Origin: Utricularia gibba
Lineage: Eukaryota > Streptophyta > Magnoliopsida > Lamiales > Lentibulariaceae
Length of the DNA: 64,000 bases
Direction of reading: 5' to 3'
Assembly: GCA_002189035.1 (NCBI GenBank)
Contig: NEEC01000009.1
Location: 1,054,001-1,118,000, forward strand
Of this stretch, positions 1 through 64,000 are shown one piece after another (the first letter of the stretch is position 1; each line of letters starts with the position of its first letter). A program made the position numbers and the translations under genes. Under the pieces are notes generated by a model. That model did not search any database and was not told the DNA's origin. It saw only the letters and a list, made by a program, of their open reading frames with translations.

Positions 1-1073
1 GGGGAGGGACTGCGACCTCTTGGAGAGAGACTGCGACGAGTGGACCTCCCACGCGGACTATAACTTCTGCAGCAGTGACAGAGAGGGAAAGAGTTAAAAA
101 AATGATCATTCATAGACACCATCATGCATTTCAAAACTTCCTCCAAAGCAGGAAACAACGTTTGAAGACTAGTATATACACTAGTAGTCCTTGAGTATTC
201 TTATTTTACCTTCGGCTATAACTAGGACTGCGGCGATACTTAGGGGGACTACGACGATATCTAGGAGGGCTGCGACTTCTACGCCTCCCAGAACCTGCAC
301 GCCTGCACTCACGGGCAAAATGGCCAGGCTCGCCACATTCGTAACACTTCAGATCAGAACCAGAGCGCCCACCACGGCCACTACCACCATGTGACAACTC
401 AACTCTCCAGCCATTTTTTCCTGTTCAGAACAGAGATATGGCACCATCACAAATATTACTGATAAAATAGCACTTACTCCACCTCCCCCCTCCCCATCCC
501 AAAAAAAAGGGAAAAAATGGCAAAAATACACAGAAATCTCACCATCAAGTTCCCTTATGGCATCTGTGGCATCCCTTCGATCATCAAAATCAACAAAAGC
601 ATAACCAGGTGGCCTCCTTGCGACCCACACACTGCATGCAAAACAAAAAGAATAAATTTAAAACACGAAAACCATACTACATCCAGACAACCTAAAAGAA
701 TAGCATCAACCAAGAAGACGTTCTTAAAGCTACACAATAGTCTCTGGAAAACTCATGTCATAGAAATACTAAACCATAACCAGGTAACCTTCTGGAAACC
801 CACACACTGCATGCAAAACAACAAGAATAAATTTTAAACAAGAAAACCTCATTAAATCCAGACAACCTAAAAGAATAGCATCAACCAGGAAGACATTCTT
901 ATAGCTACACAACAGTCTCTGGAGGACTCATGTCACAGAAATAATAAAGCTACACACTCAGGATAACGATCCCTGGTAATTTACCTTCTGATTACTCCAA
1001 AGACGCGAAATTCATCCTCGAGTTCGCGTTCAGTGACTCGCGGATCGAGATTCCCAACATAGACCCTCGACAT
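1..1073 (-). CDS. RSZ22: RSZ22-type SR splicing factor, 3' end cut by window edge
   Basis: Serine/arginine-rich pre-mRNA splicing factor acting in the nucleus. Exons are 985-1073 (ATG at 1073), 543-631, 211-420 and <1-66; all junctions are GT-AG and keep frame. Exons 1-2 encode one RRM with RNP2 VYVGNL and RNP1 GYAFVDF. Exon 3 carries a glycine-rich hinge, one CCHC zinc knuckle ([14 protein letters not shown]) and the start of an arginine/serine/proline tail that runs on in exon 4 off the left edge. One RRM plus one knuckle is the RSZ21/RSZ22 (9G8-like) class. A telo-box-like ACCCTAA lies at 1315-1321 in the 5' region. Intron 1 holds a duplicated exon 2 acceptor, described separately. RSZ21 is an equally good name because the diagnostic tail is outside the window. 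Confidence 0.93.
600..948 (-). repeat. Tandem duplication of the intron 1/exon 2 boundary in the SR-protein gene
   Basis: Two direct copies of a unit of about 175 bp lie at about 600-772 and 775-948. The left copy contains the true start of exon 2 (first base 631). The right copy, inside intron 1, repeats the acceptor and the first bases of the exon (first base 806) before diverging, so a second plausible 3' splice site precedes about 30 bases of exon-like sequence. Seen directly by comparing the two copies. Confidence 0.85.
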
Positions 1074-1684
1074 ACCGAACTGCAGTTCCTGAACCAAAAA
1101 AAACTCAAATACGAACACTCAGGAGCATTTACATATCAGAATCAGCCAACATTCTCCAAAACCCCATTCATAATCGAAAACACCCATCCATAGAAACGAA
1201 ATATGGCACCCTCATCCATTTCAAAAGCAAAATAAAAGATTCTAAAACTTTCGAAAGCCCCTGGTAAGGCCTTATTCAAGCATCCATATTCGAGGCGAAG
1301 GCGACACACCTGCAACCCTAATTTTGCGGTTTGAATTCCCCCAGATCCAACGGAAAGAAAACCGCGTCCATATATGTGCCGGAGATGCGTGTGTGAAATT
1401 CCAATAATGCCCTATATTGTCGCTCAACGGTCTTATTGAATATTTTCCTATTATAGAACCTTTTTTATAATTATATTTCTCGAATAGGGGCCTGGGCCTG
1501 TCTAATTTTCGTAAATTTGCATTTTGGGCCTCACAAAAGTCACAAATTCCATTTATGGGTCGTCGAGAAAAAGTGATTTTGCCCAGAACGGCGGCTCAGA
1601 TGTGCAATATTGTCTCCTCCGACCACCGGCCCCCCAAGCCTCGCTGCCCGAAGCTGTTGGATTTCGAACCCTAGCATCTCTTCA

Positions 1685-3014
1685 ATGTACAACAGTGCCG
1701 GCAATGCTGACGGCCATTTTTCCAGTCCCGGAAGCAGTGGCAGCATTCGGTATCCCGTGCAACGTCGTCAAGTTTATCAGCCAGTGATGGTACCTGTTCC
1801 ACCACCCCCGTCTCGAATGTTTTTCTCTGCATCCAGAGACGGCGATGATGACGCCGATTTTCCCTTTAGAGATGATGGTTTTCCTGAGTGGAGCAACCAG
1901 GAAATAAGGGACTTCATCGAAATCAAGGCTCAGCTTGAATGGGATTTTTCTGTAGCTGACAGGAATAAAGATCTGTGGGAAACTGTGGCTAACAGAATGA
2001 GGGAAAGGGGTTACTTGAGGACACCTGATCAGTGCAAAGGGAAGTGGAAGTTTCTTAAGGTAAATTTATCATTCCTTAATGGGGTTGCGCTGTAAGAAGT
2101 GGCATGATGGTACGACGCTATATTGAGAGGTTATGATATAACGGCCATGGATTTCGTGATATTGGATTCTTGAACTTCATGTTACCTATCTTGATGAGTT
2201 CTTGATGTTATAGTGATTATTGGAATTTGTGATATGTAGCTCCTATTGTCTTGAAATTGGATCTGTTTCGAGTAAGAAATGCCACATACAATGAGGAAAA
2301 GCTTGAGTTTTCCGATGATTGCTTCATTTTTCTGTGGTGCGCTGATGGAGTTGATCTAATAGTCTTATGGCATGAAAACCTTTATTGAATAATCCCTTGA
2401 ACATATAGGGCCCTGACATTCCCTTGGATGATGGTCAGCAGTCTTTGTTCTATGACGAGATGCCTTCAGTTTCATGTGTACGAACAACAGGGATGGCGCA
2501 GCAGCATGCTCTTGAATCTGAGATGGTGCCATCTACAGATGAAAGGAGGACCAACAAGGTTCCTGGAAATCAGTGGAACGAGGAATGCTCGGTAGAAGAG
2601 GAGGACATCATGGCAGCTGAAGCTGAAACTGTTCCCAGGAAGAAAGTGAGGAAACAAAAGCAACCAAAGTCGGTGGAGAGTAGTTGTATGTTAATCCCCA
2701 CTCCCTTGGATGCAAGCAATGATGGGGGTTTCATCAGGAGTATACAGGAGATCATGAGAAGGTTCATCCAGCAGCAAAAAGATATTGATATGCAATGGAG
2801 GAAGCGCATGGAGAAGCAAGCTGAGGAAAGGGAGCTTTTTGAGCAGGAATGGAGGCAAAAGATGGAGACTCTTGAGAGAGAGAAACTGATGGTTGAAAAA
2901 ACTCAATCAGAGCGTGAGGAGCGACGAAGAGTTAGAGAAGAGATTCGAGCAGAGAAAAGGGATGTTCTTTTAACAGCACTTCTGAACAAGCTCATCAAGG
3001 ATGACACTTCATAG
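1685..3014 (+). CDS. Trihelix transcription factor, GT-3-like
   Basis: Nuclear DNA-binding protein. Exon 1 is 1685-2059 and exon 2 is 2409-3014 (phase 0), giving 326 residues. I chose the first in-frame ATG at 1685. The open frame continues upstream but without an ATG. Residues about 65-125 form a trihelix domain (WSNQEIRDFIEIKAQ ... DQCKGKWK). The C-terminus is a long charged coiled coil ending RAEKRDVLLTALLNKL, as in GT-3a/GT-3b. A basic patch KKVRKQKQPK may be a nuclear signal. Odd: the junction reads KWKFLK straight into GPDIPLDDG and lacks the roughly ten residues (pattern NLVxRYKxxE) that normally close the domain. No clear small exon was found in the 349-base intron. Either the domain is shortened or the model misses an exon. 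Confidence 0.8.
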
Positions 3015-3220
3015 TCTGTAGCCTCGAACACTAGATGAGAAATAAAGTGAAGCACATGGATCATGTATAAGGTGAAGTGGTTCATCTTTGTAGCAACCAT
3101 CTTTACAATTCTCTGTGACATTTTGTATCATTATGATTTATTCATGAACGGAAAGTTATTCCAATGATGAATGCACTCAGGCTAAGGATAAGAAATTGCA
3201 AAGAGTTGCTTCATGGCTCG

Positions 3221-4513
3221 TCACTTTGAGCAATCTGCCGGCAGAAACTTGAGTTTCTTATTGGCAAGATCATACTCAGTCTTGAAGTTCATCTGAGCAG
3301 TGTTTCCCCAGATGGACACAAAGTACGTCCCCACGATCGTCAAACACTTCACCCCATCTTCAACCTCGATGAAGGTGTTCGATTCCGGCAACTCCAAGTC
3401 ACCACCGTCGAACTGCGCCACAATCGGTGGTAGTGTCAAGTCGCAGTTTTGCGACCTAATGTTATAGCACAGATCAAGCCCGATTTCGTCTTCCGCCGTG
3501 CGGTTGCGTTGGCACTTCACCTTACTGTTGAGAACAGTCACCATTCCATCCACCACATCATATGGGAGGAACGTCAGTGTCGTTCCGGAGTCGATGATCG
3601 TATTTCCCGTCTGATTCGCAAATATGGACTTGATTTCCGTCGAACCAACTCGGAAACCCGTGAACGTGAAATAGTAAAACGGGTTCTCATACGAGCTTTC
3701 AGTGATCAATGGCGTTGAGACTACACCCTTCCCTCTGAGCTTGCCCTTCGGCCCGAATATGATCTCGCTTCGTGCATCGGAGAACATCTCCGGCAGGCAA
3801 TACGAGAACGTCTTCACGTTGAGCTGGTTTGTCACCGAAAGTGGACTGTTCGCCAGGCCAACTATACCGGAGGTCATGGAACTGAACGTCCCCCCGTTCA
3901 CATACCCGCATCCGATGTAGATCCTGGAAAACGATACCGATCGCCTGCGTCTAGTCGATAAAAAGGAAACCCGATCGGTGGCAAGGTTTCCGGCCGTCTG
4001 GGAGCCATCTCCGTAGCCGTACAGGTAGTTGCATCGTGATCCATACCCACAAGACAAGAATCCAGCACCTTGGCATTGCGGGTCAGTACAACGAGCAAGT
4101 CTGTAAGATTTTGAGTTTCTCGGGTCATAAGGCCTTGCCTTTTGCCTGTAGCAGCCCTGGCAGGGGTAGCATTGTGTCCATGTTAGAGTGCTTCCTGTGT
4201 CAACAATGGCCCAGATGGGGAACCTTCTGGTGCCTAGTGATATTCTCATTATGTAACCATAATCATCTGCATGGATGGGGGCTTTGAACGATCGTCTTGA
4301 GGTCGAATTCAGACTTCTGAAAGAGGAATACAATGATCTTTGACGGGTAAACGAGCTTTCCACTGCTCGTCTCGCCCGCTCAACATTGGTGATGGAAGGA
4401 TCGTAGAGGGGTGACAGAGGGGAATCTCTGTGGATCATGTCAACCTCAAAGCACAGAATGGGAACTAGGAAGAGGTGAAGGAATGCCAAAAGGAGCTTAC
4501 TTGGGAGTTCCAT
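3221..4513 (-). CDS. Aspartic protease, nepenthesin/CDR1-like (family A1)
   Basis: Secreted or vacuolar pepsin-type endopeptidase, intronless. The open frame begins at an ATG at 4573, but the ATG at 4513 opens directly into a hydrophobic signal peptide (MELPSKLLLAFLHLFLVPIL), so I use 4513; this gives 430 residues. A short propeptide with the HRDSPLSP motif of CDR1-like proteases follows. Catalytic DTGS lies at about residue 105 and the second catalytic DSGTT at about residue 308. Between them is the cysteine-rich nepenthesin insert (TQCYPCQGCYRQ and following). The final segment fits a TAXi_C domain. CDR1-type proteases act in defence signalling; the exact role here is inference. Confidence 0.9.
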   Translation of the reverse strand: MELPSKLLLAFLHLFLVPILCFEVDMIHRDSPLSPLYDPSITNVERARRAVESSFTRQRSLYSSFRSLNSTSRRSFKAPIHADDYGYIMRISLGTRRFPIWAIVDTGSTLTWTQCYPCQGCYRQKARPYDPRNSKSYRLARCTDPQCQGAGFLSCGYGSRCNYLYGYGDGSQTAGNLATDRVSFLSTRRRRSVSFSRIYIGCGYVNGGTFSSMTSGIVGLANSPLSVTNQLNVKTFSYCLPEMFSDARSEIIFGPKGKLRGKGVVSTPLITESSYENPFYYFTFTGFRVGSTEIKSIFANQTGNTIIDSGTTLTFLPYDVVDGMVTVLNSKVKCQRNRTAEDEIGLDLCYNIRSQNCDLTLPPIVAQFDGGDLELPESNTFIEVEDGVKCLTIVGTYFVSIWGNTAQMNFKTEYDLANKKLKFLPADCSK

Positions 4514-5129
4514 GAGTGCGGCTATGGCATGCTTGAGTGAAGAATCTGCATCAGTTCTTATAGAGCAAGCCATAAAAACACACGTGGTCTTATTGCATAG
4601 ATCATGGACTCCAGCCGCTTTTCATAGGCAACAACATTATACAATCAAAGGAGGAGAGGAGATACCGTAGGATTGGACAATCAATTGCTACGTAAGATGT
4701 CTTTATAAGGTAGTTAGGACAAGGCATCTGTTGTGATGGTCACTGAGATTCCTGCATTCTTTGTGTTGCTGATATTTTGGGTCATTCGGACTAAATGGGT
4801 GTTAGAGATTCCACCTCTGGTAAGTCTACTGCAGGGTTTTCTTCAAGAAAGGGAGGAAAAGGAGGGACTAATAGGAGAGATCGAGTTCACGTGGGGAAAC
4901 CCCATCTGCTAGATCATGGGAGTGGCTACAGAAATAGGGTGCACCAGGGAATCAACAGTAGCATTGATTGGCTACGCTTGGTGAATGGTGATAGATGTAA
5001 CGAAGGATTTCTAGTAAAGCAGACACGAAATTAAATGCTAACTCTTATGGAATATCAAGATAATTGCATCCATATGGTGTCATGAGTTTGAATTCTAGAG
5101 TACCTTTTTCAGGAGTCTGCATTTCAACA
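4514..5129. other. Intergenic: protease promoter side and 3' flank of the next gene
   Basis: No supported gene. A 79-codon ATG frame at 4795-5034 on the plus strand has no recognisable domain and no splice context. Upstream sequence of the aspartic protease is AT-rich without a clear TATA box. Confidence 0.5.
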
Positions 5130-5941
5130 TCACATGTTTCTTCGACTTAGCTGTGCAGCCAATTGATCAACAGCCTTTACAGCATGAGATGCTGAGCCTG
5201 TTGAGCCCTCATACCTGTGGAAGTTGCACCTCAAAAACATATTCTGTAAAGCATTTTCTAGATAGACAATGGGATTGGGAAAATGGTGCACTTACAGTCC
5301 AACCAGGAGGAATGCAGATGTCTGAATCACGATAGCACCTTCACCAGCAGCATGTTTTGAATTGCTCAAGCATCTTGCGCAGAACCAATTCTCATGAATC
5401 GAGGTGACAAGATCTGGTGAAAAGCAATTAGAGGAGGAGCAATAGGAAATAGAAGTATAACAATGAAACAACAACTTTAGACAGAGAGAACAGAGGTCAA
5501 CAGGCGATCCCTTGACTCGCTGAGCAGAACTTACATTCATGCTGATTAATGAAGAATGTTTCCATAGGCAACCTGTTCCTCTTCACGAAAGCAATGAACT
5601 GACTTACTTCAATTGAATCTGCTTTGATGCCCTCCTGCTCTGCACTACAAGCAGAGTTAACAGTATATTTAGCTGGCAGGCATAAGAATATGCTAAAACG
5701 AACTAAAAATGTTTGCTTTCTCACATGGCAGACACCAGGCGAGAAGGACCAGTAGGATCATAGTTTAGTAACAGAGCAGCTTTCAAAGGCTGGCCTGGAA
5801 ATCAATGTGGTTAACAACCAGTCTAATCTATTATGGCAGCAAGAGGAAGCCATAGAAAAATCAGAATGCAGGAAAACCTGAAGTGCCAACATTGATCATT
5901 GCCCATTTCTCCCAGAGCCTCCGTACAACATTCCAGTCCAT
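5130..5941 (-). CDS. Unrecognised conserved-looking 148-residue protein, five exons
   Basis: I do not recognise this family. Exons 5878-5941, 5725-5794, 5535-5644, 5296-5413 and 5130-5214 join with correct GT-AG sites and matching phases into 447 bases (148 codons plus stop). Five consecutive phase-compatible junctions are strong evidence of a real gene. The protein starts MDWNVVRRLWEKWAMINVG and contains NYDPTGPSRLVSAIAEQ, a CARC pair and a small-residue stretch GEGAIVIQTSAFLLVGLYEG that could be a buried helix or strand. It ends QLAAQLSRRNM. No signal peptide or clear membrane segment. It is head-to-head with the WAT1-type gene, 386 bases apart. Probably a soluble small protein; function unknown. 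Confidence 0.8.
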
Positions 5942-6327
5942 TTCACTACTGAAACCACCACAAATCAAATGACAACCAACAATTCATGGCATTTCGTCGA
6001 GCAGTTAACATGCATAAGACACAGTAACAACTCAAAATTGGCATCGGTGTATGATTCCACGAGATTGTTCAGTTTAAAAGCATCGCTGGAAGAAAGATCC
6101 TTCGAATTCTAAGGCCTCACCAGCTTGCTCCGGAGATTCCTAATGGTGAGGAACTGTCTCTCTTTTATCGACCGAAAAGTGTAGTAATTTACCGTAGTAC
6201 AGAATGCGTGTCCAAAAAAAAATTTGTGAAATGACGTTTAGAGCACGGATACCGAAGCTAATTTCATTAATTCGAGGGACCATCGGGGATCACCCTGCCG
6301 CCGTGTAAGGACCATTCGTGGCCAACA
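5942..6327. promoter_or_regulatory. Shared promoter between two divergent genes
   Basis: 386 bases separate the start codons of the unrecognised 148-residue protein (minus) and the WAT1-type transporter (plus). Both promoters and 5' leaders must fit here. No canonical TATA box is clear on either side. Confidence 0.55.
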
Positions 6328-7857
6328 ATGGAGGCTGAAGCTGCGCCGGTGGCGAACCGTCGGGACGTGTTTCTCGCTCACATAGGGATGGTGCTGGTGC
6401 AACTTGGGAACAGCGTCCACCACATCATCACCAAGGTGGCTCTCGACGATGGTACCAACAAGATAGTCTTTAGCGTCTATCGCGACACCGTGGCTCTTTC
6501 GTTTCTTGCACCCGCAGCTTATTTTAGTGAAAAGTTCGTTCCTTCTTTTCTTTGTGAATGTTGAAAGTAGAATTCCAGATTCTGCAACTCTGATTCCATT
6601 ACTTGATACTGCTGAATCTGCAGAAAACTGAGACCACAAATGACAGCCAGCTTCCTGTTGACACTCTTCTTTCTAGGTGTAACTGGGTAATATTCAAAAT
6701 TGAACCTTCTTCTTTTTTATACTTCAATCTTATTTTCTGATATCCTCAACTGGTTCTCTTTTTGGGTTAGGATTTTTGGGAATCAGATTCTGTTTCTCTT
6801 TGGCCTTGCTTACACAAATCCAGCTTATGCTGCAGCCATCCAGCCTTCCATTCCAGTCTTTACATTTATACTGTCTCTGCTAATGGGGTCAAGTTATTAC
6901 CTTTAAGCAAATTTAAATTGCTCTTGTCTCACTTTCATCGCTTTCATGTTACTTCTCATGTGCAGGGTAGAGAAACTGAATATACGCAGAGTTGATGGCA
7001 AGGCAAAGTTGATTGGAATCCTTGTTTGTGTTTCTGGAGCCATGCTAATGGCTGTGTTTAGAGGTCCACCTGTGTTTGGCCATGGGACATCAGATACTGC
7101 TAGCGGTGAAGCTCAGTTGATGTCTGACTGGAGCCTGGGGGTTGTATGTTTGATTGGAAACTGCATCTGTATGGCAGCTTATCTCGCATTTCAGGTACCT
7201 AAACACATGCTGTCTTCTTTGCTGCACTGATCACATTCTAAGTGTTCTGCTTGGTATCCATCAGGCCAAACTTCTTGTCAAATATCCTGCGCCTATTTCC
7301 ACTACGGCATGTGCCATCGCTTTCGGATGTCTTCTTATGGTTTCAATTGCAGTTTTTACGACTAACCTGTCAACAGAATGGAATTTCAAAAAAGCAGAAG
7401 TGTTTGCTGTCCTCTATGCAGTTAAGTTGCTTTGCTCACACTCCATTAAATCTCTGAATCACTCATCACAATAACATGCTGTACAGGGGATTGTTGCTTC
7501 CTGTATCAACTATGGAGTCATGTCAATGGCGAACAAGATACTTGGGCCATCACTTGTTGCTCTCTATAACCCACTGCAACCGATTGGTTCAGCCATATTA
7601 TCGAGGATTTTTCTGGGGAGCTCTGTTTACTTGGGAAGGTGCTGGATGCTGCATTACATGATTCTGTTCAAAATTCTTGATCTTTATAATGAACTTGTTT
7701 TGGTGTTTGCAGCGTATTCGGCAGCGTGCTTATTGTAACGGGGCTTTACCTTGTGACTTGGGCATCTGAAAAGGGAAAGATCACAAAGCCTGGATCCCCT
7801 ATTTTATCAGAGCCCTTCATCAGCAACATTCATACTTCTAGCAACACAAACGCCTAG
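6328..7857 (+). CDS. WAT1-related (EamA/DMT superfamily) transporter
   Basis: Multi-pass membrane transporter of the plant drug/metabolite family; WAT1 itself exports auxin from the vacuole, and the substrate here is unknown. Exons 6328-6533, 6624-6686, 6771-6887, 6966-7194, 7265-7420, 7487-7638 and 7713-7857 give 1068 bases and 355 residues, with phases consistent throughout. Family landmarks: [16 protein letters not shown] in the first EamA repeat, [20 protein letters not shown], the loop [17 protein letters not shown], and in the second repeat [19 protein letters not shown]. About ten hydrophobic segments are visible. The length is typical for the family. No frame breaks. Confidence 0.92.
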
Positions 7858-8183
7858 GCCTCAAGAGAGGGCCAGAGAACCAGCTTGTTGATATCATGTT
7901 TTGGAGCTTGAATTCAGTTAAGCTCATGTAAATGTGTATAAAGCTGAAGATTGAGAATGCGGTGGATCATTGTAACAGGTCACTGTTCTACTATGTAAAC
8001 AAATTTCCAAGATTCCATGATAGAAACTTGGGGTGATCAAAACCCATTGTAAGTTGAGATGCATAGCTAGGTAGATCAGTATGCAACTGAAAGCTTTGCA
8101 TCTGTCCTATTCTTCTACAGAATGAACCATCAAGGTTGAGAAGCCTTAGAGAACCTTGTAGCTGTGATGCCGGCCAACGTATC
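7858..8183. other. Convergent 3' flanks of the WAT1-type gene and DRE2
   Basis: 326 bases hold the 3' untranslated regions of two convergent genes. Nothing else seen. Confidence 0.5.
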
Positions 8184-9440
8184 TCAGAGATCGGTTGCAA
8201 GAAAATTTGATGAAAGAGTAACCTGTAAATCGAGGCATCAGGATGGCCCATTTTTTAGCAGAAAAAAATGTGAAATAAAACATATACTACCTTCTCTCCA
8301 AGCTTAAAAGGAGGGAGACCCTTGTATGGGCATGTGCTGCAGCGAAATGCATCGCCAAGACCACACTGTTTCAAAATTATCAAGAACCTTAGACTGCCCC
8401 CATTTAAGGCCTTAAACTGTAAGAAAAAAAAAGGCCAACTGAATATGAATTGAAGGTCAAGTAAACATACGTTTCCACATGAAGACTGGGGATTATTCAG
8501 CTGATCCATAGTAAGTCCAAGTTTCTCAACTTTTTCCTCTGCTTCAGCCCTGCCACAAGTGCAATTTTTGCAAGCTTTCCTTGTCTTTCCAACTTCACAA
8601 TCACCTGATTAACAAACATAACCCATCTACATATCACACCTCTTCAATGCATTAAATACAGCAAACAAGAAATTAAAATATGAAAAAAGACCTATTGGCA
8701 GTTCAGGTTTTTTCAGATCCTCTTCACTCAGGAGTGTATCCTCATCAATGAGATCCATATCATCATCTATCTGAATCTTAGGAAGGATAGGTGTGGCTTT
8801 TTTTAATGAAAACGACGAACCAATCTCCCATGAGGGTTTTTTACCAATTGCCTGCAATGCCAGGGTAATTTAGCAAACTCCATCATCAGCATGCCGTACA
8901 AAAATCACTCAAATTAATAAGGTGAAACGGATACAAACTGACTGGCCACCGGAAGACTGCACGCCCAGAAATCCAGCAAGCAATAGCTTTCGCTCAGGAG
9001 ATGAATTTTCCTGAAAATGACATAAATTTTATGCAAATCATAAGACTCAATGAAGGTGCTACGCGTAATGAAAAAGTACCTTCTGCACCAGGTCAGACTT
9101 CAGAAGTACAGTTCCACCGGGTTTCAAGACTCGAAATATACTCCCAAAAAGTTCATTGCTGGGGTATTCCACAGATTCGCCGAGGATCAGAGCGCTATCA
9201 AAATATGAAGACTCAAACGACGACAAACCTGCAAAATACATCGCAAACACTCAACAATACAATAAAAAAAACCCTGGAAGAAACAGACACAAAGAAATTA
9301 CTTTTTGAGGAAGCTTGAGTAATAATCAGAGGATCAAGCTGTTCGTATCCCTTTTCTCGAATAACCTTAATTCCATCATTAACTCTACTCAGAGAAACAG
9401 CCACGCCATCGGAAATCACCAAGAACTTATCTTGCGTCAT
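8184..9440 (-). CDS. DRE2: Anamorsin homologue DRE2, cytosolic Fe-S assembly
   Basis: Electron-transfer protein of the cytosolic iron-sulphur cluster assembly machinery, working with the diflavin reductase TAH18. Exons 9302-9440, 9080-9228, 8939-9010, 8692-8851, 8471-8604, 8291-8365 and 8184-8222 give 768 bases and 255 residues. The N-terminal half is the degenerate methyltransferase-like domain ([13 protein letters not shown]). A linker with [17 protein letters not shown] and DLIDEDTLL leads to the cluster domain: a [2Fe-2S] site CX8CX2CXC in [16 protein letters not shown] and the twin CX2CX7CX2C motif [17 protein letters not shown], followed by [14 protein letters not shown]. All cluster cysteines are present. 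It diverges from the gene starting at 9943. Confidence 0.96.
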
Positions 9441-9942
9441 TTCTGATCCCTACAACGAAAGAATTACCAAAAACACGCCTCTATAAGTAACCATAAAACT
9501 CAATCCTAAATAACAATTCTGAGATTGTACGAAAAAACAAAGGACAAAAACCCTAATTTCTAAATCACCATAGAATAAGAAGCGCAGAGTTCGAGAATCA
9601 CCTTCTTGGAATTTGATAACATGAAGACCAGGGGTTTATCTGCATGTAGAGGTTTTATAGTCGGGCCATTTTCTGGGCTTTTGAAAATCAAGCTCATTAA
9701 GATCAGCCCAATAAAAGCTCAGTACATATGGGCCCATCAGTAGCCTGGAGGACTCTTCCCAAAATGATATTTTCAAACTTTTAAGGGCCAAAATCAAGAA
9801 TTTGAAAAGGCTGAGGACCAATCGTTAATTTTTGTCTAAATTATTTGTCCTATCTCGGCGGCGCTCCGATCACTCCGAGTGGAATGGAGGGTCAGCGGTG
9901 AAGTTACTGCGATCATCTCCGTACGGGATCGTGTTTGTCGCC
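9441..9942. promoter_or_regulatory. Bidirectional promoter with telo-box and site II motifs
   Basis: This 502-base gap separates divergent DRE2 and the membrane-protein gene. It has an AAACCCTAA telo-box at 9548-9556, TGGGCT at 9674-9679, AGCCCA at 9705-9710 and the palindrome TGGGCCCA at 9729-9736. In plants these motifs together mark growth-related housekeeping promoters. Confidence 0.6.
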
Positions 9943-11501
9943 ATGGATTCCGATGAGGAAGACTTTAGTAAAGATCGTCTTGTTAATACCCCCGAAACAA
10001 CTTATCGTTCCTTTTTTAGCGTAGTTGTATCATATTTCATTTTCTTGTTTCTTTCAATTGCCGTTGTATACATAGCAGTTTTGCTCGAGAATTTGCCTTT
10101 GTGGAGGCAAATTTCTCTACACACCCGCTGCAGAATAGTTTCTAGCAGTAAGTGCTCGATATTGTAGAAATTTCTATTTTTTTCTGGAATTGCTGCGATT
10201 AGTGAGTTTCGGAAGTTCAATGGAGGGCTGTCTGAAGTATAAAAATTTTTTATCAACTCTTCTATTTCTGTAGCTTCTGTAAAATGTAGCTAACTTTTGA
10301 ATCTGCGTAATGCATTCTTGAAAATGCTATTGTTTTTCTTGTGCTTTTGCTTCCTCTGATATTGGAAATTCCAACTCAAGTTTTGTTTTTATTCTATTGC
10401 TAAGTTTCCCTTTTTGTCTTTTAATCAAGTAATCATGCTCTGATTTTTGAATCTGTAATCAAGAACATGGTAATTTCTTGTTGTAGGTGTTGACCTGCGA
10501 ACATCTAAGGTCTGTGAATTAGGGTTGCTAAATTATAATGCCAAAAATGTATTTTATCATCCAGTGGAGCGGAAAAAATATCGATGCCGTTACGACTATT
10601 ACTGGGCTTCTGTCTTCAAGGTAACTGTCTGTGATTTATTTTATTGAACCTTGCTTCCTGTTTAACAGATATTGATGTGTACTGCATCATGCTGAGACTT
10701 TTTGTGAGCTACAATGCTTGTTATTGAGAAGTTTTTTCTTGTCTGTCCGTTTTCATTCTAATCCACAGGTTGAATACATAGACCATTTGGGTCAGATAAA
10801 GTTTGCATTTGCCGAGGCACCACATGAAGCCTTACCATATAATTGTCGACCCACATTCAGTGGTGCATGGCTGACAAAAGACAAGTTTAGAGTTAGTATC
10901 ATTACCAAAACTTGTAGTAACACATTGTATTTTTTTTAGCGTGGCATTCATCTTCTGTAATTTTCAGTTGGTGCTTTGCACGTGATTGCTTCTCAGGTAA
11001 ACGAAACATATGAGTGCTGGTACACATTGGGCGTATCTAAGGTTTACATAAATCATGAAGGTCTATTTAACTGCAGAGCTGATGACCCTTCTACTCTTGA
11101 GATGATCAAGCGCTATTGCATCTTGTATGTACCGCGAAATTCTTGTTCTGCTCCATTTCATTCCCTTATTGACTCTCTGGTTATAAAGCTCCGTTTGCAT
11201 GCCCAGGTTTATGAGGATCCTGAAGTCTTCATCTGTCAACTGGAGATCTTTGAATCAATGGCGATGGGATGTAGTCGCTGGACTTAAAACTGGCGTCATA
11301 ACGTCCATGTTAACAATAAGCTTGCTTACTCTGCTACGGCCGCTGATTCTGTCATGCAATCATCGCTTGGGATCCCGAACATTGAACCGGTACTCGAAGA
11401 ACACGATTGTCTTCCTCAAGCGAGCTTGTTTCTTTACCTTGTATTTTTCCTTCATGAGCTGGATCACTTTGCAGTATTTGAAAAGACTAGGCTTCACATA
11501 G
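9943..11501 (+). CDS. Unrecognised four-segment membrane protein, five exons
   Basis: I cannot name the family. Exons 9943-10147, 10487-10620, 10769-10891, 10997-11124 and 11207-11501 give 885 bases and 294 residues, with phases consistent. An acidic N-terminus (MDSDEEDFSKDR) precedes one membrane segment (SVVVSYFIFLFLSIAVVYIA). A central non-membrane domain of about 110 residues follows, with scattered cysteines and aromatic residues (KYRCRYDYYWASVFK, TYECWYTLGVSKVY). Then come two or three C-terminal hydrophobic segments and a basic tail. The layout suggests two cytosolic ends around a lumenal or extracellular domain, but topology is inference. No frame breaks. Confidence 0.8.
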
Positions 11502-11839
11502 TTTTCTCCCACATCTTTCATTGTTCTCCCATGTTGTACAAATTCCTTGTTGTATTGAATTATACAGAATGAATGGATGTGTTTTTCTAACAGATCTCAG
11601 CCTCATTGCTTCCTCTTCCTCAAAGGCTCACAATAAGACAGAGTGAAAAGCAGAAAGATTCATTTACTTGCTCGCTCAAATTCGTGTTATTTGCAACAGG
11701 CCCTGCAAGAGTTCCACTGTATCACAGAAAACCAGGAATATCAACCCCTTTCCTTGTATGGTTCTATCACCAAGAAAACAGGTGGGAAAAACGATGCTCC
11801 ATGTGTACTAAGCTAAACTAGTATACAACCAGAAATCAC
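11502..11839. other. Convergent 3' flanks of the membrane-protein gene and XLG
   Basis: 338 bases with only untranslated sequence of two convergent genes; nothing else seen. Confidence 0.5.
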
Positions 11840-14799
11840 CTACTGCTCTTCTTGGTCTTTCTCAGGAGCATCATCCCCACTTCGCGCATGCACCTGGTCG
11901 AAGAAATCAAAGGAGCTCAACTCTGTGGTGCTGTTGTAATCCTCTGCAACATGTATGTAGGCTCCCATGGCGATTTCCCACCGGATGACTTCGAGAATGA
12001 ACTTGAAAGCCTCATCGACGGTGCGACGGTTCCTTGCACTCGTCTGGCACACGAATAGCTTCCTACCGGTAAGTTCATGATACACCTCCTTGAACTTCTT
12101 CCCCACGTAGAAATAGGCCTTTTGGGCCATTGACTGCTTCGCCTCCATGCTGTTGCTCCTGCTACTTGAAGAGATGAGCTGGGAGTCTGAGAACCATTCG
12201 CAGGTGCTCAAGGGGACACGATTGATCTTGTCTTCGAACAAATCGTACTGGTTGAGTATGAGAACAAAGGGAGTGGCACTAAAACAGGGCTGCCTGATCA
12301 TGGTCTCGAAAAGCTCCCTGCTTTTGATCATCTTATTCTCATTGCCTGAAAACTGGTCGTACTCGCTGAGGGCGACGCAGAACACCACTGCTCGGACATC
12401 CTCGAACATCTCTACCCATTTGAAGCCATCGCCACTCATTCGGATCAGCTGACACCTCGCTGTTGGCAGGGCGATGCCTACAGCTTCCAGATCTTCTTCA
12501 TGGGATTCCATCGGACTCTGGTCATCGATGGATAAATCCATGAAAGCCAGTCCGTTTCCCTGAGCCACCCCTTCTGCGTAGAGGATATCCTTATCCGAAG
12601 GTTCGTACTCATCGCTTGAGATTTCGACTGCCTGAGGAGAGTAAGACAAAGCAGATAAAGAGAGTCAAAAAAAAGGTAAGTGACACCCTTCAGGAATTCA
12701 ATATGTGTATGCTTATCTCTTACCCTGCTCAAGAAGTGTTCAGCTGCGTCTGGATTAAACTGCAGCTCATTTCTTCGCAGGAAAGTCGCCTGAATGGCGG
12801 GATCCTTCCAAATGTCTTCCACACGGTGTGCAAACTCACGTGTTGCAGCAGGGAAAAAGGAATCCCAGTCTCCATTGGCAATTACGCTAAGTAGCCAATC
12901 GGAGGAACTCTTGAGTTGAGGATTCAGGGAATATACATGCGAACTTTGATCATTTTCACAGCCTATACCAGAGAAGTTTCATGATCATACATCCAAGATT
13001 CTTCTTTGATGGACAGGTTTCAGCTTTTACCTTGTTCTTCATGGCTTCCGCTAGCTACTGAAGCAGCAGCCTCCTCTTCGAAGCGTTCTCGGCCATCAAG
13101 TAGAATGCTGAGGTACTTGTACATGTTCCTCTGAATCATAAGTTTCATATCCTGACGCTCCTCTGCTGTAAATTTGTCCCCGTACAGAAATCTTGCCTAT
13201 TCAAGGTAACCAACATGCGAATCATCAGTCAACAGAATCCTTCTCTGCAACATAAGTTGTGTGCTTGATGTTGATCACCTGCTTGAAGATGGTGCAAGAA
13301 CTGGAGCCGAGAAGCAGAAGCTTATGAATCTTCCCTGTCTGCATATAATGCGAACCACTCGTTGAGCAGTTGCTCACCACGCCCGTGGTCGCAGTTGGAG
13401 GCACAGGCAAGGAGAACAAGGAGCAAAACCAACGAGTGGAAGCCTGAGAGATCAGGGTAAAATCACCAGTTAAAATGAAGGAACTGATGAAGCTCGAAAT
13501 GAACTGAAAAACACACATTTTCCCATATATGTCCTTTGATGCGATCCTGGCCTTCCTCTTGATAGCTGCCATTGCCAAAAACCCACAAATGTGTACCTCG
13601 AGGGCAATACACATTTGCCATCTGGGATTCACAAGAAAAAAGAATGTTAAGAGAACTCAAAATAAAATCTTTTGCATTCAAAGCAAAGAAGAGCAAACCT
13701 TCAGTGCTGTCAACTCAAGTTTTGTAATTTGTCTATCATTGATATACACCTCTGTGTTTCCATTGCTTGCATTTGGACTTAGCCTTCCTGTAAACTTCAA
13801 GTGTGGACTAATAATACTGTCTGGTTTTTCACCTTCCTGTGAAGAACAATCCATTTCATCATGAATGCAGAGGCAAGCAACTACAGTGAATTAACCAAAA
13901 TCTTGTACCTTTCCCCAGAAACCTACTACTTTATCATACCAATACCGGCCTGGCTTGAGTTTCTTGGGAGGAAGAGGGCAATGAAGAAGATCAGCCATCT
14001 CACCAGGTTTCAGAGGGCAGCCATTAACAATGATCTGCTCGGGACGAAGCTGATAAGCAAAGCATTCTTTTTCTGCCTTCAAGATACGTTTAACTTCCAA
14101 GGGACTGAGTAGACGAGACAAGATACTGGAATGCTTTCCCAACTTGCTTCGCTTCGACTCATCAATCGGTTTTCCAGTACAAGTGATGCACTTACGCCCC
14201 TCTGACATAGAGCCCATTTCACTACGCACACAGTTCGCACAGTACCTGGCATCACAAACCAGGCAAGCTTCCTTTGACCTCCACTTCCCTTTTCCGCATC
14301 TAGAACACACATTTGATTTCTTCCTTGTCTTGTTGTCGGATTCAGAAAGTGGGATTTCCCCGCTGTGCACGATTTCAGTTTGGGATACTTCATGCCCATT
14401 AAAGGTGACCCTCTTGTTTTCATGCGTGGGGGAAGCTGAAGCAGAATGTAGCGTTAAATTGCCATTCTGCAGTACAGAATCAGAAGATTCTGAACTTCCT
14501 GTCACTTTTGGACTGTGATCGGCCGGAATGGGAAACCTGAGCGAAACTGGTAAAGCGATTGGTTCTACGACCGGGATCCAATCATAAGGAGGCAATGTTC
14601 TTGATCCTGAAACAGGATCAGCTATAGGAATAGAATCGGCATCAAAATCAACAGGCTCTACTCTGGGAAGATTATATGAAACTGGAGGACCCTGATACTC
14701 TAAAGCTATTGAATAGTCCAATTTATCAGGTATCGGAGCTCCTGGTGGAAGCAGTTTCCTCAGCGTATCTTTCCAGTCATCTTCCTCATGGTTATCCAT
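11840..14799 (-). CDS. XLG: Extra-large G protein (XLG), with degenerate nucleotide-binding motifs
   Basis: Plant-specific Galpha-like protein acting at plasma membrane and nucleus with Gbeta-gamma in defence and development. Exons 13909-14799, 13699-13836, 13517-13621, 13279-13443, 13031-13196, 12724-12962 and 11840-12631 give 2496 bases and 831 residues, close to Arabidopsis XLG2/XLG3. The N-terminal extension contains a cysteine-rich zinc-binding-like block ([25 protein letters not shown]) near residues 165-210. The Galpha-like half begins near residue 400. Motifs seen: [21 protein letters not shown] ... [34 protein letters not shown]. Odd: the P-loop reads [14 protein letters not shown], three residues shorter than the family's GxxGSGTSTIFKQ, and NKxD is NQYD. 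It probably binds GTP poorly or not at all (inference). Confidence 0.94.
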
Positions 14800-15856
14800 A
14801 TCACTTGACTAAAATCTCTCCTCAAATCTTCAGGAAAAAAAAAAAAAAAAAAAAAACCCAACTTTGAATAATAACGTCTGGGAAGTAATGGAAATTCTCA
14901 GGACGATCAAATTCAGGTCAGAAAAACCCAATACCAAGAGGAAGAAGTATGAAATGACAGCAGCTGGGTCAACTGACTCACCTCGAATACCAAGAGATCA
15001 CTGCGCCTCAGCCTAATTCGAGAAATTCTACAAATCGGATGATGAAGGGTATCAATCCATCTCAGCTGCAAAAGACGAAAAAAACCCACACAGCCCTGAG
15101 TCAGTACGACGACCAAGACGTTGACTCGCCGATGTACGAGACCAAGAGGTCCCAGAAGTGGGTTCTCAAACTTCCAAGAAAAGACAACTAGTGTAAATCC
15201 CGAGAATGCCATGGAATGATTACGCATTTCGACATGGCAGAAACGAAGACCAAGTTGGCATCTAGGGATGATTGTGGAACACAAAAATCTTGGTTACCCA
15301 GAAAGCGAAAAGAGACAGTGACTACATATGTAAACTTACAGGAGATCCATTTTTTCCACCACAGTACAGCAAAGTGCGTCTTTGTCTGATCCGAAAGCCA
15401 CAAGATGACAACCTAATCACGAGGAGTTTACCGTCAGGACACCACCGCCGGGCAGGTCCAGAAAACCGAGTCCTGTAATCATCTTTTTAAGGTTTAATTG
15501 TGGAGACGTAGTTTCTTCTATTTAAAACAGCAGACAGAGTCGAATCAGTCTGAACCGGTAAACGTCGAGTTGAATCATGGCAGGTTTAATGGTGAGACAA
15601 AGAGGATGTCAGCAGTGATGGGATATCATCTCTTGAAAGTTCTTGGCAACCCAATTGATCTCTGAACACTCCCATGTTTAAAAATCTCACAAAGAAAATG
15701 TGGTGGATCATGAAAATATATATATGTATATTCAGAACACGAGGAAGAATGAGAATATTGTTACACCGACAGCAATTTGCAACGCACCAGCAAGCAGATG
15801 CATTTGTTCAATGAAACTTGATGACAACTCTCTGCACATCTGGTTTCTTGTGTCCT
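14800..15856. other. XLG upstream region and 3' flank of the MUSTANG-type gene
   Basis: 1057 bases without a supported gene. It contains an (A)22 run at 14835-14856, just upstream of the XLG start codon, and likely XLG leader exon(s) and promoter further right. Confidence 0.5.
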
Positions 15857-18061
15857 TCAAATGGGAGCCGCGCATGTCGTCCTGAAATGGCCCGTCTGAT
15901 TACAGCGGCTGCAATGCACAACCCTCTTCACCCGGCCGCGATCCTCGGCCCTCACGCGTTTCTTCCTCGGCCGTCCTGGTGGATGAAGTGATCTGGGAGG
16001 ATTGATTATTACTTCCATGGCTTTTCCAACATTAGGATCCCCATCAGCCAGCTCCTTCCACAGGGTCTTGTCTGGAATCGGATGGATCGTCTGCGCATAT
16101 GTTTTCCGATATGTGGCCACCGTGAAGCAGCTCTCAGTGAAACGATGCACATTCTGCCGGCATGAGAGGAGAGCAGCGACAGCATGCGCACAGGGTAAGC
16201 CGTAGAGCTGCCATCCACGGCAGAGACAGCACCGGTTGCGAATGTCCACTATGTTGGTTCCTTCATGGGAAATCACCTCGAATTCAGCTTCATTAGCGCG
16301 AAGGACCTGGTAAGTCCTTGCACGCTCAAGCGCCTCAGCCACTCGTCGCTCCGCACTGGGGACGAGAATAGACGTCCACTGCATGCTCAATTCTCGACGC
16401 TCGTGGAACCACGTCATGAGCTGCCTCCGGATGCATTCCATCATCTGAATTATGGGGAGACCTGAAGCTTCAAGGATCCATGAGTTCAAACACTCCACTA
16501 CATTGGCGGTTAAGTGTCCAAATCTTGTTCCTTCAAAGTAAGCTGAAGCCCACAGCCTTGGGGAAATTCTGCGAATCCAATATGCTGCATCTTGTGAGAT
16601 AGCTTCTATTTCAAGAATCTTTGCTTCAAATTCTGTGATCGTCAGAGCATGTGCTGCATCCCAGAGAAGGTTTGCGAGCATCGAGTTATTGAACTCTTTA
16701 CGGAAGCTTTCACTCAAATGGTGCAAGCAGTAACCATGGAAAGCAGTAGGAAAATTTGCTTCCACACCATCTACAATGCCCTTCTGCCTGTCTGATAAAA
16801 TGGTAAGCCTTGGCATGTTCTCTGTATTCACCTCAAGAAGGTTATGAAGCTCTAACAGAAACCACATCCAGTTGTCATCATTTTCCTCATCGACGACACC
16901 GAAGGCCAGAGGAAAAAGTCCACCATCCCCATCAAAACCTGTGGCCAGAAGCAGTGTACCAAGGTATTTGCTTTTCAAGAATGTTCTATCAAGACCAAGA
17001 AGTGGGCGACAAGCATTCAGGAAGCCATATATTGAAGCCTGGAATGAAATGAAGAGGCGCTGAAAGCAGCCGTCCGCAGGGCTTCCATATACAGATGCAA
17101 TGCTACCAGGGTTGGTTCTTTTAATCTGCTCACAGTACTGTGGGAGGAGACGATAGCCTTCTTCAAAGGATCCACGCATTGCAGCCATAATTCTTTCCTT
17201 GCCACGCCATGCTTGTTTATAAGATAACGTGATACCATGGATTCTATGAATTTCCTCCAGTATCTCCTTTGGTTTGTAATTAGGATTCTCACGAAGACGC
17301 TCCTCAACAGAATTAGCAACCCATTGAACTGAAGCCTGCTGATGTCCCAGATGCGCTATTCCTCCACAAGTATGGTTGTCGTTAATGGTCCTTATGGTGA
17401 AGGTAGGTACACCAGGAAGCTTCGCAGCATGAATGCGCCAAGGACATCCTTCAGTGGCACATTTGGCAGTGAACCGAGTTTTATCAGATTTTATGGTCTG
17501 CATTTCAAAATGCAAGGCAATAGCTGTGTCTCTCAGAGCTCGACGACAGGCTTTGACATCCGCAAATTCTTGGCCTACATGGAGCTCATAGTTGGGACTA
17601 ACAGCAAGTGTTCTCTGCTGAAGAACATGGTTGGGGGTAACCACTAGAGCCTGTCGAAGACTCATATCATGCAAAGACTCCATCCCCATATCATCGTGCT
17701 GGATCACCGATAATTCCATATTCTCATCAAGTTCTTGGGTGTCAGAGATAGCCAGCTCATTTTGATCAGACATGTCCAGTTCACTGTTTCCTCTATGCAA
17801 ATGCATCTCTTCGATTTCATGATCATGTTTCTCCTCCATGGCCAAGGTATTCTCCTGTCTGCACTCATTCTCTTCGTGACCCTCAATCTCATGTCCATGG
17901 CCGAGTCTTGATTCCCACTCGTGAGCCTGATCCATTTCCAGGCCATGGCCATGGCCCTGGACCATAGCCATGCTGTGGCTTCTGTTCATCACAGCGGAGT
18001 GGCTATGTCCAAGGGCTCCGGCATTACTCTGCCTCCCAAGCAACATATCATGGTTAACCAT
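15857..18061 (-). CDS. MUG: MUSTANG-type domesticated MuDR transposase
   Basis: Single coding exon of 734 residues. The open frame extends a little upstream but without ATG; an acceptor at 18075-18076 sits just before the ATG at 18061, implying a spliced leader. Domains: histidine/glutamate-rich N-terminus (about residues 20-125); MuDR DNA-binding region with CX4C (CATEGC) and HTC around residue 200; MULE DDE domain with LLGLDRTFLKSKYLG (first D), LSDRQKGIVDG (second D) and VVECLNSW (E); SWIM finger CLCRGWQLYGLPCAHAV; C-terminal basic region and CCHC knuckle CSRCNQTGHFRTTC. I saw no terminal inverted repeats flanking it, which with the intact frame fits an exapted MUSTANG gene rather than a mobile MULE. 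These are thought to act as regulators of growth and flowering. Confidence 0.88.
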   Translation of the reverse strand: MVNHDMLLGRQSNAGALGHSHSAVMNRSHSMAMVQGHGHGLEMDQAHEWESRLGHGHEIEGHEENECRQENTLAMEEKHDHEIEEMHLHRGNSELDMSDQNELAISDTQELDENMELSVIQHDDMGMESLHDMSLRQALVVTPNHVLQQRTLAVSPNYELHVGQEFADVKACRRALRDTAIALHFEMQTIKSDKTRFTAKCATEGCPWRIHAAKLPGVPTFTIRTINDNHTCGGIAHLGHQQASVQWVANSVEERLRENPNYKPKEILEEIHRIHGITLSYKQAWRGKERIMAAMRGSFEEGYRLLPQYCEQIKRTNPGSIASVYGSPADGCFQRLFISFQASIYGFLNACRPLLGLDRTFLKSKYLGTLLLATGFDGDGGLFPLAFGVVDEENDDNWMWFLLELHNLLEVNTENMPRLTILSDRQKGIVDGVEANFPTAFHGYCLHHLSESFRKEFNNSMLANLLWDAAHALTITEFEAKILEIEAISQDAAYWIRRISPRLWASAYFEGTRFGHLTANVVECLNSWILEASGLPIIQMMECIRRQLMTWFHERRELSMQWTSILVPSAERRVAEALERARTYQVLRANEAEFEVISHEGTNIVDIRNRCCLCRGWQLYGLPCAHAVAALLSCRQNVHRFTESCFTVATYRKTYAQTIHPIPDKTLWKELADGDPNVGKAMEVIINPPRSLHPPGRPRKKRVRAEDRGRVKRVVHCSRCNQTGHFRTTCAAPI

Positions 18062-19060
18062 CTTCTCTTGAACTCTGCGATCATCCACAAAAGGAAAAAC
18101 TTTAGATCAACCTTCTATTAACTGATCGCACACTAGAAAACCAAAGCAAAATACATACAAGTGGACGAATTTCGACTGTTGAAACCAAAAATACATATAT
18201 CACCTTTTGAGTATAAAAAACGTGTCAAAACAACAGGTTACGAAGTGACCCAATCAGGAAAACAAAATTAAGAGCAGGAGATAAATAGAAACCAGGAAAG
18301 CTGCACACACGAAATTCCTTACAGACACATAAAAGCTCGAATACAGTACCCAGGTTCTGACTCAGGTGAATAGGAACAACAAACACAGCATCCAGTACCC
18401 CAACTTGACGGGAACCAGAAAAAGGGGGGCAAAAAAAGAAACTTTGCAAGTACCCTGAAAACGCAAGACAACAAAGTACCTGGATAACAAAGTTGAAAGA
18501 AAGAACCCAGGAGCTGAAGCGAAAAAGACCACTTGTCCCGGAACCGATAAAGATGCCTAAACCGATCCGGCGAAAACCCACCTTCAATTCATGCCAGAAA
18601 GCAGTACAGAAGAAAGCGTTCAGAAATGAGCAACGGCTAGGCAAAATAACGAGAAACAAAACTCGCGCGCGTAAAGGGTAGAGCGAAGGAGAGAATGGGG
18701 AAATCGGAGACGAAAGGGTAAGGGATGCGAAGATTGAGAGGCGCACCTAACGCTGTTGGAGATGGGTATTTAGGTCAAAATCGTTGTTCCTCCTCATCTC
18801 TCTGTTTTGGACTTTACTCTATTACCCCTTTCTCTCTCTCCCTTTTTTTTAACCGCCGGTAAATATTTCCTCCATTTTACTTTTCTCCTCAACGGATTCA
18901 CCATGCACCCACGCCCATATTTTAACATTATATTTATAATTAAAAAATAGTTTCTCAAAGTCATGATGCGTACTTTTACTTAGTTATTGTTTCTTAAAAA
19001 TCATTTTTAGAGAAATTACTCAAATAAAATAAAATTTAAGATTTGACAAATTCTCAAAAC
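18062..19060. other. Leader and promoter of the MUSTANG-type gene
   Basis: 18075-18760 probably holds 5' leader exon(s) and intron of the minus-strand gene. A 173-codon frame there (18225-18746) has no domain and I treat it as leader. From 18840 rightwards the DNA is AT-rich with nothing recognisable until the repeat at about 19064. Confidence 0.45.
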
Positions 19061-19063
19061 TAA

Positions 19064-19605
19064 GAATACGAAATATCAAATTACGAATAAAAATTTTATT
19101 ATTTTAATAAAAATAAGAATAAGATACGAATTCGATATATATACGTATCTTATACAAAGTATTCAAGAAAAATATGAAATCCCCGTGTATGCATACCCCC
19201 ATGCAAAATTCATTTTCGATTTCCGGCTTTCGTTTTTCAATGTTCGTGGTCATAAATCAAATTTGATCTTGAATTGTATAAATATGCTTGAATGCAATGA
19301 ATCACACACTATATAAAACATAAATGAGAATACGAACTATAAACTAAATGAATAAAATTTGTATTATTATAAAGTAAGAATAGGATACGAATTAGATACA
19401 CTTACATATCCTATGCAGAGTATTGAAGAAAAATATGAAATCTCCATAATAAAATTTCAATATCAGGTATGCATAGTATTCATGCTACCTTGTTTCAGAT
19501 TTCGGGTTTTCTTTATTCCATGTTCATCCTCATAAATCAAGTTCAAGTTCGATCTCGAATTGTACAAGCATGTTGAGGTGCAATCAATCACACCATCTAA
19601 ACACA
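19064..19605. repeat. Tandem direct repeat, two diverged copies of about 270 bp
   Basis: Copy 1 is about 19064-19310 and copy 2 about 19327-19605. Shared landmarks in the same order: GATACGAATT, TATCCTATGCAGAGTATT-like, GAAAAATATGAAATC, TATGCAT, CATAAATCAA and GAATTGTA followed by AATCACAC. Identity is roughly 70-75 percent by eye. No coding potential. Confidence 0.75.
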
Positions 19606-19657
19606 TGAACAAGCACTAGACTGTATTGTTTACAAGCACAAAAATGAAAGAAGCAGC

Positions 19658-20755
19658 TCAAGCATCTTCTTGCTTCTCGGAACCAGCCGGCGTGGAAGTA
19701 GTGGTAGCCTTCTCGGTGGCCGGCTCTACAGTAGAATCCCCATCCTTCTTCAGCTCTGACTCGAATTCTTTAGCAGCCTGCACTTGAAATATGACTCAAA
19801 CCACTAGTGATCAAGTAGGGGCAATGCACCACAATCCATAGTGATGTCCTAAACACAAAGAACTAGTTCCTTGCCGGGCAATCAAAACAGTACAAAACAA
19901 CGAACTCGTGGAGCAGATGACAGCAGAAGAGGGCTATATGACGAACAGTCAAAGGAAAGCTCAAAGCATATAGATCATGTCCGTTAGCTAATGCCGTCGA
20001 CTCTGGAACATACGATGCTAATCAATGGATCCTAGGAAGAGGATAACTCTGCTGTGCTAGTTCATGCATACCAACAAGAAAGTAGCTAACTTTTCTCCCA
20101 GTTCATGCAACAAATGAGTTCACCCCACATCTCAGTTAAGGAATTTGAATCCATTATTCTGATAAAGTATTATGCTTATACATTCCTGGGATACATAAAT
20201 ACCAAGAGAGGCACACGGGGTAAGGGGAAACCAGAACCAGAAACCCAGCACACCTACACAATAGCATCTGATAACAGGGATGTGATGTTAATGAGCATAG
20301 AGCTGCTCTAGCTTAATTTTGATAATCAATGGTGGCATTGGCCAGTGGAATACTCATATGAATAGCCAGTAGTTCTTTGAGACAGAATTATTAGGAGCGT
20401 TTTCGGGCAAAAAAGGCAAGTTTTTAAAGAGAAGGATGGATACCTGCTGAAAGCTCTTGACAGTTTTCCCGATACTTTTACCGACTTGGGGCAAATTCTT
20501 CGGACCGAAAACAAGCGCCGCGACGCCAGCAATAACGACGAGCTCCGGCACTCCAAGACCGAACAGACAAGTGCAGGAAAGCCCTAATCGATTCCTCCCC
20601 CGGCGGTTGTCCACCGATACCCTAATCCGGGAACGAAAATCCGATCCGCGGTTGAAAAAAATGGATGAGGAGGAGGACAGAGAAGTGCATCTTGGTGATA
20701 TATTACGCGGCGGCGGGGCCGCAACCGCAAATGCAGCAGATGACAAGGCCGCCAT
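19658..20755 (-). CDS. TATA: Chloroplast Sec-independent translocase subunit TatA (Tha4)
   Basis: Thylakoid membrane component of the delta-pH/Tat protein export pathway. Exons 20444-20755 and 19658-19777 give 432 bases and 143 residues. The N-terminal serine/arginine-rich stretch (about residues 1-60) looks like a chloroplast transit peptide. It is followed by the diagnostic TatA/B motif FGLGVPELVVIAGVAALVFG, then GPKNLPQVGKSIGKTVKSFQ, forming one membrane segment, a hinge and an amphipathic helix. The acidic threonine-rich C-terminus is typical of Tha4. It is the ORF whose exon 2 (AAKEFESELKKDGD) is too short to stand out alone. Confidence 0.95.
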
Positions 20756-20929
20756 TGGAGCAAGGCTTCAGCTACGCGAAAACGTTATCCGGATTTTCCG
20801 GCAAACCGCAATCTTGTAATTGGCCAAATTCCATCCAATATTACAAAATAAATAAATATTTTAATACATAGAATTCTTTCTTTTTCATAAGCAAATGGAC
20901 ATCACTGTAGCCTGAAGAACATCCATCCA

Positions 20930-22322
20930 TCATTCTTGATTCCGATCTTCTGGTTCTGTGTTATCATCATTTACGGCGCTTGTAACAGCTCGCCCTTTAG
21001 ACTTGGAGCCAAAGGAGGAGGCTTTACAGACACCCGCATGATGTCGAGTGGAAGGGGCGCCAGAACGCCGGCTCTGGCAGCCGTCGGAGGCATCGCCGAA
21101 GCTCTTTCTCCTCGTCAGATTGGGCGACTTGGCTCGTGTGACTGGCAGCTGCATTATCAGCTCAAAGATGAAGGGATGAATGAGCGTGGAAGAGTTGGTA
21201 CGTGTTGAATTCACCTTTTTTACTGGAGTTTTTGGTGGGGGTGCTTCACGGTAGAAGCTAGGAACTGGGTTTGCCTTGTACACCATGCTCTTTCTCAGCT
21301 GCTTTACAGCAGCTTCCTCTTCTTCCTGAAAATCAACTTCTCGTAAGCGTTTAGTGCAGTTGAATATGTTGAGGATTGATGTCAGCTCACCTTAATTTTC
21401 GCTTCGTTGTCCAGCCTCTCTTTCTCCAGAGCCTTGTGCTTTTCCTCTAGTTTGGTGTAGAACTAAAAAGTTAAGCAGCAAGGAGAAAATGATTTGAGTA
21501 ACACAGATGATATGAAGAGGGGGTACGCAAAGTCTTCCAGTGGGAGTCGAAAGTTACCTCCTTTCGTCGCTCTAAACGGTTCTGGATGACGAACTTTGGG
21601 GCAACAGGAACCGTCACCTTATGCTTGTTAATCTGCAGAGATGCCAGAGATCTATGGATGCTAAGGATTCCAATTGTAAAAAGGAGGCGAGTAACAACAA
21701 TACTGCATTGTGTTGTGTAAGGATGGATACGAAGAAGCCAGCGAAGCGTTTTCATCTTCGTCACAAGCTCTCTTTCCATGAGACTTCTGTTGGTTTGCGG
21801 ACATGGATGGAGACTTCGGCTGGACAACAAGTTACCATCTTTGTGAAGAAAGGCATTTTACCTACTCAAACCATTCAGCAAAGATCACACCATAACTGTC
21901 ACTTGACTCGAAAATTAAAGGGGGAGCGTTCTAACCAGTGTCTTGTCTAGATCATCAGCATGCCTTGCGTCCGAACTCTGCGCCCCTGCATCCGCTTCAG
22001 GATTCATTACCACAATGGAATTTTCATCAAAAGTGGCACTAGAAACAGAGCCTGAATCCAGCTTCATAGCTGGGCTCAAGCCTTTTTCAGTTTCTGTAAC
22101 CGCAGTGCTGCTTGGTGATTTCTCCTCAGCATCATTGCTGCTATATCTCTCCGGCAAAGAGACATCTCCCTTACCCACTTGGTGATCGAGTTTGGCATGA
22201 TCTTGAGGGCCATGGTCCTTTTCGACTGTTTCATTGCGAGAAGCGGGAAGCAGAGTATTCGACTTCGAGTTCAAAGAGCTCGGCTTCTGGCCACCACGCA
22301 ACCCAGCAACATCTCTCCCCAT
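20930..22322 (-). CDS. WVD2-like microtubule-binding protein (TPX2 domain)
   Basis: Binds cortical microtubules and influences cell elongation and organ twisting in the WVD2/WDL family. Exons 21936-22322, 21731-21819, 21651-21558, 21391-21462, 21215-21325 and 20930-21148 give 972 bases and 323 residues. For exon 3 the acceptor at 21652-21653 was chosen because only it keeps frame with the preceding phase-2 donor. The TPX2 signature is KVTVPVAPKFVIQNRLERRK followed by FYTKLEEKHKALEKERL and QLRKSMVYKANPVPSFYREA. The end carries the family block KKLPVTRAKSPNLTRRKS. An unspliced frame through the last intron would insert 20 hydrophobic residues and is rejected. The N-terminal 150 residues are disordered. 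Confidence 0.9.
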
Positions 22323-23113
22323 GTTTCTTGCAATTCAACCCTTACATGCACAGAACTTATGCCAAAGCCAACCCTTCCGAATTAGCGAAATGCAAGAATG
22401 TCAGTAAACAGTACAATCTGAAGACCATGGTGTTCAATTAGAAGGACTCTACCTTCTTACTAGAAAGGAAAATAAAAACACGATCTTTAATTCGTTAAGG
22501 CATAATCTTAATCAAAAGAAAAGCACCCATGACTGCGCCTCCAAAAGGCTTTCGTCCCACATGACCGTTATAAAAATTACTTGTTGGAGAGGAAAGCAGA
22601 TGTAGAAGTTCTTACAAATGGGGCGGTTTCGCAGCTTGTCCGGAGATGACAAATGCCTCTGTGTCTCATTCTCTTCTGGGCGTGCTAAGTTGACCTTCCC
22701 TATTCTCATCCTTCGATCGGTCTCCAATGGCCAACCCGTTTTTAACGGGGTGTCCAGTGAATGCTGGCCAACATTCACGACCCACGGATTGGCAGAGGCA
22801 GTTTTAATGAAATAAGCATTAACCACATGAATACAAGCAACTGAATTTATACTTATGACATATCTTTCTCACACCAAGGACCATCATTATATCAGCAAAC
22901 TTTGAGAGTTGCTTCATTGTTTTCGGGCTCGAAAGTTTCAAATGTTTTAAGTAAAATCAAGAACCATATCAGGTGGAAAGATGGGGAAGAAAAAGATAAC
23001 TAAACAGCATCATGTGTCCAAAATGATTTCTGATTTCAGGACAATAAAAGAGAACATGCTACGAGCCATATGATCTCAGCATAACACATCTCAGTAGCTC
23101 CAGGTGACAAAGA
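22323..23113. other. Upstream region of WVD2-like gene and 3' flank of RPS21
   Basis: 791 bases without a supported gene. It likely includes an untranslated leader exon and intron for the WVD2-like gene. Confidence 0.45.
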
Positions 23114-23703
23114 TCACTGTTGCTTGACCTCGGACTTCTTCTTTTGCCAGAGCCTGTCCAGTGCACTGTCAGCTTCACCCTGAATCAAGAACATGAACCC
23201 CGGGTGAGACCATTGAAATGGTGACGATCATCAATGGATAAGTAAATGATTCATGGATACTATCACAATTTAGCTACTGTATCCTTCAGGAGTTATTTAT
23301 TGCACGGTAAGTCGTTGTCCTAGGGAAAGGTTGGTAATCTTTCCAAGGAACAACAGTGAAGAAAACATCAATGGCTACAACAAACTCTTAGCAAAATGCC
23401 AGACACGACAGAAAACCGAGATCTATGGATCATACCTGTGCACGAATGAAGCCACAAAGAGCAAAAGTGGAAAACTGCCCAGTGTAACGACCAGTCTCAT
23501 CCAAGTGCCCAATATTTATCTGAACGGAAGCATGATCCTTGGAAGTGATTAGCCTGTTTGTTGCGGAGCTGTATATGCAAGAAAAACAAAAGAATTCTAG
23601 TAGGATCCCAGCGCACATACCGAAGACGATAAGAAATAAGAAGAAATACGCACCACTTCCGGGGAATGTAAAGATCCATATTTTGGCCCTCCTCGTTCTG
23701 CAT
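23114..23703 (-). CDS. RPS21: 40S ribosomal protein S21 (eS21)
   Basis: Component of the small cytosolic ribosomal subunit. Exons 23654-23703, 23436-23568 and 23114-23179 give 249 bases and 82 residues, the usual plant length. The protein begins [20 protein letters not shown] and includes [19 protein letters not shown] and [18 protein letters not shown] 5' untranslated intron starts at the donor GGTAAA at 24034-24036, so the leader exon lies near 24036-24075. Confidence 0.96.
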
Positions 23704-24035
23704 CTCGGCTGAATCTCCAAACACACGGCAACAAAGTCACAAAGAAAGGCCGCAACCTGACGCAGCACGATCTCGTTAACTTTAAGTCATACAAATGTAA
23801 GAAGAAAACTGACAGCACATAAAGCCTAAATATTCAAACAAGAGTTAATCGAAACATTGCTTGCAAATCGGAAAAAGACGACGAAAAATGAAGAAACCTA
23901 AATCGCACATTCAATCACGAGAAGTTACAAACATAAAAACAGAAAGCACCCCGATCAGTCAATTCACACACCATACTAGATAGCGAACAGTTCCAAAAAC
24001 CCGAGAAAGGACGTACGATGGGAGTAAGAATTTAC

Positions 24036-24470
24036 CGAACAAGAAGACGAACAGCAGAGACGACGGCAGCGGTAGGGAGAAAAAAATAGAGATGCCGCCC
24101 TTATATAGCAACAAGAAACAGAAACCCTAGATGTATAAATAAACAAAAAAAACAATTATTCCAAATTACTCCTTTTTTTATTATTTTAGAAAAAAATGAA
24201 AAAAATCTCATTTCATATTAAAAACAATAGATTTTTACTCTAAATTCATGTTATTTTCTCATAGATTTATTGGACAATAAATAAATCGGCCGAATTTTCG
24301 CATAGCTTAATAAGATATTCCGGAAAAGGATCGGCTGAGATTCCGTTTACGCAGAGCAGTTCGCGAGCCTGGGCCGGCCCTCTCCAATCTCGACCCAGTC
24401 CATTATATGGGCTTCTCTCTTTCTCAGCATTGTCTTAGATCGGCCCATCCCAGCCCAGCCCAGCCCATAC
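24036..24470 (-). promoter_or_regulatory. RPS21 leader exon and promoter: TATA, telo-box, site II cluster
   Basis: Reading towards the gene on the minus strand: a row of site II elements (GGCCCA/AGCCCA at about 24442-24467, AGCCC repeated with period 5), TATGGGCT at about 24406-24413 and TGGGCCGGCCC at 24370-24380. A telo-box-like AAACCCTAG lies at 24122-24130, a TATATAA box at about 24101-24107 and the leader exon ends at 24036. This is the arrangement known for plant ribosomal protein genes. Confidence 0.7.
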
Positions 24471-24952
24471 TCAATCGTACATAACAGCCCCTGTAGCTAA
24501 TGGTTGGTACATTGGCAGGGGTGACCGATCTTCATGGGTGGGTTCCTGATGGTTGGTCAAAGTAATAAAAATGTTGTATTTTCCGGTACATCATTATGGA
24601 TTCGATCGGATATTAGTAAGAATCAGAACTGAATTAGATTAAATATTTGGGTAACGGTTTGTATGCAAAACGATTGATTAATCGATTCCGGATCCAAATT
24701 GATTTTGATTTAATTTCAGATAAGAATAGATTAGAAATGTTCTCAATTATAACTCATATTCTAAATATTAACATTTTCGAATCTTAATGTTGCTTTTTCT
24801 TTTGTTGTTGTCCAAATGACAAATTTTTATTGTCCAATTTAAATAATAACATTTTTTATACAAATAAATTATTTGCATAAAGAAAAATTATTCGATCCCG
24901 ATTCGGATAATATGGTTTCTAATAAATTGAATCTGAATCGGAGTCACATATT

Positions 24953-25150
24953 TAGTGATTTTTAGAAATACTAACATGTATTTTATTTATTAAGTTTCAT
25001 TTACTAAAGTTTCTAATTTATTTTATCAATTTTCGAAAATAAATAAAAAATCATAGAAAAAATATGAATTTAGACTTATTTCTTTTGATTTGAGTGAGTT
25101 TTTCCCAAATTACTGATTTTCATAAAAATTCACAACTTTTATTGGAATTA
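24953..25150 (+). repeat. Dispersed repeat, copy A
   Basis: About 200 bp matching copy B at 32762-32965 in the same orientation. Shared blocks in order: TTTAGTGATTT, ATACTA.ATGTAT, TTATTAAGTTT, AAGTTTCTAATTTA, CATCAATTTTCG-like, ATAGAAAAAA.ATGAA, ACTTATTTCTTTTGATTT-like and GTGAGTT. Roughly 70 percent identity by eye. No coding potential; element family unknown. Confidence 0.65.
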
Positions 25151-25762
25151 TTTATTGTTTATTTCGAATCTAATAGTTTTTAAATGGTTTCCATTGTGGT
25201 CGGTTTCCCACGATCATCCCTGCTTCTGGAGCGTCCGACAGCCAAGTGAAAGTACAAAATTATCCACGACAGTAGCCGTTGCCGCACCTCTGATCCGTAC
25301 CCGGTTGACCTTTCCCCAATTCCGTGCATACATACTGCTGCTACAGTATAATAGATGGAGGGAATTTCTATATAAAAAGCAGATGCAAAATTAAATAGCT
25401 TCGCCGGAGGACGCACCGGGGTTCGCCGCCGGTCGGGAGCGAGGAGTCCACGGTGGAGAAGGGAGCACGTGCAGACTCTCGTAGCAGTTCTGCTCCTGCT
25501 CCTCCCCTTCCTGCACCTTGGGTTCAGCATTTGGAAGGGATCCTGAGGAAGATGCACGTGCCCTGCTTCTCCATCGGGGCCTTCGCTCCCCTGTCGGAAC
25601 CCGGGGAGGGGAAAGCCGGCATGGTATTTATTTATAGCAATCCCCGGGGGTGCTGGTAGCAGAAGCATCCTCTGCAGAAGCACATGGTCCCAATCTGGAC
25701 GCCTTCCTGGAAGCCGGCTCCGGTCGAAGGTCGTCATTGGCGGGGCTCCAAGTAAATGACAA

Positions 25763-25783
25763 TGCGGAATTGCGTGTTCCGCA
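25763..25783. repeat. Short perfect inverted repeat
   Basis: TGCGGAA and TTCCGCA with a seven-base loop, at the right edge of the GC-rich island. Could be a hairpin in a transcript; no further evidence. Confidence 0.4.
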
Positions 25784-26637
25784 ATTTAATACCAGAGGAA
25801 GGGAGGGAACTCTTATAATATATAATGTTATATCTAAAAATAAAGTGACATAATAAAACATATAAAAAAATTATAAATTATAAATAATCCATTGGTGTAA
25901 TTTTTTTATTATGACTTATGTTTCATATGTATTTAGATTTTATATGTGCATTCGTATGATTCATTTAATCCTTAATTTCAACACGAACAAACAGCTCATC
26001 CTCCTTTTTCTTTTTCTTTTGGATAATAATAATAATAATAATTTAAATTAAATTATTGATTTAATTTAAAACTACTCACATATTAAATAAAACACATTTC
26101 AAAACTACTATTAAATCGTTTATCAAACAGGAAGGGAAATGTTGGCAAAACTGGGAGATGTACGCGAGGGTGTTGAATTCAAAACTACTAATAAATCGTT
26201 GCTACGGGTGTTGAATTCAAGGGCAAATGAGTAAATTGGAATTAATGTTTGGATACCGTCAAATATTTTACCATAAAAAATCCTTGTTTCTTTCCACATT
26301 TACCCATATTTTACTTTTTTGGGCCTTCTTCAAGGAAAACATGTGAACCCTATCCTTTTTCGGTTAATGCTAATAATCTTCAGAGAATTTATTCTTCAGC
26401 TTATGTGACATGGAGTTTATGATCAGGGCTTCATGGTTATGGAGATGAAGAGAGTGTTAGATTCATAAATCTAGAATCATAAATTTGAATAAATATACAT
26501 AAATAAATAATTTCGAAAATTGTTGTTTGAGAAATAAACCAAATCAACGGACAAGGATTATTTCCAGAAATATAATGAAATTAAATTCAATAAAATTCCA
26601 AAATATTAATAATAATTTTTTTTTTTTTTGTAATTAG

Positions 26638-27593
26638 TTACTTGGGTCTTACTTCAATGCCTTGAAGAACAAGTCCTCCCTTAAGATGTGAACCCTTAGT
26701 TTCTTTGAATTCCATCTCCACCACTGCGTCACCACCGGCGCTGTGAAAATCTCCCATTTCCACCTCCAACCACCCGTCGTCTCGTGCGCAGGGCCGTCGC
26801 TCCTCGACCGAACCCACCTCTCCGGCTTTGCTTTCTCTGAGACGAACTAGCACTCGATTCTCGGAGCCTCCCACTTTTACTTCACCCATCATTGGAAGAA
26901 CGTCCAATCCAAAAGCTCGAGAAGCGATCTGAAAGACCAGATACACGCCGTAGTTCGTGTTCGGGGACAGGATTCCGGCGCTGATCTTTCCCTTGATTTG
27001 TAGCCATGAAACTGCAATGAGCTCCACTCCGATGGGGAACCTAAGAGACCTTGATCAATCATGGGGTCCGACCAAGTACAGGAATCAGGAGATACCATCA
27101 ATCCACCCCTACCTGGAATTCAAGAGAGGCTTCCAGCACCAGCAGAGAGAGTTGATGGACCAGCTGATCGAGAGCTCCCGAGGGCTCAGCATGTAGAGTT
27201 TCTTGCCCGTCTCTTGCTCTAACATGAAAGTCTGCACCATCCATGGTAACAATGCGTGTGTAACTAAACCGGGAAGTGTTGAGAATAACAATAGAATGTG
27301 ATGGAATCTGAAATCGTGAATAAAGGTAGATAGGCCACAACCTTGGTGCCTGCATCGATAAGCAAAGGGGAAGACGAAAGCTGGAAGAACAGCTCCTTCT
27401 TCGACGAGAACTTGACCGGAGAAACCGATCGCGATACAATTTCCTGGTAATCGGACGGCAGAAACTCCTCCCAAGTTGCGTCTGAATCCGCGGCCACCCG
27501 GAACGCCACAGACACGGCGGCGATCCGACAGGCGTCCCGGGGAGAGGTGAGAGAGATGACCGCGGAGAGGCATTCCTCCGGCAGCTTCTCCAT
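26638..27593 (-). CDS. F-box protein with PP2 lectin domain (PP2-B type)
   Basis: Likely substrate receptor of an SCF E3 ubiquitin ligase, with a phloem-protein-2 lectin domain that may bind glycans. Exons 27342-27593, 27113-27231 and 26638-27040 give 774 bases and 257 residues. The F-box begins at residue 3 (LPEECLSAVISLTSPRDACR). The PP2 domain starts in exon 2 with TFMLEQETGKKLYMLSPREL and SISW, and continues FPIGVELIAVSWLQIKGKI, GVYLVFQ and a closing EVRPK. The acceptor at 27041-27042 was chosen because it alone restores the NSR|FPIGVEL junction typical of the family. Length is normal. Confidence 0.92.
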
Positions 27594-28557
27594 TCTACGT
27601 TGATGCCACTGACTGCATTCCCCATGGCATTTCACATTTCTATTTAGTGTAGTAAGAATGATGACATGCGCATCCATGATGATGACATGGATGTGAATGT
27701 CGGCCCAATCATGCCATAAATGGTAACTCCTTTTAAAAGTAGGCGAATCAATCCTGAATGCCACTTCACTAAAAAGGGAAAATGACACGTGTTTCCAGCA
27801 TACCGGAAGAATCGAAGTTCGGTAAGAATACTACAGTTGCCCAATTAAAAACCTTAATGAAATTGCAATAAATTAACATTAATTTTCTTTAATTTAATAG
27901 TATTTTAAACCCTTACATTGATTTTTATGGATAAATTAGAAATCATGCTATATATCAGTATTGCTGAAAAAAATAATTATATATAATATAATTTTTTAAA
28001 TTAATATACGAAAAAGAATATATAAATGATTATTTTTTTATGTAAATGATCTGGTTTTTATCAATGATGCAATGGGAGCCTCAGTGAGCTTGACAGGATG
28101 ACGACATGGATCTGAATCATGTTGACATCTTCACAGGATTCAATCCACTCACAGTAAAACTGCAAAGGGTTCCTCAACCTCAAATCGCATGCAAAACTGC
28201 GTAGCCTTTCTCATGCATGCCTAGGGAGCATGATGGCAAACTTATTCCTCCTCAGGATGGATGGAATGGAAGCTCTCATCACATATCGTGACCCAGATTC
28301 AGCACATCTGCTGCAAATCTGAGAAGCATAGCCTTGGAATGTTCATACGTTCGCCGTGTTCTGGGAAAACGGAGCGACTTGTGCAGACTGCTGCCGCTTA
28401 TTTTGCCTGTTCTGCGTGTATCTGAGATGCAGATTGTGTACTGTGTTATTTGCGTTTATAGGCTGTTTTACCCATAAGAGCACGCGTATGAAACGCACCT
28501 TTAAACTGCACTGAAACAAGGCAGGGTTGCTCTGGAGTGAATGGGTGAAGATGGTGG
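27594..28557. other. AT-rich intergenic stretch
   Basis: 964 bases; extremely AT-rich between about 27840 and 28060. Nothing recognisable. Confidence 0.5.
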
Positions 28558-29055
28558 TTAGCAGAATTGAGAGTCTTCTGGGAGGAAGATCCCGTTTTCA
28601 TCGTAATGGAGGACACCGGATGTATTCAAAGGTCTGCATTTTCCACCCATGAGGATCCTCTTCTTACAAAGCTCATCTCCCACCTCTTCGTCCCCTTCGT
28701 TGGATTCGAGCATCGTTTCGCTGGCTCCGTGATCCTGAAATTTACCCGGTTTGAATCCCAATCTCTTGATACCGAAACCAGTGGTCTTCTTGAGAGCAGC
28801 GTAGAGAACAGACGGCATGATCGACGGCTTCTGTTTCACTCTCTGTTTCTTCCTTCTGCCGCTGCTGCTGCTCATGTGAGATCTCTTGAACGAGGCATTA
28901 CCAGCAAAACCTCGTTGGGTTTCTTCAGTCTTGATCGGTTGTTGCTGCTGACAATTGGCTTTTCTTTTGGTCCACCATGAAATGGAGATGATGGATCCAA
29001 TCTTCTTTGCCAATATGAACCTTTTGTTGCCCACATTTTCCTCTGAAAGTAGCAT
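28558..29055 (-). CDS. Small unrecognised plant protein, 165 residues
   Basis: Intronless frame with an ATG at 29055. The C-terminal block KKRILMGGKCRPLNTSGVL followed by HYDENGIFLPE resembles a motif I associate with short uncharacterised plant proteins, sometimes wound- or stress-induced; that link is from memory and not certain. The middle is basic and serine-rich (SSSSGRRKKQRVKQK) and could be a nuclear signal. No membrane segment or signal peptide. The 137-codon frame on the opposite strand (28567-28980) is its shadow. Confidence 0.6.
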   Translation of the reverse strand: MLLSEENVGNKRFILAKKIGSIISISWWTKRKANCQQQQPIKTEETQRGFAGNASFKRSHMSSSSGRRKKQRVKQKPSIMPSVLYAALKKTTGFGIKRLGFKPGKFQDHGASETMLESNEGDEEVGDELCKKRILMGGKCRPLNTSGVLHYDENGIFLPEDSQFC

Positions 29056-29491
29056 CCCGCTCCTGTGTTTCAGTCGGTGAACATGAAGAAGACGAACAAG
29101 AAAAAGGGGATTTTAAAAAGCAGAAGTTAGAGTTGGTTTTGAGTTGGTGAAGAAGAGGAAAGTTTGGTAGATTACTGGGGCGAAGTGGGACTCGGAAGTT
29201 GAAACTATCCTGTTTTTAAGGATGGTTAGTTAGCCTCAGCCAGAGAGGGTTGGAACCCCCGGCTTGACCGGCTGCATCGGCTGGTCCGACGGGCTGGTTG
29301 ACCCATCGAGATTTCTGTATATATCAAACTTGATCGAAACGTGCACAGTTTGGTAGCCATTCATTGTGTTATTGCACAGATAAAACTAGCACAGCAACGA
29401 AACATAATTGTAAGAAGAAGCATCATCATCTCTCTAAAAGGATCAATGTTACCGCTAACGAGCACATAAATTGGTAATAATGTGTTGTTGG
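29056..29491. other. Intergenic between the small protein and the GDP-fucose transporter
   Basis: 436 bases with the promoter of the small protein and the 3' flank of the transporter; nothing else seen. Confidence 0.45.
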
Positions 29492-30523
29492 CTAAGCAGA
29501 AACTCCCTTTTCCTCGTCATCTTTGCAGTCGCCATTCTTCTGTTCCAGGAGTTTAACGAAAGGAGCTTCTTCTTCCTCTTTCTCTGCTTCTGCATCCCTG
29601 TGTGAATCTTTCAAAACTGTAACAGATTGCTGGTACAGGATCCCGCCTAGCAGAGTGAGAACAAGGCATAAAAGACCAAAGGCAGACGCATGCTTATCCC
29701 AGATCATCACATTTATGGCTACAGTCAAGAACTTGTTGACAACCCCTGTAACTGTAAACGCAGTTGCAGAGATCGCCATCCTAGTAGCAAAACCGAAGAA
29801 GCTTATAAGCAGCCCGAAAACACAAGACAAAGATACAGCAAGAAACGCAACTGGGTCGAAAAGATTCCCCTCTGATGATGAAACATTATGAAACGCTGTC
29901 GAATACTCCCCTGTTATGACCCAGAAAAAGGGTGCCAATATCAGAGATATCAAGTTATTGTAAAAGACATATCCCCATGCGTTGAGCCCGAGATTGGTGA
30001 CCATGTGTTTGATGTAAACCATCTCTGCTGTAATGGCCACCAGATAGGCAATAGCCCATGAGTAAGCTGTCAAGCTAAAGCCTTGATCTGTGGAGACATA
30101 TCCCACTGCACCTAACAGGATGATGATCAGCGACGCAAACGTAAGTTTGGAGGGCCAGGGCTGTTTCCTAAAAACAGTATCCGCAATCGCCACAAGAAGC
30201 GGCGTCAATGATCTGAAAACTATGAAGGTATCCACATTAGCATAACGGAGGAGGTTGGTATTCGTGTAAATCGCCAAGTAAAAAACAAGGGCAGCAGGTA
30301 AAAACTTCTTGGCTTTGTCTAAATTGAAGGCATCGTAGTGCAGGAACCCAACTTTCCCAAGAACCCAAACGCCAACCACCGAGGTCAAGTACTGCAGTGC
30401 CGTGAGGAGGCCCGGATAGTCAAATTTCCAGATGGCGAATTTGTTGATCACCGAAAGCAAACTGGAACACAAAGAATAGCCGATGACCAAACTGGTGGTA
30501 GCGTAATATTGATTTGACGCCAT
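29492..30523 (-). CDS. GFT1: GDP-fucose transporter (GFT1/GONST4-like)
   Basis: Golgi antiporter that imports GDP-L-fucose for cell-wall and glycoprotein fucosylation. Single exon of 343 residues, the usual length. About ten membrane segments. Matches the GONST4/GFT1 pattern: SLVIGYSLCSSLLSVINKFA, YPGLLTALQYLTS, FYLAIYTNTNLLRYANVDTF, FRSLTPLLVAIADT, AEMVYIKHMV, and AISATAFTVTGVVNKFLTV near the C-terminus. The acidic cytosolic tail (EKEEEEAPF) is also typical. A telo-box-like ACCCTAA sits just upstream of the ATG on the plus strand at about 30539. Assignment to GDP-fucose rather than another GDP-sugar rests on similarity recalled from memory. Confidence 0.9.
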   Translation of the reverse strand: MASNQYYATTSLVIGYSLCSSLLSVINKFAIWKFDYPGLLTALQYLTSVVGVWVLGKVGFLHYDAFNLDKAKKFLPAALVFYLAIYTNTNLLRYANVDTFIVFRSLTPLLVAIADTVFRKQPWPSKLTFASLIIILLGAVGYVSTDQGFSLTAYSWAIAYLVAITAEMVYIKHMVTNLGLNAWGYVFYNNLISLILAPFFWVITGEYSTAFHNVSSSEGNLFDPVAFLAVSLSCVFGLLISFFGFATRMAISATAFTVTGVVNKFLTVAINVMIWDKHASAFGLLCLVLTLLGGILYQQSVTVLKDSHRDAEAEKEEEEAPFVKLLEQKNGDCKDDEEKGVSA

Positions 30524-31697
30524 CGGGGTTGAGAAAAAACCCTAACCGGCGGAATCCCAGAACAGAAATCCGAATCCGCGCAGACACCCGTGAATTGCGG
30601 ATTCATATGAAGGGAAGAGCATGCATTGTTGGAGTTCCCCCATTGAAACGGAAGCCGTTATCTCGCCATTCGCCACTAGCACGTACTTCATTCCCACGGA
30701 GGCCCTTCTGTATCCATACCCGAATCCCCGTAGTCGGCGCGGCGGTAGGCATCACCATACCAAACCGTTGAATAAAACCAGAAAATACATAGAATCTATT
30801 CGGAGTCAGACTCCACGCCGGTCAAGGGCAAATTTGGAATGGTCTCATGAGGAGGCATATTCCCTAAAATTACACGAGAAAACTGTTTTCAACATTTCAC
30901 GAAATAATAAATATATTATCCTGTTTTGTTGATGGACACTTTGCTTAATATATACTGTGACGATCCACACTTTACGTTTAATATATTATTCATTTTAAAT
31001 ATCCAATTTTCATAATTTTAAATTTCTCATTTTATAAAAAAAACATCATACAAAATTAGAAAAATCTCCGTATATTCTATATTCCGTTCATAGTTAATAT
31101 ACGAGACTATTAGTAGATCTCTAATCTCATTTACAAACCAATATATTCGACATAAGTTTTTTTTGTTATACTTTTCAAAAAAAAATGTAATGAAATGCTT
31201 ATGGAATTAAGTTATTTTTAAGTATAAATATTTTTTTCAGAATAGAATTATTTCTAAAATATTATTTCGAAATTCGAAAAGGCAGTAGTGGTGTGTGTGG
31301 TTGGAACGAGTCCACGACCAAAGGGTGTACCGGCCGGCCACCAAGGTCTTCATTTTTGTATGGAATCATGCATGCTTTGTTTTCTGTAAACGGGACAAGA
31401 TAAGGAGGCATCAAACTACGCATGTTTGCTTCTTTATAATTGCTCCCCCCACCCCTTTATTCTTTTCGATCTCACTGTGTCAATATTTGCAGCTGCTTTT
31501 CTTCTATTTCAGACTAGTTTTTTATTTTAATGTTTTTTAATGGATTGGAAATAATTTAAAATGAATTTCTGAGGATTATTATTAGATAATTATGGGGAAA
31601 AAAGGAATTGTATTAAATTGGAATATTGGGGAAAAGCGCGTGTGCTGCCCGGCCAATCAGAACTCACTCCAGTTTGTGTGTGTGTGTGTGACGGGGG
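30524..31697. other. AT-rich intergenic stretch
   Basis: Promoter of the GDP-fucose transporter near 30524-30900, then AT-rich sequence with no recognisable gene, ending in a short (TG)n run at about 31675-31690. Confidence 0.5.
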
Positions 31698-31709
31698 TAT
31701 ATATATATA
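31698..31709 (+). promoter_or_regulatory. TATA box of the bHLH gene
   Basis: A TATATATATATA run about 105 bases upstream of the first in-frame ATG of the bHLH gene, at a position that fits a core promoter. Confidence 0.6.
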
Positions 31710-31813
31710 CCCCTCCCACCGTCGTTCTTCTGCACCGCTTGCCAGGCCGCCGTTTTCATACGACTGGTGAGTCTCGTCGCCGTGCTTGGGTGCCGGATTT
31801 TAGGTTGATTTGT

Positions 31814-32395
31814 ATGTTTATGGCGGAGGTTGATTGGGGGAGTGGGGAGAGGTTTTGCCTTTTGAGGACGTGGTTGGGAATGGCGGAATTGTTGTCAACG
31901 TTGGATTCGCGAAAAATTGGAATCGAATCTTCGGGGACGGTTTCGTCGCTGCGAAGATGGGAGACGGTGGCGGAGCAGCGGATCTATTCGTCGAAGCTGA
32001 TCGACGCCTTGCGGCGCCTCCGCCGCGGCGAATCGAAGGCGATATCTACGCAGCGTGACGTACGCGACACTGCGGACCGCGTGCTCGCCCTCTCTGCAAG
32101 GGGCAGAACTCGCTGGAGCAGAGCGATTCTCAACCGTCGCCGCCGCAGGAGTTTCGGTAGAACACACAAGAAAGCCGGCAGACCTACGGCGGCTGTAAGT
32201 AGACCAAACAGGCCTCCGTGCAGGCCGTTCCAGAGGAGGATTAATGTGCTCAGCCGATTGATTCCCGGCTGCCGTAAAGCGTCGCCTCTCAGCCTTCTAG
32301 AAGAAACCACCGATTACATTTCCGCTTTGCAAATGCAAGTTAAAGCCATGACATCTCTAGCCGCCGCAACCGCTCAAATCAACGCCGCCACGTAA
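31814..32395 (+). CDS. Atypical bHLH regulator (AIF/bHLH147-150-like)
   Basis: Intronless, 193 residues from the ATG at 31814; ATGs at 31820 and 31880 are alternatives. The frame also runs upstream to 31592, but that part overlaps the TATA box and is not expected in the mRNA. N-terminal helix QRIYSSKLIDALRRLRRG, then RDVRDTADRVLALSARGRTRW and SRAILNRRRRR, then a helix-loop-helix: RRINVLSRLIPGCRKASPLS followed by LLEETTDYISALQMQVKAM. This layout matches non-DNA-binding bHLH proteins of the AIF/IBH1-like group, which heterodimerise with growth-promoting bHLHs and restrain brassinosteroid-driven elongation. The basic part lacks the HER motif needed for E-box binding. Confidence 0.85.
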   Translation: MFMAEVDWGSGERFCLLRTWLGMAELLSTLDSRKIGIESSGTVSSLRRWETVAEQRIYSSKLIDALRRLRRGESKAISTQRDVRDTADRVLALSARGRTRWSRAILNRRRRRSFGRTHKKAGRPTAAVSRPNRPPCRPFQRRINVLSRLIPGCRKASPLSLLEETTDYISALQMQVKAMTSLAAATAQINAAT

Positions 32396-34135
32396 TGCCG
32401 GCGCCTCCCCCTGCTTCAGTTGATTTCAAATTACCGCTGCCAAAATATCTTAAACGCCGTTTCGCATTCTGCTTCACCGTACCGCTGCCACCGTTATAAC
32501 GACATCCAATTCGATCTGCAATAAAAATGCTTGCTTACCGCGTAACATGTCATAAAACAAGGCGCTGAATTCAGGAATGGGCCCCACATTGGGGGGTCCC
32601 AAAACAACAACTAAACTACCAGCGCACGCTGTTGCAGAGGCCATGTGGAAAAGGCATGCCTGGTGGGCCACACCCAAGTCCCCATGGGGCCCAGTAGCCA
32701 AGCTATGTATGGCTGGTTAGTTGGGTTGGCTCTTCGAAACCAGAGCAGTACATAACAGCATTTTTAGTGATTTCAGTAAATACTATGTATATTTTTTTTT
32801 ATTAAGTTTACTCTACAAAGTTTCTTAATTTACTTCATCAATTTTCGGAAACTAATAGGAAAATTATAGAAAAAACATGAAGTGAGATTTTCTTGTGAAA
32901 GCCAAACTTACTTCTTCTGATTTACATAAAGTGAGTTAATTTACGTAAAAATAATAATGATTTTCGGAAAGCTACACGCTCTAATAAATAAGAGATGCGA
33001 ATGTGTGATGCAGCAAGGCACATACGTCGTCTTGAGGGGGGGCCTGGGTTCATGGGGAGGGAACCAGCAGGAGCACATGGGGGCATGGCATGTGCATGTG
33101 GGATGGAGGCATGGGGACGCAAACTCATTGCTGTTCGTGTGTTGTGTCCCGGAGCAGAGGAGGTGCGTGATCTGGATCCTCTTGAAATGCATCCCAACGG
33201 AAACGCCCAACACACAAAAACAGTCCACGAGGGAGGGAGGAAGAGGAAGAGGAAGCACCCACACACGATGCCCAACGCCCGCTGGGGCTCCCCACGACTC
33301 CTCAATTATTATTCCTTTTCTTATTCTATGCATTTTTGTATGATAAGTCGCATACATGCATGTATGTATAAATTGCAGGGATGTGAGTATCCGTATGATT
33401 CCAATTCTAAAATCGAAATTGTACGGTTTCGAGTTGGTTTGAGATATTTGAAATCAGAAAATTACGGTTTTGATCTATGTGTAATCTATGATTCAAAATT
33501 GATGAATTATCGATTTCGTTTTTAAATGATCTTATATATTCTTAAAAATTGTTATTAAAGTTTTAAAAAATAATATATTTTTCAATTATTTTAACAATTA
33601 CTAAAAAAAAATAGTCTCTATTTTCAAAAATGTTTTTAGATAACATTAATAATTATTATGGAAATTTAAAAAAATAATCTAAAAATACGTGTATTTCATA
33701 GGCATCTAAATGTATAGTATTATGTGAATGCTTGAAAATTAATCTTCGCTTTAATGTTATTATATATTTAAATAAATATGGCCTAAATATTTTAAAATTA
33801 TTTTATGATTTTTGGGTTCCATATAACATTATTATAATAGTCCTAAAATTTTAATAATTATTTTCTTATTTATTAGTAATCTTTTTATATTATATTGAAT
33901 ACAATTTAACTTATGCTAAAAATGGTTCAATTTAAAAATATAAATAAAAAAATATGTTGTATCAGAATATTAAACAATGCTTTATTGATTCTTAATCTTC
34001 TATTACGAGATTCGATAGTGTGCTTGGTGAAGTAAAAACCCTAAACCCTGGTTCGGTCATCCTTTTTTTTTTCGTTGAAGGGAAGAAAGAGTCGATTTTT
34101 GGGTGGGAAAGAGAAGTGGAGTTGGGGTCTCGAGT
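32396..34135. other. Intergenic stretch with dispersed repeat and GC-rich patch
   Basis: No supported gene. 32762-32965 is copy B of the dispersed repeat. 33000-33300 is GC-rich and open in several frames on both strands, with a purine-rich run at about 33228-33256. 33530-33960 is very AT-rich. A telo-box-like AAACCCTAAACCC at about 34037-34049 precedes ICP55. Confidence 0.5.
32762..32965 (+). repeat. Dispersed repeat, copy B
   Basis: Second copy of the repeat at 24953-25150, same orientation, same order of shared blocks. Confidence 0.65.
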
Positions 34136-37100
34136 ATGCTTAATTTTAATGGGAAATGGGTCGGGAGGATTTCGTCCAGCTTGCGTTACAAGGTTTGTTT
34201 TTTTCTCCTTCTGCTGATGCTCAATGTGAAACCTTCTCCATGGCTTGTTGTGAAAGTTTTTTAAACGTGTCTGAGCTCTTGTTATGGGTCTTATAATTTT
34301 TTGTGAAGTGCATTACATACTGTTGCTACATTCGCTTTACATTATTGGTGCAAGTTATTGTTTCGGAAGTGCTGGTAAACTTGAATGATCAATTTTTGTG
34401 GAATTTTGTGATGATTCCATGTGACTTTCAGTGGAGCATCGTCAAATTTAATTTTTTTCTGGTTAGATTGAGGTCGCTCTTGCTGGAACAAATTTATGCT
34501 CTTGCATGCATCATTTATGCTGTCATGATGGCGCATTTGGTCTATATATCTTCTGACTATTAAATTTTCAACAGCTCTTTAGACAAAAGGCTTTCTCCAG
34601 CAGCAGACCCTGTGATGTTGGACAGCCAACGTCTAGTACTCATCCGCATGTACTCTACTGGATGGACAATCTAATATATTATTTCCTCTATTCATTGGTT
34701 TTCCGTCCCTTAATTCATCCTGAACTACCTGTTTTACTGATATTCTAGTTGCTGAAAGAAGGGGAGGTTACTCCTGGTTTAAGCAGTGATGAGTACATAT
34801 GGAGGAGGAAAAAGTTGTTGGAACTTCTTCCTGAGAACGCTTTGGCAATAGTTGCATCAGCACCGGTTAAAATGATGACAGATGTTGTCCCATATAATTA
34901 TCGTCAAGATGCCGACTACCTCTACATCACTGGTTGCCAACAGCCTGGTGGTATTGCAGTTTTAGGTCACCACTGTGGGTTATGTATGTTCATGCCTGAG
35001 GCGAGCCCCTATGTAAGCAAAATATTTTTCAGGAAGTTCTTGAAGCGTTGTTAGTCAAAAGGACTAAATCACTTTTCAAGGAGTGAATGTAGAATCAATT
35101 TCTTTTGACATGTAATATGGTAAAATTCCAAAAAATTTTCAGGATGTTATATGGCAAGGTGTGGTTGCTGGTGTTGATGTTGCTCTAAATACATTCATGG
35201 CTGACGAAGCATATCCAAGAAGGTCACTGAATAAGGTCAATGCAAGATTACACTGCTAATTCGGTACCAGCGGTATCATTTTGTACATCATATAACCATG
35301 TCAGGGGTATCTTAAGCTTCATGTGCCATTTTGGTAAAGGTGCCTGCCTTTTTTCAACATGAGTTTATGATTTTCTAGGACGTTGCAGCATCTGGAATAT
35401 TGGTTCTCTAGAAATAATATATCCCGCTTTGTCATTGGAATATGCTAAAACTAAATGATTTACCTACATACTTTCTTATTGGTTTTAAAGCAACGAATAT
35501 GCTGTAGCCTTGAATGTCGACTCTTGAGTAGTTTTCATGGCGTTTTTTTCAGATACTATCAAGGATGATAGAAAGCTCCTCTCAAATATTCCATAATTTG
35601 AATTCATCATGTGATAGCTATATGAACTTGGAGGCATTTCAGAAAGCAGCCAGTGCTGGAAATGTTAAGGATTTTTCAGTGTATAGTCACGAAGCAAGAT
35701 GGATAAAGTCAGAAGCCGAGCTTAATTTGATAAGGAGTTCTGCATCTATAGCCTGTCAGGTTTGTTCTCAAGCCTTTTCTTTGTCTTCATTCTATGCATA
35801 ATTTGGATCTTTTGTGCTAATTAGGCTCTTCTGCAAACAATGTTGCTTTCAAAATCATTTCCTAATGAAGGTATCCTGGCAGCTAAGTTCGAATATGAAT
35901 GCAAAATGAGGGTGTGCAGAGAATGGCGTAAGTGTTCCATTCATGAGAATTTTATTCTAAATATATTAATGCAGCTGCAACAAATGCACTGGGTTCTTGA
36001 TTTCAGAAAACAATACGAAATGATGGAGCAAACAATTGATTAAATAATTTTAAAACCAGTAATCTAGTTTTTGGGTAGCTTAGCCTTGTGCTGAACATTC
36101 TAAAGCTTTTAATGTACACTACATTTGATGTTGCTGCCCAGCAAGGCGTCGATTGTTATGTGTAGGAATTTTATTGGATGTTTTTTGCACAGCTTCAATC
36201 CTGTAGTTGGTGGGGGACCTAATAGCAGCGTCATACATTATTCAAGGAATGATCAGAGGGTTGAGTCTTTTCTAGCATCACCCTTTTGTTTTCAAATCAA
36301 ATGTTATCTTCTGAGTACAGATTATCAATGGAAATTATGTCATTATTTATATTTCTTTACAGATACAGGATGGCGACCTTGTTCTAATGGATGTTGGCTG
36401 TGAGCTTCATGGTTATGTTAGCGATCTCACTCGTACTTGGCCACCATGTGGTAGATTTTCATCACTTCAGGTATGGAGATGTCATGCTCTACAAAAGGCT
36501 GATATTTGTAGCTGATAGCATGGAAGATAAACGATACTGTTTCTGCACTCATGAATAACATTGTGGAATCAGTAGCTCCTCCCAGACGTTCCATTTCATT
36601 TTGCAATAATGTTTCAGGAAGAACTCTATTGTCTCGTGTTGGAAACCAACGAAGAATGCTTGAAGCTTTGCAGACCCGGCACAAGTATCCGAGAAATACA
36701 CAACTACTCGGTAACCTCAGAACCATAAAATTCTTTCTCTGATGGAGTGTTTTGGCTGCATTTGCTCTGCCCCTCATGGTCTTTTGGATCATTATGTGTT
36801 GTCTTTTGATAATATCATTGGAAGGTTGGGAAGCTACAGAAGGGATTCAAAGAACTTGGATTGTTAAGAAGCGATCCCCACAGTTACAATTTGCTTAATC
36901 CTACCAATATAGGTTACTTAAAATCTTTTATCTTTTTTCACACATTCTGCTTGGTTGATCAGACTCCTGTACTGAATCTCGTAGTTCAGGTCACTTTCTT
37001 GGAATGGATGTTCATGACTGTTCAAAGATTGGCTATGATCGCCCTCTCAGGCCCGGTGTGGTAAGTGTATTTCCTCACTATGCAAGGGCTCTCATGAATC

Positions 37101-37583
37101 CACTGCATTCCTCCCTAGTTTCTTCATATGCTGTATTTCGTGAGCAGGTATTAACCATCGAACCAGGCGTCTACATCCCTCTAAATTATGATGTTCCAGA
37201 AAGGTACTTCTAACTCCTTGGTAGCACAGTGAGTCAGTCAGTCCCCAAACAACGTGATTCTCTGTCTTTTCTTCTCCACGCTTTCTTCATGCTAAGAAGT
37301 AACTAGCTTCTAAGCATGATGGACCAAGTACTGAAATGAAATGCAGGTATCGAGGCCTAGGAATAAGGATAGAAGATGAAGTTCTGATCACTGAATCCGG
37401 ATACGAGGTACATTTCTTCCTTTCGTTACTCAAAACCTTCTGAACTTCCTACCCATGAGGCAGTTTTCCCTCCCACTCTAGGTGCTCACTGCTTCAGTTC
37501 CAAAGTCACCAAAGCACCTCGAGTCACTGCTCACCAATCTGAGCACCGGGGCACAGCATTGCACCCCCGGAGCAGCCCCCTGA
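34136..37583 (+). CDS. ICP55: Intermediate-cleaving aminopeptidase ICP55, with one-base frame break
   Basis: Metallo-aminopeptidase of the Xaa-Pro (M24B) family that trims one residue from mitochondrial preproteins after MPP cleavage. Fourteen exons: 34136-34192, 34575-34649, 34749-35012, 35143-35235, 35553-35759, 35825-35927, 36193-36259, 36363-36470, 36618-36710, 36825-36912, 36990-37060, 37148-37203, 37347-37407, 37482-37583. The N-terminus is a mitochondrial-like presequence. Core motifs: EGEVTPGLSSDEYIWRRK, DVVPYNYRQDADYLYITGC, metal-site region LVLMDVGCELHGYVSDLTRT, GHFLGMDVHD and TIEPGVYIP. In exon 6 the run GGG at 35910-35912 is one base short of what the family sequence (RGxQRMAFNPV) requires; with it the protein would be 481 residues. 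The exon 6/7 junction phase also demands the extra base. Confidence 0.93.
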
Positions 37584-38626
37584 AACGAATCCATCCAGTG
37601 AGGAGTAGAGGCAAGGTAGTTCTTCTTCATTTCTCTTGTAGTTCCCATTTCCATTGAAACTGAGATCCCCTCCATTTTAATGTCGACTCCGAAGTTCTTC
37701 AACACTACAAGATGCATACTTTTTCGAAATCTCTGGTACCCGCGGCAGCCCAGACGGCCCCCATGCCGTGGGGCTACATGGGTGGCGCCTCACAGGCGAC
37801 ACAGTCGGTGGTTTCTGACGGTGGTGTCGCCGGTTTCGCGCGGAGTCAGACCACGGGATGGTACCGTGTCTGCCCAACATCTCTGCGGTCTGGCCATTTG
37901 TAGGACACCGGGACGCTGCAGCTGATCTCCTCGTTTCTCGCGTGTCCAGTAACTGCACGCCACGTGCGCGTAAAATAAAAAAAGGTCTAAAATCAGTCCT
38001 AAACATTTATAATAATTATTATAAATGATTTATTTGCTTTTATTAAAAGACTGAATTAAACTTTTGCATCTCAAAATTAATATCTATTATACAAATACAA
38101 AAAAACTGTAAATCATTTATATATGCTATTCATGATTTAATAACATCTTCAAATTGCGATTTAATTGTTCATTTAAAAAAAATCAAAATGATCAACTTAG
38201 ACATTGATTTTTCAATGGGATTTTGGACCAGACCATGTGAGTATGTATTATTAAATTGGGTCTTTTAATTGTATGATAAAAATGAGTATCGTATACATAA
38301 AATTTTGATCTTAATGTTGAGAAATGACCACATACTATAATATCATTTCGGTTTCTGTCTCGTGTGTCGGGCCAGTTAGGGGTTTCTACGTGATTGGATG
38401 GTCGGTGTCGTTTCGCTGTTTGGATTAGTGAGAATTGGTACTTGAAGTGTGCACGTTTTAAGGAAGCTGCACTGCACCCGATGAGGTCCATCGCACGTGA
38501 AAGAACGTTCTTAGGAAATGACCACAAACGAGCACAAAAAAATGTCTACTTTTTTTCGTCTATATATCACATGGCTTGCTCTGCGAATCCGGCCCATTCA
38601 GCTTCGTGTTCGTCTTCCCCGGCAAG
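37584..38626. other. Intergenic between ICP55 and the DUF538 gene
   Basis: A GC-rich patch at 37730-37960, then AT-rich DNA. TATATATC at 38561-38568 is the likely TATA box of the DUF538 gene, 66 bases before its ATG. No other gene seen. Confidence 0.5.
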
Positions 38627-39091
38627 ATGTCTCAGATTACCGACGAGATAAGGGCTGCCGCGGAGGTCTACTCCGGCGATGCCCTGTGCCAGGAGAAGTC
38701 GAAGGCTCTGCTCACCGAAATGGGCCTTCCGAACGGGCTCCTCCCGATGAAGGACATGGAGGAAGCTGGACACGTCAAGGAGACCGGATTCGTGTGGCTC
38801 ATTCAGAAGCAGAAGTCGCAGCACAAGTTCGAGAAGATCGGGAAACTTGTCCAGTACGCTAAAGAGGTTACCGGAGTTATCGAGAAAGGTAAGATCAAGA
38901 AGCTCACCGGCGTTAAGAGCAAGGAGCTTCTCATTTGGGCTAATCTCAGTGAAATCGAAGTGAGCGACTCGTCTCCAGATAAAATCATCTTCAGAACCCC
39001 CGCCGGGTTGTTCCGCACCTTTCCCGTCGACGCGTTCCGCCTCGAGGGGGAGACTGTCGCCGCTGCTGAGGAAGTCCTCGTGAAGTCGTGA
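38627..39091 (+). CDS. DUF538 family protein
   Basis: Intronless, 154 residues from the ATG at 38627 (MSQITDEIRAAAEVYSGD). An upstream in-frame ATG at 38576 lies almost on the TATA box and is not used. Matches the plant DUF538 pattern: EKSKALLTEMGLPNGLLPMK near the N-terminus, then GFVWLIQKQKSQHKFEKIGK and FRTFPVDAF near the end. The family is stress-responsive with a proposed chlorophyll- or lipid-binding fold; the function is not settled. Only 184 bases separate its stop from the next gene. Confidence 0.88.
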   Translation: MSQITDEIRAAAEVYSGDALCQEKSKALLTEMGLPNGLLPMKDMEEAGHVKETGFVWLIQKQKSQHKFEKIGKLVQYAKEVTGVIEKGKIKKLTGVKSKELLIWANLSEIEVSDSSPDKIIFRTPAGLFRTFPVDAFRLEGETVAAAEEVLVKS

Positions 39092-39275
39092 AGTGGAAAT
39101 CCGCCGGCGGCCGCCCAAGTCGAGAATTATGTATCAATAAGACCTGAGTAGAATGCACTGTGATTTTACAGTGACATCACGTTTTCCCCTTGAACCCTAA
39201 TCTCTCTAATTCTGCACACATATTTAACCCATTTGGAAGACGAAAAAGCTTAAAAGACTATTCAGGAATTTGAAT

Positions 39276-41405
39276 ATGAAGTTGGCGAAGACGAGTGCTT
39301 TCTCAGCTGTAAAAGCTTCGAGGATAACGATAACTTGCGGATCTCTGGAGAATCTCTTGTTGCAATGCCACAGTGGCAGCCTGTTCGATCAAACTCTTTG
39401 CCAGGTAATCGTCACCGGACTATTCAAAGATGTTTACGCGGCCAGCCGGATTCTTAAGTTTTCCGCCGATTCACCTTTCGTTCACGCCGACTACTCTCGT
39501 AAGATCTTCTTCAACATCGAGAACCGAAATGGGTTCATTTGGAACACCATGTTTCGAGCAGTTCTGCGAGAAAATGGGATTGAGGAATCCATTTCTCTGT
39601 ACAGATTGATGTTAAGAGATAGCTCCGAGTGCGTAGATAACTATACTTTTCCGATTTTGCTTCAGGGTTGTGCTCTTGGAATGGCTTATTTTAAGGGAAC
39701 GGAGTTGCATGGGCATGTGGTGAAACTGGGATTTGAGAGCGATGTTTATGTTGTCAACAATTTGATCAATATGTATTCCGTGTGTGGAAGTGTAGGTTAT
39801 GCTCGGAAGTTGTTCGATGAAAGTCTTGTACTGGATTCTGTTTCTTGGAATTCAATGCTGGCTGGTTATGTATCAGGAGGGCATGTTGAAGAGGCGAAAT
39901 TGCTCTACGCTCAGATGCCGGTAAAGAATGTGATTGCATCGAATTCGTTGATCGTCCTTCTCGGTAAAGCTGGAAAGATGAACGAAGCGCAGCAGTTGTT
40001 CAGTGAGATGGAGGAGAAAGATTTGGTTTCTTGGACAGCCATGATATCAGGCTACGAGCAGAACGCAATGTACGAGTCTTCTTTGGCAGTATTTTTCAGC
40101 ATGCGTAAGAATGGAATCCGAGTAGACGAAGTTGTAATTGTGTCTGTGCTGTCTGTTTGCTCAAATTTGCAGAGCTTCTACACTGGGAAGCTGGTTCATT
40201 GTTTGGTCATCAAAGTTGGTCTGGAACACTACGTAAATCTGGACAATGCTCTGATTCACATGTATTCCACATGTGGGGACGTTCTTGCTGCAGAGCAGCT
40301 GTTCAGAAATTGTAGTTACTTGGACTTGATATCTTGGAACTCCATGGTATTTGGATATGCCAAGAGCGGTTTGATTGACAAGGCTAGAGATCTGTTTCAT
40401 GCAATGCCTGAGAAGGACATCGTATCTTGGGGCTCCATGATTTCCGGTTACTGTCAGCATGGGATGTTTTCAGAGACGCTGGAGTTGTTTCAGGATATGC
40501 AGTTACAAGGCATTCATCCAGATGAAACCATACTTGTCAGCGTCATCTCAGCATGTGCTGAACTTTCAGCTTTAGGTCGAGGCAAGTGGATAGATGCATA
40601 CATAAGGAAGAACAAGGTGAAGGTGAACCCAATTCTCGGCACCACTCTCATTGACATGTATATGAAGTGCGGGAGTGTGGGTAATGCTATGGAGGTTTTC
40701 TGGGGGATGGAGGAAAGGGGGGTTTCCTCTTGGAACGCTGTAATTCTTGGGCTGGCCATGAATGGGCACGTTGAAGCATCACTGGGCATGTTTGAGCAGA
40801 TGAAGGAATATGGTGCTGTTCCTAATGAGATAACCTTCGTAGCAGTTCTCGGGTCTTGCAGGCACAACGGCCTGGTCAAGGAGGGGCTGAAGTACTTCGA
40901 TTTGATGAGTGAATACAACATAAAACCGAATCTCAAGCACTACGGATGTGTTGTTGATCTTCTCGGGCGGAGGGGGCTGCTCAAGGAGGCGGAGGAACTA
41001 ATCGAGAGTATGCCTCTGGAGCCAGACGAAATGACACTGGGCGCTCTCCTTGGAGCTTGCACACAGCATGGTGATAGGGAAATCGGAGAAAGAATAGGCA
41101 GGAAGCTGATACAACTTCGGCCTGAGAACGATGGATTCCATGTGATGCTGTCCAACATCTATGCTTCACACGGACGATGGGCTGATGTCCGGGAGATCAG
41201 AGGAAACATGATGAGACAAGGTGTTGTTAAAACTCCAGGATGCAGCATACTTGAAGAAAATGGTGTTTTTCATGAATTTCTTTCCGGAGGCCAATCTCAT
41301 CCTCAAATTCAGGAAATAGAGATGATGCTCCACCAAATTTACCGGTGTTCCAAGGACACGCCGGTTACAGATAAACTCTTGCCATTCTCCGAGGATGATT
41401 CATGA
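39276..41405 (+). CDS. PLS-class pentatricopeptide repeat protein, E subgroup
   Basis: Organelle RNA-binding protein, intronless, 709 residues from the ATG at 39276. Repeated P/L/S motifs are clear (for example DVYVNNLINMYSVCGSVGYA-like, KNVIASNSLIVLLGKAGKM, KDLVSWTAMISGYEQNAMYE, DLISWNSMVFGYAKSGLIDK, KDIVSWGSMISGYCQHGMF). The C-terminus has an E domain (PGCSILEENGVFHEFLSGG) and ends without DYW. E-class members usually work in C-to-U editing with a separate deaminase. The frame is intact despite several G runs, including a six-base run at about 40719. The N-terminus may be an organelle presequence, but it is not strongly typical. Confidence 0.92.
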   Translation: MKLAKTSAFSAVKASRITITCGSLENLLLQCHSGSLFDQTLCQVIVTGLFKDVYAASRILKFSADSPFVHADYSRKIFFNIENRNGFIWNTMFRAVLRENGIEESISLYRLMLRDSSECVDNYTFPILLQGCALGMAYFKGTELHGHVVKLGFESDVYVVNNLINMYSVCGSVGYARKLFDESLVLDSVSWNSMLAGYVSGGHVEEAKLLYAQMPVKNVIASNSLIVLLGKAGKMNEAQQLFSEMEEKDLVSWTAMISGYEQNAMYESSLAVFFSMRKNGIRVDEVVIVSVLSVCSNLQSFYTGKLVHCLVIKVGLEHYVNLDNALIHMYSTCGDVLAAEQLFRNCSYLDLISWNSMVFGYAKSGLIDKARDLFHAMPEKDIVSWGSMISGYCQHGMFSETLELFQDMQLQGIHPDETILVSVISACAELSALGRGKWIDAYIRKNKVKVNPILGTTLIDMYMKCGSVGNAMEVFWGMEERGVSSWNAVILGLAMNGHVEASLGMFEQMKEYGAVPNEITFVAVLGSCRHNGLVKEGLKYFDLMSEYNIKPNLKHYGCVVDLLGRRGLLKEAEELIESMPLEPDEMTLGALLGACTQHGDREIGERIGRKLIQLRPENDGFHVMLSNIYASHGRWADVREIRGNMMRQGVVKTPGCSILEENGVFHEFLSGGQSHPQIQEIEMMLHQIYRCSKDTPVTDKLLPFSEDDS

Positions 41406-43012
41406 ACTAACCCCTTGAGAGTTCAGAAACATGATCTAGGAGCTCAGGGCCTGAAAATTGGGACAAAAATAGGAATTGGCGGGTCAAATTTTCAGAATAT
41501 AACCAGGCCAAGTGTTGACAACTCATGATCCTGCTTGAAACTCGTCTGATCGAGTAAGCGTACGGAGCCTTTATAAGGATGTGATAGCAAGTCTTTTAAG
41601 GTCCATTTGCTCTCTATCTTCAAGCCAGAAAGTGCAGCTCCGATGATCATGAATCCCACTCGAAAACTGGGGAATGCATACATGAAGGCGTTCCACACAC
41701 CTGCATGAAGCACCAATGTACCAGACATTTAAGGAGTTTTACCCTGCCGCATTTGCCCAGGAGCAGCTCTTCAGAAAACACATTTTCAAGATAACTAGCC
41801 GAGTAAAGCGCCAGTGTAGTCAAAGAAGCCAGGTTTGGGGCATGAAATCTCCCAAGAGTCAAAGCGAATGTTGAAGATCTGCCACCTTCCACAACTACCA
41901 CCTGCTGATGTTCTTCTGAGAAAACTGGGAATTGCTGTTAGCATGATTGCGTATGCTTCTGGCCCATTTCCAGCATAATATTTATGATAACGTCCATGCT
42001 GCTGATGCATAGGATGAAAGCTTAAATCTTTTGGGCCAAGTTGGTAATTTGCACATGTACATCTCTTCTTGCTCGTTGATCAAGAGACAGTCTCAAATGG
42101 CGTTCGCAGCATCCGTCCCTCTTGGAAGTGGTTGCTTCTTTGTCTCAAAAGCATGGGATTTGTGCGGTCAAATAGAATGAATATGCCTCCATTTTACATG
42201 GTTGGTATTGATAAAGACTTGAGCTTCCCCTCTCCTTGTACAACGTCAGTAGGCATGAATCAAGTAATACGGCTTACCAACCTGTCGGCGATCGCTGTCA
42301 TTCACCGACTCCGGTCAATCTCCACCGAGAATCCCCAGATCCACCTAAACCGCTGAACGGTTGAGAAGGCTTGGGGGCCATGACCCCACCTACCATTGAG
42401 TCTACAACTCTTGCCCCAGATCCGCATGTGACCACGCTTGCCTTTTGTTATACGGATCCCGTTCTCGTTCTATAAGTAGAGGCCATCTTCAACCAGAGAG
42501 AAATTGCAAAGACTCTAGGGGCATTTCCTGGATCGCCGTAGCCATAAAGGTCGCTGTTTTCTTTCGTAAAGGTATGAGTCTGGTAAATTCTGTTTGCATT
42601 CTGGGTTAAGCTCGCTGTCGGTGGTAAATTCTCCTTCTGGGAAGTTGTCTTTTGATTCTGTTCTTCGTATAGCGTTTGCTAGTTTCTCAGTTGTCAAATC
42701 CACGGATCCCGCCGCCGTTAATGAGACTTGTTGAGACTCTGATCTTACCCTGAAATGGATCTACAACGATTCCACGGATATTCTTAACCTTGTCCCTTGA
42801 ACATTCTTCTGCCACTATGCTGCTGATCTGGTGCTGAACTGCTAGATCCTTAGTTTTTGAAATCTGTGGTGCTGGATCTACGCATGACCTTGCCCAATAT
42901 CATTCTTTCTCTTTTATTGCCACTGATCTGGTGCTTTTCTCAATATTGGTACCTTTAACGTTCCAGAATGTTCGTTGATGATGATGGATTTTGAACATTG
43001 CAGGGCAAGGAA
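41406..43012. other. Intergenic region and SAM synthase leader
   Basis: Apart from the remnant above, 42061-42470 holds no supported gene. TATAAGTAG at 42471-42479 is the probable TATA box of the SAM synthase gene. An untranslated leader exon follows, with a 5'-UTR intron from a GTATGAG donor at 42572 to the CAG acceptor at 43001-43003, ten bases before the ATG. Plant SAM synthase genes normally have this leader intron. Confidence 0.6.
41571..42060 (-). pseudogene. Unrecognised gene remnant or unresolved small gene
   Basis: Not identified. A candidate exon starts after the well-formed acceptor CTAACAG at about 41941-41947 and reads QFPVFSEEHQQVVVVEGGRS then FALTLGRFHAPNLASLTTLA to a donor near 41742. 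A second exon from 41700 can be read in two protein-like frames (RCVERLHVCIPQFSSGIHDH to a stop at 41571, or GVWNAFMYAFPSFRVGFM), neither of which matches the first exon's phase. Another peptide-like frame (HGRYHKYYAGNGPEAYA) lies upstream. These features suggest either a decayed gene or one with a base error in the GGG at 41742-41744. It could also be noncoding. Confidence 0.3.
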
Positions 43013-44193
43013 ATGGAGACCTTCTTGTTCACCTCTGAGTCCGTGAACGAGGGACACCCCGACAAGCTCTGTGATCAGATCTCTGATGCAGTGCTTGATG
43101 CTTGCCTGGAACAGGACCCCGAAAGTAAGGTTGCATGTGAGACTTGCACCAAGACCAACCTTGTCATGGTTTTTGGTGAGATCACAACTAAGGCCAAGAT
43201 CGATTATGAGAAAATCGTGAGAGACACATGCCGTGGCATCGGATTTACGTCTGATGATGTTGGTCTCGATGCTGATAAATGCAAGGTTCTTGTCAACATT
43301 GAGCAGCAGAGCCCTGATATCGCTCAAGGTGTCCATGGTCACTTGACTAAGCGTCCAGAGGAGATTGGAGCTGGTGATCAAGGCCACATGTTTGGCTACG
43401 CCACTGATGAAACCCCGGAGTACATGCCCCTGAGCCATGTGCTTGCTACCAAATTAGGCGCCCGTCTCACTGAAGTGCGCAAGAATGGAACTTGCGCCTG
43501 GTTGAGGCCTGATGGGAAAACCCAGGTGACTGTGGAGTACTACAATGACAATGGAGCCATGGTTCCTGTTCGAGTCCACACAATCTTGATCTCAACTCAG
43601 CATGATGAGACCGTCACCAACGATGAGATCGCCAGGGATCTGAAAGAGCATGTCATCAAGCCCGTCATCCCGGAGAAATACCTTGATGAGAAAACAATCT
43701 TCCACCTCAACCCCTCCGGCCGGTTTGTCATTGGTGGACCTCATGGTGATGCAGGTCTCACCGGCCGGAAGATCATTATTGACACCTATGGTGGCTGGGT
43801 GCCCACGGTGGCGGTGCTTTCTCAGGCAAGGACCCTACTAAGGTTGACCGCAGTGGTGCATACATCGTCAGACAAGCTGCAAAGAGCATTGTAGCCAATG
43901 GCCTTGCTCGTCGTTGCATCGTTCAAGTGTCGTATGCCATTGGTGTGCCTGAGCCATTATCTGTTTTTGTTGACACCTACAAAACAGGGAAGATCCCAGA
44001 TAAGGAGATTCTGAAGATTGTCAAGGAAAACTTCGATTTTCGGCCTGGTATGATCTCAATCAACCTCGATCTGAAGAGGGGCGGCAATTCAAGGTTCCTG
44101 AAGACAGCAGCCTATGGCCATTTTGGTAGGGATGACCCCGACTTCACCTGGGAGATAGTTAAGCCTCTCAAATGGGAGAACCCCCAGGACTGA
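43013..44193 (+). CDS. SAMS: S-adenosylmethionine synthase, with one-base frame break
   Basis: Makes S-adenosylmethionine from methionine and ATP in the cytosol; homo-oligomer needing Mg2+ and K+. Single coding exon of 1181 bases; one more base gives 1182, exactly the usual 393 residues. Motifs: [20 protein letters not shown] near the N-terminus, the methionine/ATP signature [15 protein letters not shown], and [20 protein letters not shown]. At 43797-43799 the codons for [11 protein letters not shown] need GGGG but only GGG is present, so the frame shifts just before the P-loop-like [12 protein letters not shown]. The downstream frame then runs intact through [15 protein letters not shown] and [18 protein letters not shown] to the stop. 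A consensus error is the simplest explanation. Confidence 0.96.
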
Positions 44194-44476
44194 ATCCACA
44201 TTACAGTTGCTGCCCTACTCCCTGTATCACGTCGCGGGTGACTTTTTTATTTTTTTGTTGTCATTGTTCTGGTTTTCACACCTGGTTTGTAGCTTGTGTG
44301 TTGGTTCCTTGCTTTCTCCTAGAAGAAAACTACCGCTCCTTTACGTGAACCAGAGATCATGAAAGTTCCTTGTACCAAAAACATAACCAGTTCAGCAGAA
44401 TAAAAGCTCCAAAGTTCATCCCTACCAACTCACAATACATCATTGGGCAGAACCAGAAGATACAGATCCTCCTGGT

Positions 44477-45580
44477 CTAATGGTGAGGGCAGAAGGTGAC
44501 CAGGTAGCTCGCACCAGAGCAGGTAGCGATGCTGGTGGGATCATCGTAGGCATATGAGTAGGCTCTGGGGCAGGCGGTTTTGAAAATCTTCGAGTAGGCT
44601 GTCGGTTTGCACGACTGCGGGCTGCCATAGCTACCTGTGCAGCAGTATTTGGGAGAGTTGAAGGCGAAGCAGGCACTCTTGCACGCCACCACCCGCTTTT
44701 GATCCGACGACCGGACCTGAAGCCCCACCGGACACATTGCGTTGAGGTCGGATACGCACCCTGCGTAGCTGCATTTCCCTGCAATAAATAACATATTTGT
44801 CAGAAGGCAAGGCGCCGACCAAGGGAGACGATGTAATGTGAAGCACAGGCTGTGACGACTGAACTGGAATGATGGAAGCTCTTCGGGGAAGACGAAGGAA
44901 ATAGCAGCATCAGAACAGAAGAATGCAGGAGGTTACAATGATGCACCATTCGTGAACTCACTTTCAAGCAATGAATGACAACGAATAGAGGCTGGCCAAC
45001 AGCGACGCGAATATACCACAAAATTAAAGCTTTTCGCGTTGTGTACCTGACCCATGAAACGGTTGGATGGAAATGGCAAGATTATAGCCGTCCACGAGAC
45101 TCACATCGTAGAAATCCTGCTCATTCCCAAGCGTAATCTCAGCCAGAGTCGCAGGTGGAGCACCCCCAAGGCCATTGCAGAAAAGGGCGCCACCGCAGTC
45201 TCCGGTGGCGCAGCTTCCGCGGCCTTGGGCGTTGAAGGAGCAGCCGTGTCGGCCCCAGAGGCGGCCAGACCACCCCGGAGGTAGCTCCAACGTGTACCCC
45301 CTATTCGGAAGCAACTCAAATCCTCCCTTGGCCAGTATCGGCTTCCCACTGCTGGGTTGAATGCCTGGCCACACGGGGTAGCTGCATTTGTTGTACAGAG
45401 TCATCGCCGTACCCGACACCTGAACTGTGAAAACAGCAAAGCGGAGAGCAAAATCTAAAAACAGGGACCTCCAGATTTCCAAGTTCCTGAGTCTTCCCAC
45501 AGAAATGTACCTGAGATTAGGAAGACGAAAACGGCGAGACGGAGGCAGGGAAGAAGAGGCCTCACTGCTCCAAACTCCAT
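44477..45580 (-). CDS. Thaumatin-like protein (PR-5 family)
   Basis: Secreted disulphide-rich defence-related protein; some members bind or hydrolyse beta-glucans. Exons 45511-45580, 45047-45424 and 44477-44778 give 750 bases and 249 residues. Exon 1 is a signal peptide ([17 protein letters not shown]). The mature part opens with [20 protein letters not shown] and holds the thaumatin signature region [32 protein letters not shown], and a C-terminal half rich in paired cysteines ([34 protein letters not shown]). The acidic-cleft residues and cysteine spacing look normal. For exon 2 the acceptor at 45425-45426 was chosen over one five bases later because only it keeps frame. Convergent with SAM synthase, 283 bases apart. 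Confidence 0.93.
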
Positions 45581-46142
45581 TGCAATAACGATAATGAAAA
45601 GCCAACAACACTGACTGAAAAAACACTCCTGAGATTAGCGTAGCGTGTCCCCTTTTCAAGGCGACTCCACATTCAAACTCAAACCACACCCTGCTCCTGC
45701 TTTCCCTCTCCTCCCTCCCTCACCCCTTGTACGGCTAGTGAAAAAAAAATACTTTCCTTATATTATTTATTTAAAATTAAATTCTAAAAGTAGCATACGA
45801 CTGGTGGGATGTTGTGGAGGAACTTTTAGCATTCTCGGAAGGCGAGTCAAAGCCCTTTCCAAGTATACACTCTTTATTCAAAATTAAATGCACTCTGACT
45901 GGCAAAAGCCCTCTCGTGGGCCCCGCTAGATTCTTTAGTTGCTTTTTGGGCCCCACTCCGACGCTTCCCTCTAAATTAATACAATATTGTTGTATTAATT
46001 TTATAAAAAAATTAATGACGTCAATAAAAAATGGGGAATATTACTGATTTTTTTTTTATATTTTAGGGTAAAAATGATTTTTAATAATTTTGTAAATGAA
46101 AAAAACACGTATGATTAATGAATTAAAAAATAAATGAGGAAA
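45581..46142. other. Intergenic between thaumatin-like and C2 genes
   Basis: 562 bases, AT-rich to the right. Promoter of the thaumatin-like gene on the left; nothing else seen. Confidence 0.5.
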
Positions 46143-46837
46143 TTAGGCTTTGTTGGCACCGGGAAGGTCGATCCACTGGAGCTGAATCTCAACTTCGCCG
46201 GTCTCTACGTTCCTGAGTCGGAGGCAGAGGTCCTGAAGCACCCTACCGTCTTTCCACACGACGGCGCTTTCCTCGGCGAGGCAGTTGGACCGCGACGGCT
46301 GGATCCTCGTGATGACGGTGCCGTTGGGTAAGCCATTGGGGTGCATTTTCAGGGCCTCCATGAAGGGCGCGATGTCGAACTGCGCTTCGCCCATCTTATC
46401 GTCCATGGTGAAGGTGTCGTGATCGTACACCGTCTGCGACATGTGTTTTGATTCACTGGGGGGTCCTCAACCACAGTAATGGAGATTCCTTTGTAAGATC
46501 AGTGAAGGGAAGTGTCACCAGGAAAACGGGATGAGAAGGGTCTGATACCGAGAGTGTCAGATCCTCGTTCCATTCTGGGTTCGTATCCTTTCTGATGACC
46601 CGAGTCTTGAGCCTCTGCAGCCATCGGAATTCCAAGTTCAGTGGGTGCTTAATCCACCGGAGTTCATGGGCCGGAAAAACGAAGGGATACCTGTTTTTCC
46701 ATCTTGACGACAACATAAGGGTCGCTGCTGTTCATATCACGAACGGCGAGATTGACTCCTCTTTTCACTCGAATTCGAAGCAACCCCAACAGATCATTCA
46801 TCCCGGATCTGGGTTCGGAGTGGCTGTGCCCGAGCAT
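46143..46837 (-). CDS. C2-domain protein of the CAR (C2-domain ABA-related) type
   Basis: Small Ca2+-dependent phospholipid-binding protein; CAR proteins bring ABA receptors to the plasma membrane. Exons 46691-46837, 46519-46614 and 46143-46433 give 534 bases and 177 residues. Motifs: GLLRIRVKRGVNLAVRDMNS then SDPYVVVKM, RVIRKDTNPEWNEDLTLSV, and TVYDHDTFTMDDKMGEAQFD. The Ca2+-binding aspartates of the loops (DMNSSDPY, DHDTFTMDD) are present. The insertion between strands (IAPFMEALKMHPNGLPNGTV) is the CAR signature. Intron 2 is partly open in frame but its retention would break the C2 fold. Confidence 0.92.
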
Positions 46838-47452
46838 CTGCAGTGCAGGGAAACCCCATAAACTCACAGAAACAAACAGACAAAAGCACCCGAATATGGC
46901 AGAAAGCAGAGCAGTTAATCCAGCAGAAGCATCAAATGAAATGAAACGGCAAGGTTTCGAAAGCGTACACTTACAGAGGCTCCCTGTGGCGGAGATGGAG
47001 GAAAGGGAACCTGCGAATGCGAAGAATGAGATGAAACTGCTGAAAGGAGGAGATGTTTCAACGCCACAAAATGCGCGTTTCCATTTCAATGTAATAAAAT
47101 CGTACCATGAATGAGGTATTTTCCACACACATTTTAAGTAATATTCTTTCTGAATTAAGTTTTATTTTTTAAATTTAATATTCTGAAAAAATATTAATAA
47201 TTATATGGTTGTATTTTAGAGTATTTTTTATTTATTTGATAAAAAAGGAAATGCGGCATTTTCTTTTTCAGAGCCCAAAAATAGGCGGAAAAAAGAGAGA
47301 GAAAATAGGGTTTTGTTTGGGAATGGGAGGGGTTTCAACGAATGGGGGGCGCTGTCAAGGTGGATTTTCTCCATCCCAGTCATCGATCTGTCTCGAGAAA
47401 ATCTTGAAGAATTGGGGGATTTGAGTTTGGCGATCCGGGCCGTTGAGGTCCG
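46838..47452. other. Divergent promoter region of C2 and CCCH genes
   Basis: 615 bases between divergent start codons. It contains the leaders of both genes and an AT-rich patch at 47130-47240. No TATA box stands out. Confidence 0.45.
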
Positions 47453-49347
47453 ATGGAGCTGATCCATCACTTTTTTGAACTCCAGCGCTCATTTCAGCGT
47501 AACAAAGTGGTGGAGAATGACGCCCCTTCGATCGAGGTGGCGGATGCTGGGAAACAGAGTGAGGATGATTCTCGCGATGACAAGGACTTGCGAGGTTCGA
47601 TTATGAGGGAGTTGCAAGATCTGGCTATCAAGAAGTCTGAAACTCAGACAGCCGATCAAGGAGTGAGTGCTGACGGCGTTTGGGGTTGGGATGATGATCC
47701 TAATGGGTGCAGAGGTGAAAATTATGGATACCAAAATGAGGGACGGTTGATAATCAGTGGAATGAGGGGGCGGGTGATAACCAGTGGAATGAGGGGGCGG
47801 GTGATAACCAGTGGAATGAGGTAAATACACCAAACGAATCTGGAGATCATGAATATAATGGAGAAGGAACCACATATCCGGTCAGGGAGGGCGCCCAGAA
47901 TTGCGCATTTTATATGAAGGCAGGGACTTGTAAATTTGGGTCGAGTTGCAGGTTTAATCATCCACCCAGAAAGAATCAGGTCCCTCCCTGTCAATCTAAA
48001 CCTTCATTTTACTCAAAAATGGAACAGAAACTTTACCCTGTCAATTTTTATGATTCTTCAGTTTGCTAATGAAGGGCGAAGGTACCGAGATAATCCGGAG
48101 AAGACAGGGGAAAAAGAGCTGTGCAAGGTTCTTCATTTCCCCCTCTAGATCGTGATATGTTTTTCGATTTGTCAAGCTGAATGTGTTTGCTGGAATCCTG
48201 AGATTTCCAAACATTTTCTTGCACTGTGTATATACTGAATTCTGCTGTTCCAGATTATAATTGCATACCTCCTTTTGTTATACATTGTCCTTTTTGCAGT
48301 TCTTCTCCAGGACAGGCTGGTGCAAACATGGGGAAGGATGCAGATACTCTCATGGTTCTGATAAAAGTGTTGCGCCACAGTCACAGATTACTGAGTTGAA
48401 CTCCTCTGGATATCCCATTCGCCCAGTTATAACCCTTTTCCGTTTCGCTAAGATTTTTCCAAGCGCCTGTGTGTGTTTCTTAACTGTTTTTTTTTATTAC
48501 CATTATCCTCAGATAGAAGCAGAGTGTGCATACTATATGAGTACTGGTTCATGCAAGTTTGGGATGAACTGCAAGTTCGATCATCCTGAGCTTGCCGCAG
48601 GAGCAAGAGGTTCCTCAGCATCCAGCAATAGCGCCCCTCAAGCAGCCCGCGTGAAACCAGAACTGGGAAGTAAGAAAGCCTTTGTTTGTTCCTTGATCAC
48701 CCATTGCTTATGTTTTTTAGCATGGCCATATTAATTAGAACTCCCCGTTTCTCCACCTGACCAAAACCAAGGTCAAACTAGTTCATCATCAGAGTGCACT
48801 GAGAAGAAGGTAATGTTTGCAAGATTCCATATGTATCCTAATGCATGAAGTTATCCCTACATTTAACTGATAAGCTGTTTTATCCCAATGCAGAAGCAAC
48901 ATAATACGTCAGTTGAGGAGTACCCTGAGCGTCCGGGTGAACCAGAGTGCAGCTTCTTCGTTAAAACGGGAGACTGCAAGTTCAAGTCTGCTTGCAAGTT
49001 TCATCATCCCAAGAACCTAACCTACAAGCCCAAGACGAAGAGGGATGCACCTTCCAGCAGTAACACCACCTTCAGGCCCCAGATGAATGCAGCAGGTGCA
49101 GATGCTCCTGCCCTCAACGACAAAGGCCTCCCCATTCGACCCGTAAGTTTGTTGCTGCCTCGTACATCCATAGCTAATACAAGAAACAGTTCTGTAAGTA
49201 CATAACATTCACATTCAAATCCGTTTCTGGTTCACTTTGCAGGGTCAACCGGTCTGCACACACTACTACCGGCATGGCATCTGCAAGTACGGGCTGAGCT
49301 GCACCTACGACCATTCCTTAACCTCCGACACCGCCTCCGGAGAATGA
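47453..49347 (+). CDS. Five-finger CCCH zinc-finger protein, with one-base frame break
   Basis: RNA- or DNA-binding protein of the plant ZFN1-like CCCH group. Exons 47453-47979, 48062-48127, 48300-48425, 48513-48669, 48772-48809, 48894-49142 and 49243-49347; with one added base the protein is 422 residues. Five CCCH fingers: [84 protein letters not shown] and [27 protein letters not shown] and GLPIRP linkers are typical of the group. The frame from the ATG stops inside a 27-base tandem repeat; one extra G in the GGG at 47740-47742 restores a frame in which the repeat encodes GAGDNQWNE units and runs into the first finger. Confidence 0.92.
47743..47820 (+). repeat. 27-base coding tandem repeat (GAGDNQWNE)
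   Basis: Three consecutive units of GATAACCAGTGGAATGAG followed by GGGGCGGGT; the first is slightly diverged (GTVDNQWNE). Being a multiple of three, copy number changes would alter protein length without shifting frame. Confidence 0.85.
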
Positions 49348-49841
49348 AGATGGGCATGGAATGAAAGGTAGAGTCTCAAAGGCGCATGTTGCGCCAGTGT
49401 GGATGGTGCTGTGCTTTTGTTTTCCTCTTGTCAGATCTGTTGTTCCGTACTCCCAGTGATTTTGCATCTTCACCTCTGTAACAAGATATTATATTTCTGA
49501 AACTGAAATGCCGCTTGTCAACACCTGGCATGCAAACATACATGCATCAGCATACACTCATCCAACCATTGATTTTTTTGGATTCAATGCAATAATTTTT
49601 AAAAAAAATTAAAATTTTAAAAAATTAAATTAATTCAGAATCATGAATAAATAAAATAATGAATTGAATTCCATTTCAAGATATTATAAAAAAATGCAGT
49701 TCTCGGCTTGACTTGTTCATGGGGTAATAATAATAATGACTCATTTGGCAGTTGGGAGTTATTTATCTAACCATATGGTTATTTATAGGACGAAGATTGG
49801 AGGGGTGATACGAACCACAGAGCTCTGGTTTGCCTGCAACA
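49348..49841. other. Intergenic, with GDSL core promoter
   Basis: 494 bases; AT-rich from 49570. TATTTATAG at 49780-49788 is a plausible TATA box, about 55 bases before the GDSL ATG. Confidence 0.5.
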
Positions 49842-50968
49842 ATGGCTGCAATCGCCAGGGTGGTTTTGTGGTTGCTCTTCCTTGTAGCGTCGTCTCCGGC
49901 GGCCGCCGAGCACAGGGGCGGCCTTTTAAGAAAGTTTACGCCTTCGGCGACTCGTATACAGATACCGGAAACACACGTACCTCCTCCGGTCCTCTCGTTT
50001 TCAACTACGTATCCAACCCTCCTTATGGACTTACGTACTTCCATCGCCCCACCAATCGGTACTCCGATGGCCGTATCGTCGTCGACTTCGTAGCCGAGCA
50101 CCTCTCCCTTCCCCTGCTGCCGCCGTACAGGGACTCCAGCGCCGATAGGGCGCACGGCATTTGTTTTGCCGTCGCCGGAGCCACCGCCATCAGGCACGGT
50201 TATTTTCTAGAGAATAATATTACCTTCAGCCTTGTTCCCGTGTCACTCGAAACGCAGCTCATGTGGTTCAATAGAACCTTGAAGAATTCCGATGGCTGTG
50301 ACGACTCAGTCACCACCCCTGAGGCATGTGAAGAGTCGCTCGGTGATGCTTTCATTTGGATCGGCGAAATGGGAGCCAATGACTACACTTCGGCCATCGG
50401 ATCTTCCATCGGAACTGCAACTATAAGATCCCTTGCTGTAGACAGCGTCGGCAGCTTCATACAGGCGCTGATCAACAAGGGAGCAAGGTACATAGCGGTT
50501 CAGGGTCTGCCGCCGGTGGGCTGCGTCACGTACTCTTTCTCCATCGCTTCGCCGGAGGACAGGGACGAGATGGGCTGCGTGGCGTCGGCGAACCGGAGGA
50601 TCAGGGTTCACAACGCCGCCACGAAGGCGTCTATCGTGGAGCTGAGAAGGCGGAATCCGGGAACCATGATCGTGTACGTCGACTTCTACAATGCCCACCT
50701 CGCTGTCCTGAAGAAGAGCAAGGGCTTCGGGTTCAAAGAGATGTATAAAGCCTGTTGCGGGTACGGCGGCGGGTACAACTTCGATGTTCTTAACGTCTGC
50801 GGGACGCCGTCGTCCACCGCCTGCTCCGCCCCGTCGGAATACATCAACTGGGATGGCGCACATTTTACAGAGGCCATGAACAGAGTACTAGCGGAATCGT
50901 TTCTCAACGGCTCCTTCTCAAGCCCGCGGTTCTCGGTTCTGATGGCGGAGAAACTCCGGTCCGGCTGA
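49842..50968 (+). CDS. GDSL esterase/lipase, with one-base frame break
   Basis: Secreted SGNH-family esterase. From the ATG at 49842 the sequence encodes a clear signal peptide (MAAIARVVLWLLFLVASSPA), then leaves frame at the GGGG run 49915-49918. One more G joins AEHRG to RPFKKVYAFGDSYTDTGNT and gives 375 residues in one exon. Catalytic blocks: block I FGDSYTDTGN (Ser), GICFAVAGATA, block III GEMGANDYT (Asn), and block V NWDGAHFTEAMNR (Asp and His). The frame that starts upstream at 49736 lacks a signal peptide and is not the real start. Family members act on cutin-like esters, acetylated glycans or lipids; substrate unknown. Confidence 0.93.
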
Positions 50969-51390
50969 TCCTGAGGAAAACAACATTCATGCTCCAAGTT
51001 GCAGAGTCAGCGTATTTCTGCTGTACCTGTTAGTCGTGTCAATAAATGTGCAGCTGTTGGAAGTTGCGATCCTTTTATGTCTTCATAAATGTTGGGGTGG
51101 TGGATTGCGATCTCTGGTTGCAAGTGTCGGCTTCTCAGTTTTTGATCATCATTCTTTCTTCAATTTCTCCGAGCAACTACGATCAATACGCATTTATTCG
51201 CTTCCAGCATTAGATGAACTAAACCTGCAACATCCACCAACTCGGTCTCCCCATTTATTAACGCAGCAAAAACGCGGAGACAACAGGGGACCAATCAAGA
51301 AAAGTCCTACCCCAAACTGTATTAATTTGAAGAGGATTCCCATGCAAAACAAGGCAGCATCGGAGACGGCGACATTCACTCATGTGGGTT
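50969..51390. other. 3' flanks between GDSL gene and broken RPS10 copy
   Basis: 422 bases; no supported gene. Confidence 0.5.
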
Positions 51391-52353
51391 AAGCTCGGGG
51401 TGGGGTGCACCGCCAAAGCTGCCACCAGATCCTCAACAGAAGCCAGGAGGGCTGCAAGCGCCGCGCAAATGCACAGTCTAGATTATAAAAGGGTATACAC
51501 AAGGGTACAAGTGAAAGACTAAGGTTCATATGATCCAACTTTCAACCATGTAAATCCCGAATGCGTAAACTTACCCTGAACGCAGGTTGGTGCGGCATCC
51601 ATCCCGAGGCCTGTCACCAAGAATCTTGGAGGTCCACTGTGAAAGAAATGAAAACCACTGTATGTAACATTAATGTTGGGAATCGCCACATGGAACACTA
51701 GATATTCGAGCAGAACGGAGGACTGTAGATAAACGAAAAATAAGTGGAAGAACAAACTATTACCATGGACGATCCTCAGGGGGTGAGGTCCATCCATTGG
51801 ACACCCGAGATGCCTGGAAAACCTTATCAGTCAGTAACGGGAACAATTTCCCATGGAAGGTTAAGGTATGTCCGGAGAAACTTGATTCCATCATTGGTTA
51901 AGTACCAATAGTAATGCATCCAAGGAAAACTCTCGCATGGATACTCCTTAAACATGAAGCTCTGCATCAGTGAATAGCTTGCAGATTTGGCACATCGATA
52001 TCTGGACGCTTCGCCAGGTCAAAGTCCTTCTTGCCATAGCAAACGCCCTCTAAAGTTACACAACCGCATATCAAATTTTCACAAGGTAAGATGGAGCAAA
52101 CACATACAACATTCCAAACCCGCACATTCATCATTACACAGCGTCGTAACAGAAAATCTCACCTGGAATGAGATACCTGGAGATCCCTCTCCTGTTCTTC
52201 TCAGCGATGATTTGAACCAATTAAAATTTCAGAAAATCAGCACACATCTCGTAAACGCGGAAAACGACAGGAAGCAAACGCAACGAAGAATTCACCATCG
52301 TTGCGGCGGACGCAAACGGAGAAGTCGCCGGAGAGAACCCCGATTTCCGACGA
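51391..52353 (-). pseudogene. RPS10 pseudogene (tandem copy with introns)
   Basis: Decayed tandem duplicate of the RPS10 gene at 52691-53740, still showing its exon-intron layout. The start exon with ATG (about 52297-52299) survives, but the next acceptor has changed from CAG to CAA at about 52214-52216, next to the IIAEKNRRGISRYL exon. The main exon reads [20 protein letters not shown] then breaks after NLQAIH because bases are missing relative to [11 protein letters not shown], and a second in-frame stop follows in the [10 protein letters not shown] region. The fourth exon has lost about 80 bases. The last exon is diverged but keeps its stop. Introns prove segmental rather than retro-duplication. 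Confidence 0.88.
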
Positions 52354-52690
52354 CGTGGCCTTGCCTATAGTAGATCAGCCCGCTATGGACCCAAAACAGG
52401 CCCACATGCTCGTAAAACAATAAAACGCACGCATCCGTTTTTAACGGGCTGAATATGCCATCGGCCCAATTTATTTTTATTACGATAATAAAAATAAAAT
52501 ACTTTATTTTTGATATAATAATTTAAAAAGTTAATCACGTGACGTAGTGCAAAACGAACTTGGCAGCCAATCAAGCGAAGCATCAAAAAAGGTCCACGAA
52601 GTGTCTTAAGTAGAAAACAATTCAATTCGAAATGCCCATCCAAAGGAAGCACAGCATCCGAGAAGACGGCATGCACTGAGATTTATGAAG
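52354..52690. other. Spacer between the two RPS10 copies
   Basis: Upstream sequence of the broken copy retains GGCCCA-type site II motifs at about 52399 and 52462, as expected for a duplicated ribosomal promoter. Otherwise AT-rich. Confidence 0.5.
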
Positions 52691-53740
52691 CTAACTTGGG
52701 GGTGGGCCGCCGAAGCTGCCGCCGGATCCTCGACCGAAGCCAGGACGACTGCCGGCTCCCTGAAATGCACAATTTGGAGATACAATCCGGGCATGAAGAA
52801 AAGCAACTACTACTGAACAAGGATATGGCCACGATAATCAAGTACTACTCACTCATGCTTGCCACAGTATGCACAAATGAGCAGGATATCAAATGATAAC
52901 AGTTTCAGGTAGTTAAATGCTAGAGTAGATTCGGGTCTAAAACTTACCCTGAATGCAGGCTGGTAATCGGCGGGTGCTCCACCCTTTTCACCACCGAATT
53001 CACCAGGTGGCCCTCTTGGACCGCCACGGTATCCATCCCGATCACCAAAACGAGGCCTGTCACCCTCGAATCTTGGAGGTCCACTGTGAGGGAAATGCAT
53101 GATTACGAATTGGGACTTGAGCAGAACGGAGTACCACAGCTAAGAAAAACATCAAAGCGGTCAGGAACAAATGGAATAGCGAAGTATTACCGCGGACGAT
53201 CGCCAGGGGGTCCACCCATTGGACGGCCGAGAGGTCTAGCAGACTTTTTGAGAGTGGCGGGGACAATCTCTGATGGAAGGTTAAGGTATGTGCGGAGAAA
53301 TTCGATGCCATCATTTGTCAAGTACCAATAGTAATGCATCCAAGCAAATGTCTCCCGCACATATTCTTTAGATTTGAAGCTCTGCATCAGCTTAATCACT
53401 TGCAGATTTGGCACATCGATTTCCGGGTGCTTCGCCAGGTTAAAGTCCTTCTTGGCATAGCAGACACCCTCTGGAAGTCACACAACCGCAAGCATTGCAT
53501 ATCAAATTTCCCAACGCCAGACGCAACAAGCACATACACCAGTTCAAACCCCCCTCATTCGTAATCACACAGCGTCGAAACAAAAAAAAAAAAAAAAAAA
53601 ACCTCACCTTGGAAGAGATACTTGGAGATCTCTCTCCTGTTCTTCTCAGGAATGATCTGAAACAATTAGATTTAAATAAACACATGCCTTATCAACGCAG
53701 AACAAAAAACCGGAAGCAAATGCAACGAAGATTTCACCAT
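52691..53740 (-). CDS. RPS10: 40S ribosomal protein S10 (eS10)
   Basis: Small-subunit ribosomal protein. Exons 53738-53740 (the ATG alone), 53608-53656, 53191-53470, 52948-53083 and 52691-52759 give 537 bases and 178 residues. The intron directly after ATG is supported by GTGAAA after the codon and a TTTCAG acceptor. The protein contains [60 protein letters not shown] and [12 protein letters not shown], then a proline/glycine/arginine-rich tail ([20 protein letters not shown]). An (A)20 run lies in intron 2 at 53582-53601. It is the functional member of a tandem pair. Confidence 0.95.
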
Positions 53741-53808
53741 GGTGATAGCGGCAAACGGAGAAGTCGCCGGCGAAAGACGCTTGCTTCAAAACTTCAGCAA
53801 ACCCTAAT

Positions 53809-53954
53809 TCCAACGCGTTGCACTTTGCTATTAATAGATAGCTCCAAATGGGCCTGAAACGAAAGCATCATTTTCGGCCCATTTAAAAGGTACGTCGGTA
53901 GGCTCAAAAGACACTCAATTCTCCATTAAGGCGGGCCAACATTTCATTGGGCCT
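53809..53954 (-). promoter_or_regulatory. RPS10 promoter with telo-box and site II motifs
   Basis: AAACCCTAA at 53809-53817, TGGGCC at 53849-53854, GGCCCA at 53876-53881 and TGGGCC at 53948-53953. Same motif set as the RPS21 promoter. Confidence 0.65.
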
Positions 53955-54181
53955 TGTTTTCTTACCTGTCATAGGCCCTGAATGATAAAAATAAAATAAT
54001 AATTATTATTATTTGGACGAGGTCAGGTAAAAAAATTTGGCTTTTGTAGCTATCGAACATTTGACTTTTTCCGCCATCTTTTTGTAGTCAATGGTTCATG
54101 TGGAAGACACCTCATGCTTGATTCTGCGTGTCCAAAATGACTGTAGAAATCTCCAGTGTAAAACGAATATCACCTGCGATT

Positions 54182-54188
54182 TATATAG
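54182..54188 (+). promoter_or_regulatory. TATA box of the NB-LRR gene
   Basis: TATATAG 53 bases upstream of the ATG at 54241; position fits a core promoter. Confidence 0.5.
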
Positions 54189-54240
54189 TCGACCGTAACA
54201 ACACTTGTGGGTGTTTCTTCCAGTGAGAGAAATCGGGCAT

Positions 54241-56838
54241 ATGGCGTACGCTGCTGTTGTTTCCTTGGCCCAGAAACTGGAGCAGATAAACGAAGATCCC
54301 AATCATCTGCTCCACAGCCAGGCTCAGAATCAGCCCTTACTCCGGCTCCATGAAAATGTTGTCGAGTTGCAAGCTATCATGGGGAGTTCCCCGGAAAAAA
54401 CTTGTGGGGTGGAAGCCCGGATCGCCCGTTGCGCGAATGAGGCAGAAGATGTCATCGACGGCTGCTTTTTCGATTATTGCTGGGAGACTCTGGAGCGAGA
54501 CCTGCACAAGTTGAAAAATGAAACGGATGCTATTCTGGAGGAGGTCATTAGGGTGAAAGGGGTGAACCTGAGGAGGTTGCGCAGGCGAATGAATGGCGTC
54601 ATCATGCCGGAGTTTCGCGGGTCATCTCAGTGGTAAACACCCCATCTTGGGATTCGATGGAGATATAAGAATGCTGCAAGAAAGAATCTATGGAGGGTCA
54701 TCTAATCTCCAAGTTATCCCAATTGTTGGAATGGGGCTCTGGTAAGACTACACTAGCTGCAGCTTTATATGAAAATAGGATGAGGAAGCGGCATTTTGAT
54801 GTCTGTGCTTGGATCACTGTTTCCCAAAGATATAACCTCCGGAGAGCACTTGCCCAACTGCTGGGTGACATCACAGGAACTGCACCGGAAGGAAATGAAA
54901 CAATCAATAATGAATCTCTAGGGGTAAGCATATACCAGGAATTGAAGCTACGGAGGTACTTGATAGTAATAGATGATATATGGAGTACAAAATTCTGGGA
55001 TGATATCAAAAGGATATTACCAGATGATGGTAATAGGAGCAGGATTTTATTGACTACCAGGCTTGAAGATATTGCTGCTTGTACTGTTGAGTCGAAAAGC
55101 TGTATTCACGAAATTCCCTTGCTGGACTTGGAGAGGAGTTGGTGTTTACTGAAGATGAAAGTTTTTGGTGAAAACCATCATCCTGTTGAACTGGAAGACA
55201 TTGGTAAAACGATAGTAAAGTACTGTGGAGGGTTACCTCTTGCTATTATAGTCGTCTCCGGGCTTCTGTTGAGTGTGGATCCAACCGAAGATTCATGGAG
55301 AAGGATAGCTGATAATGTGGGTGCAAGCATAACATCAAACAGTGGGCAAATTCTGGATATCCTGCGTTTAAGTTACAATCACTTACCTCATCACTTGAAG
55401 CCATGTTTCTTGCACATTGGAATCTTCCCTGAAGACAACAACATTCGTGTTTCTCGGCTCATCAGGCTGTGGGTGGCAGAGGGTTTCTGAAACCATTCAG
55501 ATCAAAAAGCTTAGAAGAGACAGCCTATCTGTACTTGGAGGATCTTGTTAGAAGAAACCTCATCTTTGTCTCACATAGAAGGTCGACTGGGCTGATCAGG
55601 GTGTGCCGGATTCATGACTTTGTGAGACATTTGTGCGTGAAAACAGCTCAACAAGAGCAGTTTCTGCATCATCTGAACGACAGCAATGAGGTCTCTCCAC
55701 ATGGATCAAGAATCCACGTCGCCTCAGTGTGTGCGCTGATGGTTTTGAGCATCACCCTGATTACTCTTCACTTCGAAGTATTTGGTACTTGCAGTGCCGG
55801 AGAGATATGCATGTGCCCTTGATGAGTTTCAGGTTGGTGAAAGTATTGGATGCACAAAGGATAGTGTTCAGCAGGTTCCCTATAGAAGTATGCAAGCTGT
55901 TCCATTTGAGGTACTTATCTTTCTCCCACAAGAACTCTTCGAGGTTCAAAATTCCTCCATGCATCGACAAACTTCAAAACCTTCAAGTTCTGACGATCAG
56001 CCCAACTTTCAACTTGTTTTCCTCCTCATACAGCAAACTTGTTCTTCCAATGAACATTTACAACATGCCAGAATTAAGGCATCTCAGTTTCAACGAGAAG
56101 GCTATCTTGCCTGAACCTGCATGTGAATCAAGTTCACCTCTGAAAAATCTTCAAACTCTGTATCAAATGGCAAACTTGAGGGTCTCAAAAGAGGTTCTAG
56201 AAGTGATTCCGAACTCAAAAAGCTTGGAATCTTTTACTCAGGAGATGAAGCATATTCAAGAAGCGATAGATATTACCTTGAAAACCTTGCTCACCTTTCG
56301 CATCTTGAATCCTTAAGCTTGGCATCAGAATGGGACAAATGGTTTCCGTTTTGGAGAAGATGATGCTACCCCAAGGTTTGAAAAAACTGAGTCTTACATT
56401 AACAAGAATACCGTGGACACGGATGGAAAAGTGATAGGATCATTGCCAAATCTTGAAGTGCTGAAACTGAGACAAAATGCCTGCACTGGACAGATATGGG
56501 AGACCAAAGAAGGTGATTTTACAAACCTAAAGGTGCTAGAATTGGATGATTCATTTCCAGATGTATGGATTAGTGACGACAGCAGCCATTTTCCAAGGCT
56601 TGAGAAGCTTTGCATGTACAACATTCGTAGGATGAGAGAGCTGCCCAGTTGCATTAGAGACATTGATACTTTACAGTTGATTGAAGTGGACAAAAGCAAT
56701 GCATACGTAGTTGAATGGGCTACAGAGTTGCAAGAAGAGAAACTTAGCCTTGGCAATGAACTTCTCCAGTTCCACATTCATACGTGGGCTGCATCAAATA
56801 AGTTCATGCGCAGGGTTGCCGTTCAGAGGCAATGTTGA
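54241..56838 (+). pseudogene. CC-NB-LRR immune receptor, reading frame broken several times
   Basis: Intronless resistance-type gene of the Rx/RPP13-like CC class. Ordered domains survive in pieces: CC (MAYAAVVSLAQKLEQINEDP; ANEAEDVIDGCF), NB-ARC with a P-loop (GMG.SGKTT), kinase-2 RYLIVIDDIWS, RNBS-B SRILLTTRLEDIA, GLPL (CGGLPLAII), RNBS-D CFLHIGIFPED, MHD variant (VCRIHDFVRHL), and LRRs ending near ELPSCIRDIDTLQLIEV. Frame breaks are at about 54619-54621, 54733-54736 (P-loop), 55481-55483, 55726-55733, 56210-56211, 56353-56354 and 56430-56431. Most are repaired by one or two extra G. Either a relic or a gene hit hard by homopolymer errors. Without reads I cannot tell. Confidence 0.85.
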
Positions 56839-57220
56839 TATCATACACACTGAGCTGATTCGGATGCGGAGCCGGAGGTATTATTGCATTTCTTGCAATT
56901 GAGACTGTGATACCATGAAATGTAAAATGAGGTTTGAGTTTTCAAAGATGAGGAAAAGTTTAGAATACCCTGAAAAATTCAGCTGTTATTTGCCATTATT
57001 CTTGATATGTTCCTAAAGAATAATAAGAAACTCTTCTTCATCCACTCATATCTGGAGTCACTTTTCTGTAGAGTGAAGTTTCAAGTACAAGATAAACCAG
57101 TGGCCAGTGAAATCAACTGCCAATTGCATTTAACTGGGGTTTAATAACTATGATGATCAACATTAGGCAGACACACTGCTGGGAAAAACAATGGCTCATA
57201 TACAACAATGAATCCGAACA
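56839..57220. other. 3' flanks of the NB-LRR and DYW-PPR genes
   Basis: 382 bases between convergent genes; nothing else seen. Confidence 0.5.
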
Positions 57221-59320
57221 TCACCAGTAATCCCCGCAGGAACAAGCACCCTCCTTGAAGCGGTGAAACCGGCTACCATCTCGGAAGATGATTTCACGTC
57301 GGCAAACCAAAGAAATCAGTTTTATGGCATCATGGCAGTCACCACAGATCCTGTGGTTCTGCACAAGCTGCAACGGTGTTGATGTCGGAGTACTGATAAG
57401 CCCAAATGCAATAGCCAATTTCTCACTATGCAGCGCTGGCCTGGAGTGTTCATCTTCATCCACATCAGGAAGCATATTTCCTACCTGGGAGATATTAGCG
57501 TACCCCAGTTCCTGGATTTGCACCATGACGTCATTTAGTTTGCCATATATAGCCTTCGTTTCAGGATGAGATTTGTCATTGGTGAAGAAGCAGTGCTGTT
57601 CCTTCTTTATTTCTATCCACGTACAAGCTTGTGACATCCTCAGGCCCTTCCTGCTCAATGTATGGAGAACTCTGGCTGCTTCGTCTAACTTACCAGCAGC
57701 GTTGTAGATATTCAATAGCACAACGTAGTTTGAGAGTTTCTCAGGTTCCATCCCATAAAGCTTCTCAGCTGCAAGTTTTCCAAGCACAAAGTTCTTATGT
57801 ATTCTACATGCTGTCAGCAATGCTGCCCACATATTTACTGTTGCCTCAAATGGAGCCTCTTGTATCAGTGCAAAGGCTTCATCAAGAAGCCCTTCTCGGC
57901 CCAACAGCTCCACCATGCATGTGTAGTGCATTGCCCGAGGTTTTATGCTGTACTTCTGACTCATGGATTTGAATATTTCCCACCCCTGGTCAGATAACCT
58001 AGAATTGCAACAGGCAGACAAAACAGCAAGAAATGTAACATGGCTTGGGGCTACACGCTCACGAATCATTCGTTCAAATAATTCAACTGCTTCCATTCCA
58101 CGACTACGTGTGCCGTATCCAAATATTAGCGAATTCCAGGCCAATACATTTTTCTTAGGCATCTTATCAAAAACATTTCGAGCTTCTTCAATCCTTCCCC
58201 ATTTGCTATAAAAAATCTACAAGAGCTGTGTTGGCAACAACGTCCGAAACAAAACCATTTCGCACTAAACCGGCATGAGCTTGTTTTCCATGCTCCAGTG
58301 ATCCTAATCTTGTGCATACACGTAATATTATCGAGTATGTGAAATGGTCCATTTCGACGCCAAGGCCCTGCATTTCATAGTACATGCTCAACGCCTCCTC
58401 ACTGTACCCATGAAGCGCATAACCAGCAATAATACTATTCCATCCTACTGTAGTTTTCTCTGGCATCAAATCGAAAACTAGCTTTGCACTCGCAAGGCTC
58501 CCGCATTTGCTGTACATATCAATCAATGAACAAGATACAAAGATGTCATGACTCACATCCATCTTTAGAGCAAACGCATGCAACTGCATTCCCTGGGATA
58601 TAAGGGATAAACCACTCGATGCTTTTACTGTCAACGCAACAGTTCTCGACCCAATTTCCAGGTCATGCTCCAGCATATTCAAAAACAATCTAAAAGCCTC
58701 AAAAAAGTCACCACAATCAACAAGACCCCGATCATAGTATTCCAAGAAACGAAGTTCCTCTCAGGCATATTATCGAACAGTTGGCGGGCATCGTTCATCA
58801 TGCCGCACTTCACATGCATACCCAATGCTTTGTTCATCATATAAATATCTAGATCAATTCCAGAATCAATCATATGATAGAAAACTCTCTTGACAGCTCT
58901 AGGAGATCTTAAGCCAATGCAAGCAGTCATCAATGCATCATAGGTACCAATGTTGATATCCACATTTCTCTCACATTCCAAAATCTCAAACACATCAAGA
59001 GCCTCCTTATACCTTCCGCTAGCAATCAGCTTCGCAATCTGCCCACAAAAATCTGTCCTTCTTACACGGGTTTCGTCAAAACAATCCCCTGCATCCTTCT
59101 CCTCCGTCCTCAGCACTTTCAGCAATGGACGCGGTTTCAAGCCCTGGTCCAAAAGAGAACACCAACATTGAGCTAAATGGGCTCTAGACTTGCTCTTTCT
59201 GAGTGAAAAATCCCCAAAAATGGGAAGTCTTGGGATGAAATTGATCCTCTGGAATTTCGCAAACGAATACGCAAATCTGTAGATACTCTGGATTTCCTCC
59301 AGTGCCAACGAGATATCCAT
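57221..59320 (-). CDS. PLS-class PPR protein with E and DYW domains, two frame breaks
   Basis: Organelle RNA-editing factor similar, from memory, to Arabidopsis At5g50390. True start is the ATG at 59320 (MDISLALEEIQSIYRFAYSF); 699 residues if two breaks are repaired. Break 1: CCCC at 58726-58729 on the plus strand is one base short, separating FVSWNTMIG from GLVDCGDFFEAFRLFL. Break 2: the A run at 58210-58215 has one base too many, separating ANTALVDF from YSKWGRIEEARNVFDKMP. Between breaks the PPR motifs are perfect. The C-terminus has E motifs (CTWIEIKKEQHCFF) and a full DYW cytidine-deaminase domain: HSEKLAIAFGL (HxE), CGDCHDAIK (CxxC) and terminal CSCGDYW. Confidence 0.93.
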
Positions 59321-60007
59321 TTTTCTTCTCAAAGAAACGAATCAAGCTAAACACGGAATTCCAATACGATCATAACACAAAAGGAACCCCGACCCAAAAG
59401 ATACAAGATACAAAGCAATGGCGTTTATCCTCTTCAAAGAAACATGGATCATCATCCCAAGAGCAGCAGCAGAAGAATAAGAGATGAAAGAGAACTTTGA
59501 AAGATCCGCCCAGCAGTTCAACTAACCGGCATTTCCTAGGCAAAGCTCGCAGTGTTGAACTCTTGTGTGCTCGACAAATAACTTCTGAACTTTTCAATTT
59601 GACCTCTTTAAAATCTCATATTTCAGTTTGACCCCTATAAAAAGAACATGATTTTTTTAAATAGGTAATTATTATCATGTACCTCAAAATGCTTCAAAAT
59701 GATGGATTCAACATTATTTTAGATTTTCTAAAAATTAAAAACCATAAACTTTGACAAGAATTTTATTTTATAATAAATAAAATTAAAAAAATCTCATCTA
59801 AATCGAAAAATGAATATAGCATGTTTGTAAAACATTCTTCCACACAAAGGGAGATACAGTGTGTCCTCTACAGAAAGAGGCAGTTACCCTCTACATCTGA
59901 ACCGAACTACAAAACCTAATGGAGCAGCACAGCAGGACATTGACATGGATCCTGCTTCTGTATACAGTAAGCAATAAGCAGCAGCAGCAACGCCACTCTG
60001 ATGTGTT
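59321..60007. other. Intergenic between DYW-PPR and reticulon-like gene
   Basis: 687 bases; AT-rich around 59640-59820. Nothing recognisable beyond the PPR promoter. Confidence 0.5.
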
Positions 60008-60924
60008 TCAGTTGACAGAATTTGGGGTGTCTCTTCTCCTTGAGGGCATTGCTGAGCATGCATCTGCATCACTTTCCCTGGAGTTCTGGATGATCACATA
60101 CAGACAGAAAAAGCACAACCCTGAAACAGTATGAGAGATCTGAGGCACTGGCTTCCATACAAGAACCTCGCGCAAACCAGTGGTAGAAAAGAACACAAAC
60201 ATTAGGCATAAGATCCAAACAAGAAGAGCATGTGCACTTGAATCTTTGATCGCCATTGTGCTAATTCTCAGGTTCTCGATTGTCAGTTACAGCAAGAATC
60301 AATATGGGTTGGGTTTGGGATTAAGCACGGATCAAGACAGCCTTGTGGCCTCACCAGCACATAATCAGAAGAGTATGCAGAGGGAATACACTAACCGATG
60401 TAGGAAACGGTGACACCTGAGAGTGCTCTCCCGATAACGGAAAGGGCATAAAGGCAGCACACAACCTGCGACCCAGAATGAGCATTTATTCAAACACTTG
60501 GGCTACAAAGGGGATGGTTACATCTCGATCACAGCGCATAATTTCATGGCTTGGATTGCTCAATCCGCATAAATTACCTTAAAGAAAAGACGCTTATCGG
60601 AGCCAGTAGCGGCCACGCGAAGAACCGATTCGGCGGCGCCGATGGTGTTGGCGAGGCAGGCAATAATGGAGGTGGCTGTGTTCTGCGAGATCTGCCAGTG
60701 CAAGGGTCAACGGGGACGTCGACGGTCATATGACGAAACAGCAGCCCCAGGATGGCGAGAGAACACAGGAAAACGATGAACACGTCGGCTAAAAGCGATA
60801 CGACACTGGAATTTCGGAAGGCGCAGTGGTAGTACACCAGCGTTCCACTCATCATCGCTAGAAATGCTCCAAGTCCCATCGCGGAACCAACCCTCGCAAC
60901 TTCCCTGTCCCACACCTCCGTCGC
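60008..60924 (-). CDS. Reticulon-like membrane protein, 5' exon unresolved, one-base frame break
   Basis: Exons 60578-60924, 60396-60465 and 60008-60120 form the visible coding part. The first begins after a TTTTAG acceptor and reads ATEVWDREVARVGSAMGLGA; it has no ATG, so a start exon must lie to the right and was not found. Hydrophobic hairpins (FLAMMSGTLVYYHCAF, LLADVFIVFLCSLAILGLLF) and the third-exon segment VVCCLYALSVIGRALSGVT fit a short reticulon-type ER-shaping protein. GGG at 60704-60706 (plus strand) must be GGGG to pass from MTVDVPVDP into LHWQISQNTATSII and ANTIGAAESVLRVAA; the restored frame runs exactly to the donor. Family assignment is from overall pattern, not a diagnostic motif. 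Confidence 0.7.
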
Positions 60925-61284
60925 CTAAAATCGCCTTCGATTAGGGTTCCCGATCACGGAAATTGCTGCAACTGGCAAACCGCTGGCGCCTGGGAATCTT
61001 AAACCGCTTCACCGAACTTGACGATCATATTAATGTCGGAGCTGTCAATCCGCCGGCGGCTACCATGAAATGATGTATCGCATTTCCTTCGTGAATCAGA
61101 GATTTCTGTTGTCTTTAAAAAAAAAATTGCGAGCATCTGGTTCGGAAACACAAATCTGGAAGCTAATAAATAGTTCTGAGGGAAGAAATGCATCGCAATC
61201 ATCAAGGAAACAGTGCACGATGCGAAGGATGGTGAAGAGTCTGCTGCATTGCATCCAGATTTCAATGCCGTTTCCGGGCTGCGA
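60925..61284. other. Region upstream of the reticulon-like gene
   Basis: 360 bases that should hold its missing start exon and promoter plus the RPT1 3' flank. A short ATG frame at about 61002-61029 on the minus strand (MIVKFGEAV) ends in a stop and does not solve the start. Confidence 0.4.
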
Positions 61285-63808
61285 TCAGTTGTAAACCATA
61301 TATTTCGGAGTGGCACTGAACTTCTGGTATCCCTTGATCACCTTATTCACAGCATCCAGGAAATCCTTCTCCGTCACCGTCTTCCTTCGTGCTCGAATCG
61401 CAAACATTCCGGCCTCCGTGCACACGCTTCGTATGTCGGCGCCTGAAAGAAGATCGCACAGCTTACTATAATAAGTTGCAAGGTTCCAATGCGTAGATAC
61501 AAAAGAAGTTCATTCATCAACACTATTAGGATCAACAGGCCGGTGGCTATACCGGTTGAGTTGGGGCAAAGGCGAGCAAGAAGCTCGAAACGAATATCCC
61601 GTTCACAGTTCATTGTCCGCGTGTGGATCTTGAAAATCTGCGTCCTGCTTTCCAGATCAGGCAGCCCAAATTCGACTTTGCGATCAAGCCGACCCGGGCG
61701 TAAAAGTGCAGGATCCAGAGTGTCGGGTCTGGAAAGCAAGATCAAAAAGGTATAACCCCAAACAGCAATGGCGGCTAAAGAAGCCGAACCAGACATGGCT
61801 ACAAGTATAAAAAAGGTGTTATCTTGTGAACTGAAAAGAGAACCTGTTGGTGGCCATAAGAACCTTGATGTTCCCACGAGCATCGAAACCATCAAGCTGG
61901 TTTACAATCTCCAGCATGGTACGCTGGACTTCATTGTCTCCACCAACTCCATCATCAAAACGTGCACCTCCGATGGCATCCACTTCATCAAAGAACACAA
62001 TGCAAGCTTTCTTGGAGCGTGCCATCTGCCCAAGAGAATAAGGTTAAACATCAGTGCCTCAGTACTCCATATAATCTTTAGATCAGCAGGATTTGGAATG
62101 TACGGAACATGAGGAGGAGGAAGACGATGGCTTGACCTGAAACAGTTCGCGAACCATCCTAGCTCCCTCCCCAACATATTTCTGCACAAGTTCACTTCCA
62201 ATGACACGAATGAAGCACGCATCCGTACGGTTGGCCACAGCTCTGGCCAACAGGGTTTTACCAGTACCAGGAGGACCATAGCAGAGGACGCCCTTTGGAG
62301 GATCAATGCCCAGCTTCACAAACTTTTCAGGATGAAGCATGGGCAACTCAACCACCTGCATTGTTGAAATTGAGATAACTATTCATGAATCAACAGAAAA
62401 GTCATTGCAAAAAATTTATATGAAAACTATCATACCTCTCGCATCTTTTCAATCTGCTCCTTACAGCCACCCACATCGTTATAAGTTACATCAGGCTTTT
62501 CCTCTACTGTCATCATTGTAACACTTGGATCAATTTTCGGAGGCAAAGGAATCTGAATCTGGTATTTATTTCGGTCAACACTGGAAAAAAGAAAGAGACA
62601 GCAGTAATGTTAAACACCATTTAGGATGCACAAAGAAGCTAGCTTTTGAAAATCAGTGTCGAACAACAAATTTTATTATCCATGGAGTAAAACAAGACAG
62701 GAAAATCCCCAGCTTACCCAACTCTCATGCCTTCTTCAATATCAGTGGGAGAAACCCGATCTCCTAATCCAACAACAAACTGCAACAATGTTGCAAATAA
62801 ATATATCAAATCACTAAGTGAGAATGAACGTTCTGGAACCATGCTGGTGTTAAGTGAGCAAAATAGAGAGGAAATTGTCTCAAGATCGACAAGATCGAAA
62901 TACAAAAGGTAACAAAAAACACACCTTGGCAATTTGCTTAACATTAATAAGATACTTAGCATCATCAGTGTTTGGGTTAATTATCTTCGTGCACCTAGCA
63001 ACCTACAAGGAGAAAAACACCATTAACAAGTATAAAAATTGGTAGCTGTAGATTGCTCTTATTAGGGAAAGACTAACCTGAAGAGGCTGTTCTTCCTGCA
63101 TCATTTGCTTATCGGATACAAGATCCCACTGGCTGGGTGCAGCTAAACCAGTGTCAGATTCCTTAATACCTATAAAAGCAGATGACAAACAATTATCTCA
63201 ACTACAAGAGGAAAGAATCAGTTGCAATGCAGACCTGCGCGCAAAGCCCGTTCAACAAAACACATAAAAATGCCCCCTCATGGAATGATAAGCAATTAAG
63301 TGCACTAAAAATAATCAAGTCGTGCATCAAACAAAGAAGACTGGAGCCAGCATACTAACCACATAAATCATTGACCTTTTTCGCCATCTCCTTGATTTCC
63401 TTTTCCACTTTCTTTATGCTTGCGGAATAAGGCCCAAACCCTGAACAATCCATGAGAAAAAAATTAAATCTTCAAACTATGGTTTCGAAACTAAAAACCT
63501 AAGACGAAGACTGTCATGTCACTAGAAAAAAAATTTCATTTTCCCCAAGCCCCAAATGATGAACGCCTAATCAATCTACTCATCATCATACAATGAGGAT
63601 GAAGCTCAACACACCCAAAATCAAAAAGAATATGAGAATCCCGTGAAAGCGGGCGAAGTTCCAACTTCCCCCTCCTCCCAAAACCAGAATTTTAAACAAA
63701 ATAAACACAGAAGAATAATACATAAGTCTTAAGCAGAGCAATATCGTCTTCATCAAGCGGCCTCGGATTCTTCTCGTCCTTAATGTTATCCTCCGGCTCC
63801 GGTGCCAT
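61285..63808 (-). CDS. RPT1: 26S proteasome regulatory ATPase RPT1, with one-base frame break
   Basis: AAA+ ATPase of the proteasome base ring that unfolds ubiquitinated substrates. Exons 63722-63808, 63360-63440, 63078-63169, 62925-63002, 62718-62779, 62436-62580, 62137-62355, 61844-62025, 61553-61728 and 61285-61442 sum to 1280 bases; one more gives 1281 and 426 residues, exactly the Arabidopsis length. Motifs: coiled N-terminus [20 protein letters not shown], Walker A GPPGTGKT, Walker [13 protein letters not shown], sensor [18 protein letters not shown] and the C-terminus ATPKYMVYN. The missing base is in exon 2: the plus-strand run GGCCC at 63431-63435 should be GGGCCC to encode GLGPYSAS. 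All other junction phases agree. Confidence 0.96.
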
Positions 63809-64000
63809 CTTCTCAATCTGGAGAACTCAAATCCACAATTCAATGTAGCTCCCCAAGATCCTTCCTTGAACAACAAGGTAAAAAAAAAAAAGGAACGCGT
63901 GCAATGACGACGACGCCGGTCCACTGGATTTATGAGCTGCCGTATTTGGGCCGAGCCATCGACCCACCCACAAGAGGCCCAAACCCGAACACGTGGACCG
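63809..64000 (-). promoter_or_regulatory. RPT1 leader and start of its promoter
   Basis: Site II-like GGGCC at about 63949 and GGCCCA at about 63977-63982 lie upstream of the RPT1 start, near the right window edge. An A-run at about 63881-63891 lies in the leader. Confidence 0.45.

Follow-up and report, generated by a model that had tools for sequence, protein, structure and literature searches.

Frame breaks in the genes of the window

The window analysed here is a 64,000-nucleotide stretch of Utricularia gibba DNA, corresponding to C505:1054001-1118000 of a 100.09-Mb genome in 516 contigs. It carries genes for ICP55, SAM synthase, a CCCH zinc-finger protein, a GDSL esterase, a DYW-PPR protein, a reticulon-like protein and RPT1, and in each of these the reading frame is broken once, except in the PPR gene, where it is broken twice (Table 1). 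All eight of these breaks had been listed in an earlier note on this DNA and all are present in the letters of the window, as the homologue, homeologue or Pfam domain resumes in another frame beyond each of them. The list was nevertheless incomplete, and at least three further breaks had been overlooked in an NLR gene at 54.2-56.8 kb.

Table 1. Frame breaks and broken or decayed genes in the window (positions are those of the window; C236, C2, C402 and C375 are other contigs of the genome)
Feature	Positions	Strand	Observation
ICP55 (aminopeptidase P type) exon	35910-35912	+	GGG, 1 base short of frame; GGGG in C236
SAM synthase	43797-43799	+	GGG, 1 base short; GGGG in C236 and in five paralogous alignments; lone break in a 393-aa gene
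CCCH zinc-finger gene	47740-47742	+	Start and first zinc finger in separate frames; break identical in C236; C2 paralogue in a single frame
GDSL esterase	49910-49925	+	Signal peptide and domain in separate frames; letters identical in C236; C402 homeologue in a single frame
RPS10-like tandem copy, decayed	51350-52400	-	Many indels outside runs relative to homeologue
NLR resistance-type gene	54199-56838	+	Frame broken at three or more places, some of them in G runs
DYW-PPR	58210-58215	-	T run (minus strand) 1 base long
DYW-PPR	58726-58729	-	G run (minus strand) 1 base short
Reticulon-like gene	60704-60706	-	C run (minus strand) 1 base short; two frames meet there
RPT1 exon 2	63431-63432	-	1 base short at GGG/CC relative to homeologous C375 exon

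The frames of ICP55, CCCH, GDSL, the reticulon-like gene and RPT1 were read directly, and the two of ICP55 meet at the G run given in Table 1. In the SAM synthase gene, residues 3-265 of the plant protein are encoded in one frame and residues 266-395 in the next, with neither gap nor overlap, and the missing G is the only indel across the 1.18 kb of coding sequence when this is compared with the five paralogous alignments. Every aligned paralogue carries one extra base at this position, and as the paralogues are 393 aa long, the argument from restored length that had been made for this gene is correct. Compared with its closest paralogue (L004), the gene has a dN of 0.008 and a dS of 0.39 to the left of the break, and a dN of 0.018 and a dS of 0.49 to the right of it. 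Strong purifying selection acts on SAM synthase to the left and to the right of the break alike; neither the dN/dS near 1 nor the multiple disabling changes of a pseudogene were found in this gene, the one to which this comparison was applied.

The break in the GDSL gene is real, but it had been placed at GGGG 49915-49918, and the conserved PFK residues favour instead the CC at approximately 49921-49922. In the PPR gene, three successive frames bear PPR repeats, PPR repeats and then PPR-E-DYW. The homeologous RPT1 exon on C375 shares its splice site with the exon in the window and is one base longer. A shifted splice site was considered as the cause of the RPT1 break and rejected, because phase and acceptor are unchanged in the homeologous exon, which has the additional base.

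The breaks in the NLR gene include one in the P-loop (between GMG and GSGKTT, at approximately 54732-54737) and one in the winged-helix domain (at the GGG at approximately 55484-55486), and may represent either consensus error or true decay. The decayed RPS10-like copy adjoins an intact copy at 52.7-53.8 kb, and from its indel pattern it looks like a true pseudogene, in contrast to the run-length breaks elsewhere in the window.

A redundant contig covering part of the window

A second contig, C236, was found through a search for the SAM synthase family, as its copy has dN = dS = 0 to that of the window on both sides of the break. This contig is 31.5 kb long, lies in the reverse orientation and overlaps positions 28295-54263 of the window at 99.76% identity. 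A DNA search of the genome with the 44-64 kb part of the window missed the overlapping C236, and the lack of a match in that search is therefore not evidence of absence. Pattern searches for further copies of the break sites in the PPR and reticulon genes matched the window alone.

Over the 26 kb compared, 2 substitutions and 49 short indels separate the contigs; of the indels, 41 are of one base and most are in runs. The SAM synthase frame in C236 is intact and encodes 393 aa, with a longer G run at 43799, and ICP55 likewise has a longer G run, at 35912. Differences are also found in the reverse direction, as C236 is one or two bases short in a triose-phosphate-type transporter gene (29.5-30.5 kb), GDSL and RPS10, at places where the frame of the window is open. 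In G/C runs the contigs disagree at 0.02, 0.3, 1.1, 8.7 and 16% of runs of length 1, 2, 3, 4 and 5, respectively (runs of 4 or more against runs of 2 or fewer, P = 4e-22). The differing run lengths at ICP55 and SAM synthase, the far greater number of indels than of substitutions and the rate that climbs with run length are all as expected of homopolymer error, and consensus error in homopolymer runs, which had been proposed as the cause, is therefore directly backed by this redundant contig.

We infer that the remaining six breaks, beyond those of ICP55 and SAM synthase, share the same cause. At the CCCH and GDSL breaks the letters are identical in both contigs, and there consensus error would be the probable cause by analogy and from the intact paralogues. 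Several of the breaks sit in runs of just two or three letters, and runs that short have a lower error rate. It is unlikely, if somewhat less so than the other alternatives considered below, that a minority of the breaks, for which CCCH, GDSL or NLR would be the likeliest candidates, are genuine recent frameshifts among many false ones.

Spread of one-base frameshifts over the assembly

It had been suggested that the consensus is weakly polished locally, as the breaks lie in the right part of the window and the left 35 kb showed none. That absence holds for the coding sequence that could be checked there. It does not hold for the non-coding DNA of 28.3-35.9 kb, where the window is one base shorter than C236 at 31185, 31697, 32596, 33498 and 34458, all outside the reading frames that were checked. 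These five indels in 7.6 kb compare with ten in the 18.4 kb of overlap to the right of 35.9 kb (P = 0.78). The run-length spectra of the left and right halves of the window show no visible difference, a comparison that is uninformative at such an error rate.

Frameshifts of the same kind were found well beyond the window. In the GRAS and DYW-PPR families, 37 well supported frameshifts are present on many contigs and 31 of them are -1; 18 of these 31 one-base-short frameshifts are in G/C runs of three or more, against 4.0 expected, and none of 2000 random draws gave a number that high. GRAS copies are split between frames on C244, C375, C142, C2, C1, C328, C213, C3 and others, and several of those on different contigs break where the conserved GGPP motif is encoded, at codons in which runs of 4-6 G or C occur. 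Approximately 15 of about 70 DYW-PPR genes have shortened frames, and frameshift-aware alignment attributes these mostly to one-base deletions. On C505, the contig of the window, the GRAS gene is intact, and long open frames are seen in four of the five DYW genes. A second SAM synthase locus on this contig, L027, is also broken in a G run, at the same conserved codons as in the window copy (C505:2286339-2286363). The GRAS, DYW and SAM synthase families thus all carry such errors, on many contigs, as is expected of errors spread over the assembly.

A real error that is confined to a weakly polished segment of 28 kb is accordingly improbable. It would account for the lack of coding breaks in the checkable left part of the window, and the probability that all eight fall to the right is about 1%, an estimate that takes the checkable coding DNA to be split about evenly between the two sides. 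Against it, indels that shorten the window are equally dense in 28.3-35.9 kb, and broken GRAS and DYW genes occur across many contigs, so that the suggestion of a locally weak consensus is unsupported. The clustering of coding breaks towards the right is mostly due to the chance positions of genes and runs, with a mild excess possible.

Origin of the breaks and comparison with known systems

The listed breaks are best explained as consensus errors of a long-read-only assembly, which are spread over the whole assembly and are not true gene loss; we give this reading a probability of about 0.97. The assembled consensus would often drop, and more rarely add, a base in single-letter runs, above all those of G or C, and where such a run lies inside a coding exon the gene would appear frameshifted. 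In the plant itself, these genes are most probably unbroken. The published U. gibba assembly was made from PacBio reads with HGAP/Quiver and has a contig N50 of 3.4 Mb (PMC5793159), and this assembly appears to be the source of the sequence examined here. In another HGAP/Quiver assembly, indels were in large excess over substitutions before short-read correction, and lay mostly in homopolymers (PMC5964635).

That whole-genome duplication was instead followed by the true loss of these genes as pseudogenes, with intact duplicates kept, is very improbable. Such loss could be tolerated, as SAM synthase, GDSL and RPT1 each have intact duplicates, and real decay is seen nearby in the RPS10 copy at 51.4-52.4 kb. 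The existence of duplicates also weakens the earlier argument that SAM synthase and RPT1, as essential genes, were unlikely to have been lost, because SAM synthase is intact at six or more loci of the genome and RPT1 has a second locus. Against pseudogenes, however, are the intact ICP55 and SAM synthase genes on the near-identical C236, the single break per gene (two in the PPR gene), the purifying selection on either side of the SAM synthase break, and the recurrence of the -1, G/C-run pattern throughout the genome.

It is still less probable that the window and C236 represent different alleles, with heterozygous frameshifts. C236 is small and redundant, as a haplotig would be, and another pair of contigs, C316 and C412, appears to be allelic: at L097/L098 a 38-kb contig repeats part of C412, and across 9.9 kb the two differ by 12 substitutions and by several indels. 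From this pair, some of the small contigs are likely to be haplotigs. Heterozygous alleles would, however, be expected to have at least as many substitutions as indels, and the ratio between the window and C236 is unlike allelic variation. As only 2 substitutions accompany 49 mostly run-length indels in 26 kb, and as the breaks are reciprocal, these differences reflect consensus error and neither alleles nor pseudogene states. No support was found for the proposal that the cell itself bridges the frames, through programmed frameshifting or RNA editing, and its probability is negligible, as the breaks vary between genes and between the two copies of one locus, the paralogues are in a single frame at the same codons, and C236 removes the need for it in ICP55 and SAM synthase.

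In consensus errors of this kind, a gene can look broken when it is not, and about one fifth of the DYW-PPR genes and roughly one third of the GRAS genes look broken in this assembly. Counts of gene loss, pseudogenes and truncated proteins will therefore be inflated unless they are checked against short reads or transcripts. Any broken gene reported from the U. gibba assembly is suspect, which is a warning for claims of gene loss.

The reported truncation of DCL3 was examined as a side test. Two RNase III domains are present at four loci. Dicer_dimer was detected at three of them; at the fourth, C213:2757657-2762970, the domain was sought and none was detected. A splicing-factor-like gene lies approximately 3.2 kb upstream of this locus. 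The C213 locus may be the reported truncated DCL3, an assignment made by elimination only. The authors of the published truncation report RNA evidence as well (PMC8333044), and the balance leans towards a true loss and not a run-length error in this case.

The listed breaks are artefacts of assembly, of a type already known, and not a biological feature. They resemble those of PacBio CLR assemblies with long-read-only polishing (HGAP/Quiver), which share the one-base indels in runs, the great excess of indels over substitutions and the apparent frameshifts in genes. They differ from the account of the HGAP/Quiver assembly of Plasmodium (PMC5964635), in which the emphasis is on long homopolymer tracts of an A/T-rich genome, whereas short G/C runs of 2-6 are concerned in U. 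gibba. The gene-fragmenting long-read errors addressed by tools such as Kastor (PMC12007338) are similar in that false premature stops and frameshifts mimic pseudogenes; that work concerns small genomes, whereas U. gibba is a plant in which whole-genome duplicates can mask errors. Finally, the pseudogenes of duplicated genes that follow whole-genome duplication are alike in having a broken copy beside intact homeologues, but the genes in the window differ from these in having a single break, which lies in a run and, for ICP55 and SAM synthase, is absent from the second contig.
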